Source of the DNA: Actinomycetota bacterium
GTDB taxonomy: Bacteria > Actinomycetota > JAHEXW01 > JAGVPG01
DNA: 40,206 nt
NCBI GenBank assembly: GCA_020052375.1
Contig: JAGVPG010000026.1
Coordinates: 1-40,206, forward strand
Direction of reading: 5' to 3'
Under the pieces are notes generated by a model. The model was not told where the DNA came from and searched no databases. It worked only from the letters and a program-made list of their open reading frames with translations. Below, one piece after another: positions 1 to 40,206 of this stretch. The position numbers and the translations under genes are program-made. Numbering within the stretch: the first letter of the stretch is position 1; the number at the start of each line of letters is the position of its first letter.

Positions 1-66
1 AGATTCGCCATCCGTGAAGGCGGCAGGACTGTCGGAGCCGGAAGGATAACTAAGATCATTAAGTAG
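1..66 (+). CDS. tuf: Elongation factor Tu, C-terminal end (partial)
   Basis: The first 21 codons and stop encode RFAIREGGRTVGAGRITKII plus K, the highly conserved C-terminal strand of EF-Tu domain 3. EF-Tu delivers aminoacyl-tRNA to the ribosome. The 5' part lies outside the window. Position just upstream of rpsJ matches the common str-S10 arrangement (rpsL-rpsG-fusA-tuf then rpsJ). The TAG stop (64-66) lies within the first copy of a tandem TAGTGAG heptamer. Confidence 0.93.
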   Translation, partial: RFAIREGGRTVGAGRITKIIK

Positions 67-160
67 TGAGTAGTGAGTCGTACTTTGAAAGTGCGGATCC
101 TCTCGGATACAGGATGACGATTCACCCGACTTACGACTCACGGATCACGTTTCACGATGG
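64..160 (+). repeat. Heptamer arrays flanking an inverted repeat in the tuf-rpsJ gap
   Basis: The gap begins with two perfect TAGTGAG units (64-77) and ends with about six degenerate 7-nt units at 118-159 (CACGGAT, CACGTTT, CACGATG type). The segment GTGAGTCGTA (73-82) is a perfect inverted match to TACGACTCAC (132-141), so the two arrays could pair across a 49-nt loop. The middle (94-118) is, on the minus strand, a diverged relative of the GTCATCCTG...GGATC element at 3228-3252. A weak promoter-like TTGAAA (85-90) with 17-nt spacing to TACAGG (108-113) overlaps it. Confidence 0.7.
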
Positions 161-172
161 TATAGGGGTAAA

Positions 173-481
173 ATGGCGAACCAGAAGATACGTATAAAAC
201 TTAAAGCGTATGATCACGAGCTGATAGACCAGTCGGCAAAGAGGATAGTCGAGACGGCGAACAGGACGGGCGCACGGATATCGGGCCCGGTGCCGCTGCC
301 GACCGATCGCAGTACATACTGTGTGATAAGGTCGCCTCATAAGGACAAGGACTCAAGAGAGCACTTTGAGATCAGGACGCACAAACGGCTGATCGACATA
401 CTTGATCCAACTCCAAAGACGATCGACTCACTGATGAGGCTGGATCTTCCGGCCGGAGTGGATATCGAGATCAAGCTATAG
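173..481 (+). CDS. rpsJ: 30S ribosomal protein S10
   Basis: A 102-residue protein of normal S10 length, starting [19 protein letters not shown] and containing the typical GPVPLPT and [11 protein letters not shown] segments. It is a component of the 30S head and, in many bacteria, partner of NusB in antitermination. It is the first gene of the S10 cluster. The ATG follows AGGGGT (164-169) at short spacing. It is separated from tuf by a repeat-filled gap of about 106 nt and from rplC by 25 nt, so it could be transcribed from tuf or from a promoter in that gap. Confidence 0.98.
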
Positions 482-506
482 AGATTAAGGAACGGGATCT
501 TAAGAG

Positions 507-1142
507 ATGAAGGGCTTGCTTGGCAAGAAGATCGGCATGAGCCAAATATTCATGAAAAACGGACAGGTCGTACCGGTGACTCTGGTAGAGGCCGGTCCCT
601 GCTATGTTACACAGATAAAAAACGGGGAAACAGACGGTTATACGGCCGTTCAAATGGGTTTTGGCGGGGTAAAAGAGAAACGTTTAAACAAACCGGAACT
701 CGGACATCTCAATAAAGCCGGAGCTCCTTCTGTCAGATTTCTGGCGGAGATCAGAATGGACCAGACCGGAGACGTGAACGTCGGCCAGACTCTCAGCGTT
801 GGCGTGTTTGAACCGGGAGACATAGTGGATGTCACAGGCATAGCAAAAGGTAAGGGATTTCAGGGAGTCATCAAGCGCTGGGGATTTCACAGGCGTCCGA
901 TGACACACGGACACCACTACCATCGGGCCCCGGGTTCGATCGGTATGGCGGCGAGTCCGTCGAGGGTGCTCAAGGGAAAGAAAATGCCCGGCAGGATGGG
1001 CGGAGGACAGAAGACGGTATCGTCTCTCGAGGTCGTCCGCATTGAAGAGAAGTCGAATCTTATAGCTATAAAAGGAAACATACCAGGCCCCAAAGGCGGA
1101 TATGTGATCATAAAAGAAGCCAAGAAAAGTCAGGCGAGGTAA
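507..1142 (+). CDS. rplC: 50S ribosomal protein L3
   Basis: A 211-residue protein with the L3 start [15 protein letters not shown], the central [20 protein letters not shown] loop that reaches towards the peptidyl-transferase centre, and GRMGGGQKT. Length is normal. It binds 23S rRNA early in 50S assembly. Its TAA stop shares its last base with the rplD start (TAATG), indicating translational coupling. No strong Shine-Dalgarno is visible beyond GGAACGGG. Confidence 0.98.
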
Positions 1143-1771
1143 TGGCAGGCAAAGTACAAGTCCTTGATCTTAGCGGAAAAGGAACGGGAGAGATCGCTAT
1201 CAGCGATGACATCATGAAGGCGTCTGTCGATCCGTCACTGATCCACCAGGTGGTACGCGGTTATATGGCCGAACATAGACAAGGCAGCGCATCGACCAAG
1301 ACCAAGGGAGAAGTCAGAGGCGGTGGAGTAAAACCTTGGCGCCAGAAAGGTACAGGACGGGCCAGGGCCGGTAGCATCAGATCCCCCTTGTGGAATGGGG
1401 GAGGTACGGTCTTCGGGCCGAGACCCAGAAGTTTTTCGATAAACGTGCCTAAGAAGGCAAAGAAACAAGCTCTCCGTAATGTCGTAGGAGACAAGGTCAA
1501 AAGCGGTTCCGTGAAAGTGGTCAAGGATATCACGTGGGACAAGCCGAAGACAAAACAAGCAGTAAAGCTTATGAACGCGCTTAAGCTGGAAGGCAAGGTA
1601 TTGATGATGATAAAAGACGAGAAGGAGAGCGTCGTAAGATCATTCTTAAACCTGCCGGAGGTCAAGGTCGTCTCGACGGACCAGCTTAATGTCTATGACA
1701 TATTGGACAGCGACGATATATTGACGACCAAGAAGGCATTCGAGGCCTTGATCGAGGAGAGGCTGAAATGA
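1142..1771 (+). CDS. rplD: 50S ribosomal protein L4 (L4/L1e family)
   Basis: A 209-residue L4 with the conserved extended loop (VKPWRQKGTGRARAGSIRSP, about residues 63-83) that lines the exit tunnel, followed by GGGTVFGPRPRSF. In E. coli L4 is also the autogenous repressor of the S10 operon. Whether that applies here cannot be read from the sequence. It overlaps rplC by one base and rplW by four (ATGA). Confidence 0.98.
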   Translation: MAGKVQVLDLSGKGTGEIAISDDIMKASVDPSLIHQVVRGYMAEHRQGSASTKTKGEVRGGGVKPWRQKGTGRARAGSIRSPLWNGGGTVFGPRPRSFSINVPKKAKKQALRNVVGDKVKSGSVKVVKDITWDKPKTKQAVKLMNALKLEGKVLMMIKDEKESVVRSFLNLPEVKVVSTDQLNVYDILDSDDILTTKKAFEALIEERLK

Positions 1772-2055
1772 GAGACCCGCGAAGCGTCATCATCAAACCG
1801 GTAGTCTCGGAGAAAAGCTATCAACTGATAGAGTCCAACAAGTATGTCTTTCAAGTGGATCCGAGGGCCGGGAAAGAAGAGATCAAGGATGCTGTGGAGT
1901 CGATATTCAAGGTGCGGGTGGTCGGAGTCAACACCATGCATCGAGTAGGCAAGATAAAAAAGCAAGGACGCACCCAGGGCCGGACTTCGGCGATGAAGAA
2001 AGCCATCGTGACGCTGGCACAGGGTGACAAGATAGAGTTCTTTGAGAGTAAGTAG
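1768..2055 (+). CDS. rplW: 50S ribosomal protein L23
   Basis: A 95-residue protein of normal L23 length with the family start RDPRSVIIKPVVSEKSYQLI and the FKVRVVGVNTM segment. L23 sits at the tunnel exit and docks signal recognition particle and trigger factor. The start codon overlaps the rplD stop (ATGA). It is followed by a 28-nt gap that is entirely a 7-nt repeat array before rplB. Confidence 0.97.
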   Translation: MRDPRSVIIKPVVSEKSYQLIESNKYVFQVDPRAGKEEIKDAVESIFKVRVVGVNTMHRVGKIKKQGRTQGRTSAMKKAIVTLAQGDKIEFFESK

Positions 2056-2058
2056 ATA

Positions 2059-2086
2059 TTAGAAATTGGAGATTAGAGATTAGATG
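2059..2086 (+). repeat. Heptamer array containing the rplB start codon
   Basis: Four consecutive 7-nt units beginning TTAG or TTGG (2059-2065, 2066-2072, 2073-2079, 2080-2086). The fourth unit, TTAGATG, supplies the ATG of rplB (2084-2086). The only purine-rich stretches near that start are repeat units (TTGGAGA), so the array itself may provide the ribosome-binding sequence. Confidence 0.75.
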
Positions 2087-2914
2087 GCCGTTAAGAAGTA
2101 TAAGCCGATAACAAGCAGCCGTAGGTTTATGAGCACTTCTTCTTTTGAGGAAGTCACAAAGACCAAGCCCGAGAAGTCTTTGACTAAGTCATTGACCAAG
2201 AACGGGGGGCGTAATGTGAACGGACGGATAACAGTACGTCATCGTGGCGGAGGCCATAAGCGGAAATACCGCGAGATCGACTTCTTGAGGAACAAAGACG
2301 GGATCACAGCGACCGTAGCAGCCGTAGAGTACGATCCGAACAGATCGGCGAATATCGCTCTTCTCCATTATGTGGATGGCGATAAGAAGTACATTGTGGC
2401 GCCTGTCGGGCTTAGGGTCGGTGATTCCGTGATGTCAGGCGAAACGGCCGATATCAAGCCGGGCAATGCTTTGCCGCTAAAGAACATCCCGGTCGGTACG
2501 ACCATCCATAATATAGAACTTGCGCCGGGAAGGGGAGCGTCACTATGCCGATCGGCCGGTTGTGTCGCTCAGCTGGTCGCTAAGGAAGGCGACTATGGCC
2601 AGGTCAGATTGGCTTCGGGAGAGGTCAGGATGGTCAGCATCAAAGCAAGGGCAACGATAGGACAGGTAGGAAACCCGGAGCATTCGACCCTTACGATAGG
2701 AAAAGCAGGGCGCAAACGCTGGCTGGGTATAAGGCCGACGGTCCGGGGGACAGTCATGAACCCGGTCGACCATCCGCATGGGGGCGGAGAAGGCAAGAAC
2801 AAATCAGCAGGCCGTCATCCCGTGACTCCATGGGGCAAACCGACGCTAGGTTATAGGACTCGCAAGAAAAAGAATCCGTCGGACAAAATGATCGTCCGCG
2901 GAAGAAAGAGATAG
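2084..2914 (+). CDS. rplB: 50S ribosomal protein L2
   Basis: A 276-residue L2 of normal length. It contains [20 protein letters not shown] near residue 45 and the C-terminal peptidyl-transferase loop [16 protein letters not shown] (about residues 220-236), including the His equivalent to the conserved L2 histidine. It is required for subunit association and tRNA binding. Its ATG is the last three bases of a heptamer array. Downstream gap to rpsS is 12 nt. Confidence 0.98.
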
Positions 2915-2926
2915 GAGGGAATATCC

Positions 2927-3211
2927 TTGAGTAGGTCTTTGAAAAAAGGTCCTTATATAGACTCGAAGCTTCTGGAAAAAGTAGAGCAGGTCAAGGCGAG
3001 TGGTGCTAAGACTGTGATAAAGACCTGGGCAAGGAGTTCGACCATATTCCCGGATATGGTCGGCTTGACGGTAGCCATCCATAACGGTAAAAAACACGTG
3101 CCGATCTATATTACGGAAAGCATGGTCGGCCATAAACTTGGAGAGTTCGCTCCGACCCGTATCTTCAGAGGGCATTCGGGTAGGGGCGAGAAGAGTACGA
3201 CTGTCAAGTGA
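2927..3211 (+). CDS. rpsS: 30S ribosomal protein S19
   Basis: A 94-residue S19 ([50 protein letters not shown]). It lies in the 30S head next to S13. The start codon is TTG, chosen because AGGAGGG (2913-2919) stands 7 nt upstream and the family N-terminus begins there. One of twelve TTG starts in the window. Confidence 0.97.
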
Positions 3212-3227
3212 CAATGAGTGGAATGTG

Positions 3228-3280
3228 TCATCCTGAGCGAAGCGAAGGATCTACGGGAAACGAGAAACAGGAAGCAGGGG
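3228..3280 (+). repeat. Interspersed GTCATCCTGAGCG-type element plus heptamer array
   Basis: The 70-nt rpsS-rplV gap holds an element reading GTCATCCTGAGCGAAGCGAA followed by GGATC (3228-3252). A diverged copy lies on the opposite strand at 94-118, sharing both the GTCATCCTG and GGATC ends. It is directly followed by a 7-nt-period array of ACGGGAA type (3253-3259, 3260-3266, 3267-3273, 3274-3280). The last unit, GCAGGGG, also serves as the Shine-Dalgarno of rplV, whose ATG begins at 3282. Confidence 0.7.
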
Positions 3281-3281
3281 A

Positions 3282-3869
3282 ATGGAAGCTAAAGCTGTAG
3301 CTAAATATATAAGAGTGGCTCCCAGGAAAGCGCGGTTGGTCGTAGACCTTATCAAAGGCAAGACTACCGATGAGGCGGCGATCATCTTGCGTTTCACCAG
3401 GAGGGCGGCTTCCAAGTCTGTTCTGAAGACTTTGAACTCGGCTATCGCGAACGCGCAGAACAAAGGCGCAAGGCCCGGCGAGCTGGTAGTTTCGAATGCG
3501 TATGTGGATGAAGGCCCGACGCTTAAACGGTTCCGCCCGAGGGCTATGGGCAGGGCGGCACGTATTAGGAAGCGCACCAGTCATATAACAATATTGGTAA
3601 GTGAAACGCTGGTCGAGAAGGCGGAGACAAAAGCGGCAGCCGCAAAAGCAAAGGAAGTCAAAGAAGTCAAAGAAATCAAGGAAGTCAAAGGGAAACCAAA
3701 GACGAAAGAGAAACCGAAACTTAGGGAAAAGCTGATAACAAGGAAAAAGGGCGAACTTGAAGAGAAGAAAGAGACCAAAGCGGTGAAGAAGCCGGCGACA
3801 AAGAAACCGGTGGAGAAGAAGACGAAAAGCACCGCCAAGAAGGAGGATAAGAGTGGGTCAAAAGGTTAA
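3282..3869 (+). CDS. rplV: 50S ribosomal protein L22 with long Lys/Glu-rich C-terminal tail
   Basis: Residues 1-111 are a complete L22 ([14 protein letters not shown], the tunnel-lining hairpin with [20 protein letters not shown]). Bacterial L22 normally ends at about 110-115 residues. Here an 84-residue tail follows, rich in Lys, Glu, Thr and Ala, probably disordered, beginning with a Glu-Val-Lys tandem repeat (DNA 3653-3690). The tail ends by overlapping rpsC by 17 nt. The Shine-Dalgarno of rpsC (3841-3846) lies inside the tail. The tail is in frame with normal codon structure, so it is probably translated. Confidence 0.97.
3653..3690 (+). repeat. 9-nt tandem repeat (Glu-Val-Lys) in rplV
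   Basis: About four copies of a GAAGTCAAA-like 9-mer in the rplV reading frame encode [12 protein letters not shown]. Near-identical repeats occur in rpsC (4583-4660) and rpmD (9461-9494). Only codon-neutral or Val-to-Ile changes separate the units. Confidence 0.85.
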
Positions 3870-4956
3870 TCCATACGGGTTAAGACTGGGCATAATCAAT
3901 GATTGGCGCACTCGCTGGTATTCAGAGAAAGAGTACAGCCAGTATCTTAGCGAAGACATCAAGATACGTAGGTATCTTACAAATAAACTGTATCACGCGG
4001 GTATCTCCAAGATAGATATCGAGCGCACGGAGCAGCATGTCAAGATCGTGATATACGCAGGGCGTCCTGGTATAGTGATCGGCAAGAAGGGAAGCGAAGT
4101 CGACCGCTTGAGGTCAGATCTGGAGAAGATGACGGGTAAGAAGATCCGTATCGACATCCAAGAAGTGAGAAGCCCCGAGATAAACGCAGTTCTGATAGCG
4201 CAGAATGTAGCTCAGCAGCTGGAAAGCCGTGTCTCGTTCAGGAGGGCTATGAAAAAGGCGGTCAGCCAGGCACGACAAGCCGGCGTCAAAGGTGTGCGGA
4301 TCGCTTCAGCCGGACGTCTTGGAGGGGCTGAAATGGCACGGACCGAATGGTACCGCGAAGGGCGCGTGCCTCTTCACACTTTGAAAGCCGATATCGATTA
4401 TGGGGTCGCTGAGGCTAACACGAAATCCGGAAAGATCGGCGTCAAGGTATGGGTATATCTTGGCGACGTGCCTCTTAAAGGGAAAGCGATCAGGCGGGAG
4501 TTCTCGATGGAAAGCGCGGATGAGCTCGAGGCGGCGCGCCCGATAGTCAGGCCGAAAGTGAAAGTTAAGGAACAGGGAGCCAAAGAGGTCAAGAAGGTCG
4601 AGGAAGTCAAAGATATCAAGGAAATCAAGGAAGTTAAAGAAGTCAAAGAGGTCAAGGAAGAGCGGAAAACGGAAAAGGGAAAAGGGAAAGAAGAAGTACA
4701 AGAAAAAGCGAAGGAAGAAGTAAGGGCAGAAGCAAAGGAAGAGAAGAAAGCGAAACCGGCTGAGAAAGTAAAAGCGGCCGAGGATAAAAAGGAAAAGAAG
4801 CCGTCCAAGAAGGAAGAAGTGAAGACGGAGAAGGAAAAACCAAAAGCCAAACCGTCTGAGAAAAAGAAGGCAGCGACAAAAGTCAAGACAGAAACAAAGA
4901 CAGAAACAAAACCGAAGAAAGAGACAAAGACAACGGCAAAGAAGAAGGAAGCGTAG
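3853..4956 (+). CDS. rpsC: 30S ribosomal protein S3 with about 150-residue charged C-terminal extension
   Basis: Residues 1-215 are a full S3: [14 protein letters not shown], a type II KH domain with VIGKKG near residue 75, and the C-terminal [17 protein letters not shown] region. S3 forms part of the mRNA entry tunnel and helicase. The usual length is about 210-230 residues, but this protein has 367. Residues 216-367 are low-complexity Lys/Glu/Ala/Thr, beginning with a Glu-Val-Lys repeat and containing a 28-nt heptamer array (4662-4689). The GTG start follows AGGAGG (3841-3846) and overlaps rplV by 17 nt. Confidence 0.97.
4583..4660 (+). repeat. 9-nt tandem repeat (Glu-Val/Ile-Lys) in rpsC
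   Basis: Roughly eight degenerate copies of a GAAGTCAAG-type 9-mer in frame encode alternating EVK, EIK and DIK triplets. It is the longest of the three such arrays in ribosomal protein genes of the window and abuts a heptamer array on its 3' side. Confidence 0.85.
4662..4689 (+). repeat. Heptamer array of GCGGAAA type inside rpsC
   Basis: Four 7-nt units: GCGGAAA, ACGGAAA, then AGGGAAA twice. It is the same unit type as the intergenic arrays at 12634-12661 and 21657-21684. Because 28 is not a multiple of three, the units are read in different frames and encode a Lys/Glu/Gly/Thr stretch in the S3 tail. Confidence 0.75.
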
Positions 4957-4966
4957 GTACGGGTAG

Positions 4967-5380
4967 ATGCTGATACCTAAAAGGGTAAAGCACAGAAAGG
5001 TCCAGAGGGGCCGCATGAGGGGCAAAGCCGCAAGAGGCAACACGGTCAGCTTCGGCGACTACGGCCTGCAGGCGCTTGAACCCGGCTGGATAACAAACAG
5101 GCAGATAGAGGCGGCGCGTGTTGCCATTACAAGACATATGAAGAGAGGCGGCAAGGTCTGGATCAATATATTTCCGGACAAGCCGGCAACAAAAAAACCG
5201 GCGGAGACCAGAATGGGAAGCGGCAAAGGGGCACCGGAGTACTGGGTCGCAGTCGTAAAGCCCGGGCATGTCATGTTTGAACTCGCCGGGGTAGATGAAC
5301 CGGTCGCCAGAGAGGCGATGAGACTGGCTTCTCACAAGTTACCAATAAAGACGAAGTTCGCCACGCGAGCGGAGTTTTAA
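4967..5380 (+). CDS. rplP: 50S ribosomal protein L16
   Basis: A 137-residue L16 of normal length with [39 protein letters not shown] and the [18 protein letters not shown] segment near the peptidyl-transferase and 5S rRNA region. The gap from rpsC is 10 nt with only a weak Shine-Dalgarno, suggesting translational coupling to the extended S3 gene. No tail is present, unlike its two upstream neighbours. Confidence 0.98.
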
Positions 5381-5400
5381 CGGGAGAGTGTTTTGATCAA

Positions 5401-5610
5401 GTGAAACCATCGGAATTAAGAGTATTAACAGACGAAGAACTGACGAAAAAGCTGACTGAAGTAAGAGAAGAACTTTTCAACCTGAGGTTCCAGATGTCGG
5501 CTGCGCAGCTTGAGAACCCGAAAAGGATCCGCTGGGTTAGGCGCGAAATCGCCAGGATAGAGACCATACGCAGGGAAAGGGAGCTTAAAGATGTCGAAGC
5601 AGCCGGATAA
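5401..5610 (+). CDS. rpmC: 50S ribosomal protein L29
   Basis: A 69-residue helical-hairpin L29 ([38 protein letters not shown]). It lies at the tunnel exit beside L23. The start is GTG at 5401, preceded by GGGAG. The 3' end overlaps rpsQ by 20 nt. Confidence 0.97.
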
Positions 5611-5869
5611 TGCCCGTAAAGCGCGCCGGACCCAGGTGGGCCGCGTATTAAAGAATGCTTCTGACAAGACTATCGTCGTCGCAGTCGAGACAAAAGTGCA
5701 GCACGGTCTATACGGAAAGACCATCAAGAAGACGACGACGTTCACCGCTCACGATGAGAAGAACGAGACCAAGGTCGGGGACATGGTGGAGATCATGGAA
5801 ACGAGACCGTTCAGCAAGACTAAAAGATGGCGTTTGAACAGATTGCTAGAAAAGGTGGAGAAGGCGTGA
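5591..5869 (+). CDS. rpsQ: 30S ribosomal protein S17
   Basis: A 92-residue OB-fold S17 with [17 protein letters not shown] and [20 protein letters not shown]. It binds 16S rRNA early in assembly. ATG start overlaps the end of rpmC. Its TGA stop overlaps the GTG start of rplN (GTGA). Confidence 0.97.
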
Positions 5870-6234
5870 TTCAGCAGGAATCGAGACTAAGAGTCGCTGA
5901 TAACACCGGCGCCAAAGAGATACTCTGCATACGCGTACTTGGAGGAAGCAGAAGACGCTATGCACGGCTCGGCGACATCATCGTAGCGACCGTTAAGGAA
6001 TCGATCCCAAGGGGCGTTGTCAAAGAGGGTGATATAGTCAAGGCGGTAATCGTGCGGACCAAGAAAGAGTTCCGGCGCGGAGACGGCAGCTATATCAAAT
6101 TCGATGAGAACGCGGCCGTTATTATAGATGAACAGAAGAACCCGCGGGGCACAAGGATATTCGGCCCCGTCACAAGAGAGCTTAGAGACAAGAAATTCAT
6201 GAAGATCGTGTCGCTGGCTCCGGAGGTATTATAG
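5866..6234 (+). CDS. rplN: 50S ribosomal protein L14
   Basis: A 122-residue L14, exactly the usual length, when started at the GTG at 5866 ([20 protein letters not shown]). An upstream in-frame ATG at 5827 would add 13 residues encoded within rpsQ and has no family support. Conserved [20 protein letters not shown] and ENAAVIID segments are present. L14 forms inter-subunit bridges. Start overlaps rpsQ stop; stop directly abuts rplX. Confidence 0.97.
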
Positions 6235-6591
6235 ATGGGAACAAAGACAAAGCAACTTGTGCCGATGAAGTTCGGTATAAAAAAAGGTGACACCGTACAG
6301 ATAATGTCCGGCAAAGACGCTGGAAAGAAAGGGAAGGTATTGAAGTGCCTTCCGCAAGAACATCGGGTCATCGTTGAAGGATTGAACAGACTGAAGAAAC
6401 ACAGCCGTCCGACACAGAGAAACCCTCAGTCAGGCGGCATCATCGAGATAGAAGCCCCGGTCCACATCTCGAATATCATGCTCGTTTGCCCGAGTTGCGG
6501 ACAGACGTCCAGGTTGGGTTTCGAGAGGACCGACGACGGTAAAAGGCTACGCATATGTAAGAAATGTTCCGGGAAGATAGATAAAAAGTGA
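6235..6591 (+). CDS. rplX: 50S ribosomal protein L24
   Basis: A 118-residue KOW-domain L24 ([20 protein letters not shown]). It initiates 50S assembly by binding the 5' end of 23S rRNA. The C-terminus has CPSCG and CKKC pairs, as in many bacterial L24 proteins. The ATG at 6235 is chosen because GGAGGT (6222-6227) lies 7 nt upstream. A downstream in-frame Met at 6265 matches the shorter family start but lacks a visible ribosome-binding site. Confidence 0.96.
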
Positions 6592-6607
6592 TAAAGGATG
6601 GAATGTA

Positions 6608-7150
6608 ATGGCGCGGCTTAAAGAGACATATGATACAGAGATAATACCGGCCATGATGAAGGAATTCGGCTATAAAAACAAGATGCAGGTACCGCGTATT
6701 GAGAAAGTCGTCATCAATATCGGTGTGGCGGAAGCCAAGCAGGAAGCCAAAGCGATGGACGGCGCCGTCCGCGACCTGACGATCATCAGCGGGCAGAAAC
6801 CGATAGTTACGAAGGCGAAGAAGTCGATCGCCAACTTCAAACTACGGACGGGCATGTCGATCGGCTGCAAAGTCACCCTGCGCGGGCAGCGGATGTATGA
6901 GTTTCTGGACAGATTGCTCAATCTGGCTTTGCCGAGAGTAAGGGACTTCAAAGGCTTAAGGCCAAAATTCGACGGCGGAGGGAACTACACACTCGGCTTG
7001 CAGGAACAGCTTGTATTTCCGGAGATCGACTACGATCAAATAGACAAGATCAGGGGCATGAATATAACAGTCGTAACGACGGCCGGGAAAGTCGACGAAG
7101 CGCAGTATCTTTTAGCGCAAATCGGTTTTCCATTTAAGACACAAGTATAG
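6608..7150 (+). CDS. rplE: 50S ribosomal protein L5
   Basis: A 180-residue L5 of normal length: [38 protein letters not shown], the [20 protein letters not shown] motif and [11 protein letters not shown]. It binds 5S rRNA and contacts P-site tRNA. Sixteen nt separate it from rplX. Shine-Dalgarno AAAGGATGG. Confidence 0.98.
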
Positions 7151-7169
7151 AAGGGCTGGAGGAAAAGGT

Positions 7170-7355
7170 TTGGCTAAGAAGTCGTTGGTGGCTAAAGCGA
7201 ATAGAAAACCAAAGTTTAAGACGCGATCCTATACTAGATGCGCGCGGTGCGGTAGGCCACGGGGTTACTTCCGGAAATTCGGCCTGTGCCGTATATGCCT
7301 TAGGGAACTGGCGCATAAAGGCGAGGTACCAGGTCTTACAAAGGCGAGCTGGTAG
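7170..7355 (+). CDS. rpsN: 30S ribosomal protein S14, type Z (zinc-binding)
   Basis: A 61-residue short S14 with two CXXC pairs ([20 protein letters not shown]), the zinc-ribbon form typical of Actinobacteria, Firmicutes and thermophiles. The start is TTG at 7170 with GGAGG at 7158-7162. Position between rplE and rpsH is canonical for the spc operon. Confidence 0.97.
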
Positions 7356-7403
7356 AGCCGTTTTAAACGACGTTCTGTTTAAGGTTTAGGAGGATAGAAG
7401 AAA

Positions 7404-7802
7404 GTGACAATGACAGATCCGCTGGCTGATATGTTTACGAGGATCAGGAACGCTAACCAGGTGTACCATGAAGACGTCACTGTTCCTGCGTCCAGGATAA
7501 AAGTCGAGGTGGCCAAGATCCTGACTCAAGAGGGCTATATCGAGGGTTATGACTTGGAGAAGGATAAGCCGCAGGACAAGATAAAGATCAAACTGAAGTA
7601 TGCGTCCGATAGGCGGCGCGTCATCACCGGGATCAGAAGGATCAGCAAGCCGGGCCTTAGAGTCTACGCGAACAAAGACTCCGTGCCGAAGGTCCTGGGC
7701 GGCCTGGGTGTCGCCATGCTGTCCACGTCCCGCGGGATCCTGACAGACAAGCAAGCCCGGAAAGAGGGCGTTGGCGGAGAGGTCATCTGTTATATATGGT
7801 AA
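7404..7802 (+). CDS. rpsH: 30S ribosomal protein S8
   Basis: A 132-residue S8 ([62 protein letters not shown] terminus). S8 is the translational repressor of spc operons in E. coli. No regulatory target was identified here. The GTG at 7404 is 10 nt after a perfect AGGAGG (7388-7393). The next ATG (7410) is 16 nt away and less likely. The 48-nt gap from rpsN shows nothing else. Confidence 0.97.
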
Positions 7803-7805
7803 ACA

Positions 7806-7833
7806 GCAAGAAGCAAGAAGCAAGAAGCAAGAA
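7806..7833 (+). repeat. Perfect heptamer array GCAAGAA x4 before rplF
   Basis: Four identical 7-nt units GCAAGAA starting three bases after the rpsH stop. The array makes up more than half of the 48-nt gap. The rplF Shine-Dalgarno GGAGAGG (7840-7846) and ATG (7851) follow. Confidence 0.9.
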
Positions 7834-7850
7834 GGATATGGAGAGGATAT

Positions 7851-8390
7851 ATGTCAAGAGTAGGTAAGTCGCCGATAGATGTACCGAGCGGCGTTGAGAT
7901 CAAAAGAGAAGGCAATAAAGTAACTATAAAAGGACCGAAAGGTGAATTGTCCAGGGAGTTTTCGCCACGGATCGATATCGATGTTGCGGATGGCAAGATC
8001 CTGGTCAAACGCCGGTCTGATGCCAGAGACGACAGGTCGATGCACGGACTGGTAAGGAGTCTTCTCGCTAACATGGTCAAAGGCGTTACCGATGGCTTTG
8101 AGAAAACACTTGAGATACAGGGAGTCGGTTACAAAGCGCTAAAGAAGGGCAATAACGTAGAACTTGCGTTAGGATTCTCACATCTTGTGCTTGTCGAGCC
8201 GGAGCCCGGCGTGGAGATAGATGTCATCAATCCGACCAGATTGGTCGTCAAGGGTATCGATAAAGAAAGAGTAGGGCTGATGGCCGCCCACATCAGGGCG
8301 TATAGAGAGCCGGAACCCTATAAAGGCAAAGGCATCCGCTACGAAGGCGAGTATGTGAGAAGGAAAGCCGGAAAAGCCGCGAAAGCATAA
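7851..8390 (+). CDS. rplF: 50S ribosomal protein L6
   Basis: A 179-residue L6 of normal length: MSRVGKSPIDVPSGVEIKRE, GPKGELSREF, GVGYKALKKGN and the C-terminal EPYKGKGIRYEGEYVRRKAGK signature. It binds 23S rRNA near the GTPase-associated centre. The preceding gap is mostly a heptamer repeat. Confidence 0.98.
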   Translation: MSRVGKSPIDVPSGVEIKREGNKVTIKGPKGELSREFSPRIDIDVADGKILVKRRSDARDDRSMHGLVRSLLANMVKGVTDGFEKTLEIQGVGYKALKKGNNVELALGFSHLVLVEPEPGVEIDVINPTRLVVKGIDKERVGLMAAHIRAYREPEPYKGKGIRYEGEYVRRKAGKAAKA

Positions 8391-8393
8391 GTA

Positions 8394-8419
8394 TGTAGCA
8401 GCCGACCTTCAGGTCGGCT
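8394..8419 (+). repeat. Hairpin repeat, ATGTAGC + GCCGACC/GGTCGGC, copy 1
   Basis: After a leading ATGTAGC, a perfect 9-bp stem AGCCGACCT (8400-8408) and AGGTCGGCT (8411-8419) closes a 2-nt loop between rplF and rplR. A second copy at 35967-35992 shares the ATGTAGC lead and an 8-bp stem. There is no T-run, so it is unlikely to be an intrinsic terminator; it sits inside an operon. RplR's Shine-Dalgarno follows it. Confidence 0.75.
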
Positions 8420-8433
8420 AAGGAAAGGGAGCA

Positions 8434-8787
8434 ATGCAGGAAACAGTCAGAGCCAGGAAAAAAAGACAAACGAGAGTCAGAAAAAAAGTCATGGGGACGG
8501 TTGAACAACCCAGACTGAATGTATATCGCAGTAATGCCCACATCTATGCTCAGGTCATAGATGATGCGAGCGGCGTTACATTGGTGGCGGCTTCCGATCT
8601 GGAGATCGGCGAGGGACTAAAGGGTAAGACGAAGAGTGAAGCCGCAAACGAAGTAGGTAAGTTGATCGCCAAGAAAGCCGTATCGAAGAAGATCGGCAAG
8701 GTCGTCTTCGATAGAGGCGGACGTCTGTACCACGGACGCGTAAGATCACTGGCGGACGGCGCCCGTGAAGGCGGACTTGAGTTTTAG
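8434..8787 (+). CDS. rplR: 50S ribosomal protein L18
   Basis: A 117-residue L18 ([10 protein letters not shown]-like [40 protein letters not shown]). It binds 5S rRNA with L5. The N-terminus has the expected basic stretch. ATG start follows GGAAAGGGAG (8422-8431). Confidence 0.98.
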
Positions 8788-8796
8788 GGGGAGACT

Positions 8797-9294
8797 TTGG
8801 AGCGAGAAAGAGAACAGATCATCGAGATAGAAGAGAGGGTCATCTATATAAACAGAGTCGCTAAGGTCGTCAAAGGCGGAAGGCGGTTCAGTTTCAGCGC
8901 GCTGGTCGCTGTCGGGGACAAGAACGGCAGAGTAGGGCTCGCTCTTGGGAAAGCCAACGAAGTAGCAGAGGCTATCAAGAAAGCCGTACAGAAAGCCAAG
9001 CGGAATATGTTCGATGTCCCGTTGATCGGTACAACGATACCGCATGAGATCATCGGCGAGTTCGCCAGCGGACGGGTACTGATAAAACCGGCGTATGAAG
9101 GAACGGGCGTTATCGCCGGCAAATCGGTCCGGGCGGTCCTTGAACTCGCGGGTATCAAAGATATCCTGACGAAATCGCTTGGGACGTCCAATGCGATAAA
9201 CGTAGCTCGGGCGACAGTCGACGGTCTGCAGCGCTTAAGAACGGTTGAAGATGTGGCAGAGATGCGCGGTAAGACGGTCCAGGAGATCCGTTGA
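8797..9294 (+). CDS. rpsE: 30S ribosomal protein S5
   Basis: A 165-residue S5 with the N-terminal double-stranded-RNA-binding fold ([37 protein letters not shown]) and C-terminal [40 protein letters not shown]5 affects decoding accuracy. The TTG start at 8797 is supported by AGGGGGAG just upstream. Its TGA stop shares a base with the rpmD ATG (TGATG). Confidence 0.98.
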
Positions 9295-9545
9295 TGAAGC
9301 TAAAGATAACACAGACCAAGAGTCTTATAGGAAGAAAGCAAGACCAGCGCCGCACTGTCAAAGCGCTGGGCTTGAAGCGGATAAATGATTCCGTAGTAAA
9401 AGAAGATAGGCCCGAGATCCGTGGTATGGCGAATAAAGTCATACACCTGGTCAGAGTAGAAGAAGTCAAGGAAGTCAAGGAAGTCAAAGAGAAGAAACAG
9501 AAAGTTGTGAAGAAGGAGACAAAGGGTGGATCTAAGCCAGCTTAA
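9294..9545 (+). CDS. rpmD: 50S ribosomal protein L30 with charged C-terminal tail
   Basis: An 83-residue protein. Residues 1-56 are a normal L30 ([53 protein letters not shown]). L30 is usually about 60 residues; the extra 27 begin with [12 protein letters not shown], encoded by a 9-nt tandem repeat (9461-9494), and end Lys-rich. ATG at 9294 is preferred over the in-frame TTG three bases earlier because AGGAG (9281-9285) is 8 nt upstream and it forms a TGATG overlap. The tail overlaps rplO by 20 nt and carries its Shine-Dalgarno. Confidence 0.96.
9461..9494 (+). repeat. 9-nt tandem repeat (Glu-Val-Lys) in rpmD
   Basis: Three near-perfect GAAGTCAAG units in frame, encoding EVKEVKEVK at the junction between the L30 core and its tail. 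Same unit as in rplV and rpsC. Confidence 0.87.
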
Positions 9546-9972
9546 ACCCGCCGATGGAGAAGCCAATAAGGACCGGAAGAGAGTAGGCCGGGGACGCGCG
9601 TCCGGACACGGCAAGACTTCGACGCGCGGACAAAAAGGCCAGAAGTCCCGTACGGGCCGTAAACCGCGGTTGGGATTCGAGGGCGGTCAGATGCCGATCC
9701 TCAGGCGGGTCCCTAAACTCGGCGGCTTTAAAAACCCTGATAAAGTATATTACGAGCTTGTGAACGTCAGCAGGTTGGAAGGCTTTGCCGCGTCGAAGAC
9801 GATTACGCCTGAAGTGATGTTTGAAAAAGGCCTGATCAAGAAGGCGAGCCTCAAAGTAAAAGTGCTTGGGCATGGAGAGCTTAAGAAAGGCTTGAAGGTC
9901 GAGGCGCACGCTTTCAGCAGATCAGCAATCGAAAAGATCAAGGCGGCCGGAGGAGAGGCTAAGGTGATCTGA
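9526..9972 (+). CDS. rplO: 50S ribosomal protein L15
   Basis: A 148-residue L15: [39 protein letters not shown] and a C-terminal GGEAKVI. Normal length; a late 50S assembly protein. GTG start at 9526 with AAGGAG (9513-9518) inside the rpmD tail. Stop overlaps secY start (TGATG). Confidence 0.97.
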
Positions 9973-11228
9973 TGTTAGAAGCCATCCGAAATCTTTTCAA
10001 GGTACCGGAGTTACGGAAACGGCTTCTCTTCACCTTATTCATCACAGTAGTCTACCGGATGGGCGCCCATTTAGTTGTGCCGGGCATAAGCGTAACGGCT
10101 TTAAGACAGTTCTTTGAAAACAAACAAGGCAGCATATTCGGTTTCGTCGACCTGTTCTCCGGCGGAGCGTTGAGCGAGTTTGCGGTCTTCGCTCTCGGGA
10201 TCATGCCCTATATAACGGCATCGATCATCATGCAGCTTCTTACGGTCGTCATCCCGAGACTGGAAGAACTCGTCAAGGAGGGCGAGGTCGGACAGAAGAA
10301 GATCAACCAGTGGACGCGTTATCTGACGGTCGGCCTGGCTTTGATACAGTCGGTCGCTCTGGTCATAACATTCAAGGGATACGGGGTCATACCGAAGGTC
10401 GATTTCATGCACGTCTTGTTGATCGTTGTGACACTTGTCGCCGGGACCACTTTGATCATGTGGCTGGCGGAATTGATAACTGAATACGGAATCGGAAACG
10501 GTATGTCGATCCTGATCTCTATAAGCATCATCTCGCGGCTGCCCATTGCGGCCATACAGACGGTACAGGTCTCTTCGGCGCTGATCATCTTTGTGGTGGC
10601 TCTGATAATCATACTGGTAACAGGGGCGATCGTAGCGTCGGAGAAGGGCCAGCGCAAGATCCAGGTGCAATATGCCAAGCGAGTAGTCGGACGGAAGGTG
10701 TACGGCGGTCAGGCGACTTACATACCGCTGAAGCTTAATCAGGCGGGCGTCATACCGATCATATTCGCTTCCTCGATAATGTTACTGCCGGGTATACTGG
10801 CGCAGTTCTTCCCGAACCAGAAGACATTCGAGGCGATCACCAACCAGCTCCGGCCGACTTCGCCGGTATATATGGTGATATACGCGTTTCTGATCATAGT
10901 CATGGCTTATTTCTATACGGCGGTCACATTCAACCCGATCGATATTTCCGAGAACATCCAGAAATACGGCGGGTTCATCCCCGGGGTACGGCCGGGTAGG
11001 CCGACGGCTCAGTATCTAGACAATATATTGACAAGGCTGACGCTGCCGGGGGCTGTGTTCCTGGGAGCCATAGCGATAGTGCCGACGATCATCATGAGCA
11101 CTATGAACGTGCCTTTCTTTCAGCACTTCGGGGGCATATCGATCTTGATCGTCGTAAGCGTCATCCTGGAGACGATGCGCCAACTAGAGTCGCAGCTCTT
11201 GATGAGGCATTACGAAGGGTTCTTTTGA
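9972..11228 (+). CDS. secY: Protein translocase subunit SecY
   Basis: A 418-residue integral membrane protein with about ten hydrophobic segments, forming the Sec protein-conducting channel. Seen: MGAHLVVPGI near the N-terminus, the FSGGALSEFAVFALGIMPYI signature of TM2, WLAELITEYGIGNGMSILI in TM4-5, and YVKRVVGRKVYGGQ-like AKRVVGRKVYGGQATYIPLK in the cytosolic loop that contacts SecA and ribosome. It is translationally coupled to rplO, the standard end of spc operons. Confidence 0.98.
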   Translation: MLEAIRNLFKVPELRKRLLFTLFITVVYRMGAHLVVPGISVTALRQFFENKQGSIFGFVDLFSGGALSEFAVFALGIMPYITASIIMQLLTVVIPRLEELVKEGEVGQKKINQWTRYLTVGLALIQSVALVITFKGYGVIPKVDFMHVLLIVVTLVAGTTLIMWLAELITEYGIGNGMSILISISIISRLPIAAIQTVQVSSALIIFVVALIIILVTGAIVASEKGQRKIQVQYAKRVVGRKVYGGQATYIPLKLNQAGVIPIIFASSIMLLPGILAQFFPNQKTFEAITNQLRPTSPVYMVIYAFLIIVMAYFYTAVTFNPIDISENIQKYGGFIPGVRPGRPTAQYLDNILTRLTLPGAVFLGAIAIVPTIIMSTMNVPFFQHFGGISILIVVSVILETMRQLESQLLMRHYEGFF

Positions 11229-11234
11229 TAGCTT

Positions 11235-11882
11235 ATGAACATCATACTGCTGGGCCCGCCCGGTTCCGGTAAAGGGACACAGGCGGCAAAGATCAGCGAG
11301 ATGTATGACATACCGGCGATCTCGACCGGCGATATGCTGCGCGAATCCATAGCGGCCGGGACGGAGCTGGGCAGACAGGCAGAAAGCTTTATGTCGATAG
11401 GCGAGTTAGTGCCTGATGAGGTGGTAATCAACATAGTCCGGGAAAGACTGAAAGAAAAGGATTGCGAGAAAGGCGTTATCCTGGACGGTTTTCCGAGGTC
11501 TATCCATCAGGCGGAGGAACTTGACAATATACTTGAAGAGATGGGAAAGAGGATCGACGTCGTTCTGAATATCTCGGTAGAGGACGAGGAGATAATCAGG
11601 AGATTATCGCGCCGGCGCGTGTGTTCCAGATGTCATAACGTATACCATCTGGACTTTAAGCCGACGGAGAAGCAAGGCGTCTGCGATGCTTGCGGTGCCG
11701 ATGTAGTGCAGCGGGCGGATGACAACGAGGATACGGTCAAACACCGGTTGGAAGTCTATCGGAAGCAAAGCGAGCCGCTGATCGGTTACTATCTAAAACG
11801 CGACGTCATGAAAGACGTTCCGGGAGACGAACCGATCGATAAGGTCATGGAGACGGTAAGCCACTTGATCGAGGCGTCATAG
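11235..11882 (+). CDS. adk: Adenylate kinase, zinc-containing lid
   Basis: A 215-residue long-form adenylate kinase interconverting ATP + AMP and 2 ADP. P-loop GPPGSGKGTQ (residues 7-16), AMP-binding STGDMLRE, DGFPRS. The lid carries four cysteines (C130, C133, C150, C153) in the zinc-binding pattern common in Gram-positive adenylate kinases. Cytoplasmic. Located between secY and map as in Gram-positive spc operons; stop directly abuts the map GTG. Confidence 0.98.
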   Translation: MNIILLGPPGSGKGTQAAKISEMYDIPAISTGDMLRESIAAGTELGRQAESFMSIGELVPDEVVINIVRERLKEKDCEKGVILDGFPRSIHQAEELDNILEEMGKRIDVVLNISVEDEEIIRRLSRRRVCSRCHNVYHLDFKPTEKQGVCDACGADVVQRADDNEDTVKHRLEVYRKQSEPLIGYYLKRDVMKDVPGDEPIDKVMETVSHLIEAS

Positions 11883-12629
11883 GTGATCGTAAAAAGGAAC
11901 GCCGCCGAAGTCGATAAGATAAAAAAGGCTGGGCGGATCGTGGCGGAAGTCCTTCAGATACTTGAAAAAGAGGTCAGACCCGGTGTTACGACACAGGATC
12001 TGGATAGGATAGCGGAAGAGAATATAAGGAAGGCCGGTGCGGAGCCGGCGTTCAAAGGATACCAGGGTTATCCGTCATCGATATGTGTTTCGATAAACGA
12101 AGAGGTGGTGCACGGTATACCCTCGGAACGGACCTTGAAAGAGGCGGATATAGTGGGGATAGACATCGGCGTGCGGATGAAAGGTTATTATGCCGACAGC
12201 ACGAAGACGTTCCCGGTAGGTGCGATCAGCGATGAAGCGAAACGCCTTGTCAAAGCGACACAAAAGGCATTGTACGCGGGGATCGAAAAGTGCCGGCCCG
12301 GGAACCGTTTATCCGACATATCCCATGCGATACAGCGATCGGCTGAAAGCAACGGTTTTTCTGTGGTAAGGAAGTATGTAGGGCACGGGATCGGCCGGAT
12401 GATGCACGAAGATCCACAGATACCGAATTATGGCTCGCCCGATCAGGGCCCGGAGCTTGAGGCCGGGATGGTCTTTGCGGTCGAACCGATGCTCAACGCG
12501 GGGGGTTTCGACGTCGAAGTCCTGAAAGACAACTGGACTGTGGTGACTTCTGACAGAAGTCTGTCGGCTCATTTCGAGCATACGGTAGTTCTGACAGAAA
12601 GCGACCCTCTGATAGTAACGAGACTCTGA
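11883..12629 (+). CDS. map: Methionine aminopeptidase, type I
   Basis: A 248-residue type Ia enzyme removing N-terminal Met from nascent proteins. Metal ligands are visible: D94 (GIDIG), D105 (YYADST), the His in VGHGIG, the Glu in FAVEPM and the Glu in HFEHT. The substrate-pocket His is in VVHGIP. GTG start immediately after the adk stop. Confidence 0.98.
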
Positions 12630-12633
12630 AGTG

Positions 12634-12661
12634 GCGGAAAGCGGAAAGAGGAAAGAGGCAA
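12634..12661 (+). repeat. Heptamer array of GCGGAAA type before infA
   Basis: Two GCGGAAA units followed by GAGGAAA and GAGGCAA, starting five bases after the map stop. They are purine-rich and may double as Shine-Dalgarno for infA (ATG 12668). Same unit type as 4662-4689 and 21657-21684. Confidence 0.85.
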
Positions 12662-12667
12662 GAAGAT

Positions 12668-12889
12668 ATGGCTAAGAAGGAAGATGCCATAGAGGTCGAA
12701 GGGACTGTTGTCGAACCTTTGCCCAATGCGATGTTCAGGGTCGAACTTGACAACAAACACAAGGTGCTCGCGCATATCAGCGGTAAGATGCGCATGCATT
12801 ATATAAGGATATTGCCGGGTGATAGGGTGATAGTCGAACTGTCACCGTATGACCTGACAAGAGGAAGGATCATCTACCGCTTTAAATAG
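12668..12889 (+). CDS. infA: Translation initiation factor IF-1
   Basis: A 73-residue S1-type OB-fold protein ([51 protein letters not shown]). It occupies the 30S A site during initiation. Position before rpmJ is canonical. The start is ATG directly after the heptamer array. Confidence 0.98.
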
Positions 12890-12905
12890 GAGCGAGGAGT
12901 GTAGG

Positions 12906-13019
12906 ATGAAAGTAAGGCCGAGCGTCAAGAAGTTATGTGATAAATGCAAGATCATAAAGAGAAAAGGGAAAGTGCTTGTCATCTGCCAGAATCCACGTCA
13001 TAAGCAGAGACAAGGCTAG
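12906..13019 (+). CDS. rpmJ: 50S ribosomal protein L36 (zinc-binding form)
   Basis: A 37-residue protein beginning [20 protein letters not shown] and ending NPRHKQRQG. Cys11, Cys14, Cys27 and His32 form the CCCH zinc site of the C+ type L36. Length is exactly that of the family. GAGGAG (12894-12899) lies 6 nt before the ATG. Located between infA and rpsM as expected. Confidence 0.98.
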
Positions 13020-13031
13020 GAGGAGGATGCA

Positions 13032-13418
13032 TTGGCTCGTATAGCTGGAGTAGACATTCCGCGGGATAAGCCCGTTGAGATAAGTCTTACATATATCTAT
13101 GGCATAGGTAGGATGAAAGCTTCCCAGGCAGTAGACGCTGCCGGAATAAAGGTCGGTACCCGCGTCCGCGATCTGACTGAAAACGAAGTCATCAAGCTAC
13201 GCGAGTACATCGATGAGAACTATAAAGTGGAAGGCGATCTGAAGCGTGAGATAACCCAGAACGTCAAGAGATTGATGGAGATCGGGTCTTACCGTGGGCT
13301 AAGACATCGCATGGGCTTGCCTGTCCGCGGTCAGAGGACGCACACGAATGCCAGGACGAGAAAAGGGCCGAGGAAACAAGTCGGCATAAAGAAGAAGACA
13401 ACTACAACTAGTAAGTAG
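13032..13418 (+). CDS. rpsM: 30S ribosomal protein S13
   Basis: A 128-residue S13 ([62 protein letters not shown]). It bridges to the 50S and contacts P-site tRNA. TTG start at 13032 with AGGAGG at 13021-13026. Confidence 0.98.
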
Positions 13419-13433
13419 CCCGTTAGATTATGA

Positions 13434-13447
13434 GCTACTAGCTAGAT
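13434..13447 (+). repeat. Two heptamers (GCTACTA, GCTAGAT) in the rpsM-rpsK gap
   Basis: Two 7-nt units sharing GCTA, immediately before the rpsK Shine-Dalgarno. The same GCTA-beginning unit type forms a four-unit array at 36373-36400. Too short to be convincing on its own. Confidence 0.4.
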
Positions 13448-13458
13448 AAGGAGGAACA

Positions 13459-13851
13459 TTGGCTAAGCCGAAGGCAAGGAGAGGGAAAAAGCGCGAAAAA
13501 AAGAACGTTCCGCGCGGCTTCGCTCATATCAAGTCGACATTCAATAATACGATAATCACGCTTACCGATCCGGCGGGTAATACGATATCCTGGGAAAGCG
13601 CAGGTACGGTAGGCTTCAAAGGTTCGCGCAAAGGCACACCGTTCGCGGCACAACTGGCTGCGGAATCGGCCGCCAAGAAGGCGCAAGAGCATGGGCTCAA
13701 GAAGGTGGACGTTTTTATCAAAGGACCGGGCAGCGGAAGAGAAACGGCGATCAGGTCGCTGCAAGCGGCCGGGCTGGAAGTCGGCAGTATCATCGATGTG
13801 ACGCCCGTGCCGCATAACGGATGCCGCGGTCCGAAAAGGAGACGGGTATAA
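13459..13851 (+). CDS. rpsK: 30S ribosomal protein S11
   Basis: A 130-residue S11 with [37 protein letters not shown] and the C-terminal [18 protein letters not shown] signature. It lies on the 30S platform. TTG start at 13459 preceded by AAGGAGG. Its stop directly abuts the rpsD GTG. Confidence 0.98.
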
Positions 13852-14466
13852 GTGGCAAGGATTACGGGAACAGTCTGCAGGTTCTGCCGCCGGGCAGGTG
13901 TAAAGCTCTATCTTAAAGGAGATAAGTGCATTTCCGAGAAATGTCCGGTTTCAAGGAGGTCGTATCCTCCGGGAGAACACGGACGTCGCTTTACAAAAGA
14001 GACGGAGTACAGCGTCCGGTTGAAAGAAAAGCAAAAGGCACGTCGTATCTACGGCATCATGGAGAAACAGTTCAGGATCTATTATGCGAAAGCTGCTAGG
14101 CAGAGGGGTGTAACCGGCGAAAATCTTCTGCGCATGCTTGAGACGAGATTGGACAACGTCATATACAGGCTCAATCTTGTGTCGTCCAGGAGAGAAGCGA
14201 GGCAGATGGTGTCGCACGGGCATGTAGCCGTGAACGGCAGGCGCGTCGATATCCCTTCTTATCTGGTAAAGAAAGGCGATGAGATCACTTTGACTGCGCG
14301 CGGAACCAACATGTTCAAGGAAAGGGCGGTCGGAGAGGGCGAATTGCCGTTATGGCTGGATCTGAACGAGAAGACGATGAAAGCGAAGATCAAAGAGATA
14401 CCGAATCGCGAAGATATACCTGTAGACCTCAAAGAGCAGTTGATCGTTGAGTTCTATTCCAAGTAG
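13852..14466 (+). CDS. rpsD: 30S ribosomal protein S4 (zinc-binding N-terminus)
   Basis: A 204-residue S4 that nucleates 30S assembly. The N-terminus has the four-cysteine zinc form (VCRFCRRAGVKLYLKG then KCISEKCP). The central S4 RNA-binding domain contains MLETRLDNVIYRLNLVSSRR and VSHGHVAVNGRRVDIPSYLV. GTG start adjacent to the rpsK stop. Confidence 0.98.
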   Translation: MARITGTVCRFCRRAGVKLYLKGDKCISEKCPVSRRSYPPGEHGRRFTKETEYSVRLKEKQKARRIYGIMEKQFRIYYAKAARQRGVTGENLLRMLETRLDNVIYRLNLVSSRREARQMVSHGHVAVNGRRVDIPSYLVKKGDEITLTARGTNMFKERAVGEGELPLWLDLNEKTMKAKIKEIPNREDIPVDLKEQLIVEFYSK

Positions 14467-14488
14467 TCCTAAACGGGGGGTCGGACAA

Positions 14489-15427
14489 GTGGTTATAGAG
14501 ATTCAAAAACCGAAGATAAAAGTGGATAAGGCGTCGGACACGTCCGGGCGTTTCATCATCGAACCGCTCGAACGGAGTTTCGGGCACGTGCTCGGTAATT
14601 CGCTGCGACGCATACTGCTTTCTTCGATACCGGGAGCGGCCGTGACTCAGGTCAAGATCGATGGCGCGTTGCATGAGTTCACGACGATCCCGGGAGTAAA
14701 AGAGGATTTAACGGATGTGGTACTGCAGATCAAACAGCTGGTCTTGAAGTCGCATTCCGCTCAACCCGTCTCTGTGATGATCGAAGAGAAGGGTCAAAAG
14801 GAGGTCACGGCTAAAGACATCAAGGTGACTTCCGATGTAGAGGTCATAAACCCGGAGTTGCATATAGCGACCATGAACAAGCAGGGCAAGCTCATGCTAG
14901 AACTGATTGTCGAGCAGGGCAAAGGATATGTATCAGCGGAACGGAACAAGACGGAGAAGATGCCTATCGGGACGATACCGGTGGATTCGATCTTTTCACC
15001 GGTCAGTAAGGTGTCATATAGCGTAGAAAATACCAGGGTCGGTCAGATCACAGACTACGATCGCCTGATCCTGAATGTAGAGACGGACGGCAGCACGACC
15101 GCTAAAGAGGCGGTCAGTCTGGCGGCTCAAATAATCTGCGACCATATGGACCTGTTAAAAGACCTGACGAACGAGCCGGAGGTCGGCATCGGTTTTCCGA
15201 CGGAAGAGACTACAACCGGAACGGACCTGGATATGCCGATCGAGGAACTAGAGCTTTCAACCAGGTCGTATAACTGTTTAAAAAGGGAAAAGATAGACAC
15301 GCTCAGCAAACTACTGGATCAGACGGAGAACGATCTGACTAGCGTCAAGAACTTCGGCAAACGCTCCATTAACGAAGTCAAAGCAAAGCTGACAGCCATG
15401 GGTCTGTCATTGCAGGAAGAGGACTGA
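14489..15427 (+). CDS. rpoA: DNA-directed RNA polymerase subunit alpha
   Basis: A 312-residue alpha subunit when started at the GTG at 14489 (MVIEIQKPKIKVDKASD). An upstream in-frame ATG at 14447 lies inside rpsD and adds 14 residues with no family support. The N-terminal assembly domain shows RFIIEPLERSFGHVLGNSLR and SSIPGAAVTQVKIDG. The C-terminal domain shows EELELSTRSYNCLKREKI and LTSVKNFGKRSINEVKAKL, the promoter UP-element and activator-binding part. Canonical position after rpsD. Confidence 0.98.
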   Translation: MVIEIQKPKIKVDKASDTSGRFIIEPLERSFGHVLGNSLRRILLSSIPGAAVTQVKIDGALHEFTTIPGVKEDLTDVVLQIKQLVLKSHSAQPVSVMIEEKGQKEVTAKDIKVTSDVEVINPELHIATMNKQGKLMLELIVEQGKGYVSAERNKTEKMPIGTIPVDSIFSPVSKVSYSVENTRVGQITDYDRLILNVETDGSTTAKEAVSLAAQIICDHMDLLKDLTNEPEVGIGFPTEETTTGTDLDMPIEELELSTRSYNCLKREKIDTLSKLLDQTENDLTSVKNFGKRSINEVKAKLTAMGLSLQEED

Positions 15428-15433
15428 TAAGCA

Positions 15434-15784
15434 TTGGTCAAGACAAAAAAGAGCTACCATTTCGGTGGGAGCGTAGCACATCATAACCTATTAATAAAGA
15501 ACATGGCGGTGTCTTTGATCACTCATGAGAAGATCAAGACGACCACCGTTCGCGCGAAACAGGTTCAGCCTCTAGTCGACCGGATGATGCGTTTTGCGAA
15601 ACAGGGTGATCTGAACGCGCGGCGTCTGGCGCTGGCCGAACTTAACAACGAACAGGCGGTGCATAAGCTGTTTTCGGAGATAGCACCGCGGTACGAATCA
15701 AGGAACAGTGGTTATACGAGGATCATCAGGATCGGATTTCGCCAGGGTGATTCCGCCGAGATGGTCCAGTTGGAGTTTGTATAA
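15434..15784 (+). CDS. rplQ: 50S ribosomal protein L17
   Basis: A 116-residue L17 (FGGSVAHHNLLIKNMAVSLI, HEKIKTTTVRAKQVQPLVDR, GYTRIIRIGFRQGDSAEMVQ). It lies near the tunnel exit. TTG start at 15434, six nt after rpoA, probably coupled. Confidence 0.97.
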   Translation: MVKTKKSYHFGGSVAHHNLLIKNMAVSLITHEKIKTTTVRAKQVQPLVDRMMRFAKQGDLNARRLALAELNNEQAVHKLFSEIAPRYESRNSGYTRIIRIGFRQGDSAEMVQLEFV

Positions 15785-15790
15785 AGGTCT

Positions 15791-16540
15791 ATGAGGAATA
15801 TAAGGCTGGTCATCGCATATGACGGGACAGCCTATCAAGGGTTTCAGAAACAGCCTCACGGGTCGACTGTCCAGAGTGAACTGGAAAAGGCTCTTGAGAA
15901 GTTTTTAAGAGAGCCGGTAAGGATTATCGGGGCATCCAGAACGGATGCCGGCGTACATGCGGTGGCTCAAGTGGTGAATTTCGAGACCGGCAAGAGTATG
16001 CCGGTAGCCCGGATCAAGGCGTCGCTTAACGGGATCTTGCCTCCGGATATAAAGGCAAGCAGGGTCGAAGAGGCGGACCCGGATTTTCACGCCCGGCGAG
16101 ACGCGACGGCGAGGGAGTACGAGTATTATATCTGGAACGCGGACTTCCAGAACGTGTTCAGAAGGGACTATGCATATCATGTCCCGGAGAAGCTTGACAG
16201 GAAAGCGATGGCGGAAGCCGTCGGATTCATAGAGGGGACTCACGATTTCAAGGCGTTCTGTGTCGCCGAGTCTGCCGTCAAGGGGTGTGTAAGGACTGTT
16301 TATAGTGCGGTTCTTAAAGATGAAGGAGATCATCTCCTGACGGTATATATAAAAGCGAACTCGTTCGTCCACCAGATGGTCCGTTCTATAATCGGAACGG
16401 TCGTGGAGGTCGGACTCGGGAAAAGAGATCCAGGGTCGATCATGGAGTTGCTTGAAAACAGGGACAGGTCGAGCGTAGGGAAGACGGCTCCGGCAAGAGG
16501 ATTGTTCCTGACAAAGATAGAGTATCGGAGGACATGTTAG
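15791..16540 (+). CDS. truA: tRNA pseudouridine(38-40) synthase
   Basis: A 249-residue TruA that isomerises uridines 38, 39 and 40 of tRNA anticodon stems. Catalytic Asp52 is in GASRTDAGVHA. Further family segments are YDGTAYQGFQKQP, FHARRDATAREYEYYI and SFVHQMVRSIIGTVVEVG. Position between rplQ and rplM is typical for Gram-positive genomes. Stop directly precedes the rplM ATG. Confidence 0.98.
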   Translation: MRNIRLVIAYDGTAYQGFQKQPHGSTVQSELEKALEKFLREPVRIIGASRTDAGVHAVAQVVNFETGKSMPVARIKASLNGILPPDIKASRVEEADPDFHARRDATAREYEYYIWNADFQNVFRRDYAYHVPEKLDRKAMAEAVGFIEGTHDFKAFCVAESAVKGCVRTVYSAVLKDEGDHLLTVYIKANSFVHQMVRSIIGTVVEVGLGKRDPGSIMELLENRDRSSVGKTAPARGLFLTKIEYRRTC

Positions 16541-16969
16541 ATGAAGACATATACGGCGAAACCGAAAGATATTACGAGACAGTGGTATGTTGTCGATGCG
16601 ACCGATAGAACGTTAGGGCGGCTGGCTACAAAAGTGGCTGAGGTGCTTCAAGGGAAGCATAAAGCGACGTATACGCCGAATATCGATATGGGTGATTTTG
16701 TTGTAGTCGTTAACGCCTCGAAGGTGAAGCTGACCGGGGACAAACTGGCAAAGAAATCCTATTTCCGGCATTCCGGTTATCCCGGCGGTGAGAAACACAT
16801 ATCTTATGAGAAACTGATGGCGGAGAAGCCGGAATTCGTCATCGAAAAGGCAGTCAAAGGAATGCTTCCGTCGACGAAACTCGGACGTGCGATGTTTAAA
16901 AAGCTTAAAGTCTATAGCGGTGCGGAACATCAGCATGAAGCTCAGAGTCCGAAACCGCTGACACTTTAA
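16541..16969 (+). CDS. rplM: 50S ribosomal protein L13
   Basis: A 142-residue L13 ([67 protein letters not shown]). ATG at 16541 has GGAGGA about 9 nt upstream inside truA. Forms an operon with rpsI as in most bacteria. Confidence 0.98.
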
Positions 16970-16978
16970 GGAGGAAAA

Positions 16979-17374
16979 TTGGAAGAACAGGTCGTATACT
17001 GGGGAACAGGTAAACGCAAGGATGCTATCGCTAGAGTCAGGATAAAACCGGGTAGCGGGGAGTATACGCTTAACGGGAAAAAGCTCGAAGAGTATTTTCC
17101 GCGTAAGACGCATCAGATCCTCGTCAAGCAGCCGTTGCAGCTTACCGGTACGATCGACCAGTATGATGTGATCGCCAAACTTGAAGGTGGTGGAGTCTCG
17201 GGTCAAGCGGGAGCGTTACGCCACGGTATCACTCTGGCGTTGATAGAAGCGGACGAGACATTGAGGCCGATGCTAAAAAGCGCAGGTCTTGTCACCAGGG
17301 ACTCACGTATGAAGGAGCGCAGGAAATACGGGCTTAAAAAAGCGCGTAAGAAACCTCAGTTCAGCAAGCGATAG
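16979..17374 (+). CDS. rpsI: 30S ribosomal protein S9
   Basis: A 131-residue S9 ([59 protein letters not shown] and terminal SKR that reaches the P-site tRNA). TTG start at 16979 with AAGGAGG (16968-16974), which overlaps the rplM stop. Last gene of the ribosomal cluster. Confidence 0.98.
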
Positions 17375-17390
17375 TCCGGAAACTCACAAG

Positions 17391-18386
17391 TCGTACCCTA
17401 GAATAGCCGTCTATCCCGGCAAGATAGAGCATAACGCCAGGATACTCATCGATAAGTGTAGAACAAAGGGCATCGAGGTGACGGGCGTCACCAAAGCTTG
17501 CCTGGGAAATGCAAGTATCGGCCACGCGATGATCGGCGCCGGCGTGTCATCACTCGGAGACTCGCGCATAGCGAACCTGAAAAACCTTCGCGGCATCAGC
17601 GGAGACATACCTCTTGTCATGCTAAGGATCCCGATGAAGAGCGAAGCCGAAGATGTCGTCAGATACGCGGATGTCAGTCTCAATTCAGATCTAAGCACAC
17701 TTCAAGCAATCAGCCGGCAGGCCGCACGCTTGCGTAAAGACCACGGCGTGATCATCATGGTCGAGACGGGTGATATGCGAGAAGGTATCGCAATCAACGA
17801 AGTCCCATCCTTTATCAGCCATATCTCGCATTTACCGGGCATCAGGTTTGAAGGTATCGGAACAAATATCGCGTGTGTCAACAGGCACTCAGATATCTTA
17901 AAACAGGTCCGTCAACTGGCGCTGATCGCGGGTTCCTTGTCGATCGGGCCGGACGTCAAAGGTCTCACGATCTCAGGCGGGAATAGTAGTGTTCTAAGAT
18001 ATGTCTTCAATGGTGATATGCCTGTAGAAATAAACCAGTTGCGGATAGGAGAGTCGATACTTTTAGGTGTTGATTCTGTAACAAAGGAACCGATAGAGGG
18101 CCTATATCAGGACGCGTTCTTGATAGAGACGGAGATAATCGAGACTGCGAAGAAAGATGATAGAAAACAGGCGATAGCGGCTCTTGGTACGCAGGACGTC
18201 GATCCGGAAGAACTTTCATCTACAATACCGGCGACTTCGATAAGGGACGCGACCAGCGATCACTTGATGCTTGATGTCGGCAGCGACGTCGATGTGCAGG
18301 TAGGTCAGGAGATCGTTTTCAGGCCCGGATATAAGAGTCTTGTCAGGGCGATGACTTCCAGCCTTGTCGAGAAAGATTATAGATAA
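17391..18386 (+). CDS. Ornithine/alanine racemase-like PLP-dependent protein (start codon unclear)
   Basis: A fold-type III PLP protein resembling the alanine/ornithine racemase family (Orr/YhfX-like). Seen: GVTKACLGN with the likely Schiff-base lysine, LADSRI-like LGDSRIANLKNL, ISGGNSSVLRYVF and INQLRIGESILLGVD. The first usual start codon, GTG at 17478, would give 302 residues and would begin only four residues before that lysine. The 29 codons upstream (from 17391, SYPRIAVYPGKIEHNARILI...) look like the missing family N-terminus (homologues start near MYPRI). They are open back to a TGA at 17310 but contain no ATG, GTG, TTG, CTG or ATT. TCG at 17391 sits where the start is expected. Possibilities are a non-standard start (for example ATA 17403), a sequence error, or a decaying gene. 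Substrate is not determinable. Confidence 0.8.
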   Translation, partial: SYPRIAVYPGKIEHNARILIDKCRTKGIEVTGVTKACLGNASIGHAMIGAGVSSLGDSRIANLKNLRGISGDIPLVMLRIPMKSEAEDVVRYADVSLNSDLSTLQAISRQAARLRKDHGVIIMVETGDMREGIAINEVPSFISHISHLPGIRFEGIGTNIACVNRHSDILKQVRQLALIAGSLSIGPDVKGLTISGGNSSVLRYVFNGDMPVEINQLRIGESILLGVDSVTKEPIEGLYQDAFLIETEIIETAKKDDRKQAIAALGTQDVDPEELSSTIPATSIRDATSDHLMLDVGSDVDVQVGQEIVFRPGYKSLVRAMTSSLVEKDYR

Positions 18387-18403
18387 GACCTGTCTTTTAG
18401 GGA

Positions 18404-18409
18404 TATAAT
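18404..18409 (+). promoter_or_regulatory. Possible -10 element upstream of glmM
   Basis: A perfect TATAAT in the 72-nt gap between the racemase-like gene and glmM, about 50 nt before the TTG start, in an AT-rich stretch. No good TTGACA-like box is seen 16-18 nt upstream, so this is only a candidate. Confidence 0.35.
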
Positions 18410-18458
18410 ATAGACCGCTGTTTAATTCTTTTCTCTCGTTTTAAAAGGAGGCAACTGC

Positions 18459-19799
18459 TTGCAGAGGCTTTTCGGCACGGATGGTGTCAGGGGGCTCGCA
18501 AACCGTGATCTTTCCCCGGAGCTGGCTTTAAGGCTGGGTCGCGCGGCGGCGCTCGTGTCGACAGGCAAGAAGCCGGGCAAGATAGTTGTCGGCCGTGATA
18601 CCAGGTTATCGGGCGATCTGATAGAAAACGCCATGGTGGCAGGTATATTATCTGCCGGCGTAGACGTCTTGAGGATCGGTATTATGCCGACTCCAGCAGC
18701 CGCATATCTGACACGGGCGATGGAAGCCGATGCGGGCATCGTCATATCCGCTTCTCATAACCCGATAGAGGATAACGGTATAAAGTTCTTCGACCGCTAC
18801 GGATTTAAGCTGGCATGCGATGTTGAACAGAAGATAGAGAAACTGGTCAGTGATGATAGATGGGATCTTAGCGAGGCGATCGGAGTCAATGTAGGCCGCG
18901 TCTATTATGTAGGTAGCGAAGCGCGAAAGATATATATCGATCATGTCCTCGGTACGATCCAGGGCGATTTAAGCGGTCTCAAGATCATCCTTGATTGCGC
19001 GTACGGTTCAGTCTGGGAGATCGGGCCGACTATATTCAGGAAAGCCGGCGCGGAGGTCATCCCCTATCACAACGAACCGCTTGGAAGTAAGATCAATGTC
19101 GGTTGCGGATCGACAAACCCTGATTTTCTCATATCTTCGGTCCTCAAGACACCCGGCGCTTTCGGATTGAGTTTCGACGGCGACGGCGACCGGGTGATAG
19201 CCGTTGATGAACAAGGTAACTATCTGGACGGAGATGTCATAATGGCCATCGCTGCGGACAGGATGCACACGGATAGGCAGCTTCGCGGCGACAAGGTCGT
19301 TGTCACGGTGATGACCAACTACGGTTTCGATCTGGCTATGGAGGAAAAAGGTATCGAGGTAGTTAAGACCGATGTCGGAGACCGCCATGTCTTACAGAAG
19401 ATGCGCGAAGATGGAGCCAACCTGGGCGGTGAACAGTCCGGCCACATCGTGTTTCTGGATCACAATACAACGGGAGACGGCATTATCACAGGGCTCCAAC
19501 TGGCGCACATCGTAAAGAAGAGCGGTGAACGCCTCGAACCTCTAGGCGGGATAATGAGACGTTTGCCACAAGTCCTCGTCAACGTAAACGTGAACGATAA
19601 AGAGAAGCTTGAGGTCTCGGACATGGTAAAACAAATGGTGGAAGCGGCCGAGGAGGATCTTACCGGTCATGGAAGGGTGCTGATAAGACCGTCCGGTACG
19701 GAACCCCTGGTCAGGGTTATGGTCGAGGCCGAGGATGAAAAAGATGCAAGGTCGATCGCTGATGAACTGGCAGAGACCGTAAGAAAAGAACTGGGATGA
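18459..19799 (+). CDS. glmM: Phosphoglucosamine mutase
   Basis: A 446-residue alpha-D-phosphohexomutase converting glucosamine-6-phosphate to glucosamine-1-phosphate for UDP-GlcNAc synthesis. MQRLFGTDGVRG start, phosphoserine loop ISASHNP with Ser99, metal-binding DGDGDR, sugar-binding GGEQSGHIVF, and phosphate-binding RPSGTEPLVRVM near the C-terminus. TTG start with AAAAGGAGG just upstream. Followed immediately by glmS, the preceding step in the pathway. Confidence 0.98.
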   Translation: MQRLFGTDGVRGLANRDLSPELALRLGRAAALVSTGKKPGKIVVGRDTRLSGDLIENAMVAGILSAGVDVLRIGIMPTPAAAYLTRAMEADAGIVISASHNPIEDNGIKFFDRYGFKLACDVEQKIEKLVSDDRWDLSEAIGVNVGRVYYVGSEARKIYIDHVLGTIQGDLSGLKIILDCAYGSVWEIGPTIFRKAGAEVIPYHNEPLGSKINVGCGSTNPDFLISSVLKTPGAFGLSFDGDGDRVIAVDEQGNYLDGDVIMAIAADRMHTDRQLRGDKVVVTVMTNYGFDLAMEEKGIEVVKTDVGDRHVLQKMREDGANLGGEQSGHIVFLDHNTTGDGIITGLQLAHIVKKSGERLEPLGGIMRRLPQVLVNVNVNDKEKLEVSDMVKQMVEAAEEDLTGHGRVLIRPSGTEPLVRVMVEAEDEKDARSIADELAETVRKELG

Positions 19800-19817
19800 C
19801 GGAGGTTAAGATAAGAC

Positions 19818-21653
19818 TTGTGTGGAATAGTCGGGTATCTGGGTAAAAGACAAGCCACGCCGATCCTTCTGGACAGCCTGTCCAAGCTGGAGTACAGAGG
19901 GTACGATTCAGCAGGAGTGGCGGTCATTGAAGACGGTAAGATACGGGTCACCAAGAAAGTCGGATATTTAAACCAGTTGAAACAGGCATTGAAAGACGAC
20001 CAGGCGGTCGGCGTTACCGGTATCGGCCATACGCGTTGGGCCACGCACGGCGCTCCCAACGAGGTCAACGCCCATCCGCATCTTGACTGTACCGGCAGGA
20101 TCGCTGTCGTCCATAACGGGATCATCGAAAACTATCTCGCATTGCGGGAGAGGTTGATAGAATGCGGGCATACGTTCAAGTCCGATACGGACACGGAGGT
20201 GCTGGCTCATCTCTTCGAGGAGAATTACGCAGGTGATCTAAAACAGGCGGTGTCAAATGGCCTAAAAGAAGTGGAAGGGTCATTTGCTATCGCAGTAATA
20301 AGCCTGGACGATCAAGACACGATCATAGCAGCGCGAAAGGACAGTCCGCTTATCGCCGGGATCGGAAAGGGCGAGAGCTTCCTGGCCTCCGATATACCGG
20401 CCGTTCTTGAATATACCAGGGACATCCTGGTCATCGAGGACAATGAACTCGTCGTTCTTAACGGCTCCGGAGTCGAACTTAGCTCACTCATCGACGGTAG
20501 CACGATTAAAAGAGAGCCGATAGTCGTAAAATGGGATGTCAGATCGGCTGAGAAATCCGGTTACGAGGACTTTATGTTGAAGGAGATCTTCGAACAACCG
20601 CATGCGATCCGGGAGACGATGATGGGCCGTTCTTACCAGGGCCGCCTAGTCCTTGACGAGATCAAACTGTCGGACAAGGACATAAAAGCGATCGACAAAG
20701 TGTTCGTCGTCGCCTGCGGTACGTCTTACCATGCGGGGCTTGTGGCCAAATACGCGATCGAAAGCTGGACGCGAATCCCGGTCGAGATCGATATCGCCTC
20801 TGAATTCCGTTACAGGGATCCGATCCTTGATGACAAGACCTTGATGATCTCAGTCAGCCAATCCGGCGAAACGGCTGATACGCTTGCAGGTATGAGGCAT
20901 GCGAAAGAACAGAATGCCATAGTAATGGCCATTACCAATGTGGTCGGAAGTACTTTGAGTAGAGAAGCCGACGGTGTTCTTTATACACATGCCGGTCCGG
21001 AGATAGGAGTCGCTGCGACCAAGACGATGGTAGCTCAGATGATGGCCTTGTATCTCCTGGCGCTGTATCTTGCCCAGGTCAGGAAAAGCATCTCTCTTGA
21101 AGGATGCCGGCGTATCTTACGGGAACTAAGGGGCCTCGATGTCATGGTCCAGGAGATACTTGATGACGAGGTGGAACTAGGACTCATCCAACAATACGCG
21201 GACAAACATTTTGATAAAAGCGATTTTTTATTCATCGGGCGGGGCGTAGGTTACCCGGTGGCGCTCGAAGGCGCTCTCAAGCTTAAAGAGATATCTTATA
21301 TCCATGCTGAAGGATACGCGGCCGGCGAACTGAAACATGGTCCGATCGCTCTGGTAGAACCAAGAGTTCCTGTGGTCGCGGTCGCTTGCGAAGGCCATGT
21401 TTATGAAAAAGTGCTCAGCAACATCCATGAAGTCAAAGCACGCGGAGCGAATGTGTGCGCGGTCGCATCCAAAGGTGACAAGGACATCGGCAAGTACGCC
21501 GATGAAGTCCTATATGTACCGAGGACATCGGAGATACTCTCGGCCGTGCCGGCTGTAGTGCCGCTTCAGCTGATGTCATATTATATAGCGAAGAAGCGCG
21601 GATGTAATGTGGACCAGCCGAGGAACCTGGCCAAAAGTGTGACGGTGGAGTGA
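19818..21653 (+). CDS. glmS: Glutamine-fructose-6-phosphate aminotransferase (isomerizing)
   Basis: A 611-residue enzyme making glucosamine-6-phosphate from fructose-6-phosphate and glutamine. N-terminal glutaminase domain with catalytic Cys after the initiator (CGIVGYLG), YRGYDSAGVAV and TRWATHGAPNEVNAHPH. Two SIS domains with CGTSYHAG, SQSGETADT and the C-terminal PRNLAKSVTVE. TTG start: GGAGGT (19801-19806) upstream, and the Cys must be residue 2. Cytoplasmic. In operon with glmM (18-nt gap). Confidence 0.98.
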   Translation: MCGIVGYLGKRQATPILLDSLSKLEYRGYDSAGVAVIEDGKIRVTKKVGYLNQLKQALKDDQAVGVTGIGHTRWATHGAPNEVNAHPHLDCTGRIAVVHNGIIENYLALRERLIECGHTFKSDTDTEVLAHLFEENYAGDLKQAVSNGLKEVEGSFAIAVISLDDQDTIIAARKDSPLIAGIGKGESFLASDIPAVLEYTRDILVIEDNELVVLNGSGVELSSLIDGSTIKREPIVVKWDVRSAEKSGYEDFMLKEIFEQPHAIRETMMGRSYQGRLVLDEIKLSDKDIKAIDKVFVVACGTSYHAGLVAKYAIESWTRIPVEIDIASEFRYRDPILDDKTLMISVSQSGETADTLAGMRHAKEQNAIVMAITNVVGSTLSREADGVLYTHAGPEIGVAATKTMVAQMMALYLLALYLAQVRKSISLEGCRRILRELRGLDVMVQEILDDEVELGLIQQYADKHFDKSDFLFIGRGVGYPVALEGALKLKEISYIHAEGYAAGELKHGPIALVEPRVPVVAVACEGHVYEKVLSNIHEVKARGANVCAVASKGDKDIGKYADEVLYVPRTSEILSAVPAVVPLQLMSYYIAKKRGCNVDQPRNLAKSVTVE

Positions 21654-21656
21654 AAA

Positions 21657-21684
21657 ACGGAAAGCGGAAAGTGGAAAACGGAAA
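21657..21684 (+). repeat. Heptamer array of ACGGAAA/GCGGAAA type before nnr
   Basis: Four 7-nt units (ACGGAAA, GCGGAAA, GTGGAAA, ACGGAAA) with a partial fifth (GCAGGTC), filling nearly the whole 41-nt gap between glmS and the TTG of nnr. No other clear Shine-Dalgarno exists. Confidence 0.85.
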
Positions 21685-21694
21685 GCAGGTCTAG

Positions 21695-23275
21695 TTGAGG
21701 GTTGTAACCGGGACTGAGATGAAGGAGATAGATCGGATCGCGATCGAGGAACGCGGGATACCCGGTCTCAAGCTGATGGAAGAGGCGGGCAGGCAAGTCG
21801 CGTTAAGAGCGCAGTACCTGCTTGGAAAGACCGGCGAAAGAGATATCCTTGTTGTAGCCGGCCCCGGCAATAACGGCGGTGACGGTATGGTCGCGGCGCG
21901 CTACCTGCATGAGACAGGAATCCCCGTCCGGGCATATCTTATCGACTCCGGGAAACTTTCATCAGACGCGAGGGCTCAATTCGACCGCTTGAAAAAACTG
22001 ATGGATGTCGTAACCCCGAAAGATGGAGGGATCGACGGTCTGAGGACCGAGACGGAGAAAGCCGACTTGATAATCGACGCGATATTCGGGACCGGCTTTA
22101 CAGGTGAGCCGAAAGGCGCCCCAAAAGAGGCGATCGCAGCCATAAACGACGCAGGCGCCGCTGTACTTGCTGTAGATATACCCTCAGGAGTCGAAGCCGA
22201 TACAGGCAAAGCTAGGGGTGTCGCGGTTAGAGCAGATGAGACCATCACATTCGGATTACCTAAGCTCGGATGCATCATCCACCCGGGGGCTTCATTCTGC
22301 GGCGATGTAGTAGTCGTCGATATCGGATTCCCGCCTGACGTGCTCGAGCAACCCGGGGAATTGGTCGTGGAGCAAGCTCCCGATGCGGCCTTCCGGCTTC
22401 CGCAACGGGAAGAGGATACCCATAAGAAAGCATGCGGGATGGTATTTATTGTGGCGGGTTCGCGGGGAATGACAGGAGCGGCGGCGATGACAGCCGAATC
22501 AGCTCTAAGGTCGGGAGCGGGTATCGTCACACTGGGGATCCCGGAAAGCTTGAGCGATATAATGGAGGTCAAACTGACGGAGGTCATGACGGTCTCGATA
22601 AGCGATACCTCGCGGGGTACGCTGGCGAAAGACGCTCACGCGGAGATAAAGCAGGCCTTGAAAGGGTTCGATGTCTTGGCTTTGGGTCCCGGTCTTTCGA
22701 CTGATGATGAAACCGTGCATACGATCAAGCGGCTCTTGGAAGAGGTCGAACTGCCTGTAGTCCTGGACGCGGACGGCTTGAACGCCATCCAAGACGATAC
22801 CGCTATCCTTAAAAAAAGAAAGGCGCCGACGGTCATCACACCGCATCCTAGAGAACTGGCGCGGCTCTTCAACATTGCGACCTCTGAAGTCAACGAAGAC
22901 CGGATCGGTTTTGCAAGAAAGGCCGCCCGGGAATGGGATTCAATCGTCGTCCTTAAAGGGAACCGGAGCCTTATCGCCTCACCGGCCGGCATTGTCTATA
23001 TAAATCCGACAGGCAATCCGGGTATGGCGACTGCAGGAACGGGAGATGTCTTGACCGGTACGATAGCCGGCTTCTGGGCGCAAGGTCTCGAACCATCGGA
23101 CTCAGCGGTCCTCGGAACATATCTACATGGCATGGCCGGCGACCTGGCCGCCCAGGATCTGACCAGGTATAGCGTGGTTGCTACAGACTTAATAGAATAT
23201 CTGCCGAAAGCGATAAAAGCCCTTGAAGAGTCTATCGCGGATATCGGCCATCCGGAATTGGAGGACGAAGAATGA
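21695..23275 (+). CDS. nnr: Bifunctional NAD(P)HX epimerase/dehydratase
   Basis: A 526-residue fusion repairing hydrated NAD(P)H. N-terminal YjeF_N epimerase domain (about residues 1-215): VVAGPGNNGGDGMVAARYL and DAIFGTGFTG. C-terminal ADP/ATP-dependent dehydratase domain (about 230-510), ribokinase-like: ALGPGLSTD, VLDADGLNAI, TPHPRELARLF, NPTGNPGMATAGTGDVLTG with the catalytic Asp. TTG start at 21695, chosen by family N-terminus (VVTGTEMKEIDR). In many bacteria this gene neighbours alr and tsaE; both occur further downstream here. Confidence 0.97.
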   Translation: MRVVTGTEMKEIDRIAIEERGIPGLKLMEEAGRQVALRAQYLLGKTGERDILVVAGPGNNGGDGMVAARYLHETGIPVRAYLIDSGKLSSDARAQFDRLKKLMDVVTPKDGGIDGLRTETEKADLIIDAIFGTGFTGEPKGAPKEAIAAINDAGAAVLAVDIPSGVEADTGKARGVAVRADETITFGLPKLGCIIHPGASFCGDVVVVDIGFPPDVLEQPGELVVEQAPDAAFRLPQREEDTHKKACGMVFIVAGSRGMTGAAAMTAESALRSGAGIVTLGIPESLSDIMEVKLTEVMTVSISDTSRGTLAKDAHAEIKQALKGFDVLALGPGLSTDDETVHTIKRLLEEVELPVVLDADGLNAIQDDTAILKKRKAPTVITPHPRELARLFNIATSEVNEDRIGFARKAAREWDSIVVLKGNRSLIASPAGIVYINPTGNPGMATAGTGDVLTGTIAGFWAQGLEPSDSAVLGTYLHGMAGDLAAQDLTRYSVVATDLIEYLPKAIKALEESIADIGHPELEDEE

Positions 23276-23742
23276 AAGAGCTTAAGGTCAAAGAGATTAT
23301 GGAGAAGGACATAAAAACGATAGGACCGGACGAGTCGGTCAAGACACTGGCCGACAGGTTTATTAAAGAAAAGATCGGCGGCCTCCCGGTCGTCGACGAC
23401 AAAGGCGAAATGGTGGGTATCGTGACCGAGGCCGACCTGATAGTCCAGGACGCCAGGATCCATTTTCCTACTTATATACATCTGCTGGACGGTTTCATAT
23501 ACCTACCCTCGAGCGTGACCAGGTTCGACCGCGAGTTCAAGAAAGCACTTGGAGCGACGGTCAAAGACATCATGACAATGGAGGTCATCACGGCGACCGA
23601 GGACCAAACGGTCGAAGACGCGGCGACCTTGATGATGGATAAAGGGATCAGCCGTGTTCCCATCGTCAACAAGTCCGGTAGACTACTCGGTATTGTGACC
23701 AAAAGGGATATAGTCCGCGTCATAAGTAAGATCAGCTCCTAA
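23272..23742 (+). CDS. CBS-domain pair protein
   Basis: A 156-residue stand-alone CBS protein. CBS1 spans about residues 4-60 (VKEIMEKDIKTIGPDESVKT, GGLPVVDDKGEMVGIVTEAD), CBS2 about 98-155 (VKDIMTMEVITATEDQTVED, ISRVPIVNKSGRLLGIVTKR). Such pairs bind adenosine nucleotides and act as energy sensors; the partner is unknown. It overlaps nnr by 4 nt (ATGA), so it is co-translated with the NAD(P)HX repair enzyme. Confidence 0.95.
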   Translation: MKELKVKEIMEKDIKTIGPDESVKTLADRFIKEKIGGLPVVDDKGEMVGIVTEADLIVQDARIHFPTYIHLLDGFIYLPSSVTRFDREFKKALGATVKDIMTMEVITATEDQTVEDAATLMMDKGISRVPIVNKSGRLLGIVTKRDIVRVISKISS

Positions 23743-23766
23743 AAGAAAGAAGAGGCATAAAATACC

Positions 23767-24888
23767 ATGCGGCCTGTGTGGGCTGAAATAGACCTGAAAG
23801 TGATAGAGGAAAACGTAAAGTCCCTGAGGTGTTTGGCTTCAGAAAAGACGCTCTTCATGTCTGTCGTAAAAGCGGACGGTTACGGCCACGGTGCGGTCGA
23901 GGTGTCGAAAGCGGCTTTGAATGCGGGAAGCGATCGCCTGGGAGTGGCGATGGTCGAAGAAGCGGTGGAGCTGCGGCGCGCCGGCATCGCAGCGCCCATT
24001 CACATATTGAGCGAAGTCCCTCCGCGGACCGAAGATATCAAAACAGCTGTTGACTATGGTTTTATCTGCACGGTCTGCAGGAAAGAGACTGCGGAGATGC
24101 TATCGCAAGCGGCTGTTCCGGCACACAAACAAGTCGATGTGCATATAAAGGTGGATACAGGCATGAACCGTCTGGGCATCCCGGCGGACATCGAGTCCGT
24201 AGAAAGATTCGTACTTTATGTCCGGAGCCTCGAAAATATCCGGATAGAGGGCATCTTCACTCATTTTGCCACCGCCGATGATCCGGCGACTCCGTTCAGG
24301 GACGAACAACTTAAGAAGTTTCTTCAGATCACCAACGCGTTATCCTCCGCCGGTATCGACATACCTATCAGGCACGCGGCAAACAGCGCCGCGCTGATCA
24401 GCATGCCTGAATCGCATCTTGATATGATCAGGGCAGGTATTTCGATATATGGTCTCCAGCCGTCTGAAGAAGTCACGCTACCGCCGGCTTGCCGGCCGGC
24501 GCTATCCTTCAAAGCCAATGTATCGTTTGTTAAGAAGGTACCGGCCGGAGAAGGCATCAGCTACGGTCTGACATTTCACACGACAAGAGACAGCGTAGTC
24601 GCGACTTTACCGGCGGGTTACGCCGACGGTTACACGCGCCAGCTCTCCAATAGAACGGATGTCCTGATAGAAGGCATGAAAGCACCGGGTCTGGGAACGA
24701 TCTGCATGGACCAGTTCATGGTCGATGTGACTGACATCCCGGGCGTACAGACAGGATCGACAGCTACGCTGATCGGCGCGGACGGCGAAGCAGCGGTGAG
24801 TGCTGAAGATGTGGCCGCTCGCATAGGGACGATCAATTACGAGATCGTCTGTATGATCGGCAAGAGGGTTCCAAGGATCTATATATGA
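23767..24888 (+). CDS. alr: Alanine racemase
   Basis: A 373-residue fold-type III PLP enzyme making D-alanine for peptidoglycan. PLP lysine K35 in VVKADGYGHG. Family segments: KVDTGMNRLGI, GIFTHFATADD, RHAANSAAL, MIRAGISIYGL. Catalytic Tyr266 in GISYGLTF, and ICMDQFMVDVT in the C-terminal beta domain. ATG start at 23767. Overlaps the following lipoprotein gene (ATGA). Confidence 0.98.
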   Translation: MRPVWAEIDLKVIEENVKSLRCLASEKTLFMSVVKADGYGHGAVEVSKAALNAGSDRLGVAMVEEAVELRRAGIAAPIHILSEVPPRTEDIKTAVDYGFICTVCRKETAEMLSQAAVPAHKQVDVHIKVDTGMNRLGIPADIESVERFVLYVRSLENIRIEGIFTHFATADDPATPFRDEQLKKFLQITNALSSAGIDIPIRHAANSAALISMPESHLDMIRAGISIYGLQPSEEVTLPPACRPALSFKANVSFVKKVPAGEGISYGLTFHTTRDSVVATLPAGYADGYTRQLSNRTDVLIEGMKAPGLGTICMDQFMVDVTDIPGVQTGSTATLIGADGEAAVSAEDVAARIGTINYEIVCMIGKRVPRIYI

Positions 24889-25379
24889 TGAATGTAAGAA
24901 CCGGCTTAACGGTATTTTCGATAGCTATTATTCTCGTGGCTTGCGGTTGCGGCAAAGACGCCAGTCAGACCGGCAGCGCTTCGCAACCAAAGAAATCAGT
25001 CGAGAAAAGCGTGTTCATCAACGATACGAAGATGACACTCTCGATACTCAAAGGTAAGTTCAGCCAGAGTGAGATCATACCGTTGCGCCTGCGTTTGACG
25101 AACACATCGGACCAGAAGATCACTTTACACTTCCCGTCCAGCCAGAAGTTCGATTTTTCTGTCAAAGACAAAGATGGCAATGAGATCTGGAGATGGTCCG
25201 CCAATAAAAGTTACGCGATGTCTTTAACGACTTTAGAGATCAAACCTGGCGAACATCAGGACTTCTTTGCCAAGATCGAGGCCGGCGTCCTTAAATCCGG
25301 CAGTTATTCGGTCGAGGGCACTTCCTCCGCTGACGAGCTCTTCAACGAGACTCTGTCGATAGATATAACCGTCAGTTGA
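24885..25379 (+). CDS. BsuPI-domain-like lipoprotein, paralogue 1
   Basis: A 164-residue exported protein with an N-terminal hydrophobic segment (about residues 7-20) and a lipobox-like LVAC at residues 17-20. The mature part resembles the BsuPI/intracellular proteinase-inhibitor beta-sandwich domain: PLRLRLTNTSDQKITLHFPS, FDFSVKDKDGNEIWRWS, LEIKPGEH, GSYSVEGTSSADEL. Function is unknown; extracytoplasmic location is inferred. It overlaps alr by 4 nt and the next, paralogous gene by one base. Confidence 0.9.
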   Translation: MMNVRTGLTVFSIAIILVACGCGKDASQTGSASQPKKSVEKSVFINDTKMTLSILKGKFSQSEIIPLRLRLTNTSDQKITLHFPSSQKFDFSVKDKDGNEIWRWSANKSYAMSLTTLEIKPGEHQDFFAKIEAGVLKSGSYSVEGTSSADELFNETLSIDITVS

Positions 25380-25879
25380 TGCATATGACAAAAATACGAG
25401 CCGTTGCGGCTATGATGGCCATACTGTTATTGGCAGTATCGGCCGGATGCACTAAGAGTTCGACAGTGGAAAGAGTCTATCCCCGCAAGAAGCAGTCTAT
25501 CGAGTCAAGAGTATTCGTCGGACAGATCAAAGTCAGCTTTGCGACCGTAAAACGCAACTACAACAGCAAGGATACGATACCCTTGTGTCTTCAGATAAAA
25601 AACACTTCAGATGAGGTCTATACGTTGAACTACGCATCCGGGCAGAGATACGACTTTATTATTAAGAACAAGGCGGGCGATCAGTTATGGCAATGGCAGG
25701 CCGGAAAAAACTTCGCCCTGATCGCTACCACCACCGATCTAAGACCGGGGCAACGCCAGACTTTCTATCAAAATATCGCTCCGGGTCTCCTCAAGCCCGG
25801 CAAGTATATATTGGAGGCTCAGAGCATAGCGGATGAGCTGTACAGCGAGACGCTGGAGCTCAATATCAACGTCGAGTGA
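25379..25879 (+). CDS. BsuPI-domain-like lipoprotein, paralogue 2
   Basis: A 166-residue paralogue of the preceding protein. Signal segment AVAAMMAILLLAVSAGC with lipobox VSAGC, then PLCLQIKNTSDEVYTLNYAS, YDFIIKNKAGDQLWQWQAGK, DLRPGQRQTFYQ, ADELYSETLELNINV. Alignment by eye is collinear throughout the mature domain, implying tandem duplication and divergence. ATG at 25379 forms a TGATG overlap with paralogue 1; an in-frame TTG lies three bases earlier. Function unknown. Confidence 0.9.
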   Translation: MHMTKIRAVAAMMAILLLAVSAGCTKSSTVERVYPRKKQSIESRVFVGQIKVSFATVKRNYNSKDTIPLCLQIKNTSDEVYTLNYASGQRYDFIIKNKAGDQLWQWQAGKNFALIATTTDLRPGQRQTFYQNIAPGLLKPGKYILEAQSIADELYSETLELNINVE

Positions 25880-26775
25880 TGAACGTGCCAAGCAACCCGG
25901 ACCCGGACGTTATCCGCATCACGCATGCTATTCAGCAACGCGGATATAAAGCATACCTTGTCGGCGGTTATCTCCGCGATCTGGTGATGGACCGGAAAAG
26001 CAGGGATGTCGACTTCGCGGTGGGTGGAGATGCCCCCGCTCTGGCTGCTGTCGTTGCCGAAGAAACGAACGGGCATAGTTTCTTGATCGATCGAAAACGG
26101 GGTGTGGCGAGGGTCGTATTTGGCAGCGACAACTATCTGGACACGGCCGACTTCGCAAACATGCAGGGAGCTTCGATAGAAGAGGACCTGGGAAAGCGCG
26201 ATTTCTCCGTGGATGCGATGGCGGTCGACGCCGGTTTAAAGCAAGACATAATCGATCCACATGGCGGTCTTGAGGATATCGGGGAAAAAAGGATCAGGGC
26301 GGTCTCGGACAGGGTGATGGCTGATGACCCTGTCAGGCTCGTCCGCGCGTTCCGGCTGGCGGTCGTCCTCGGGTTCACGATATCAGAAGAGACTCTTGCT
26401 ATGATCGGACGGGATGCCCACTTCATCAGTTCGACTCCCGGCGAACGGATCCGGAATGAACTGGTCAGTATCTTAAAAGAAAGCCACAGTGCGCCCGCTT
26501 TACAAAAGATGGCCGATGTCCGGCTCCTAAAACACATATTCCCCGGCTTTAAAAACGTTCGCGATCTGAAAAATCTTGAATCGTCTGTCACAAACAAAAA
26601 CCGCTTTGGAGAGATACTGGAATATGGTATAAACCGTCTGGTGATACTAAAAATGGCTGTTTTACTCGGGGATGCGGACAAAGAAACAGCAGTTGCCGCA
26701 GCGGATCGTTTAAGGTTATCCCGAAAGAGCAAGCGAGCACTTTTGGCTGCAATAAAATATTTAGACATTCTGTAA
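25879..26775 (+). CDS. CCA-adding enzyme/poly(A) polymerase-like protein, C-terminally short
   Basis: A 298-residue class II nucleotidyltransferase-type protein. Head domain: YLVGGYLRDLVMDRKSRDVD, with GG and the DXD motif (DVDFAV). Neck: DLGKRDFSVDAMAVD, IDPHGGLEDI, DDPVRLVRAFRLAVVLGF. Bacterial relatives usually have 400-480 residues with an HD or tail domain. This one stops at LRLSRKSKRALLAAIKYLDI, and the expected HD dyad position reads LLGD. It may be a naturally short form or a 3'-truncated gene. An AT-rich non-coding region follows. GTG at 25876 is an alternative start. Confidence 0.85.
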   Translation: MNVPSNPDPDVIRITHAIQQRGYKAYLVGGYLRDLVMDRKSRDVDFAVGGDAPALAAVVAEETNGHSFLIDRKRGVARVVFGSDNYLDTADFANMQGASIEEDLGKRDFSVDAMAVDAGLKQDIIDPHGGLEDIGEKRIRAVSDRVMADDPVRLVRAFRLAVVLGFTISEETLAMIGRDAHFISSTPGERIRNELVSILKESHSAPALQKMADVRLLKHIFPGFKNVRDLKNLESSVTNKNRFGEILEYGINRLVILKMAVLLGDADKETAVAAADRLRLSRKSKRALLAAIKYLDIL

Positions 26776-26945
26776 TTTTTATTAATCAATCAAGTAATAA
26801 CAATTTCTGTCGTAAGTATTGCGCAAGATGGCACAAAGTATTAATATATATTCTGGAAATGTGATTTTTTTCTTGTAACAGTTGCAACTATATCTATTAT
26901 CTCAAAAATGCGCAGGTTAGCGTGGAATTAAGAGGTGACCCATAA
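26776..26945 (+). other. AT-rich intergenic region, leader of the V-ATPase operon
   Basis: A 170-nt gap markedly richer in A+T than the surrounding DNA, the largest gap between same-strand operons after the ribosomal cluster. It contains the candidate promoter at 26873-26900 and a 10-bp palindrome. I see no intrinsic terminator for the upstream gene and no convincing small ORF. Confidence 0.7.
26873..26900 (+). promoter_or_regulatory. Candidate promoter of the V-type ATPase operon
   Basis: TTGTAA (26873-26878), 16-nt spacer, TATTAT (26895-26900), 46 nt before the first GTG of the operon. The spacer contains the perfect 10-bp palindrome AGTTGCAACT (26880-26889), which could be a repressor site. 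Confidence 0.5.
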
Positions 26946-27302
26946 GTGAATCTTGAACAAATGGAAGTCGATTCTGAAGACTCCCCGTTAGTCGTCATCA
27001 AGCAAAAAGAGATCGAAATAAACACCCGCATTTTGCAAGCCTCCAGAAGGGCGGACGAAGAGATAAGCGCGGCGCGTCGAAAAGCGACGGAGATAAAAGC
27101 CAAAGCAGAAAGAGATAGTGTGGAGGAGACCAAGAGGCTGCACCGGGAAGAGATAAAGAACGCGAAAGCGCAGGCCGTCAAGATAGTCCAGGGAGCACAG
27201 AAGGAAGTCAAACAGGTAACAGAGATGGGCAGGACGAACAAGGACAGGGCGGTCGAGTTTATTATGGATACTGTTATAGCTGCCGAACAGCATCAAAAAT
27301 AG
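26946..27302 (+). CDS. V-type ATPase peripheral-stalk subunit G/H-like
   Basis: A 118-residue, highly charged, almost wholly alpha-helical coiled-coil protein (KEIEINTRILQASRRADEEI, KATEIKAKAERDSVEETKRL). Its size, composition and place as first gene before subunit I match the G/H subunit (AhaH/AtpG type) that pairs with subunit E in the peripheral stalk, as in the Thermus operon. Sequence alone is low-information, so the call relies on context. GTG start with AAGAGGTG upstream. Confidence 0.8.
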   Translation: MNLEQMEVDSEDSPLVVIKQKEIEINTRILQASRRADEEISAARRKATEIKAKAERDSVEETKRLHREEIKNAKAQAVKIVQGAQKEVKQVTEMGRTNKDRAVEFIMDTVIAAEQHQK

Positions 27303-27359
27303 AAACCTATCAAGTACTGATAAAATATAAAGGCGGATTTAAAATAAGGGGGGAAAACT

Positions 27360-29312
27360 ATGCTCCTTTCAATGTCGAAAGTCCAGATCATAGGTCCTAA
27401 GAAGCTGTTCTATGATACGCTGAACGTGCTTCATTTTCTAGGGGCACTCCAGATCGAAGACCTCTCCAGGAAGATCACCCCCGGTGATATGTTGATGCGC
27501 AAGATGGATGTCGACCAGGAAGCCAAGCAGAAACACGACCAGCTGGAAGCCCTCTATGGAAAGATCAGCGCCATCCTTACCACGATCAAGCCGGAAGCCG
27601 AAGAGGACGATCGTATAAAAACTGAGGTCAAGGAATCGTACGATGTCATTTGGCGTTCTTCATGCGAGGACCTGGCGTTCGACTGTAACGAGATCATCAA
27701 GAAACTGGATGCTTCAACGCGCGATCTGGCGACACACAAAACAGACCTCGAGCGCGAGCTTGCGTCTCTGTCCAGGTACGAGACGATAGTAAAGAAGCTC
27801 TATCCTCTGGCGCCGCAGCTCTATCGCCTGGAGGGCTTCGAGGCAGTGGCTTTGCTGGTCAGCAAGAAATACGGTGCGGTCTTGGAACTTATACGACAGG
27901 AGATCGGCAAGATCACCAAAAAGCAGTTCGAGCTGATATCAGCCGAAGTGGACGAGGACACGATCGCGGCGATAGTCCTGTTCAAAGATATTTATTCGGA
28001 CCAGGTGCATAACTTCCTGTGGGCGGAGAAGGTAAACCAGGTAAGATTACCGGAAAGTCTGGCGGACAAGCCGTTCGAAGACATCCTCGATCATATAAAA
28101 GCACGCAAATCCGAGATCCCGGTCGAGACGGAGAAGATCGAAGAAAAGTTGAAGAAATCCGGCGAGAAGTGGTATGTCAAACTTCTTGTGCTGAAACAGG
28201 CGCTGCGTGACAGGATCGAAGAACTGGAGATGCCGGCGCAACTAGGCCAGACGGATTTCACGTTTGTGATCAACGGATGGATCCCGTCAAAAGACCTCGA
28301 TCGCTTGAAGAACACTTTGGACGAGGAGTTCGAGGGCAGTCTTCATGTCGAAGAGCTTCAAGTCAGCCACGAGGAGATAGAGGAGGCGCCTGTCGTCTTC
28401 AACAATCCGACTCTTTTCAAACCGTTCGAGACAGCGTTGCGTATTTTCCCGCTGCCGCGCTACGGTACGATAGACCCGACTCCTTTCGTCGCCATATTCT
28501 TCCCTATCTTTTTTGGCATGATCGTAGGCGATATCGGTATCGGCCTGGTCATCCTTGCCGTAGCTTTGTTAGCCCGCTGGCGCTACTCGAAAGAGAAGGC
28601 ATGGGTCAAACCGGTTACTATGATATTCATCAGCGGGGCGCTATCGGCCATCATGTTCGGTTTTCTATACGGGGAGTTCTTCGGCAATATTCTGGAGATC
28701 AACCATCTTATCAGGGAGATCCATATATTCGGCATCAAGTTGCCGCTGAACAGGCTTGAGCTGATCATCCCCATGCTCTTTTTATCTGTCGGTGTCGGGG
28801 CCACTCAGGTTATTCTGGGTCTCTTCCTAGGCGTTATCAACGGGATCAGACAAAAAGCAAGGAAGCACACGCTGGAAAAAGTGGGGATGCTGATCGTTTT
28901 ATTTGCCATCTTACTGATCGTCGGAGCAGTGGTCACCAAGATCCAGGTGCTTATGACACCGGCGTTTATAGGCATATTGATAGGTGTCGTCCTCTTGGTG
29001 TACTCCGCCGGTTTTATGGGAGTCGTCGAGATCTTCGGGACGCTCGGCAACATATTCTCATATACGCGTATACTAGCGCTGGGATTGGCAGGGATGATCC
29101 TGGCTATGGTCGCAAATGATCTTGTCGGTTCGATGGGGAGCGTATATGTAGGTGTCGCTCTCGCTCTGCTACTGCATGTCTTGAACATAGCTGTAGCTGC
29201 ATTCTCACCGACCATACATTCATTGCGGCTTAATCTTATCGAGTTCTTTAAACAGTTTGTAGAACAGGGAGGCAGTGAATATAAGCCTTTCAAACGAGTA
29301 GGAGGTGTGTAG
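27360..29312 (+). CDS. ntpI: V-type ATP synthase subunit I
   Basis: A 650-residue subunit a/I. Residues about 1-335 are the cytosolic domain with coiled coils that anchors the peripheral stalks. About 360-640 form the membrane domain with seven or eight hydrophobic helices, including PLPRYGTIDPTPFVAIFFPI, FGMIVGDIGIGLVIL, FSYTRILALGLAGMILAMV (conserved Arg of the ion half-channel) and the C-terminal HSLRLNLIEFFKQF. It provides the ion path next to the c-ring. AAGGGGGGA lies just before the ATG. Confidence 0.97.
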   Translation: MLLSMSKVQIIGPKKLFYDTLNVLHFLGALQIEDLSRKITPGDMLMRKMDVDQEAKQKHDQLEALYGKISAILTTIKPEAEEDDRIKTEVKESYDVIWRSSCEDLAFDCNEIIKKLDASTRDLATHKTDLERELASLSRYETIVKKLYPLAPQLYRLEGFEAVALLVSKKYGAVLELIRQEIGKITKKQFELISAEVDEDTIAAIVLFKDIYSDQVHNFLWAEKVNQVRLPESLADKPFEDILDHIKARKSEIPVETEKIEEKLKKSGEKWYVKLLVLKQALRDRIEELEMPAQLGQTDFTFVINGWIPSKDLDRLKNTLDEEFEGSLHVEELQVSHEEIEEAPVVFNNPTLFKPFETALRIFPLPRYGTIDPTPFVAIFFPIFFGMIVGDIGIGLVILAVALLARWRYSKEKAWVKPVTMIFISGALSAIMFGFLYGEFFGNILEINHLIREIHIFGIKLPLNRLELIIPMLFLSVGVGATQVILGLFLGVINGIRQKARKHTLEKVGMLIVLFAILLIVGAVVTKIQVLMTPAFIGILIGVVLLVYSAGFMGVVEIFGTLGNIFSYTRILALGLAGMILAMVANDLVGSMGSVYVGVALALLLHVLNIAVAAFSPTIHSLRLNLIEFFKQFVEQGGSEYKPFKRVGGV

Positions 29313-29315
29313 CGT

Positions 29316-29534
29316 ATGGCAGTTCTTTTCAAGGCGTTGGGAGCGGCACTCGCCATCGGATTAGCGGCTCTAAGCACCGGTTACGCGCAGGCTAAGATAG
29401 GTTCGGCCGGCGCCGGAGCGATTGCCGAAAAACCGGAGACCGCGGGTATGATACTAGCTCTGGAAGCGTTGCCCGAGCTCGTCGTCGTTCTTGGATTTGT
29501 AGTAGCGGCGATGATCATCACGCAGCTTAAGTAA
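29316..29534 (+). CDS. ntpK: V-type ATP synthase subunit K (rotor c-subunit, 8-kDa type)
   Basis: A 72-residue proteolipid of two transmembrane helices, the single-hairpin form. Gly/Ala-rich helix 1, loop AIAEKPE, helix 2 ALEALPELVVVLGFV with Glu54 as the ion-binding carboxylate. The Thr and Tyr that follow this Glu in Na+-binding K subunits (ETYAILGF in Enterococcus) are Leu55 and Val58 here, suggesting protons rather than Na+, but this is inference. Located directly after subunit I. Confidence 0.96.
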   Translation: MAVLFKALGAALAIGLAALSTGYAQAKIGSAGAGAIAEKPETAGMILALEALPELVVVLGFVVAAMIITQLK

Positions 29535-29564
29535 GCAGACTAGAGAAGGTAGAGGGAATGACAT

Positions 29565-30143
29565 ATGCCGCTTCAAGATATTATCGGCGTTCTTGAACGC
29601 TACGGCACTGATGAAGAAGACGAAGTAAAAGCCCGTTGTGATATCCAGATCAGTGAGATCCTTGAAATAGCCGGGGACGACGCAAAAAAGATACGCGAAC
29701 AATGCCTGCACTCTATGGAGAAGACGATCAAGGGTGATACCTCTAAGGTGCTGACAGAGGCCAAACTGCAGGTAAGAAAGCAGGTCATCAAGGCTAAAGA
29801 GGATTCAATCGAAGATGCTTTTAAAAAAGCGGGCGAGAATTTAAGGGGTTTAAGGAAGACCGTCAAATACGAAAAGATCATGGAGGACTTGATAACGGAG
29901 GTCGTCGACCACTGTCCGTCGGACGCGGTCATCAGAGTCGATCCTGCAGACAAGGCGCTGACGCAGAAGATCATAGACCGAGAAGGCCTTAAATGGGAGA
30001 TAAAAACCGATATCACTTGCTCCGGAGGACTTAAGGCGGTCAGCGCGGATGGGCGCGTCTGTTTCGACAACACGTTCGAATCGCGGTTAGACAAGGCAAA
30101 GCAGTTTATAAGGCCCGATGTCACGACCATTCTTTTCGGATGA
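29565..30143 (+). CDS. ntpE: V-type ATP synthase subunit E
   Basis: A 192-residue peripheral-stalk subunit. The N-terminal half is a charged helix; the C-terminal globular part shows YEKIMEDLITEVVDHC, VRVDPADKAL-like IRVDPADKALTQKII and CSGGLKAVSADGRVCFDNTF ESRLDKA, typical of subunit E. It pairs with the G/H protein. AGAGGGA precedes the ATG. Confidence 0.93.
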   Translation: MPLQDIIGVLERYGTDEEDEVKARCDIQISEILEIAGDDAKKIREQCLHSMEKTIKGDTSKVLTEAKLQVRKQVIKAKEDSIEDAFKKAGENLRGLRKTVKYEKIMEDLITEVVDHCPSDAVIRVDPADKALTQKIIDREGLKWEIKTDITCSGGLKAVSADGRVCFDNTFESRLDKAKQFIRPDVTTILFG

Positions 30144-30151
30144 TATAAGAC

Positions 30152-31207
30152 ATGGGAACCGATTACGGATACGCGAACGCCAGAGTAAGAGCGATGAAGA
30201 GCTACCTGTTCAGGCGTCCGTTCTATGAGAAACTTCTTCAGATGGCGACCTTGCAGGACATGACGACAACACTTGCAAAAACACCTTATGCCAGGGACAT
30301 AGACGAAGCGATGATCAAGTATAGCGGGATAAGGGGTTTTGACGAGGCGTTGCGGATGAACACAATGAGGACGTTCAGAAAGATCCTTAAGTTCGTTGAT
30401 TCCGACGGGCGGGAACTGGTGGACATACTCGTAGGGCGCTGGGACGTGTCGAACATCAAGACTATCTTGAGAGGTAAGAACATCGGCGCAAGTACTGAAG
30501 ACATAGTGACCAGCCTGATCCCGGCCGGGGAATTGGACGAGATCACGTTACGCGAGCTGGCCGGCCAACTCGATGTAAGAAGCTGCATCGATCTAATGGC
30601 GACCTGGCGGTTACCGTACGCAAGCGCTCTGACGGAAGCGTTTCCGGAATATACGAAGCGAAGGAATATGACCTCGCTTGAACTGGCTCTTGACAAGACC
30701 TATTATGAAGACGCTTTTTCCAGACTTAAAAGAAACTCTATGAATGTCTCGCTGGTGAGGGAGATCCTTAGAAGGGAGATCGATCTGACCAATATCATGA
30801 CGGTCTTAAGGGTGATCAAGGATGAGATCGAACCCAAACAAGCTAAGAGGTTTCTCCTCGAAGGAGGCAAAGAATTCGATATGGAGCGTCTGGAGTCGCT
30901 TCTAAAAGAGGCCAGTATAGAGGATGTGGTGTTCAAACTTAAAACCTCGTCATACGGACGCGTCCTTGAGTCTCATATGAACGACTACTTCGAATCCGGT
31001 TCTCTGGTCCGGATCGAAAGAAGCCTCGAAGAGACGGCGGTCAGACGAGGCATCGCTATGTTCAGAGCAGACCCATTGAGCATCGCGATGATCATCGGTT
31101 ATATCTGGGCAAAGTACAACGAGATCATAAACCTACGGGTCATCGCCAGAAGCAAGATGGTCGGTATGCCGGAGGACAAGACGAGGGAGGCGCTGATCCT
31201 TGCGTAA
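30152..31207 (+). CDS. ntpC: V-type ATP synthase subunit C
   Basis: A 351-residue all-helical subunit C/d that caps the rotor ring and couples it to the central stalk. Family segments: YGYANARVRAMKSYLF at the N-terminus, the LVGRWDVSNIKTILRGK motif, LTNIMTVLRVIKDEI and the C-terminal IGYIWAKYNEIINLRVIARS, KMVGMPEDKTREALI. Overlaps ntpF by 8 nt. Confidence 0.96.
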   Translation: MGTDYGYANARVRAMKSYLFRRPFYEKLLQMATLQDMTTTLAKTPYARDIDEAMIKYSGIRGFDEALRMNTMRTFRKILKFVDSDGRELVDILVGRWDVSNIKTILRGKNIGASTEDIVTSLIPAGELDEITLRELAGQLDVRSCIDLMATWRLPYASALTEAFPEYTKRRNMTSLELALDKTYYEDAFSRLKRNSMNVSLVREILRREIDLTNIMTVLRVIKDEIEPKQAKRFLLEGGKEFDMERLESLLKEASIEDVVFKLKTSSYGRVLESHMNDYFESGSLVRIERSLEETAVRRGIAMFRADPLSIAMIIGYIWAKYNEIINLRVIARSKMVGMPEDKTREALILA

Positions 31208-31541
31208 GTTTATCGTCCTTACGGATCCGGAAAGCGCGGACGGGTTCCGGCTAGCCGGAGTCGAAGTCCTCGAAGCTTCCATAGAGGACCGCACGGATAC
31301 AAAGAGGAAGTTGATCGGCCTGATCAACGACGATGATGTCGGGATCATCGGCATAGACGAAGACCTCCTGTTGGAGATCGACGAACCGACCAGATTGAAG
31401 ATCGACCGGCTATACCGCCCGATCGTCATAGCGATACCGGCGAAGAAGAAGCTGGGTGTGAGCGAGGCCAGGCATAGCTTCCTGGCGAGCATGATCCATA
31501 GAGCCATAGGCTTTGATATCAGAGTAGGAAGGAATGCTTAG
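31200..31541 (+). CDS. ntpF: V-type ATP synthase subunit F
   Basis: A 113-residue central-stalk subunit with a Rossmann-like fold: VLTDPESADGFRLAGVEV and NDDDVGIIGIDEDLL, ending in a helix. TTG start at 31200 inside the end of ntpC, supported by the family N-terminus and a GAGGGAGG upstream. Stop directly abuts ntpA. Confidence 0.94.
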   Translation: MRKFIVLTDPESADGFRLAGVEVLEASIEDRTDTKRKLIGLINDDDVGIIGIDEDLLLEIDEPTRLKIDRLYRPIVIAIPAKKKLGVSEARHSFLASMIHRAIGFDIRVGRNA

Positions 31542-33302
31542 ATGATAGAGGGGAGAATCAATAAGATATCCGGACCTGTCGTGGTGGCTATAGGTCTGAC
31601 CGGTGCCAAGATGTATGACGTCGTCAAGGTAGGCGATATGGGTCTGATCGGCGAGGTCATACGCCTTGAAGGCGACGCCGCCACCGTGCAGGTGTATGAG
31701 GACACGGAGGGCGTCAGGGTCGGAGAGAAGGTCGTGAGCACCGAGAACCCGCTTCTGATCGAGCTTGGACCGGGGCTTCTGGCGTCCATTTACGACGGAA
31801 CACAGCGTCCGCTGCCCGATATCATGGAGAAGCAGGGCGCGTTTATAGCCAGGGGAGTCACTGTGAACTCCCTGAACCGCGAGAAAAAATGGGATTTCAA
31901 TCCGACGATCAAGAAAGGCGCAAAAGTCACAACGGGAGATGTATTAGGAACGGTCGTCGAGACAAAAGGTATAACGCATAAGATCCTGGTGCCGCATGGC
32001 TTGTCCGGTGTAATCGACTCGATTGAAAAAGGCAAGTTCACGGTGGAGGATACTGTCGCCGTTCTAAAAGACGAAAACGGCGGTACGCATGAGTTGAATA
32101 TGATCCAGCGCTGGCCGGCGCGACAGAGCCGTCCTTACAAAGAGAAACTTGATCCCGAGCTTCCATTGATGACCGGCCAGAGGGTATTCGATACGTTTTT
32201 CCCGATCCCTAAAGGCGGAGCGGCCATCATACCCGGCGGTTTCGGCACGGGCAAGACGGTCACGGAACAGACATTAGCCAAGTGGGCCGATGCGGATATC
32301 ATCGTTTATGTCGGATGCGGCGAGCGGGGCAACGAGATGTGCGAGGTCTTGACGGAGTTTCCCACACTGATCGACCCGCGTACGGGAAACCCGCTGCTTG
32401 ACCGGACGGTCCTTATCGCTAATACGTCGAATATGCCGGTGGCCGCGAGAGAGGCATCCATCTACACAGGCATTACTATCGCCGAGTACTACAGGGACAT
32501 GGGATATCACGTGGCGATGATGGCCGATAGCACCTCGCGTTGGGGTGAAGCGTTGCGCGAGGTCTCCGGACGTCTCGAAGAGATGCCCGGAGAGGAAGGA
32601 TATCCGGCATATCTGGCAACGAGATTGGCCAGTTTCTATGAGAGAGCGGGGCGCACCGTCTGTTATGGAGAGGACGACCGTGTCGGTTCGGTCACAGTAG
32701 TCGGAGCCGTATCGCCTCCAGGCGGTGATTTTTCCGAGCCGATGACGCAGCATAGCCTACGCATCACGGGGGCGTTCTGGGCGCTCGATACCGATCTGGC
32801 GCACAGACGCCATTTCCCGGCGATCAACTGGATCAAGAGCTACTCGCTTTATAAAGAGCAGGTGGCCGACTGGTTCAAAGAAAACGTTTCGGCAGATTAT
32901 ATGGAGGTCAGCGAGCGCGCGATGTATCTGCTGCAGCGCGAGACGGAGCTCCAGGAGATCGTACAGCTTGTCGGACCGGACGCGTTACCTGAAAATGAAC
33001 GGGCGATCCTGGAGACGACCAGGATGATGAGGGAAGATTATCTCCAACAGTTCGCTTTCGACGACGTCGACTGCTATTGCCCACCGGAGAAGCAGTACTG
33101 GATGCTGAAAGCGATCCTTACTTTCTACGAAGCGTCGCAGGAAGCGTTGACACGCGGTGTTACCTTAAGCCAGATCATGTCGTTACCTTTAAAGAACGAG
33201 ATAGCCAGGATGAAGTACATCAGGACAAAAGATGCGGTAAATACGATAAAGAAACTTATAGATTCGATCGTAAAAGAGATCACATCGATAGAGGTGCTGT
33301 GA
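31542..33302 (+). CDS. ntpA: V-type ATP synthase catalytic subunit A
   Basis: A 586-residue catalytic subunit. P-loop GGFGTGKT at about residues 231-238, catalytic-Glu region [35 protein letters not shown], and [17 protein letters not shown]. The long non-homologous insert between the N-terminal barrel and nucleotide domain ([17 protein letters not shown] region) distinguishes it from F1-beta. It hydrolyses or makes ATP. TGATG overlap with ntpB. Confidence 0.98.
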
Positions 33303-34870
33303 TGGACAAGATGCTTTCATTAATGCAAAAACAATACTCGACCATCAGTTATGTCTCCGGACCGCTTATATTCGTAGAGCGCGCGAAACATGTGGCTTAC
33401 GGCGAGATGGTGGACATAGAGCTTCCGAACGGGGAACGCAGGGCCGGCCAGGTGCTGGAAAGCGCCGGCGATATGGCCGTCGTCCAGGTGTTCGAGGGGA
33501 CGCAGGGGATCGATGTTGATAAGACGACGGTCAGCTTCCGCGATGAAGTCGCGAAGATCGACGTGTCGGTCGATCTTCTGGGGCGAGTCCTGAACGGCCG
33601 CGGCGAACCGATAGACGGCCGCGGCAGGATCCTTCCGGAAGACCGCCTGGAGATCACCGGATCGCCGTTGAACCCGGTATCCCGTGACGAACCCGCGGAT
33701 TTCATCCAGACAGGCATATCGGCCATTGACGGCCTGAATACGCTGGTCCGTGGACAGAAACTGCCTATCTTCTCCGGTTCCGGATTACCGGCGAACCAGT
33801 TGATCGCTCAGACGATCCGCCAGGCGCAGGTAAAAAGCGGGGAAGAGTTCGCGATAGTATTCGCGGCTCTTGGAATATCTCACCGCGAGGCATCGTTCTT
33901 CATCAACGATTTCGAGAAGAGCGGCGCTCTTGAACGCGTCGTCTTCTTTATCAACCTTGCCGATGACCCGACGATCGAACGGATAATCACACCGAGGTGT
34001 GCCCTTACGGTTGCCGAATACCTGGCGTTCAAGTGGGACATGCAGGTCCTCGTTATCCTTAGCGATATGACCAACTACTGCGAGGCCCTACGGGAGATCT
34101 CGACCGCGCGGGAAGAAGTGCCGGGCAGACGCGGTTATCCCGGTTATATGTATACCGACCTCGCGACGATCTACGAACGGGCCGGTAGGATCAAGGACAA
34201 AAAGGGCTCGATCACACAGTTGATACTTCTGACTATGCCTGACGATGACATAACCCATCCGATACCTGACCTTACCGGTTATATAACGGAAGGGCAGATA
34301 GTCCTTGGCAGGCACTTGAACCGGCGCGGTATATACCCGCCGATCGACGTACTTCCGTGCCTGTCCCGTCTGATGAATCTGGGGATCGGCGCCGACAAGA
34401 CACGCGAGGACCATCGGAACGTCGCCGACCAGCTTTACGCTTCATACGCGCAAGGCCGTGACCTTAGGCGGCTGGTCTCGATCATCGGAGAGGAAGCGTT
34501 GTCCGAAGCCGACCGTAAATATCTTAAGTTTGCCGATGATTTCGAGTCGCGGTTCATCTCGCAGGGGGACAGTAACCGGGATATCTCAGAGACCATGGAT
34601 ATCGCGTGGGAACTCCTGTCCAGTCTTCCGAGAGAGGAACTTAAGAGGATCAAGGATGTCTTCATCGACAAGTATCTGCCACGTATCGAAGAGTCTGGCG
34701 GCGAGGAAGGCGAGATGGGAGAGGCCGGGGAGTCGGAAGCTGAATCCGGGATGCCTCAAGGCGGCAACGATTTCACTCCGATGATGAAGGATCTGGAGCC
34801 GAATGACGTGGAAACGCTAGAGTCGGTACAGTCGAACGGTGGCACGAACGAACCGGTAATAAGGGAGTAG
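33302..34870 (+). CDS. ntpB: V-type ATP synthase subunit B, with acidic C-terminal tail
   Basis: A 522-residue non-catalytic subunit. The start is ATG 33302 ([12 protein letters not shown]); the upstream open frame to 33077 is only a shadow of ntpA. It has [37 protein letters not shown] in place of a P-loop (about residue 157), [20 protein letters not shown] and [17 protein letters not shown]. The family usually has 455-475 residues. Here about 55 extra residues rich in Glu, Gly, Ser and Asn ([20 protein letters not shown] onwards) follow the core. Confidence 0.97.
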
Positions 34871-34873
34871 ACG

Positions 34874-35542
34874 TTGGAGGAAGCCAATCCTACCAGGACT
34901 GAACTGCTGGCTAAAAAGGCGCAGATCGAACTGGCTCAACAAGGTCGCGATCTGCTGAAAGAAAAAAGAGATGCCCTGATCGTAGAGTTCATGGCGGTCA
35001 TGGACCGGGTCGTCCGGTCGAGCCAGAAACTCGAACAGATCTCGAATGAAGCCCAGTACGCGCTGACAGTCGCCAAAGCGGTAGATGGTTCTGTCGCAGT
35101 CAGGTCGGCTTCGTTCGCGACGGGCGGGGAAGTGAGAGTCGACGTCCGCGGTTCGTACATCATGGGCGTTCCGGTCCCGGAGATCACCAAGAAGAGCGTA
35201 AAGAGGACCCTGGTGACAAGGGGCTATAGCTTGACCGGGATGAGCAGCCGGATCGATGAGACAGCCGAGTGTTTCGAAGAAGAACTCGATATAATCCTGG
35301 ACATCGCGGCGATCGAGACTAGACTACGCCGCTTAGGCGAGGAGATCGCCAAGACGAGAAGGCGCGTAAATGCGCTGGATAACATCATGCTTCCGACACT
35401 GAAGGAACAAGTCCGTTACATACAGATGATCCTTGAGGAAAGAGCCAGAGAAGATCTCTTCAGACTCAAGAAAGTCAAAAAAGCGATCGAGAAGAGGAAA
35501 AGAGCTCAAGAAGCTGCTAAAAAGTCGACAGTACCTTGTTGA
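34874..35542 (+). CDS. ntpD: V-type ATP synthase subunit D
   Basis: A 222-residue central-shaft coiled coil: PTRTELLAKKAQIELAQQGR DLLKEKRDAL at the N-terminus, GVPVPEITKK in the middle and ETRLRRLGEEIAKTRRRVNA LDNIMLP at the C-terminal helix, the classic subunit D ends. TTG start at 34874 with AAGGGAG upstream. The last 26 nt overlap the end of a convergent minus-strand gene. Confidence 0.96.
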   Translation: MEEANPTRTELLAKKAQIELAQQGRDLLKEKRDALIVEFMAVMDRVVRSSQKLEQISNEAQYALTVAKAVDGSVAVRSASFATGGEVRVDVRGSYIMGVPVPEITKKSVKRTLVTRGYSLTGMSSRIDETAECFEEELDIILDIAAIETRLRRLGEEIAKTRRRVNALDNIMLPTLKEQVRYIQMILEERAREDLFRLKKVKKAIEKRKRAQEAAKKSTVPC

Positions 35543-35849
35543 TCTCGTTGAATCCCTGATGTCCCGGTTTCTCGTTGTTGACGATCTGATCGCCGATCCT
35601 AATAACCTTCAATACGACGGCTAGTTTGATCGAGCTGAAAGAGATCTCATCCCAGTCCGTACGTCTGTGTGTAGCCCATGTCTCGCCGAGAACCCATCTT
35701 AAGACCTCGATCTCGTGTAGAGACAACTCCTTCCACGAATCGGATAACCTCTGACGGATCTTCTCTATTGCGCGCTCTACCGCTTTTTCCTGCTGGATGT
35801 GATAAGCGCGTATTCCGATCTCTTCGTCCGGCATGTCGACCCTGGACAT
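35517..35849 (-). CDS. Hypothetical protein, only minus-strand gene
   Basis: A 110-residue, probably cytoplasmic protein that I do not recognise: MSRVDMPDEEIGIRAYHIQQ start, a charged helical region (VERAIEKIRQRLSDSWKELS), LHEIEVLRWVLGETWATHRR and FSSIKLAVVLKVIRIGDQIV. The ATG at 35849 is preferred over a GTG 30 nt upstream because a GAGGGGGG ribosome-binding sequence lies about 6 nt before it. A well-formed promoter lies upstream on the same strand. Its 3' end overlaps ntpD convergently by 26 nt. Amino-acid composition looks like a real protein rather than an antisense shadow. Confidence 0.75.
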   Translation of the reverse strand: MSRVDMPDEEIGIRAYHIQQEKAVERAIEKIRQRLSDSWKELSLHEIEVLRWVLGETWATHRRTDWDEISFSSIKLAVVLKVIRIGDQIVNNEKPGHQGFNEINKVLSTF

Positions 35850-35891
35850 TCTTGACCCCCCTCTCGTGACAAAAAGCACGTTCTTTCCTTA

Positions 35892-35920
35892 ATTCTATGA
35901 TTAATGAGGCAAAATGTAAA
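35892..35920 (-). promoter_or_regulatory. Promoter of the minus-strand hypothetical gene
   Basis: Reading the minus strand: TTTACA (35920-35915), a 17-nt spacer and TAGAAT (35897-35892), about 43 nt before the ATG at 35849. Spacing and both hexamers fit a housekeeping sigma-70-type promoter. Confidence 0.55.
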
Positions 35921-35924
35921 CGTG

Positions 35925-35933
35925 TGATACAAT
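35925..35933 (+). promoter_or_regulatory. Candidate extended -10 promoter toward the fmdB-like gene
   Basis: TGATACAAT forms a TGN-extended -10 (TACAAT 35928-35933) with no good -35 box, about 80 nt before the fmdB-like ATG. It is divergent from, and within 5 nt of, the minus-strand promoter, so one regulator could affect both. Confidence 0.4.
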
Positions 35934-35966
35934 AAAAATTGTGAGCATTGAATAGGAACGGATAAA

Positions 35967-35992
35967 TGTAGCCGCCGACCTTTAGGTCGGCT
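35967..35992 (+). repeat. Hairpin repeat, ATGTAGC + GCCGACC/GGTCGGC, copy 2
   Basis: After a leading ATGTAGC, an 8-bp stem GCCGACCT (35974-35981) and AGGTCGGC (35984-35991) closes on a TT loop. Second copy of the element at 8394-8419, 27.6 kb away, same orientation, with a two-base shorter stem. It lies in the 5' leader of the fmdB-like gene. Confidence 0.75.
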
Positions 35993-36012
35993 CCCTAAAA
36001 CGGTGAACGTTG

Positions 36013-36237
36013 ATGCCTGTCTATGAGTATGAGTGCAAGAAATGTCTACATAAGTTCGAGTATCTGGTGAGGTCGTCATCGGATAAGCCTGTATGCCCGA
36101 AATGTAAGAGCAAAAGCCTGGACAAGATGTTCTCCGTCTTCGGGGCCAAGACTAAAAGTTCGGATGGCTCCACATCGTCGGTCGGCGGTTCCGGTTGCAC
36201 CTCCTGCGCCGGCGGCTCCTGCAACACCTGCCATTAA
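36013..36237 (+). CDS. FmdB-type zinc-ribbon protein
   Basis: A 74-residue FmdB/YhfA-like small protein. MPVYEYECKKCLHKFEYLVR and DKPVCPKCKSKSLDKMFSVF give the two CXXC pairs of the zinc ribbon; a Gly/Ser-rich C-terminus ends CTSCAGGSCNTCH. The role of this common family is unproven, with a regulatory role suggested. ATG at 36013 is chosen as MPVYEY is the usual start; a TTG precedes it by three bases. Confidence 0.93.
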   Translation: MPVYEYECKKCLHKFEYLVRSSSDKPVCPKCKSKSLDKMFSVFGAKTKSSDGSTSSVGGSGCTSCAGGSCNTCH

Positions 36238-36243
36238 CCCTTA

Positions 36244-36273
36244 TTGCCAGTATCACCTCATTTAGTATAGAAT
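36244..36273 (+). promoter_or_regulatory. Candidate promoter upstream of the multihaem cytochrome gene
   Basis: TTGCCA (36244-36249) followed by TATAGA (16-nt spacing) or TAGAAT (18-nt spacing, 36268-36273) in the 176-nt gap after the fmdB-like gene. It would give a leader of about 130 nt that contains the two repeats below. Confidence 0.4.
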
Positions 36274-36310
36274 TTGAGTGATTTAGTGTGAGAAATAAGT
36301 TACGAGTCAG

Positions 36311-36400
36311 TACCCCCACCTAAATCCTCCCCCTTAATGGGGGAGGAATCAAAGGAGGGGGTGGTTAAAGGGGCTACGAGCCACTGGCTACAAGCTATTT
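36311..36400 (+). repeat. CCTCCCCC hairpin element and GCTA heptamer array before the cytochrome gene
   Basis: A 9-bp stem TCCTCCCCC (36325-36333) and GGGGGAGGA (36339-36347) with loop TTAAT is flanked by CCCCCACC (36313-36320) and GGAGGGGGTGG (36354-36364). It is followed by four 7-nt units beginning GCTA or GCCA (36373-36400). No T-run follows the hairpin, so it does not look like a terminator. Confidence 0.75.
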
Positions 36401-36413
36401 TTAAGGGGTGAAG

Positions 36414-37052
36414 ATGGCGAAGAAGAAAGAGCCGGAAGAGCCTAAGAAAGAGAAGAAGACCAAGAAAGCAAAAGAAGAGAAGCCGAAGAAGAAAAGGCAT
36501 CTGTGGCGGTGGGTCCTTGGTTTTATCATCCTCTTCATAATCGCTTTCATCCCGTATTATTACACCGCGTACCCTGCGTCTTGTACCAAATGCCACTCGA
36601 TGGACGATTACTATACAAGCTGGAAGAAGTCTCTTCATGGCGAGGACGAGATAGTCTGCAGCGAATGCCATGTCAGACCGGGATATTTTGCTTTTTTCAC
36701 ATATCGCATCGGATTCTACCGCGAGATCTTCGCTTCGGCGCTTGACTTGAAATTGTCTCCTTGGGGGGCGACAGCGCCCGGGGAGTCTTCATGTACGCGC
36801 GACGGCTGCCATTCGTTCAACCGGCTGACTTCACGGACAGGCGAGCTTAAGATCGATCACAAGAAACACAGCAAACGCGTCAAATGCCGGACGTGCCACG
36901 CGGGGATCGTACATCCCAACGTCAGAGGGATAGGCCTGAATACACCACCCAGGAAACAGTGTTTCGTGTGTCATCAAAAAGAGATCAAGAAGTGCGACTT
37001 CTGCCATATGACGAAATATAAGCCGGGGACAAAACCGAAGACTCCTCATTAA
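36414..37052 (+). CDS. Membrane-anchored multihaem cytochrome c, NapC/NirT-like
   Basis: A 212-residue protein: Lys/Glu-rich cytoplasmic N-terminus (1-30), one transmembrane helix (about 31-50), then an extracytoplasmic domain with haem c sites CTKCH (57-61), CSECH (82-86), an unusual CX4CH (127-133, CTRDGCH), CRTCH (158-162), CFVCH (183-187) and CDFCH (194-198): five standard sites plus one expanded, so up to six haems. The anchor and first two haems (CTKCHSMDDYYTSW, SLHGEDEIVCSECH) recall NapC/NirT quinol dehydrogenases, suggesting electron transfer from menaquinol. No terminal reductase is nearby. ATG 36414 is chosen over GTG 36408 by AAGGGG spacing. Confidence 0.88.
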   Translation: MAKKKEPEEPKKEKKTKKAKEEKPKKKRHLWRWVLGFIILFIIAFIPYYYTAYPASCTKCHSMDDYYTSWKKSLHGEDEIVCSECHVRPGYFAFFTYRIGFYREIFASALDLKLSPWGATAPGESSCTRDGCHSFNRLTSRTGELKIDHKKHSKRVKCRTCHAGIVHPNVRGIGLNTPPRKQCFVCHQKEIKKCDFCHMTKYKPGTKPKTPH

Positions 37053-37061
37053 TAAGACAAG

Positions 37062-37664
37062 ATGTCTGAAGCATTAAAAGAACTGTACGCACAGCATTCT
37101 GACTGCACGGGTTGCTCTTTGTCCAAGAGCGCGAATAACGTCGTCTTCGGATTCGGCAACGAGTCGTCGGACGTAGTGTTCGTCGGGGAGGCTCCCGGTT
37201 ATCACGAAGACAAGGAAGGCAAGCCGTTCGTCGGCGCTGCGGGGCAGCTTCTTACAAACCTGCTGGCATCCATCGGCATGAAGAGGGAAGACATATATAT
37301 AACCAATGTCTTGAAATGCCGGCCGCCGGGCAACCGCGATCCCCTGCCTGAAGAGATAGAAGCCTGCAAACCGCTGCTTATGAAACAGATCGATATAATC
37401 GCGCCGAAGGTGGTCGTCACTTTGGGCAGTTTTGCCGCCAGGGTGATCCTCGGGAAGGTTATGCCGATGTCCAAGATCCACGGACAACCTGTCAAGACAG
37501 ACGGGTATCTTGTTTTTCCGACATACCACCCTGCGGCGGCGCTTTATGCGCGCACTACGATGACTTCACTCGAAGACGACTTTAAAGCCCTTAAAGAGCT
37601 TCTGGATAGCGGTGTGCCTCATGTCCGTGAGGAAGCCAAGACAGAACAGCTCGGCTTGTTTTAG
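37062..37664 (+). CDS. Uracil-DNA glycosylase, family 4 (iron-sulfur)
   Basis: A 200-residue family-4 UDG removing uracil from DNA. Fe-S cysteines C15 and C18 (CTGC), C86 (VLKCRPPGNRDP) and C102 (IEACKPLL). Active-site motif GEAPGYHEDKEGKPFVGAAG and C-terminal TYHPAA. It ends EQLGLF, matching the QL[S/D]LF beta-clamp-binding consensus. Nine nt downstream of the cytochrome gene. Confidence 0.97.
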   Translation: MSEALKELYAQHSDCTGCSLSKSANNVVFGFGNESSDVVFVGEAPGYHEDKEGKPFVGAAGQLLTNLLASIGMKREDIYITNVLKCRPPGNRDPLPEEIEACKPLLMKQIDIIAPKVVVTLGSFAARVILGKVMPMSKIHGQPVKTDGYLVFPTYHPAAALYARTTMTSLEDDFKALKELLDSGVPHVREEAKTEQLGLF

Positions 37665-37679
37665 AAATCAAACAAAGTG

Positions 37680-38159
37680 ATGATCAACCGCACGTTAGAA
37701 TCTGGATCTCCAGCAGAGACTATGAAGTTCGCCGCTGAACTAGCCAAGATGGTGAAACAAGGGGACGTCCTAGCGCTCACAGGCGAACTAGGCGCCGGTA
37801 AGACCTGTTTTGTCAAAGGCCTGGCTAACGAGCTGGGTGTAAAAGAGACGGTCACCAGCCCTACATTCGCTCTTCTCAAGACTTATCATGGCCTTATGGA
37901 TCTTTATCATTTGGACCTTTACCGTCTCGACAGGATAGAGGACTTGTTGGATATCGGAATCGAAGATTATCTGCCGGGAGACGGGATAACCGTGATCGAG
38001 TGGGGAGACAAAGCGGGAGACCTGCTACCTGAAGATACGCTGTTCATAGAATTTAGACAAGGTAGCACGGACGACCAACGATCGATCACGGTCAAAGCGC
38101 GAGGACGCGAATGGACGGAGAGGATGGGGCGTTTTAACTATGATGGTCCTAGGGTTTGA
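37680..38159 (+). CDS. tsaE: tRNA t6A biosynthesis ATPase TsaE
   Basis: A 159-residue TsaE: P-loop GELGAGKTCFVKGLANELG (about residues 35-53), VTSPTFALLKTYHG and LYHLDLYRLDRIEDLLDIGI, VIEWGDKAGDLLPED. It works with TsaB and TsaD to attach threonylcarbamoyl to A37 of ANN-reading tRNAs. ATG 37680 or GTG 37677 are both possible, without a clear Shine-Dalgarno. Overlaps tsaB by 20 nt. Confidence 0.97.
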   Translation: MINRTLESGSPAETMKFAAELAKMVKQGDVLALTGELGAGKTCFVKGLANELGVKETVTSPTFALLKTYHGLMDLYHLDLYRLDRIEDLLDIGIEDYLPGDGITVIEWGDKAGDLLPEDTLFIEFRQGSTDDQRSITVKARGREWTERMGRFNYDGPRV

Positions 38160-38841
38160 CACGGCGACGCCGGTCACGACGATCGGCATCTCATCGGACA
38201 AAGAGCTGGTCGACGCCACGTCGTTCTTAAGCGATAAAACGCAGACCGAGCAGCTTATGCCTGCTTTAGATGCCATGCTGAAAAAAGCAGGGCTCACTAT
38301 ACATGACATCGAAGGATTAGCCGTCGGCCTGGGCCCCGGGCTTTTTACGTCTTCGAGGATCGGTGTCATGACGGCGAAAAGTCTGGCTTATGCTTTAGAA
38401 GTCCCGATCGTTGGCATATCATCACTGGATACAATAGCTCGTGGGGCTGCTGATCTTTCGGAGCGCGTGGTCAGTGTCATCGACGCCAGGCGGCGGGAGG
38501 TGTTTGTCGCCACATATGACACAGCGGGCGGCAAGCTTGACAGGACAATGCAGCCGGCTGTGATGTCGCCTCAAGATCTGAACAATGTCCTACAAGAACT
38601 TAAAAAGCCGGTCATCCTGGCAGGCAACGGAGCCGTCGTCTATCGCGAAAAGCTCGAGGATATCCTGCCCGAAGGATGTAGCATAGCACCTGACAAGCAA
38701 GCATTTCCGGATGCAGCGCATCTACTAGGGTTGGCGGCCGACAGGTTCGAGGCCGGCGAGACTGACGACTTAAACCGTTTCGTCCCGATATATATAAGGC
38801 ACGCGGATGCCAAGGTCTTTAAGACTAAGCGTGATCGATGA
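38140..38841 (+). CDS. tsaB: tRNA t6A biosynthesis protein TsaB
   Basis: A 233-residue ASKHA-fold protein, inactive paralogue and dimer partner of TsaD. LGFDTATPVTTIGISS start, QTEQLMPALDAMLKKAGLTI, VGLGPGLFTSSRIGVMTAKS, VVSVIDARRREVFVATYD. Variation from the common GPGSFTGLR to GPGLFTSSR is noted. The start overlaps tsaE; an ATG three bases on is an alternative. The 3' end overlaps rimI (ATGA). Confidence 0.97.
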   Translation: MMVLGFDTATPVTTIGISSDKELVDATSFLSDKTQTEQLMPALDAMLKKAGLTIHDIEGLAVGLGPGLFTSSRIGVMTAKSLAYALEVPIVGISSLDTIARGAADLSERVVSVIDARRREVFVATYDTAGGKLDRTMQPAVMSPQDLNNVLQELKKPVILAGNGAVVYREKLEDILPEGCSIAPDKQAFPDAAHLLGLAADRFEAGETDDLNRFVPIYIRHADAKVFKTKRDR

Positions 38842-39344
38842 AGATAGATATACGGATCAGCATCATGAGGATCGAGGACCTGGATGAGGTCTATGAGATC
38901 GAGCAAAAGATATACCCGCAACCCTGGAGCTTAAACATCTTCCGGAGCGAGCTCGAGAGGCCCGACAAGCGAGTCTATCTGGTAGCCAGGTCGGAAGGGA
39001 CGATCGTAGCGTATGCCGGTCTGATGATCGTCGACGGCGAAGGACATATAACGAATCTTGCCATAGACATCCCGTTCAGGAAGAAGTCGATCGGAACGAT
39101 GATGACGCTCCGGCTGATCGAGATGGCGAGGCTGAAGAAAGTCCACTGGTTGACGCTCGAGGTGCGGGAATCCAATAAAGCGGCCCAGAATCTATATAAG
39201 AAGTTCGGATTCAGGTCGATCGGGACTAGAAAAGGGTACTATTCCGATGGAGAAAACGCGCTCATCATGTGGACTAACGATATAGCATCGAAAGAGTATG
39301 GAGAGTTGTTGGAGAAAGTGAAAGAAGAGCTGGTGGGGAAGTGA
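38838..39344 (+). CDS. rimI: Ribosomal-protein-alanine N-acetyltransferase-like (GNAT)
   Basis: A 168-residue GNAT acetyltransferase: MRIEDLDEVYEIEQKIYPQP WSLNIFRSEL, NLAIDIPFRKKSIGTMMTL (acetyl-CoA loop), LEVRESNKAAQNLYKKFGF, RKGYYSDGENALIM. RimI homologues acetylate the N-terminus of S18; substrate here is inferred from family and from the conserved tsaE-tsaB-rimI-tsaD order. Its stop codon lies in the first copy of a GTGAACA repeat. Confidence 0.95.
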   Translation: MKIDIRISIMRIEDLDEVYEIEQKIYPQPWSLNIFRSELERPDKRVYLVARSEGTIVAYAGLMIVDGEGHITNLAIDIPFRKKSIGTMMTLRLIEMARLKKVHWLTLEVRESNKAAQNLYKKFGFRSIGTRKGYYSDGENALIMWTNDIASKEYGELLEKVKEELVGK

Positions 39345-39368
39345 ACAGTGAACAGTGAACAGTGAACA
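39341..39368 (+). repeat. Perfect heptamer array GTGAACA x4 before tsaD
   Basis: Four identical GTGAACA units. The first includes the rimI TGA stop (39342-39344), the last ends 19 nt before the tsaD GTG. The array is more than half of the rimI-tsaD gap. Confidence 0.92.
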
Positions 39369-39387
39369 AAAACCGGGGAATAAAACG

Positions 39388-40206
39388 GTGAAGATATTGG
39401 GGATCGAGACGAGTTGTGATGAGACGGCGGCGGCTGTCGTTGAGGATGGGACGAAGATCCTTTCAAACGTCATTGCTTCACAGACGGAGTTCCATGAGAA
39501 GTATGGCGGCGTCGTTCCGGAGATCGCCTCCCGCAAACATCTCGAGCTTCTTGATTCTGTAATAGACGAGGCGCTTAATAAAGCGGATACACGCCTTGAA
39601 GATTTGTCGGCGGTCGCAGTGACAATAGGTCCCGGCCTGGTCGGAGCGCTGCTGATCGGGCTTGCTTCTACCAAGGCGTTGAGTTACGTCCTGGAAATAC
39701 CACTTATAGGCATCAACCATCTTGAGGCTCATCTTAATGCGGGTTTCTTAGAACATCCGCAAGTCAGACCGCCACTCGTTTCTCTGATAGTCTCCGGAGG
39801 TCATACAATACTTGCCTTCATGGACAAAGATATGAAAACAGAGGTCCTCGGCTCTACACTGGACGACGCGGCGGGTGAGGCGTTCGATAAGATCGCTCGC
39901 TATCTGGAACTAGGATATCCGGGTGGGCCGGTGATCGACACACTAGCGAAGGAAGGCGACGAAAACGCGATCGCGTTCCCGCGGGCGATGATGGATAAAA
40001 AGACCTATGATTTCTCGCTATCCGGTCTTAAGACAGCCGTCATCAACTATATGAAGGACGCAAGAAAGAAAGGCCGGGAGCCGGATGTCAAAGATGTGGC
40101 GGCCGCTTTCCAGGCGGCGATAGTCGATGTCCAGGTGGCGAAGACTGTCAAGGCGGCGCGCGAAAAGGGCGTCAAGACCATATTGTTGGCCGGAGGAGTC
40201 GCCGCC
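39388..40206 (+). CDS. tsaD: tRNA N6-adenosine threonylcarbamoyltransferase TsaD (3' end outside window)
   Basis: The first 273 codons of TsaD, open to the window end. MKILGIETSCDETAAAVVED start, VPEIASRKHLELL, GPGLVGALLIGLASTKAL, metal-binding H111 and H115 in NHLEAHLNAG, SGGHT phosphate loop, STLDDAAGEAFDKIAR, SGLKTAV, ending LAGGVAA. It transfers the threonylcarbamoyl group to A37 of tRNA. GTG start: family N-terminus begins there and GGGGAATAAAACG lies upstream. Confidence 0.98.
   Translation, partial: MKILGIETSCDETAAAVVEDGTKILSNVIASQTEFHEKYGGVVPEIASRKHLELLDSVIDEALNKADTRLEDLSAVAVTIGPGLVGALLIGLASTKALSYVLEIPLIGINHLEAHLNAGFLEHPQVRPPLVSLIVSGGHTILAFMDKDMKTEVLGSTLDDAAGEAFDKIARYLELGYPGGPVIDTLAKEGDENAIAFPRAMMDKKTYDFSLSGLKTAVINYMKDARKKGREPDVKDVAAAFQAAIVDVQVAKTVKAAREKGVKTILLAGGVAA

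Follow-up and report, generated by a model that had tools for sequence, protein, structure and literature searches.

The window, the whole 40,206-nt stretch of DNA that was analysed, is contig C14 of a 35-contig draft genome from an Actinomycetota bacterium. It starts in the 3′ end of tuf, and the rest takes in a ribosomal protein operon, glmS, genes for ATP synthase and a gene for an acetyltransferase. Gene order also makes Actinomycetota the probable phylum; the closest homologues of L6 came mostly from Firmicutes, at about 60%. Arrays of tandem 7-nt units recur in it, and are given here with their lag-7 matches:

62..160, + strand: GTGAGT-family inverted-pair element between tuf and rpsJ
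62-79, left arm of that element: TAGTGAG twice, 7 of 7 matches over 64-77
About 75-101, its inner core: GTGAGTCGTACTTTGAAAGTGCGGATC
118-159, its right arm: CGACTCA-like units in reversed orientation, 21 of 35 matches
2053..2084, + strand: GAGATTA-family array filling the entire gap that separates the gene at 1768-2055 from that at 2084-2914
3253..3280, + strand: degenerate array ACGGGAA ACGAGAA ACAGGAA GCAGGGG, 15 of 21 matches
4663..4689, + strand: GCGGAAA-family array in rpsC, in the C-terminal tail of S3, 19 of 21 matches over 4662-4689
7805..7834, + strand: GCAAGAA-family four-unit array before rplF, 21 of 21 matches over 7806-7833
12634..12663, + strand: GCGGAAA-family array 3′ of an M24 peptidase (methionine aminopeptidase-like) gene, 19 of 21 matches over 12634-12661
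21654..21684, + strand: GCGGAAA-family array immediately 3′ of the glmS stop codon, 17 of 21 matches over 21657-21684
36373..36400, + strand: weak TAGC-family-like run GCTACGA GCCACTG GCTACAA GCTATTT, 12 of 21 matches, not significant alone
39340..39368, + strand: GTGAACA-family four-unit array with the fixed start A/GTGAAC, 21 of 21 matches over 39341-39368

Six sites in the window reach 17 of 21 matches within extended bounds. The original prediction had listed eleven sites, of which six or seven stand as secure arrays; one pair, 64-77 and 118-159, is better described as the two arms of a single inverted element with a predicted hairpin at 62..160, and two are not arrays by themselves. The stretch at 13434-13447 holds 4 of 7 matches, which is the chance level. 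The site at 4662-4689 falls within rpsC and not in a gap; in-frame 9-nt repeats (4574-4660) adjoin the array. At 2053..2084, the best bounds for the site at 2059-2086 (16 of 21 matches), the units keep register with the stop codon of the gene upstream, and the array at 39340..39368 overlaps that of the acetyltransferase gene (38838-39344). The degenerate array at 3253..3280 lies directly 3′ of a palindrome, TCATCCTGAGCGAAGCGAAGGATCT (3228-3252), and the unit of the array before rplF is found at 15 arrays genome-wide. A search of the window against Rfam 15 gave no match at the gathering score.

TRF and a lag-match scan both detect the arrays. The lag-match scan was extended to the whole genome (1,638,637 bases), an array being defined by at least 17 of 21 lag matches, with cut-offs chosen by the authors. 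At this threshold 116 period-7 arrays were found, in comparison to 4, 1, 7, 22, 41, 1 and 0 arrays at periods 4, 5, 6, 8, 9, 10 and 11, respectively; the control periods 4-6 and 10-13 gave 0-8 arrays each. The arrays are thus long simple sequence repeats in the sense of a tandem short unit beyond chance (116 vs 0-8). In intergenic DNA, sites with at least 16 of 21 matches number 126 at lag 7, 22 at lag 8, 28 at lag 9 and 0-5 at lags 4, 5, 6 and 10-13, and short perfect runs in gaps likewise show an excess at lag 7, a weaker one at lags 8 and 9, and none at 4-6 and 10-13. The median copy number is 4.1, with three or four whole units in 72 of 91 strong arrays, and 85 of the 116 arrays are intergenic, where only 11.7% of the DNA is non-coding by the simple script used to call genes. 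The expectation of a sharp period-7 peak of about four copies, enriched in gaps, is therefore upheld, as the excess over periods 5, 6, 8 and 9 (1, 7, 22 and 41 arrays) is clear. Special placement at ribosomal operon junctions was mistaken, since arrays are found throughout the genome. Chance or an assembly artefact has a vanishingly small probability as the source: the genome is a draft in 35 contigs and its purine-rich gaps raise the number of chance matches, but an order-5 Markov control matched in composition to a 1.15-Mb sample gave no arrays at any period at 18 of 21 matches or more, where the real sequence gave 70 at period 7. The lags beside 7 are flat, similar heptamer arrays occur in unrelated named genomes, and the lag comparison already refutes this reading.

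The unit had been thought to differ at each site, which proved wrong. With rotations and the opposite strand counted as equivalent, 5.0% of array pairs share a heptamer, vs 0.09% for random intergenic heptamers; this 54-fold excess holds after nearby arrays are merged. Clustering was followed by manual grouping into families, of which about seven account for 90 of the 116 arrays: GTGAACA (19), GTGAGTM (19), GCAAGAA (15), GCGGAAA (14), TAGCNNG (11), GAAGGMT (7) and GAGATTA (5), with 26 others. There are also families of octamers (TAGGGAAG-like) and of nonamers (GTCAAGGAN-like). The main units GTGAACA, GTGAGTC, GCAAGAA and GCGGAAA contain no GGG, unlike G-quadruplex heptamers of the Xanthomonas type, in which each unit has a run of at least three G. 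Two accounts of the units themselves were discarded on the way: GTGAACA is not a globally favoured heptamer, as viral contigs contain a scrambled unit about as often (15 vs 11 stretches), and stop codons in all frames do not cause the period of 7, as inspection found no stop in GCAAGAA and GCGGAAA arrays.

The ends of the arrays were compared with simulated slippage arrays, in which end phases are near uniform; the phases tested were picked after seeing the data, so that the p values are generous. In the orientation of the unit, A/GTGAAC is the start of 16 of 19 GTGAACA arrays (p 1e-8), and most arrays of this family have four units. Of the GTGAGTC arrays, 14 of 19 have a fixed end phase (p 5e-8); the end is mostly GTGAGTCG, and about half of them run on into GGGTRA-type sequence. 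GCAAGAA arrays start with A(A)GCAAG and end in GAAG, with 10 of 15 at a fixed end phase (p 1e-5). Altogether, five of six tested ends gave p values from 1e-8 to 6e-4 and the remaining one 0.006. Variant units are found again at matching array positions (27 vs 14.4 when permuted, p 0.0025), and their order is repeated between unlinked loci; one 32-nt match, between the unlinked loci C16:14445 and C24:52283, is 100% identical. Such fixed ends and ordered variants point to the copying of a defined element and explain the conserved copy number first noticed in the window.

Many arrays are arranged as inverted pairs. With a partner defined as an inverted array of at least 15 of 21 matches within 200 nt, and random gene-end flanks as the control, 29 of 96 intergenic period-7 arrays (about 30%) have a partner vs 2.8% of controls; for about 70%, no partner was detected under this definition. 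The nonamer arrays behave similarly (8 of 18 vs 8.3%), as do arrays at 80 ribosomal loci, most of them from Firmicutes (11 of 24 paired inversely vs 2.1%) and on viral-collection contigs, whether these were fetched with GTGAACA (32 of 79 vs 7.5%) or with a scrambled heptamer (14 of 44 vs 8.9%). Pairs are predicted to fold into long hairpins, as complementarity alone would give, and on inspection single heptamer arrays are not self-complementary. Local arm-to-arm copying by quasipalindrome correction was considered and set aside, as an arm is no closer to its own partner than to the arms of other pairs of the same family.

The GTGAGT family goes further, as the DNA enclosed by its arms resembles GTCGTGCTTTGAAAGCACGGATCC and ACGATTTACCC at seven dispersed loci: one each in C4, C10, C12 and C14 (the element at 62..160 of the window) and three in C35. 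An additional copy of the family on C13 has its tuf flank in common with C14. It is the only family in which terminal inverted repeats are seen to frame a common core at several loci, in the manner of a MITE; in the others, no common sequence beyond the array was evident in this genome. A DNA search of 297 genomes of the phylum gave one other weak match only, of 27 nt. The judgement that the arrays are not copies of one mobile element is not supported, in view of the small number of families, the fixed-phase ends, the GTGAGT core and the inverted pairing.

The relation of the arrays to genes is of two kinds. Twenty of the 116 lie inside ORFs, and antisense GTGAGTC arrays are translated as DSRLTTHDS-like peptides, in a phosphohexomutase as well as at other places. 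The phosphohexomutase array falls at a 7-residue gap in the solved homologue 1tuo, and the homologue in G001, a relative of the same order and a different family, is about six residues shorter; thus, arrays also lie within ORFs, at places where a loop is tolerated by the protein. The other arrays are mostly housed in co-directional gaps (78 of 96 non-ORF arrays), in which the strand of the named unit agrees with the mRNA strand 46:11 (p 3e-6). This bias suggests that selection acts at the RNA level, either as a purging of antisense copies or as a positive role, and because the units are oriented with transcription, selection on leader RNA, proposed in the original prediction, may be at work.

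G001 is collinear over the ribosomal protein operon, and the arrays are missing from it there. The gap before rplF measures 48 nt here vs 20 nt in G001, that before rplV (with the array at 3253-3280) 70 nt vs 18 nt, and the tuf-rpsJ gap 106 nt vs 15 nt, the element at 62..160 being absent; the counterpart of the gap at 2053-2084 is 25 nt long and without repeats. In about 330 kb sampled from each of G001 and G002, period 7 is hardly in excess after masked runs are discounted, and one long GTGAGCC array lies elsewhere in G001. The pattern GTGARYV in three copies is found at multiple loci in G000, and likewise in three species of another genus (g61), which belongs to a different family of the phylum. 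In that genus, heptamers (GTGAAC) are located inside a dispersed repeat with conserved flanks, in the order TTAATCT..ATATAATTAC, heptamers, GTAAGAGTGTAACCAATGTCTGCGATTAATAC. Between the three species, one orthologous gap differs in length by about 80-100 nt, the DNA on its flanks being 92-93% identical, and at another locus the array is almost unchanged between two species. These observations are the strongest direct evidence for spreading as an element, and they come from g61 and not from the window's own species.

Taken together, the arrays are probably copies of several families of dispersed repeats of ~30 bp with heptamer-array arms. They are short dispersed intergenic repeats, often in inverted pairs, as REPs and BIMEs are, and our reading is that they are non-autonomous and resemble REP/BIME or MITE elements. 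Each would be built from four or so 7-nt units in tandem, ~30 bp in all and with defined ends, occurring singly or as convergent inverted pairs with a spacer of about 10-130 nt, mostly in co-directional gaps. As ssDNA or RNA, a pair could form a long hairpin with heptamer arrays as both arms, comparable to paired REPs forming BIMEs or to a MITE framed by terminal inverted repeats. Spread may have taken place as non-autonomous mobile or copied elements, with later 7-nt slippage gaining or losing units; selection would then purge copies that disrupt a gene or block translation, so that the remaining ones lie in gaps and mostly have their AG-rich strand in the mRNA. Transposition or copying is what we infer as the spreading process, as is any cellular effect. 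By size and position, no candidate transposase bracketed by inverted arrays of the same family was found, the intervening genes being unannotated, and no target-site duplication or empty site came to light in the window's own species. Nor was an associated RAYT transposase with the arrays at its flanks seen: the Y1 transposase at C2:16502 has GTAG-REPs on its flanks and not heptamer arrays. Spread by means of the palindrome TCATCCTGAGCGAAGCGAAGGATCT was also considered and dropped, as it has about six convincing copies in 1.15 Mb and arrays beside only some of them. Palindromic repeats in general show a modest association with the arrays: in gaps longer than 80 nt they occur in 17 of 48 array-bearing gaps vs 69 of 423 others, and in array-bearing gaps of 40-80 nt in 0 of 21.

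Two other explanations have evidence in their favor. In slippage in situ, the polymerase or repair system of the lineage would favor 7-nt steps, and any tolerant gap may grow a neutral array. The sharp period of 7, extending to an excess of short runs, is what this process would give, and arrays frequently begin at or overlap a stop codon; heptamers are also the commonest class of long SSR in most genomes, for which a polymerase footprint has been proposed (PMC4679880, PMC4692102). Adjoining units within one array sometimes shift from one family to another, and slippage is the better explanation for this graded change. However, it does not predict a few common units in 54-fold excess, fixed-phase ends, inverted partners or the GTGAGT core, nor is the period-7 excess found in relatives of the same order. 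In slippage microsatellites the unit is locally derived and the ends lie in any phase, which is not what the arrays show; as an account of the whole pattern, slippage is unlikely, and local 7-nt duplication as the sole mechanism, one of the two initial suggestions, leaves the common units and inverted pairs unexplained. The other explanation is that the arrays are functional sites, four iterated 7-nt half-sites for a putative RNA- or DNA-binding protein that would tune translation or mRNA stability. Placement by selection near gene starts and ends could account for the preference for co-directional gaps and the strand agreement with transcription, and comparable proposals exist for TAACTGA (PMC4679880) and for the paired sites of Geobacter (PMC2700814). 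Several unrelated unit families in a single genome, the 20 arrays within ORFs and the lack of conservation in the orthologous gaps of G001 are difficult to reconcile with it, making functional sites a distinctly unlikely primary cause.

The arrays, read as dispersed repeats, have relatives in the literature, contrary to the initial view that nothing similar had been described: four-unit intergenic heptamers, inverted pairs and heptamers in ribosomal operons have all been published (PMC4692102, PMC2700814, PMC4679880). GGGAATC in Xanthomonas and GGGGA(C/T)T in Nostoc/Anabaena occur mostly as four units, 89-93% intergenic and near neighbouring ORFs, with about 70-75 convergent inverted pairs per Xanthomonas genome (PMC4692102). 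The present arrays are alike in their heptamer unit, intergenic location, inverted pairs and four copies as the commonest number; unlike the one G-rich family per genome there, read as G-quadruplex, several mostly non-G-tract families are found here. Geobacter metallireducens carries paired "global regulator binding sites" in several families with 7-, 8- and 8/9-nt tandem units, mostly on opposite strands at variable spacing and including 49 four-heptamer H4 elements (PMC2700814). Several tandem-unit families in one genome, opposite-strand pairs and four-heptamer elements are thus features in common with the present genome; however, the units differ (MTYCTGA, GTTGCTYN, TCTCCGTS, GGACCGG), and some Geobacter sites lie at a fixed distance from IS elements (PMC2700814), which is not seen here. 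TAACTGA in marine Beggiatoaceae is intergenic, in 2-6 copies in forward orientation, and occurs also within ribosomal protein operons (PMC4679880). The present heptamers have a similar distribution, including a ribosomal protein operon, but TAACTGA is a single unit that ends within a few nt of the start codon and rarely forms pairs, one being known there (PMC4679880). Cyanobacterial STRR are a further parallel, and in the P6b stems of the Nostoc trnL intron hairpin arms are built of 7-nt repeats, TDNGATT or NNTGAGT, that are swapped as whole types (PMC4476775); NNTGAGT matches the GTGAGTN unit here, though P6b is one structured intron site and the present arrays are dispersed.

GTAG-REPs are 20-40 bp long and intergenic between co-directional genes, often in pairs of opposite orientation, with several families per genome (PMC3733652). 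The arrays are similarly short, intergenic, paired and of several families, and the genome also holds a GTAG-REP with an adjacent Y1 transposase; each REP unit, however, forms an imperfect palindrome and carries a GTAG or CGTC tag, and a single heptamer array is by inspection no palindrome. The origin was established in none of the Xanthomonas, Geobacter, Beggiatoa and Nostoc papers (PMC4692102, PMC2700814, PMC4679880, PMC4476775), and the bacterial heptamer excess was ascribed to polymerase slippage by Mrazek 2007, as cited in PMC4679880 and PMC4692102. The fixed ends, family structure and inverted partners described here go beyond what slippage predicts, and what is new is the presence of many heptamer families in one genome, with their fixed ends measured. 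As a tentative and somewhat improbable extension, the heptamers of Xanthomonas, Nostoc, Geobacter, Beggiatoa, Desulfotomaculaceae/Peptococcaceae and the present genome may be one class of dispersed hairpins with arms of 7 (8/9)-nt units, for which a common machinery would copy or measure ~7-nt steps and leave the unit sequence free. If the fixed ends, family structure and inverted pairing are general, much of the intergenic "microsatellite" DNA of bacteria would be a class of dispersed element.

The opening of the window (1-165) and that of another contig of the same genome (C13:1-165) carry the same tuf 3' end followed by the GTGAGT element, identical save for one mismatch, and the sequences part beyond this point; the element is thus common to the duplicated tuf copies. 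Repeats were also located at these positions:

window 3649-3690, 4574-4660 and 9454-9493: GAAGTCAAG-like nonamer repeats (9 nt, in frame) in the stretches that encode the C-terminal tails of L22, S3 and L30
C5:31155-32609 and C5:52960-53445: phosphohexomutase gene and partial paralogue
window 8398-8418 and 35971-35991: GTAG-type REP GTAGCNGCCGACCTTYAGGTCGGC
C2:16396-16950: REP-flanked transposase region

The DSRLTTHDS loop of the phosphohexomutase is encoded by a GTGAGTC array, which recurs identically in the short partial paralogue 20 kb away on the same contig. The peptide product of the nonamers is KEV/VKE runs, and akin nonamers are found elsewhere as intergenic inverted pairs.

The GTAG-type REP is present in ~75 copies across the genome, with inverted copies on both sides of a Y1 (RAYT-like) transposase (C2:16502-16819). 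A further dispersed palindrome, CCTCCCCCTTAANGGGGGAGG inside GTACCCCCACC..GGAGGGGGT, is seen at window 36310-36365 and at many other loci.

In Desulfotomaculaceae/Peptococcaceae (L101, L114, L119, L139), heptamer arrays lie within and near ribosomal operons, some of them paired in inverted orientation, the two arms matching almost perfectly (20/21). In another genus of the window's phylum, GTGAAC heptamers with conserved flanks lie within a dispersed repeat (loci L282, L284 and L286 of genome G072; L289-L293); three copies share ~300 nt, and this repeat is possibly a near-intact MITE.

Follow-up and report, generated by a model that had tools for sequence, protein, structure and literature searches.

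The window, by which we mean the whole stretch of DNA analysed (40,206 nucleotides, contig JAGVPG010000026.1 of an Actinomycetota bacterium), carries on its forward strand a gene for a predicted hexahaem cytochrome with an NrfH-like head (Table 1). The translated protein begins with a Lys/Glu-rich N-terminus, followed by one membrane helix and a domain with six haem motifs, in the order CTKCH, CSECH, CTRDGCH, CRTCH, CFVCH and CDFCH. Hydropathy gave a single hydrophobic stretch, best at residues 34–52, and the AF2 model of the window protein has a helix at residues 26–51. A one-helix NapC-like cytochrome with five CXXCH sites and one CTRDGCH site had been proposed in a first-pass annotation made from the letters alone; translation, hydropathy and the Pfam family PF03264 bore this out, and the coordinates given there for the CX4CH site were exact. 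The Lys-rich start that it described is present in the window protein and, by sequence comparison, is not kept in the relatives. GTG 36408 was considered as the start codon and dropped in favour of ATG 36414, since the likely ribosome-binding site overlaps the GTG.

The gene lies, as first described, between an FmdB-like gene and DNA-repair/tRNA genes. The uracil-DNA-glycosylase-type (UDG) gene downstream is followed, according to Pfam, by genes for TsaE, TsaB (TsaD/TsaB model PF00814), a RimI-like GNAT acetyltransferase and TsaD. No reductase gene adjoining the cytochrome was seen among the window's ORFs and Pfam matches, in agreement with the earlier annotation, nor was one seen in G001. The arrangement alanine racemase, BsuPI-domain gene, cytochrome, UDG, tsaE, tsaB, rimI, tsaD recurs in that genome (locus L047), which belongs to another family of the same taxonomic order and supports the actinobacterial lineage considered earlier. 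In the window, the BsuPI-domain genes are separated from the cytochrome by additional genes, among them V-type ATPase subunits and the FmdB gene. The V-type ATPase genes (PF01496, PF01992, ATP-synt_ab with PF22919, and PF01813) occupy positions 27360–35542, and in the sister family such genes are not found between the BsuPI-domain gene and the cytochrome.

A scan of positions 35850–37150 gave four promoter-like sites where 1.3 were expected, including a forward-strand one at 36244–36273, and no terminator-like site where 1.2 were expected; these counts were given no weight in the interpretation. No RNA features were detected in the window by Rfam at gathering thresholds or by ARAGORN.

Table 1. 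Features at the cytochrome locus, in window coordinates
Feature	Position	Strand	Basis
FmdB-type zinc ribbon gene (PF09723), upstream	36013..36237	+	Pfam
Likely ribosome-binding site AAGGGGTG	about 36403..36410	+	By eye, 5' of ATG 36414
Hexahaem NrfH-headed cytochrome gene (639 bp, 212 residues)	36414..37052	+	Translation, motif and Pfam search
Transmembrane helix, about residues 34–53	36513..36572	+	Hydropathy and AF2 helix 26–51
Haem 1 site CTKCHSM (CXXCHXM), residues 57–63, NrfH-type quinol-side haem	36582..36602	+	Motif search and alignment
H75, predicted distal ligand, aligned with His61 of NrfH	36636..36638	+	Alignment
Haem 2 site CSECH, residues 82–86	36657..36671	+	Motif search
R98, aligned with Lys82 of NrfH; Arg in 20/20	36705..36707	+	Alignment
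E104, aligned with Asp89 of NrfH, the acidic residue over haem 1; Glu in 20/20	36723..36725	+	Alignment
Haem 3 site CTRDGCH (CX4CH), residues 127–133	36792..36812	+	Motif search and family alignment
H149 to H152 (HKKH), two predicted distal ligands, as in c7/PpcA	36858..36869	+	Alignment
Haem 4 site CRTCH, residues 158–162	36885..36899	+	Motif search
H167, predicted distal ligand	36912..36914	+	Family alignment
Haem 5 site CFVCH, residues 183–187	36960..36974	+	Motif search
Haem 6 site CDFCH, residues 194–198	36993..37007	+	Motif search
H212, C-terminal His, predicted distal ligand	37047..37049	+	Family alignment
UDG-family gene (PF03167), 9 bp downstream, possibly co-transcribed; same gene order in G001/L047	37062..37664	+	Pfam

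Distribution and conservation of the CX4CH site

Relatives were sought with profile A1 in 396 genomes of the phylum at a threshold of E ≤ 1e-40, which yielded matches in 13 genomes, the window's own included; two of these, G042 and G249, fall outside the main clade described below. An A1 scan of named genomes returned 77 stretches from seven distinct loci, including Candidatus Aquicultor primus and other Actinomycetota MAGs. A single-sequence scan of genome contigs gave 66 pattern-matching stretches, with no relative confirmed; both genome scans can omit records close to the window's genome. In viral contigs, none of 73 was confirmed as a relative.

The 228 multihaem ORFs collected were reduced to 95 distinct sequences, of which 68 entered the tree and 27 were left out. 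Entry was granted to sequences with a best domain score of at least 50 and a span of at least 150 model positions, and the motif columns were removed. The window protein falls in a clade of 20 sequences from 11 genomes with support 100/100, contributed by the window, G001, G059 (three), G020 (three), G047, L048 (two), L049 (two), L051 (three), L052, L053 (two) and G305. The third site is CX4CH, two residues longer than in most relatives, in all 20, which also share both Cys, the His and the four-residue spacing. At one loop position, that of R129 in the window protein, 19 members have Arg and one has Lys; the same column is basic in 12 of the 48 other tree members. The first-pass annotation had allowed for a sequence error restoring CXXCH at this position, which is ruled out by the recurrence of CX4CH throughout the clade. 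At the level of sequence comparison, the CX4CH third site is thus a genuine, family-wide conserved feature.

Among the 48 tree members outside the clade, 45 have CX2CH at site 3 and three have CX4CH, namely one protein each in G042 and G249, plus an 11-haem protein in G042. The genes for the former two adjoin a 12-haem relative with CX2CH. CX4CH at the third haem outside the main clade was observed at L013 1381–2175, L065 1444–2238 and L030 1108–2037, and the L013 and L065 proteins have a second CX4CH near the C-terminus. The branch of the L030 sequence, the 11-haem protein, is long and joins a second long branch, and this placement was flagged as possibly false. The spacing label at site 3 needs three changes on the tree, for which bootstrapping had not settled (0.980, with 0.99 wanted). 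An independent gain of CX4CH in the G042/G249 pair is not claimed: the tree keeps the pair apart with starred branches, and forcing it into the main clade costs 18 log units with an AU p of 0.084, so that the single-clade arrangement is not rejected.

A spacing census of the 95 distinct multihaem ORFs, which had been chosen for at least four CX2–4CH sites and of which many come from loci picked by similarity to the window protein, counted 779 CX2CH, 27 CX4CH, three CX3CH and one CX1CH. CX0CH and CX5CH to CX11CH were each absent from these ORFs. CX4CH recurs far above chance in this set, which was preselected for CX2–4CH and in which 20 of the 27 CX4CH sites belong to members of one family, that of the window protein. 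The rarity initially ascribed to CX4CH haem attachment was overstated. The CXXXXCH pattern occurs twice in cytochrome c3 (PMC10454114), ImcH homologues have CX3CH (PMC6295460), and two genome surveys accept CX4CH as a haem motif (PMC10734462, PMC5566968). In the parts of the openly licensed literature that were searched, we found no earlier description of a CX4CH hexahaem family. The protein is a conserved and somewhat unusual variant of the NrfH-headed multihaem cytochromes, but the CX4CH spacing itself was already known from cytochrome c3.

Candidate ligands and likeness to known cytochromes

Exactly 11 histidines follow the membrane helix of the window protein, six in the motifs and five others (H75, H149, H152, H167 and H212); one further histidine, H29, lies N-terminal of the helix. 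Judged from sequence, the protein likely binds six haems, because the five non-motif histidines suffice for haems 2–6 and the CXXCHXM motif at haem 1 is of the NrfH type; the earlier count of up to six haems thus agrees with six sites and five conserved candidate distal ligands. CXXCHXM at haem 1 is found in all 20 clade members, in which H61, M63, H75, R98, E104, R137, H149, H152 and H167 are invariant. Of the 20 trimmed rows, 19 show an aligned C-terminal His, and the twentieth protein, from G305, whose row was trimmed, also ends in His at full length. Non-motif histidines in the trimmed rows number six or seven in 15 members and five in four members (window included), while the G305 row has four, a value that is low from trimming. 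The exact fit of five distal histidines is accordingly clean in the window protein and not in every relative. Lys82 of NrfH has a role with quinol. The NrfH residue numbers used here (Met49, His61, Lys82 and Asp89) were counted along printed alignments. In the CXXCHXM motif of NrfH, Met binds the haem, with Asp on the other side (PMC8840924).

The window protein matched PF03264 (NapC/NirT/NrfH) with 37.6 bits, above the gathering cut-off of 24.1, and the NrfH equivalog model TIGR03153 with 49.6 bits, far under its cut-off of 134.2. The c7 family PF14522 scored 22.3 bits, just under its cut-off of 24.8, and no match to PF02085 (class III cytochrome c3) was listed at E values up to 1. In a PDB profile search, NrfH was the best match among solved structures (E 2.5e-7), which upholds the NapC/NrfH-likeness proposed initially, and the tail matched PpcA/c7 at about E 5e-5.

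AF2 models, which are haem-free and moderate in confidence, were computed for the window protein (25 rows; pLDDT 68.6, pTM 0.57) and with an L053 relative as query (30 rows; pLDDT 76.8, pTM 0.62). NrfH chains topped both Foldseek lists (E 0.045 and 0.13), with no match at E ≤ 0.001 for either model. VIA comparison with NrfH gave Z values of 7.6 (rmsd 4.5, 126 aligned) and 7.5 (rmsd 4.3, 127 aligned), within a range of 7.3–7.6 that is middling by the tool's own scale. The sequence-profile match to NrfH is firmer than the fold values, which are moderate. Cytochrome c7 was not among the chains listed in the fold comparisons, which says nothing against c7; the likeness of the tail comes from sequence.

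By these comparisons, the head resembles NrfH and the tail resembles cytochrome c7. The plain NapC/NrfH class needs four haems, and we call the protein NrfH-headed because it has six sites. With NrfH (PDB 2j7a, 2vr0) it shares the N-terminal helix, CXXCHXM at haem 1, an acidic residue at the position of Asp89 and the head fold; it differs in having two more sites, CX4CH at the third one and a c7-like tail, in failing to reach the NrfH equivalog cut-off and in coming from a genome with no NrfA match above cut-off. The tail has HKKH, three CXXCH haems and similar spacing in common with cytochrome c7/PpcA (PDB 3bxu, 1os6). Unlike PpcA, the window protein is membrane-anchored, and it lacks the His that precedes the second CXXCH of this stretch in PpcA, having H167 and the C-terminal His instead. 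Class III cytochrome c3 shares CX4CH haem attachment, although it has the pattern twice (PMC10454114), as against a single CX4CH, no listed PF02085 match and another architecture in the window protein.

Among proposed quinol oxidases, ImcH of Geobacter is likewise NapC/NirT-like with one odd spacing (PMC6295460). In ImcH, however, this is a CX3CH adjoining the membrane part of a protein with three helices and seven haems, whereas the window protein has one hydrophobic stretch and CXXCH at site 1. Two further proteins are likened by their published descriptions. ImdcA of Thermincola ferriacetica is a membrane-anchored, proposed quinol-oxidising multihaem protein of a Gram-positive bacterium, in which EPR hints at one high-spin haem; it is a decahaem and not a hexahaem protein (PMC7911101). 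Ga0395992_02_29558_30178 of Carboxydothermus ferrireducens has six predicted haems, is transmembrane and outer-facing, and spans about 206 codons by its coordinates (PMC7829351).

Gene clusters and genome setting

In nine distinct loci (G059, G020/L050, G047, L048, L049, L051, L052, L053 and G305), the gene lies inside a multihaem cluster, with two or more tandem copies in six of them. Both flanks are visible in seven of the nine loci, L049 and L051 being cut by contig ends; at 7/9 loci, it is flanked by 9/10-haem relatives in one direction and by a 12-haem relative in the opposite one, sometimes with a short gene between. A DsbD/CcdA-type gene (PF02683) occurs at 8/9 loci; L051 starts inside the cluster. 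The G059 cluster also encodes TPR proteins, NHL proteins and a b561-type cytochrome. In G305, NrfD and a 4Fe-4S protein adjoin. Inspection by eye showed that three neighbours there, with nine, eight and nine haems, are missing the first CXXCH, whereas the CX4CH protein keeps haem 1; PF03264 matches one of these three neighbours and is not listed for the other two. This cluster spans L096 7892–15334, where one 9-haem neighbour has a later CISFGCH (CX4CH) site.

The window's own genome has, on contig C24, a cluster with two 10-haem relatives and one 12-haem relative, and no CX4CH hexahaem gene was found in the 20 kb read there. Within the window's own order, the gene lies outside any cytochrome cluster, and it therefore seems to have moved in this order. 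System I genes for CcmE, CcmF, an ABC ATPase, CcmB and a CcmC-like protein are also located on C24, at about 14.2–19.4 kb (L044), where they adjoin a CXXCH hexahaem relative. The CcmE has CPSKY, the CXXXY form, which is found as well in Desulfovibrio desulfuricans and archaea (PMC9084895).

The earlier annotation had recommended a search of the genome for partner proteins. Apart from the window gene, seven further matches were found; like the multihaem clusters around the relatives, they had escaped that annotation. The NrfA family PF02335 had no match above cut-off in this genome, which is 95.4% complete. One sub-threshold PF02335 match (21.0 bits) was recorded at another locus; at C16 66.3–68.1 kb (L046 11299–13106), an octahaem protein with such a sub-threshold match lies beside a hexahaem NrfH-like relative. 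The menaquinone-pathway family PF02621 has one match. No Omp85 match was found, compared with seven positives among 14 control genomes, so that a single membrane is likely; this is consistent with the one cell membrane initially expected of an actinobacterium.

In three molybdopterin oxidoreductases of this genome, an in-frame TGA sits within the context ARL-TGA-H-A/S-P (C7 75069–76343, C12 12770–14380 and C26 1758–3365; L092–L094). We take this context to look like the selenocysteine site of formate dehydrogenases, and because of this resemblance the three formate-dehydrogenase-like proteins are probably selenoproteins.

Proposed role and alternatives

We read the product as a one-helix, outward-facing hexahaem c-type cytochrome that would be the menaquinol-linked entry point for electrons leaving a cell with one membrane through an outward chain, with a probability of about 0.66, a value set after the histidines of the relatives had been recounted. 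The haem motifs, their family-wide conservation, the ligand count, the similarity to NrfH and c7 and the gene context of the relatives are the parts drawn from sequence. In this reading, an NrfH-like head (haems 1–3) is joined to a c7-like triplet (haems 4–6), and we infer the occupancy of haem 3, the pairing of ligands, quinol oxidation, the direction of flow and the partners. Menaquinol would most likely give its electrons to the head at haem 1, whose motif is CXXCHXM and where E104 and R98 take the positions of Asp89 and Lys82 of NrfH; from there the electrons would pass via haem 2, CX4CH haem 3 and haems 4–6 to the larger multihaem cytochromes of the outward chain. The protein most likely serves menaquinol-to-multihaem electron transfer for outward respiration, in a place comparable to that of CymA, ImcH or ImdcA. 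Actinobacteria of other lineages have multihaem sets tied to Fe(III) reduction or to cathodes (PMC9686372, PMC7943316).

The same protein could work in reverse, accepting electrons from a mineral, an electrode or a partner cell outside and reducing menaquinone, to which we give a modest chance. CymA and the CbcL/MtrH/MtoC types are thought to be bidirectional (PMC6295460), and electron uptake from a cathode was proposed for an actinobacterium that has multihaem cytochromes and a V-type ATPase (PMC7943316), V-type ATPase genes lying upstream in the window too; nothing in the sequence fixes the direction, and the three probable formate-dehydrogenase-like selenoproteins suggest low-potential donors inside the cell. 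A slimmer chance is left to a membrane anchor of one dedicated soluble reductase, in the manner of NrfH for NrfA and with no long-range chain. Its sequence and fold are nearest NrfH, and the hexahaem relative on C16 adjoins the octahaem protein with the weak PF02335 match, but no reductase was seen beside the gene in the window or in G001, the nearly complete genome has no PF02335 match above cut-off, and the relatives lie among larger multihaem proteins.

That the CX4CH site is haem-free and the protein pentahaem is improbable: the AF2 confidence of about 64 near this site in the first model would allow it, against which stand the invariant Cys, His and spacing, a ligand count that fits six haems, the absence of CX5CH to CX11CH where CX4CH recurs, and the attachment of haem to CX4CH in cytochrome c3 (PMC10454114). 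The 9-bp gap to the UDG gene and a gene order shared by two families of the order could also speak for a protein of redox sensing or stress response that is linked to the DNA-repair/tRNA-modification genes downstream. This we hold to be very improbable, as the gene lies in cytochrome clusters elsewhere in the family and relocation beside housekeeping genes would account for the gene order.

Beyond the reading as a menaquinol-linked entry point, we tentatively envisage a distinct hexahaem family of such proteins, known to date from anaerobic-type Actinomycetota alone, whose haem 3 switched to CX4CH and whose conserved basic loop residue tunes the potential of that haem or gates the step from the head to the c7 tail. 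The C24 System I, Desulfovibrio/archaea-like in its CcmE CXXXY form, would mature the CX4CH site, and two other relatives may have acquired the same switch at the same haem independently, although a single origin shared with one of these two is not rejected. The wider proposal is possible, though we would not bet on it.

Electron handover from quinones to multihaem carriers in single-membrane bacteria has been worked out for few organisms; of the Actinomycetota concerned, many are known from environmental genomes alone. A compact hexahaem protein with fixed candidate ligands and one CX4CH beside CXXCH relatives would offer a small, testable model of the first step, as well as of the effect of two extra residues on the haem and its attachment. 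Two further CX4CH sites in the window's own genome, CGAPKCH and CYQAPCH, were observed in c3/c7-type multihaem proteins at L043 3788–4783 and 13923–15440.
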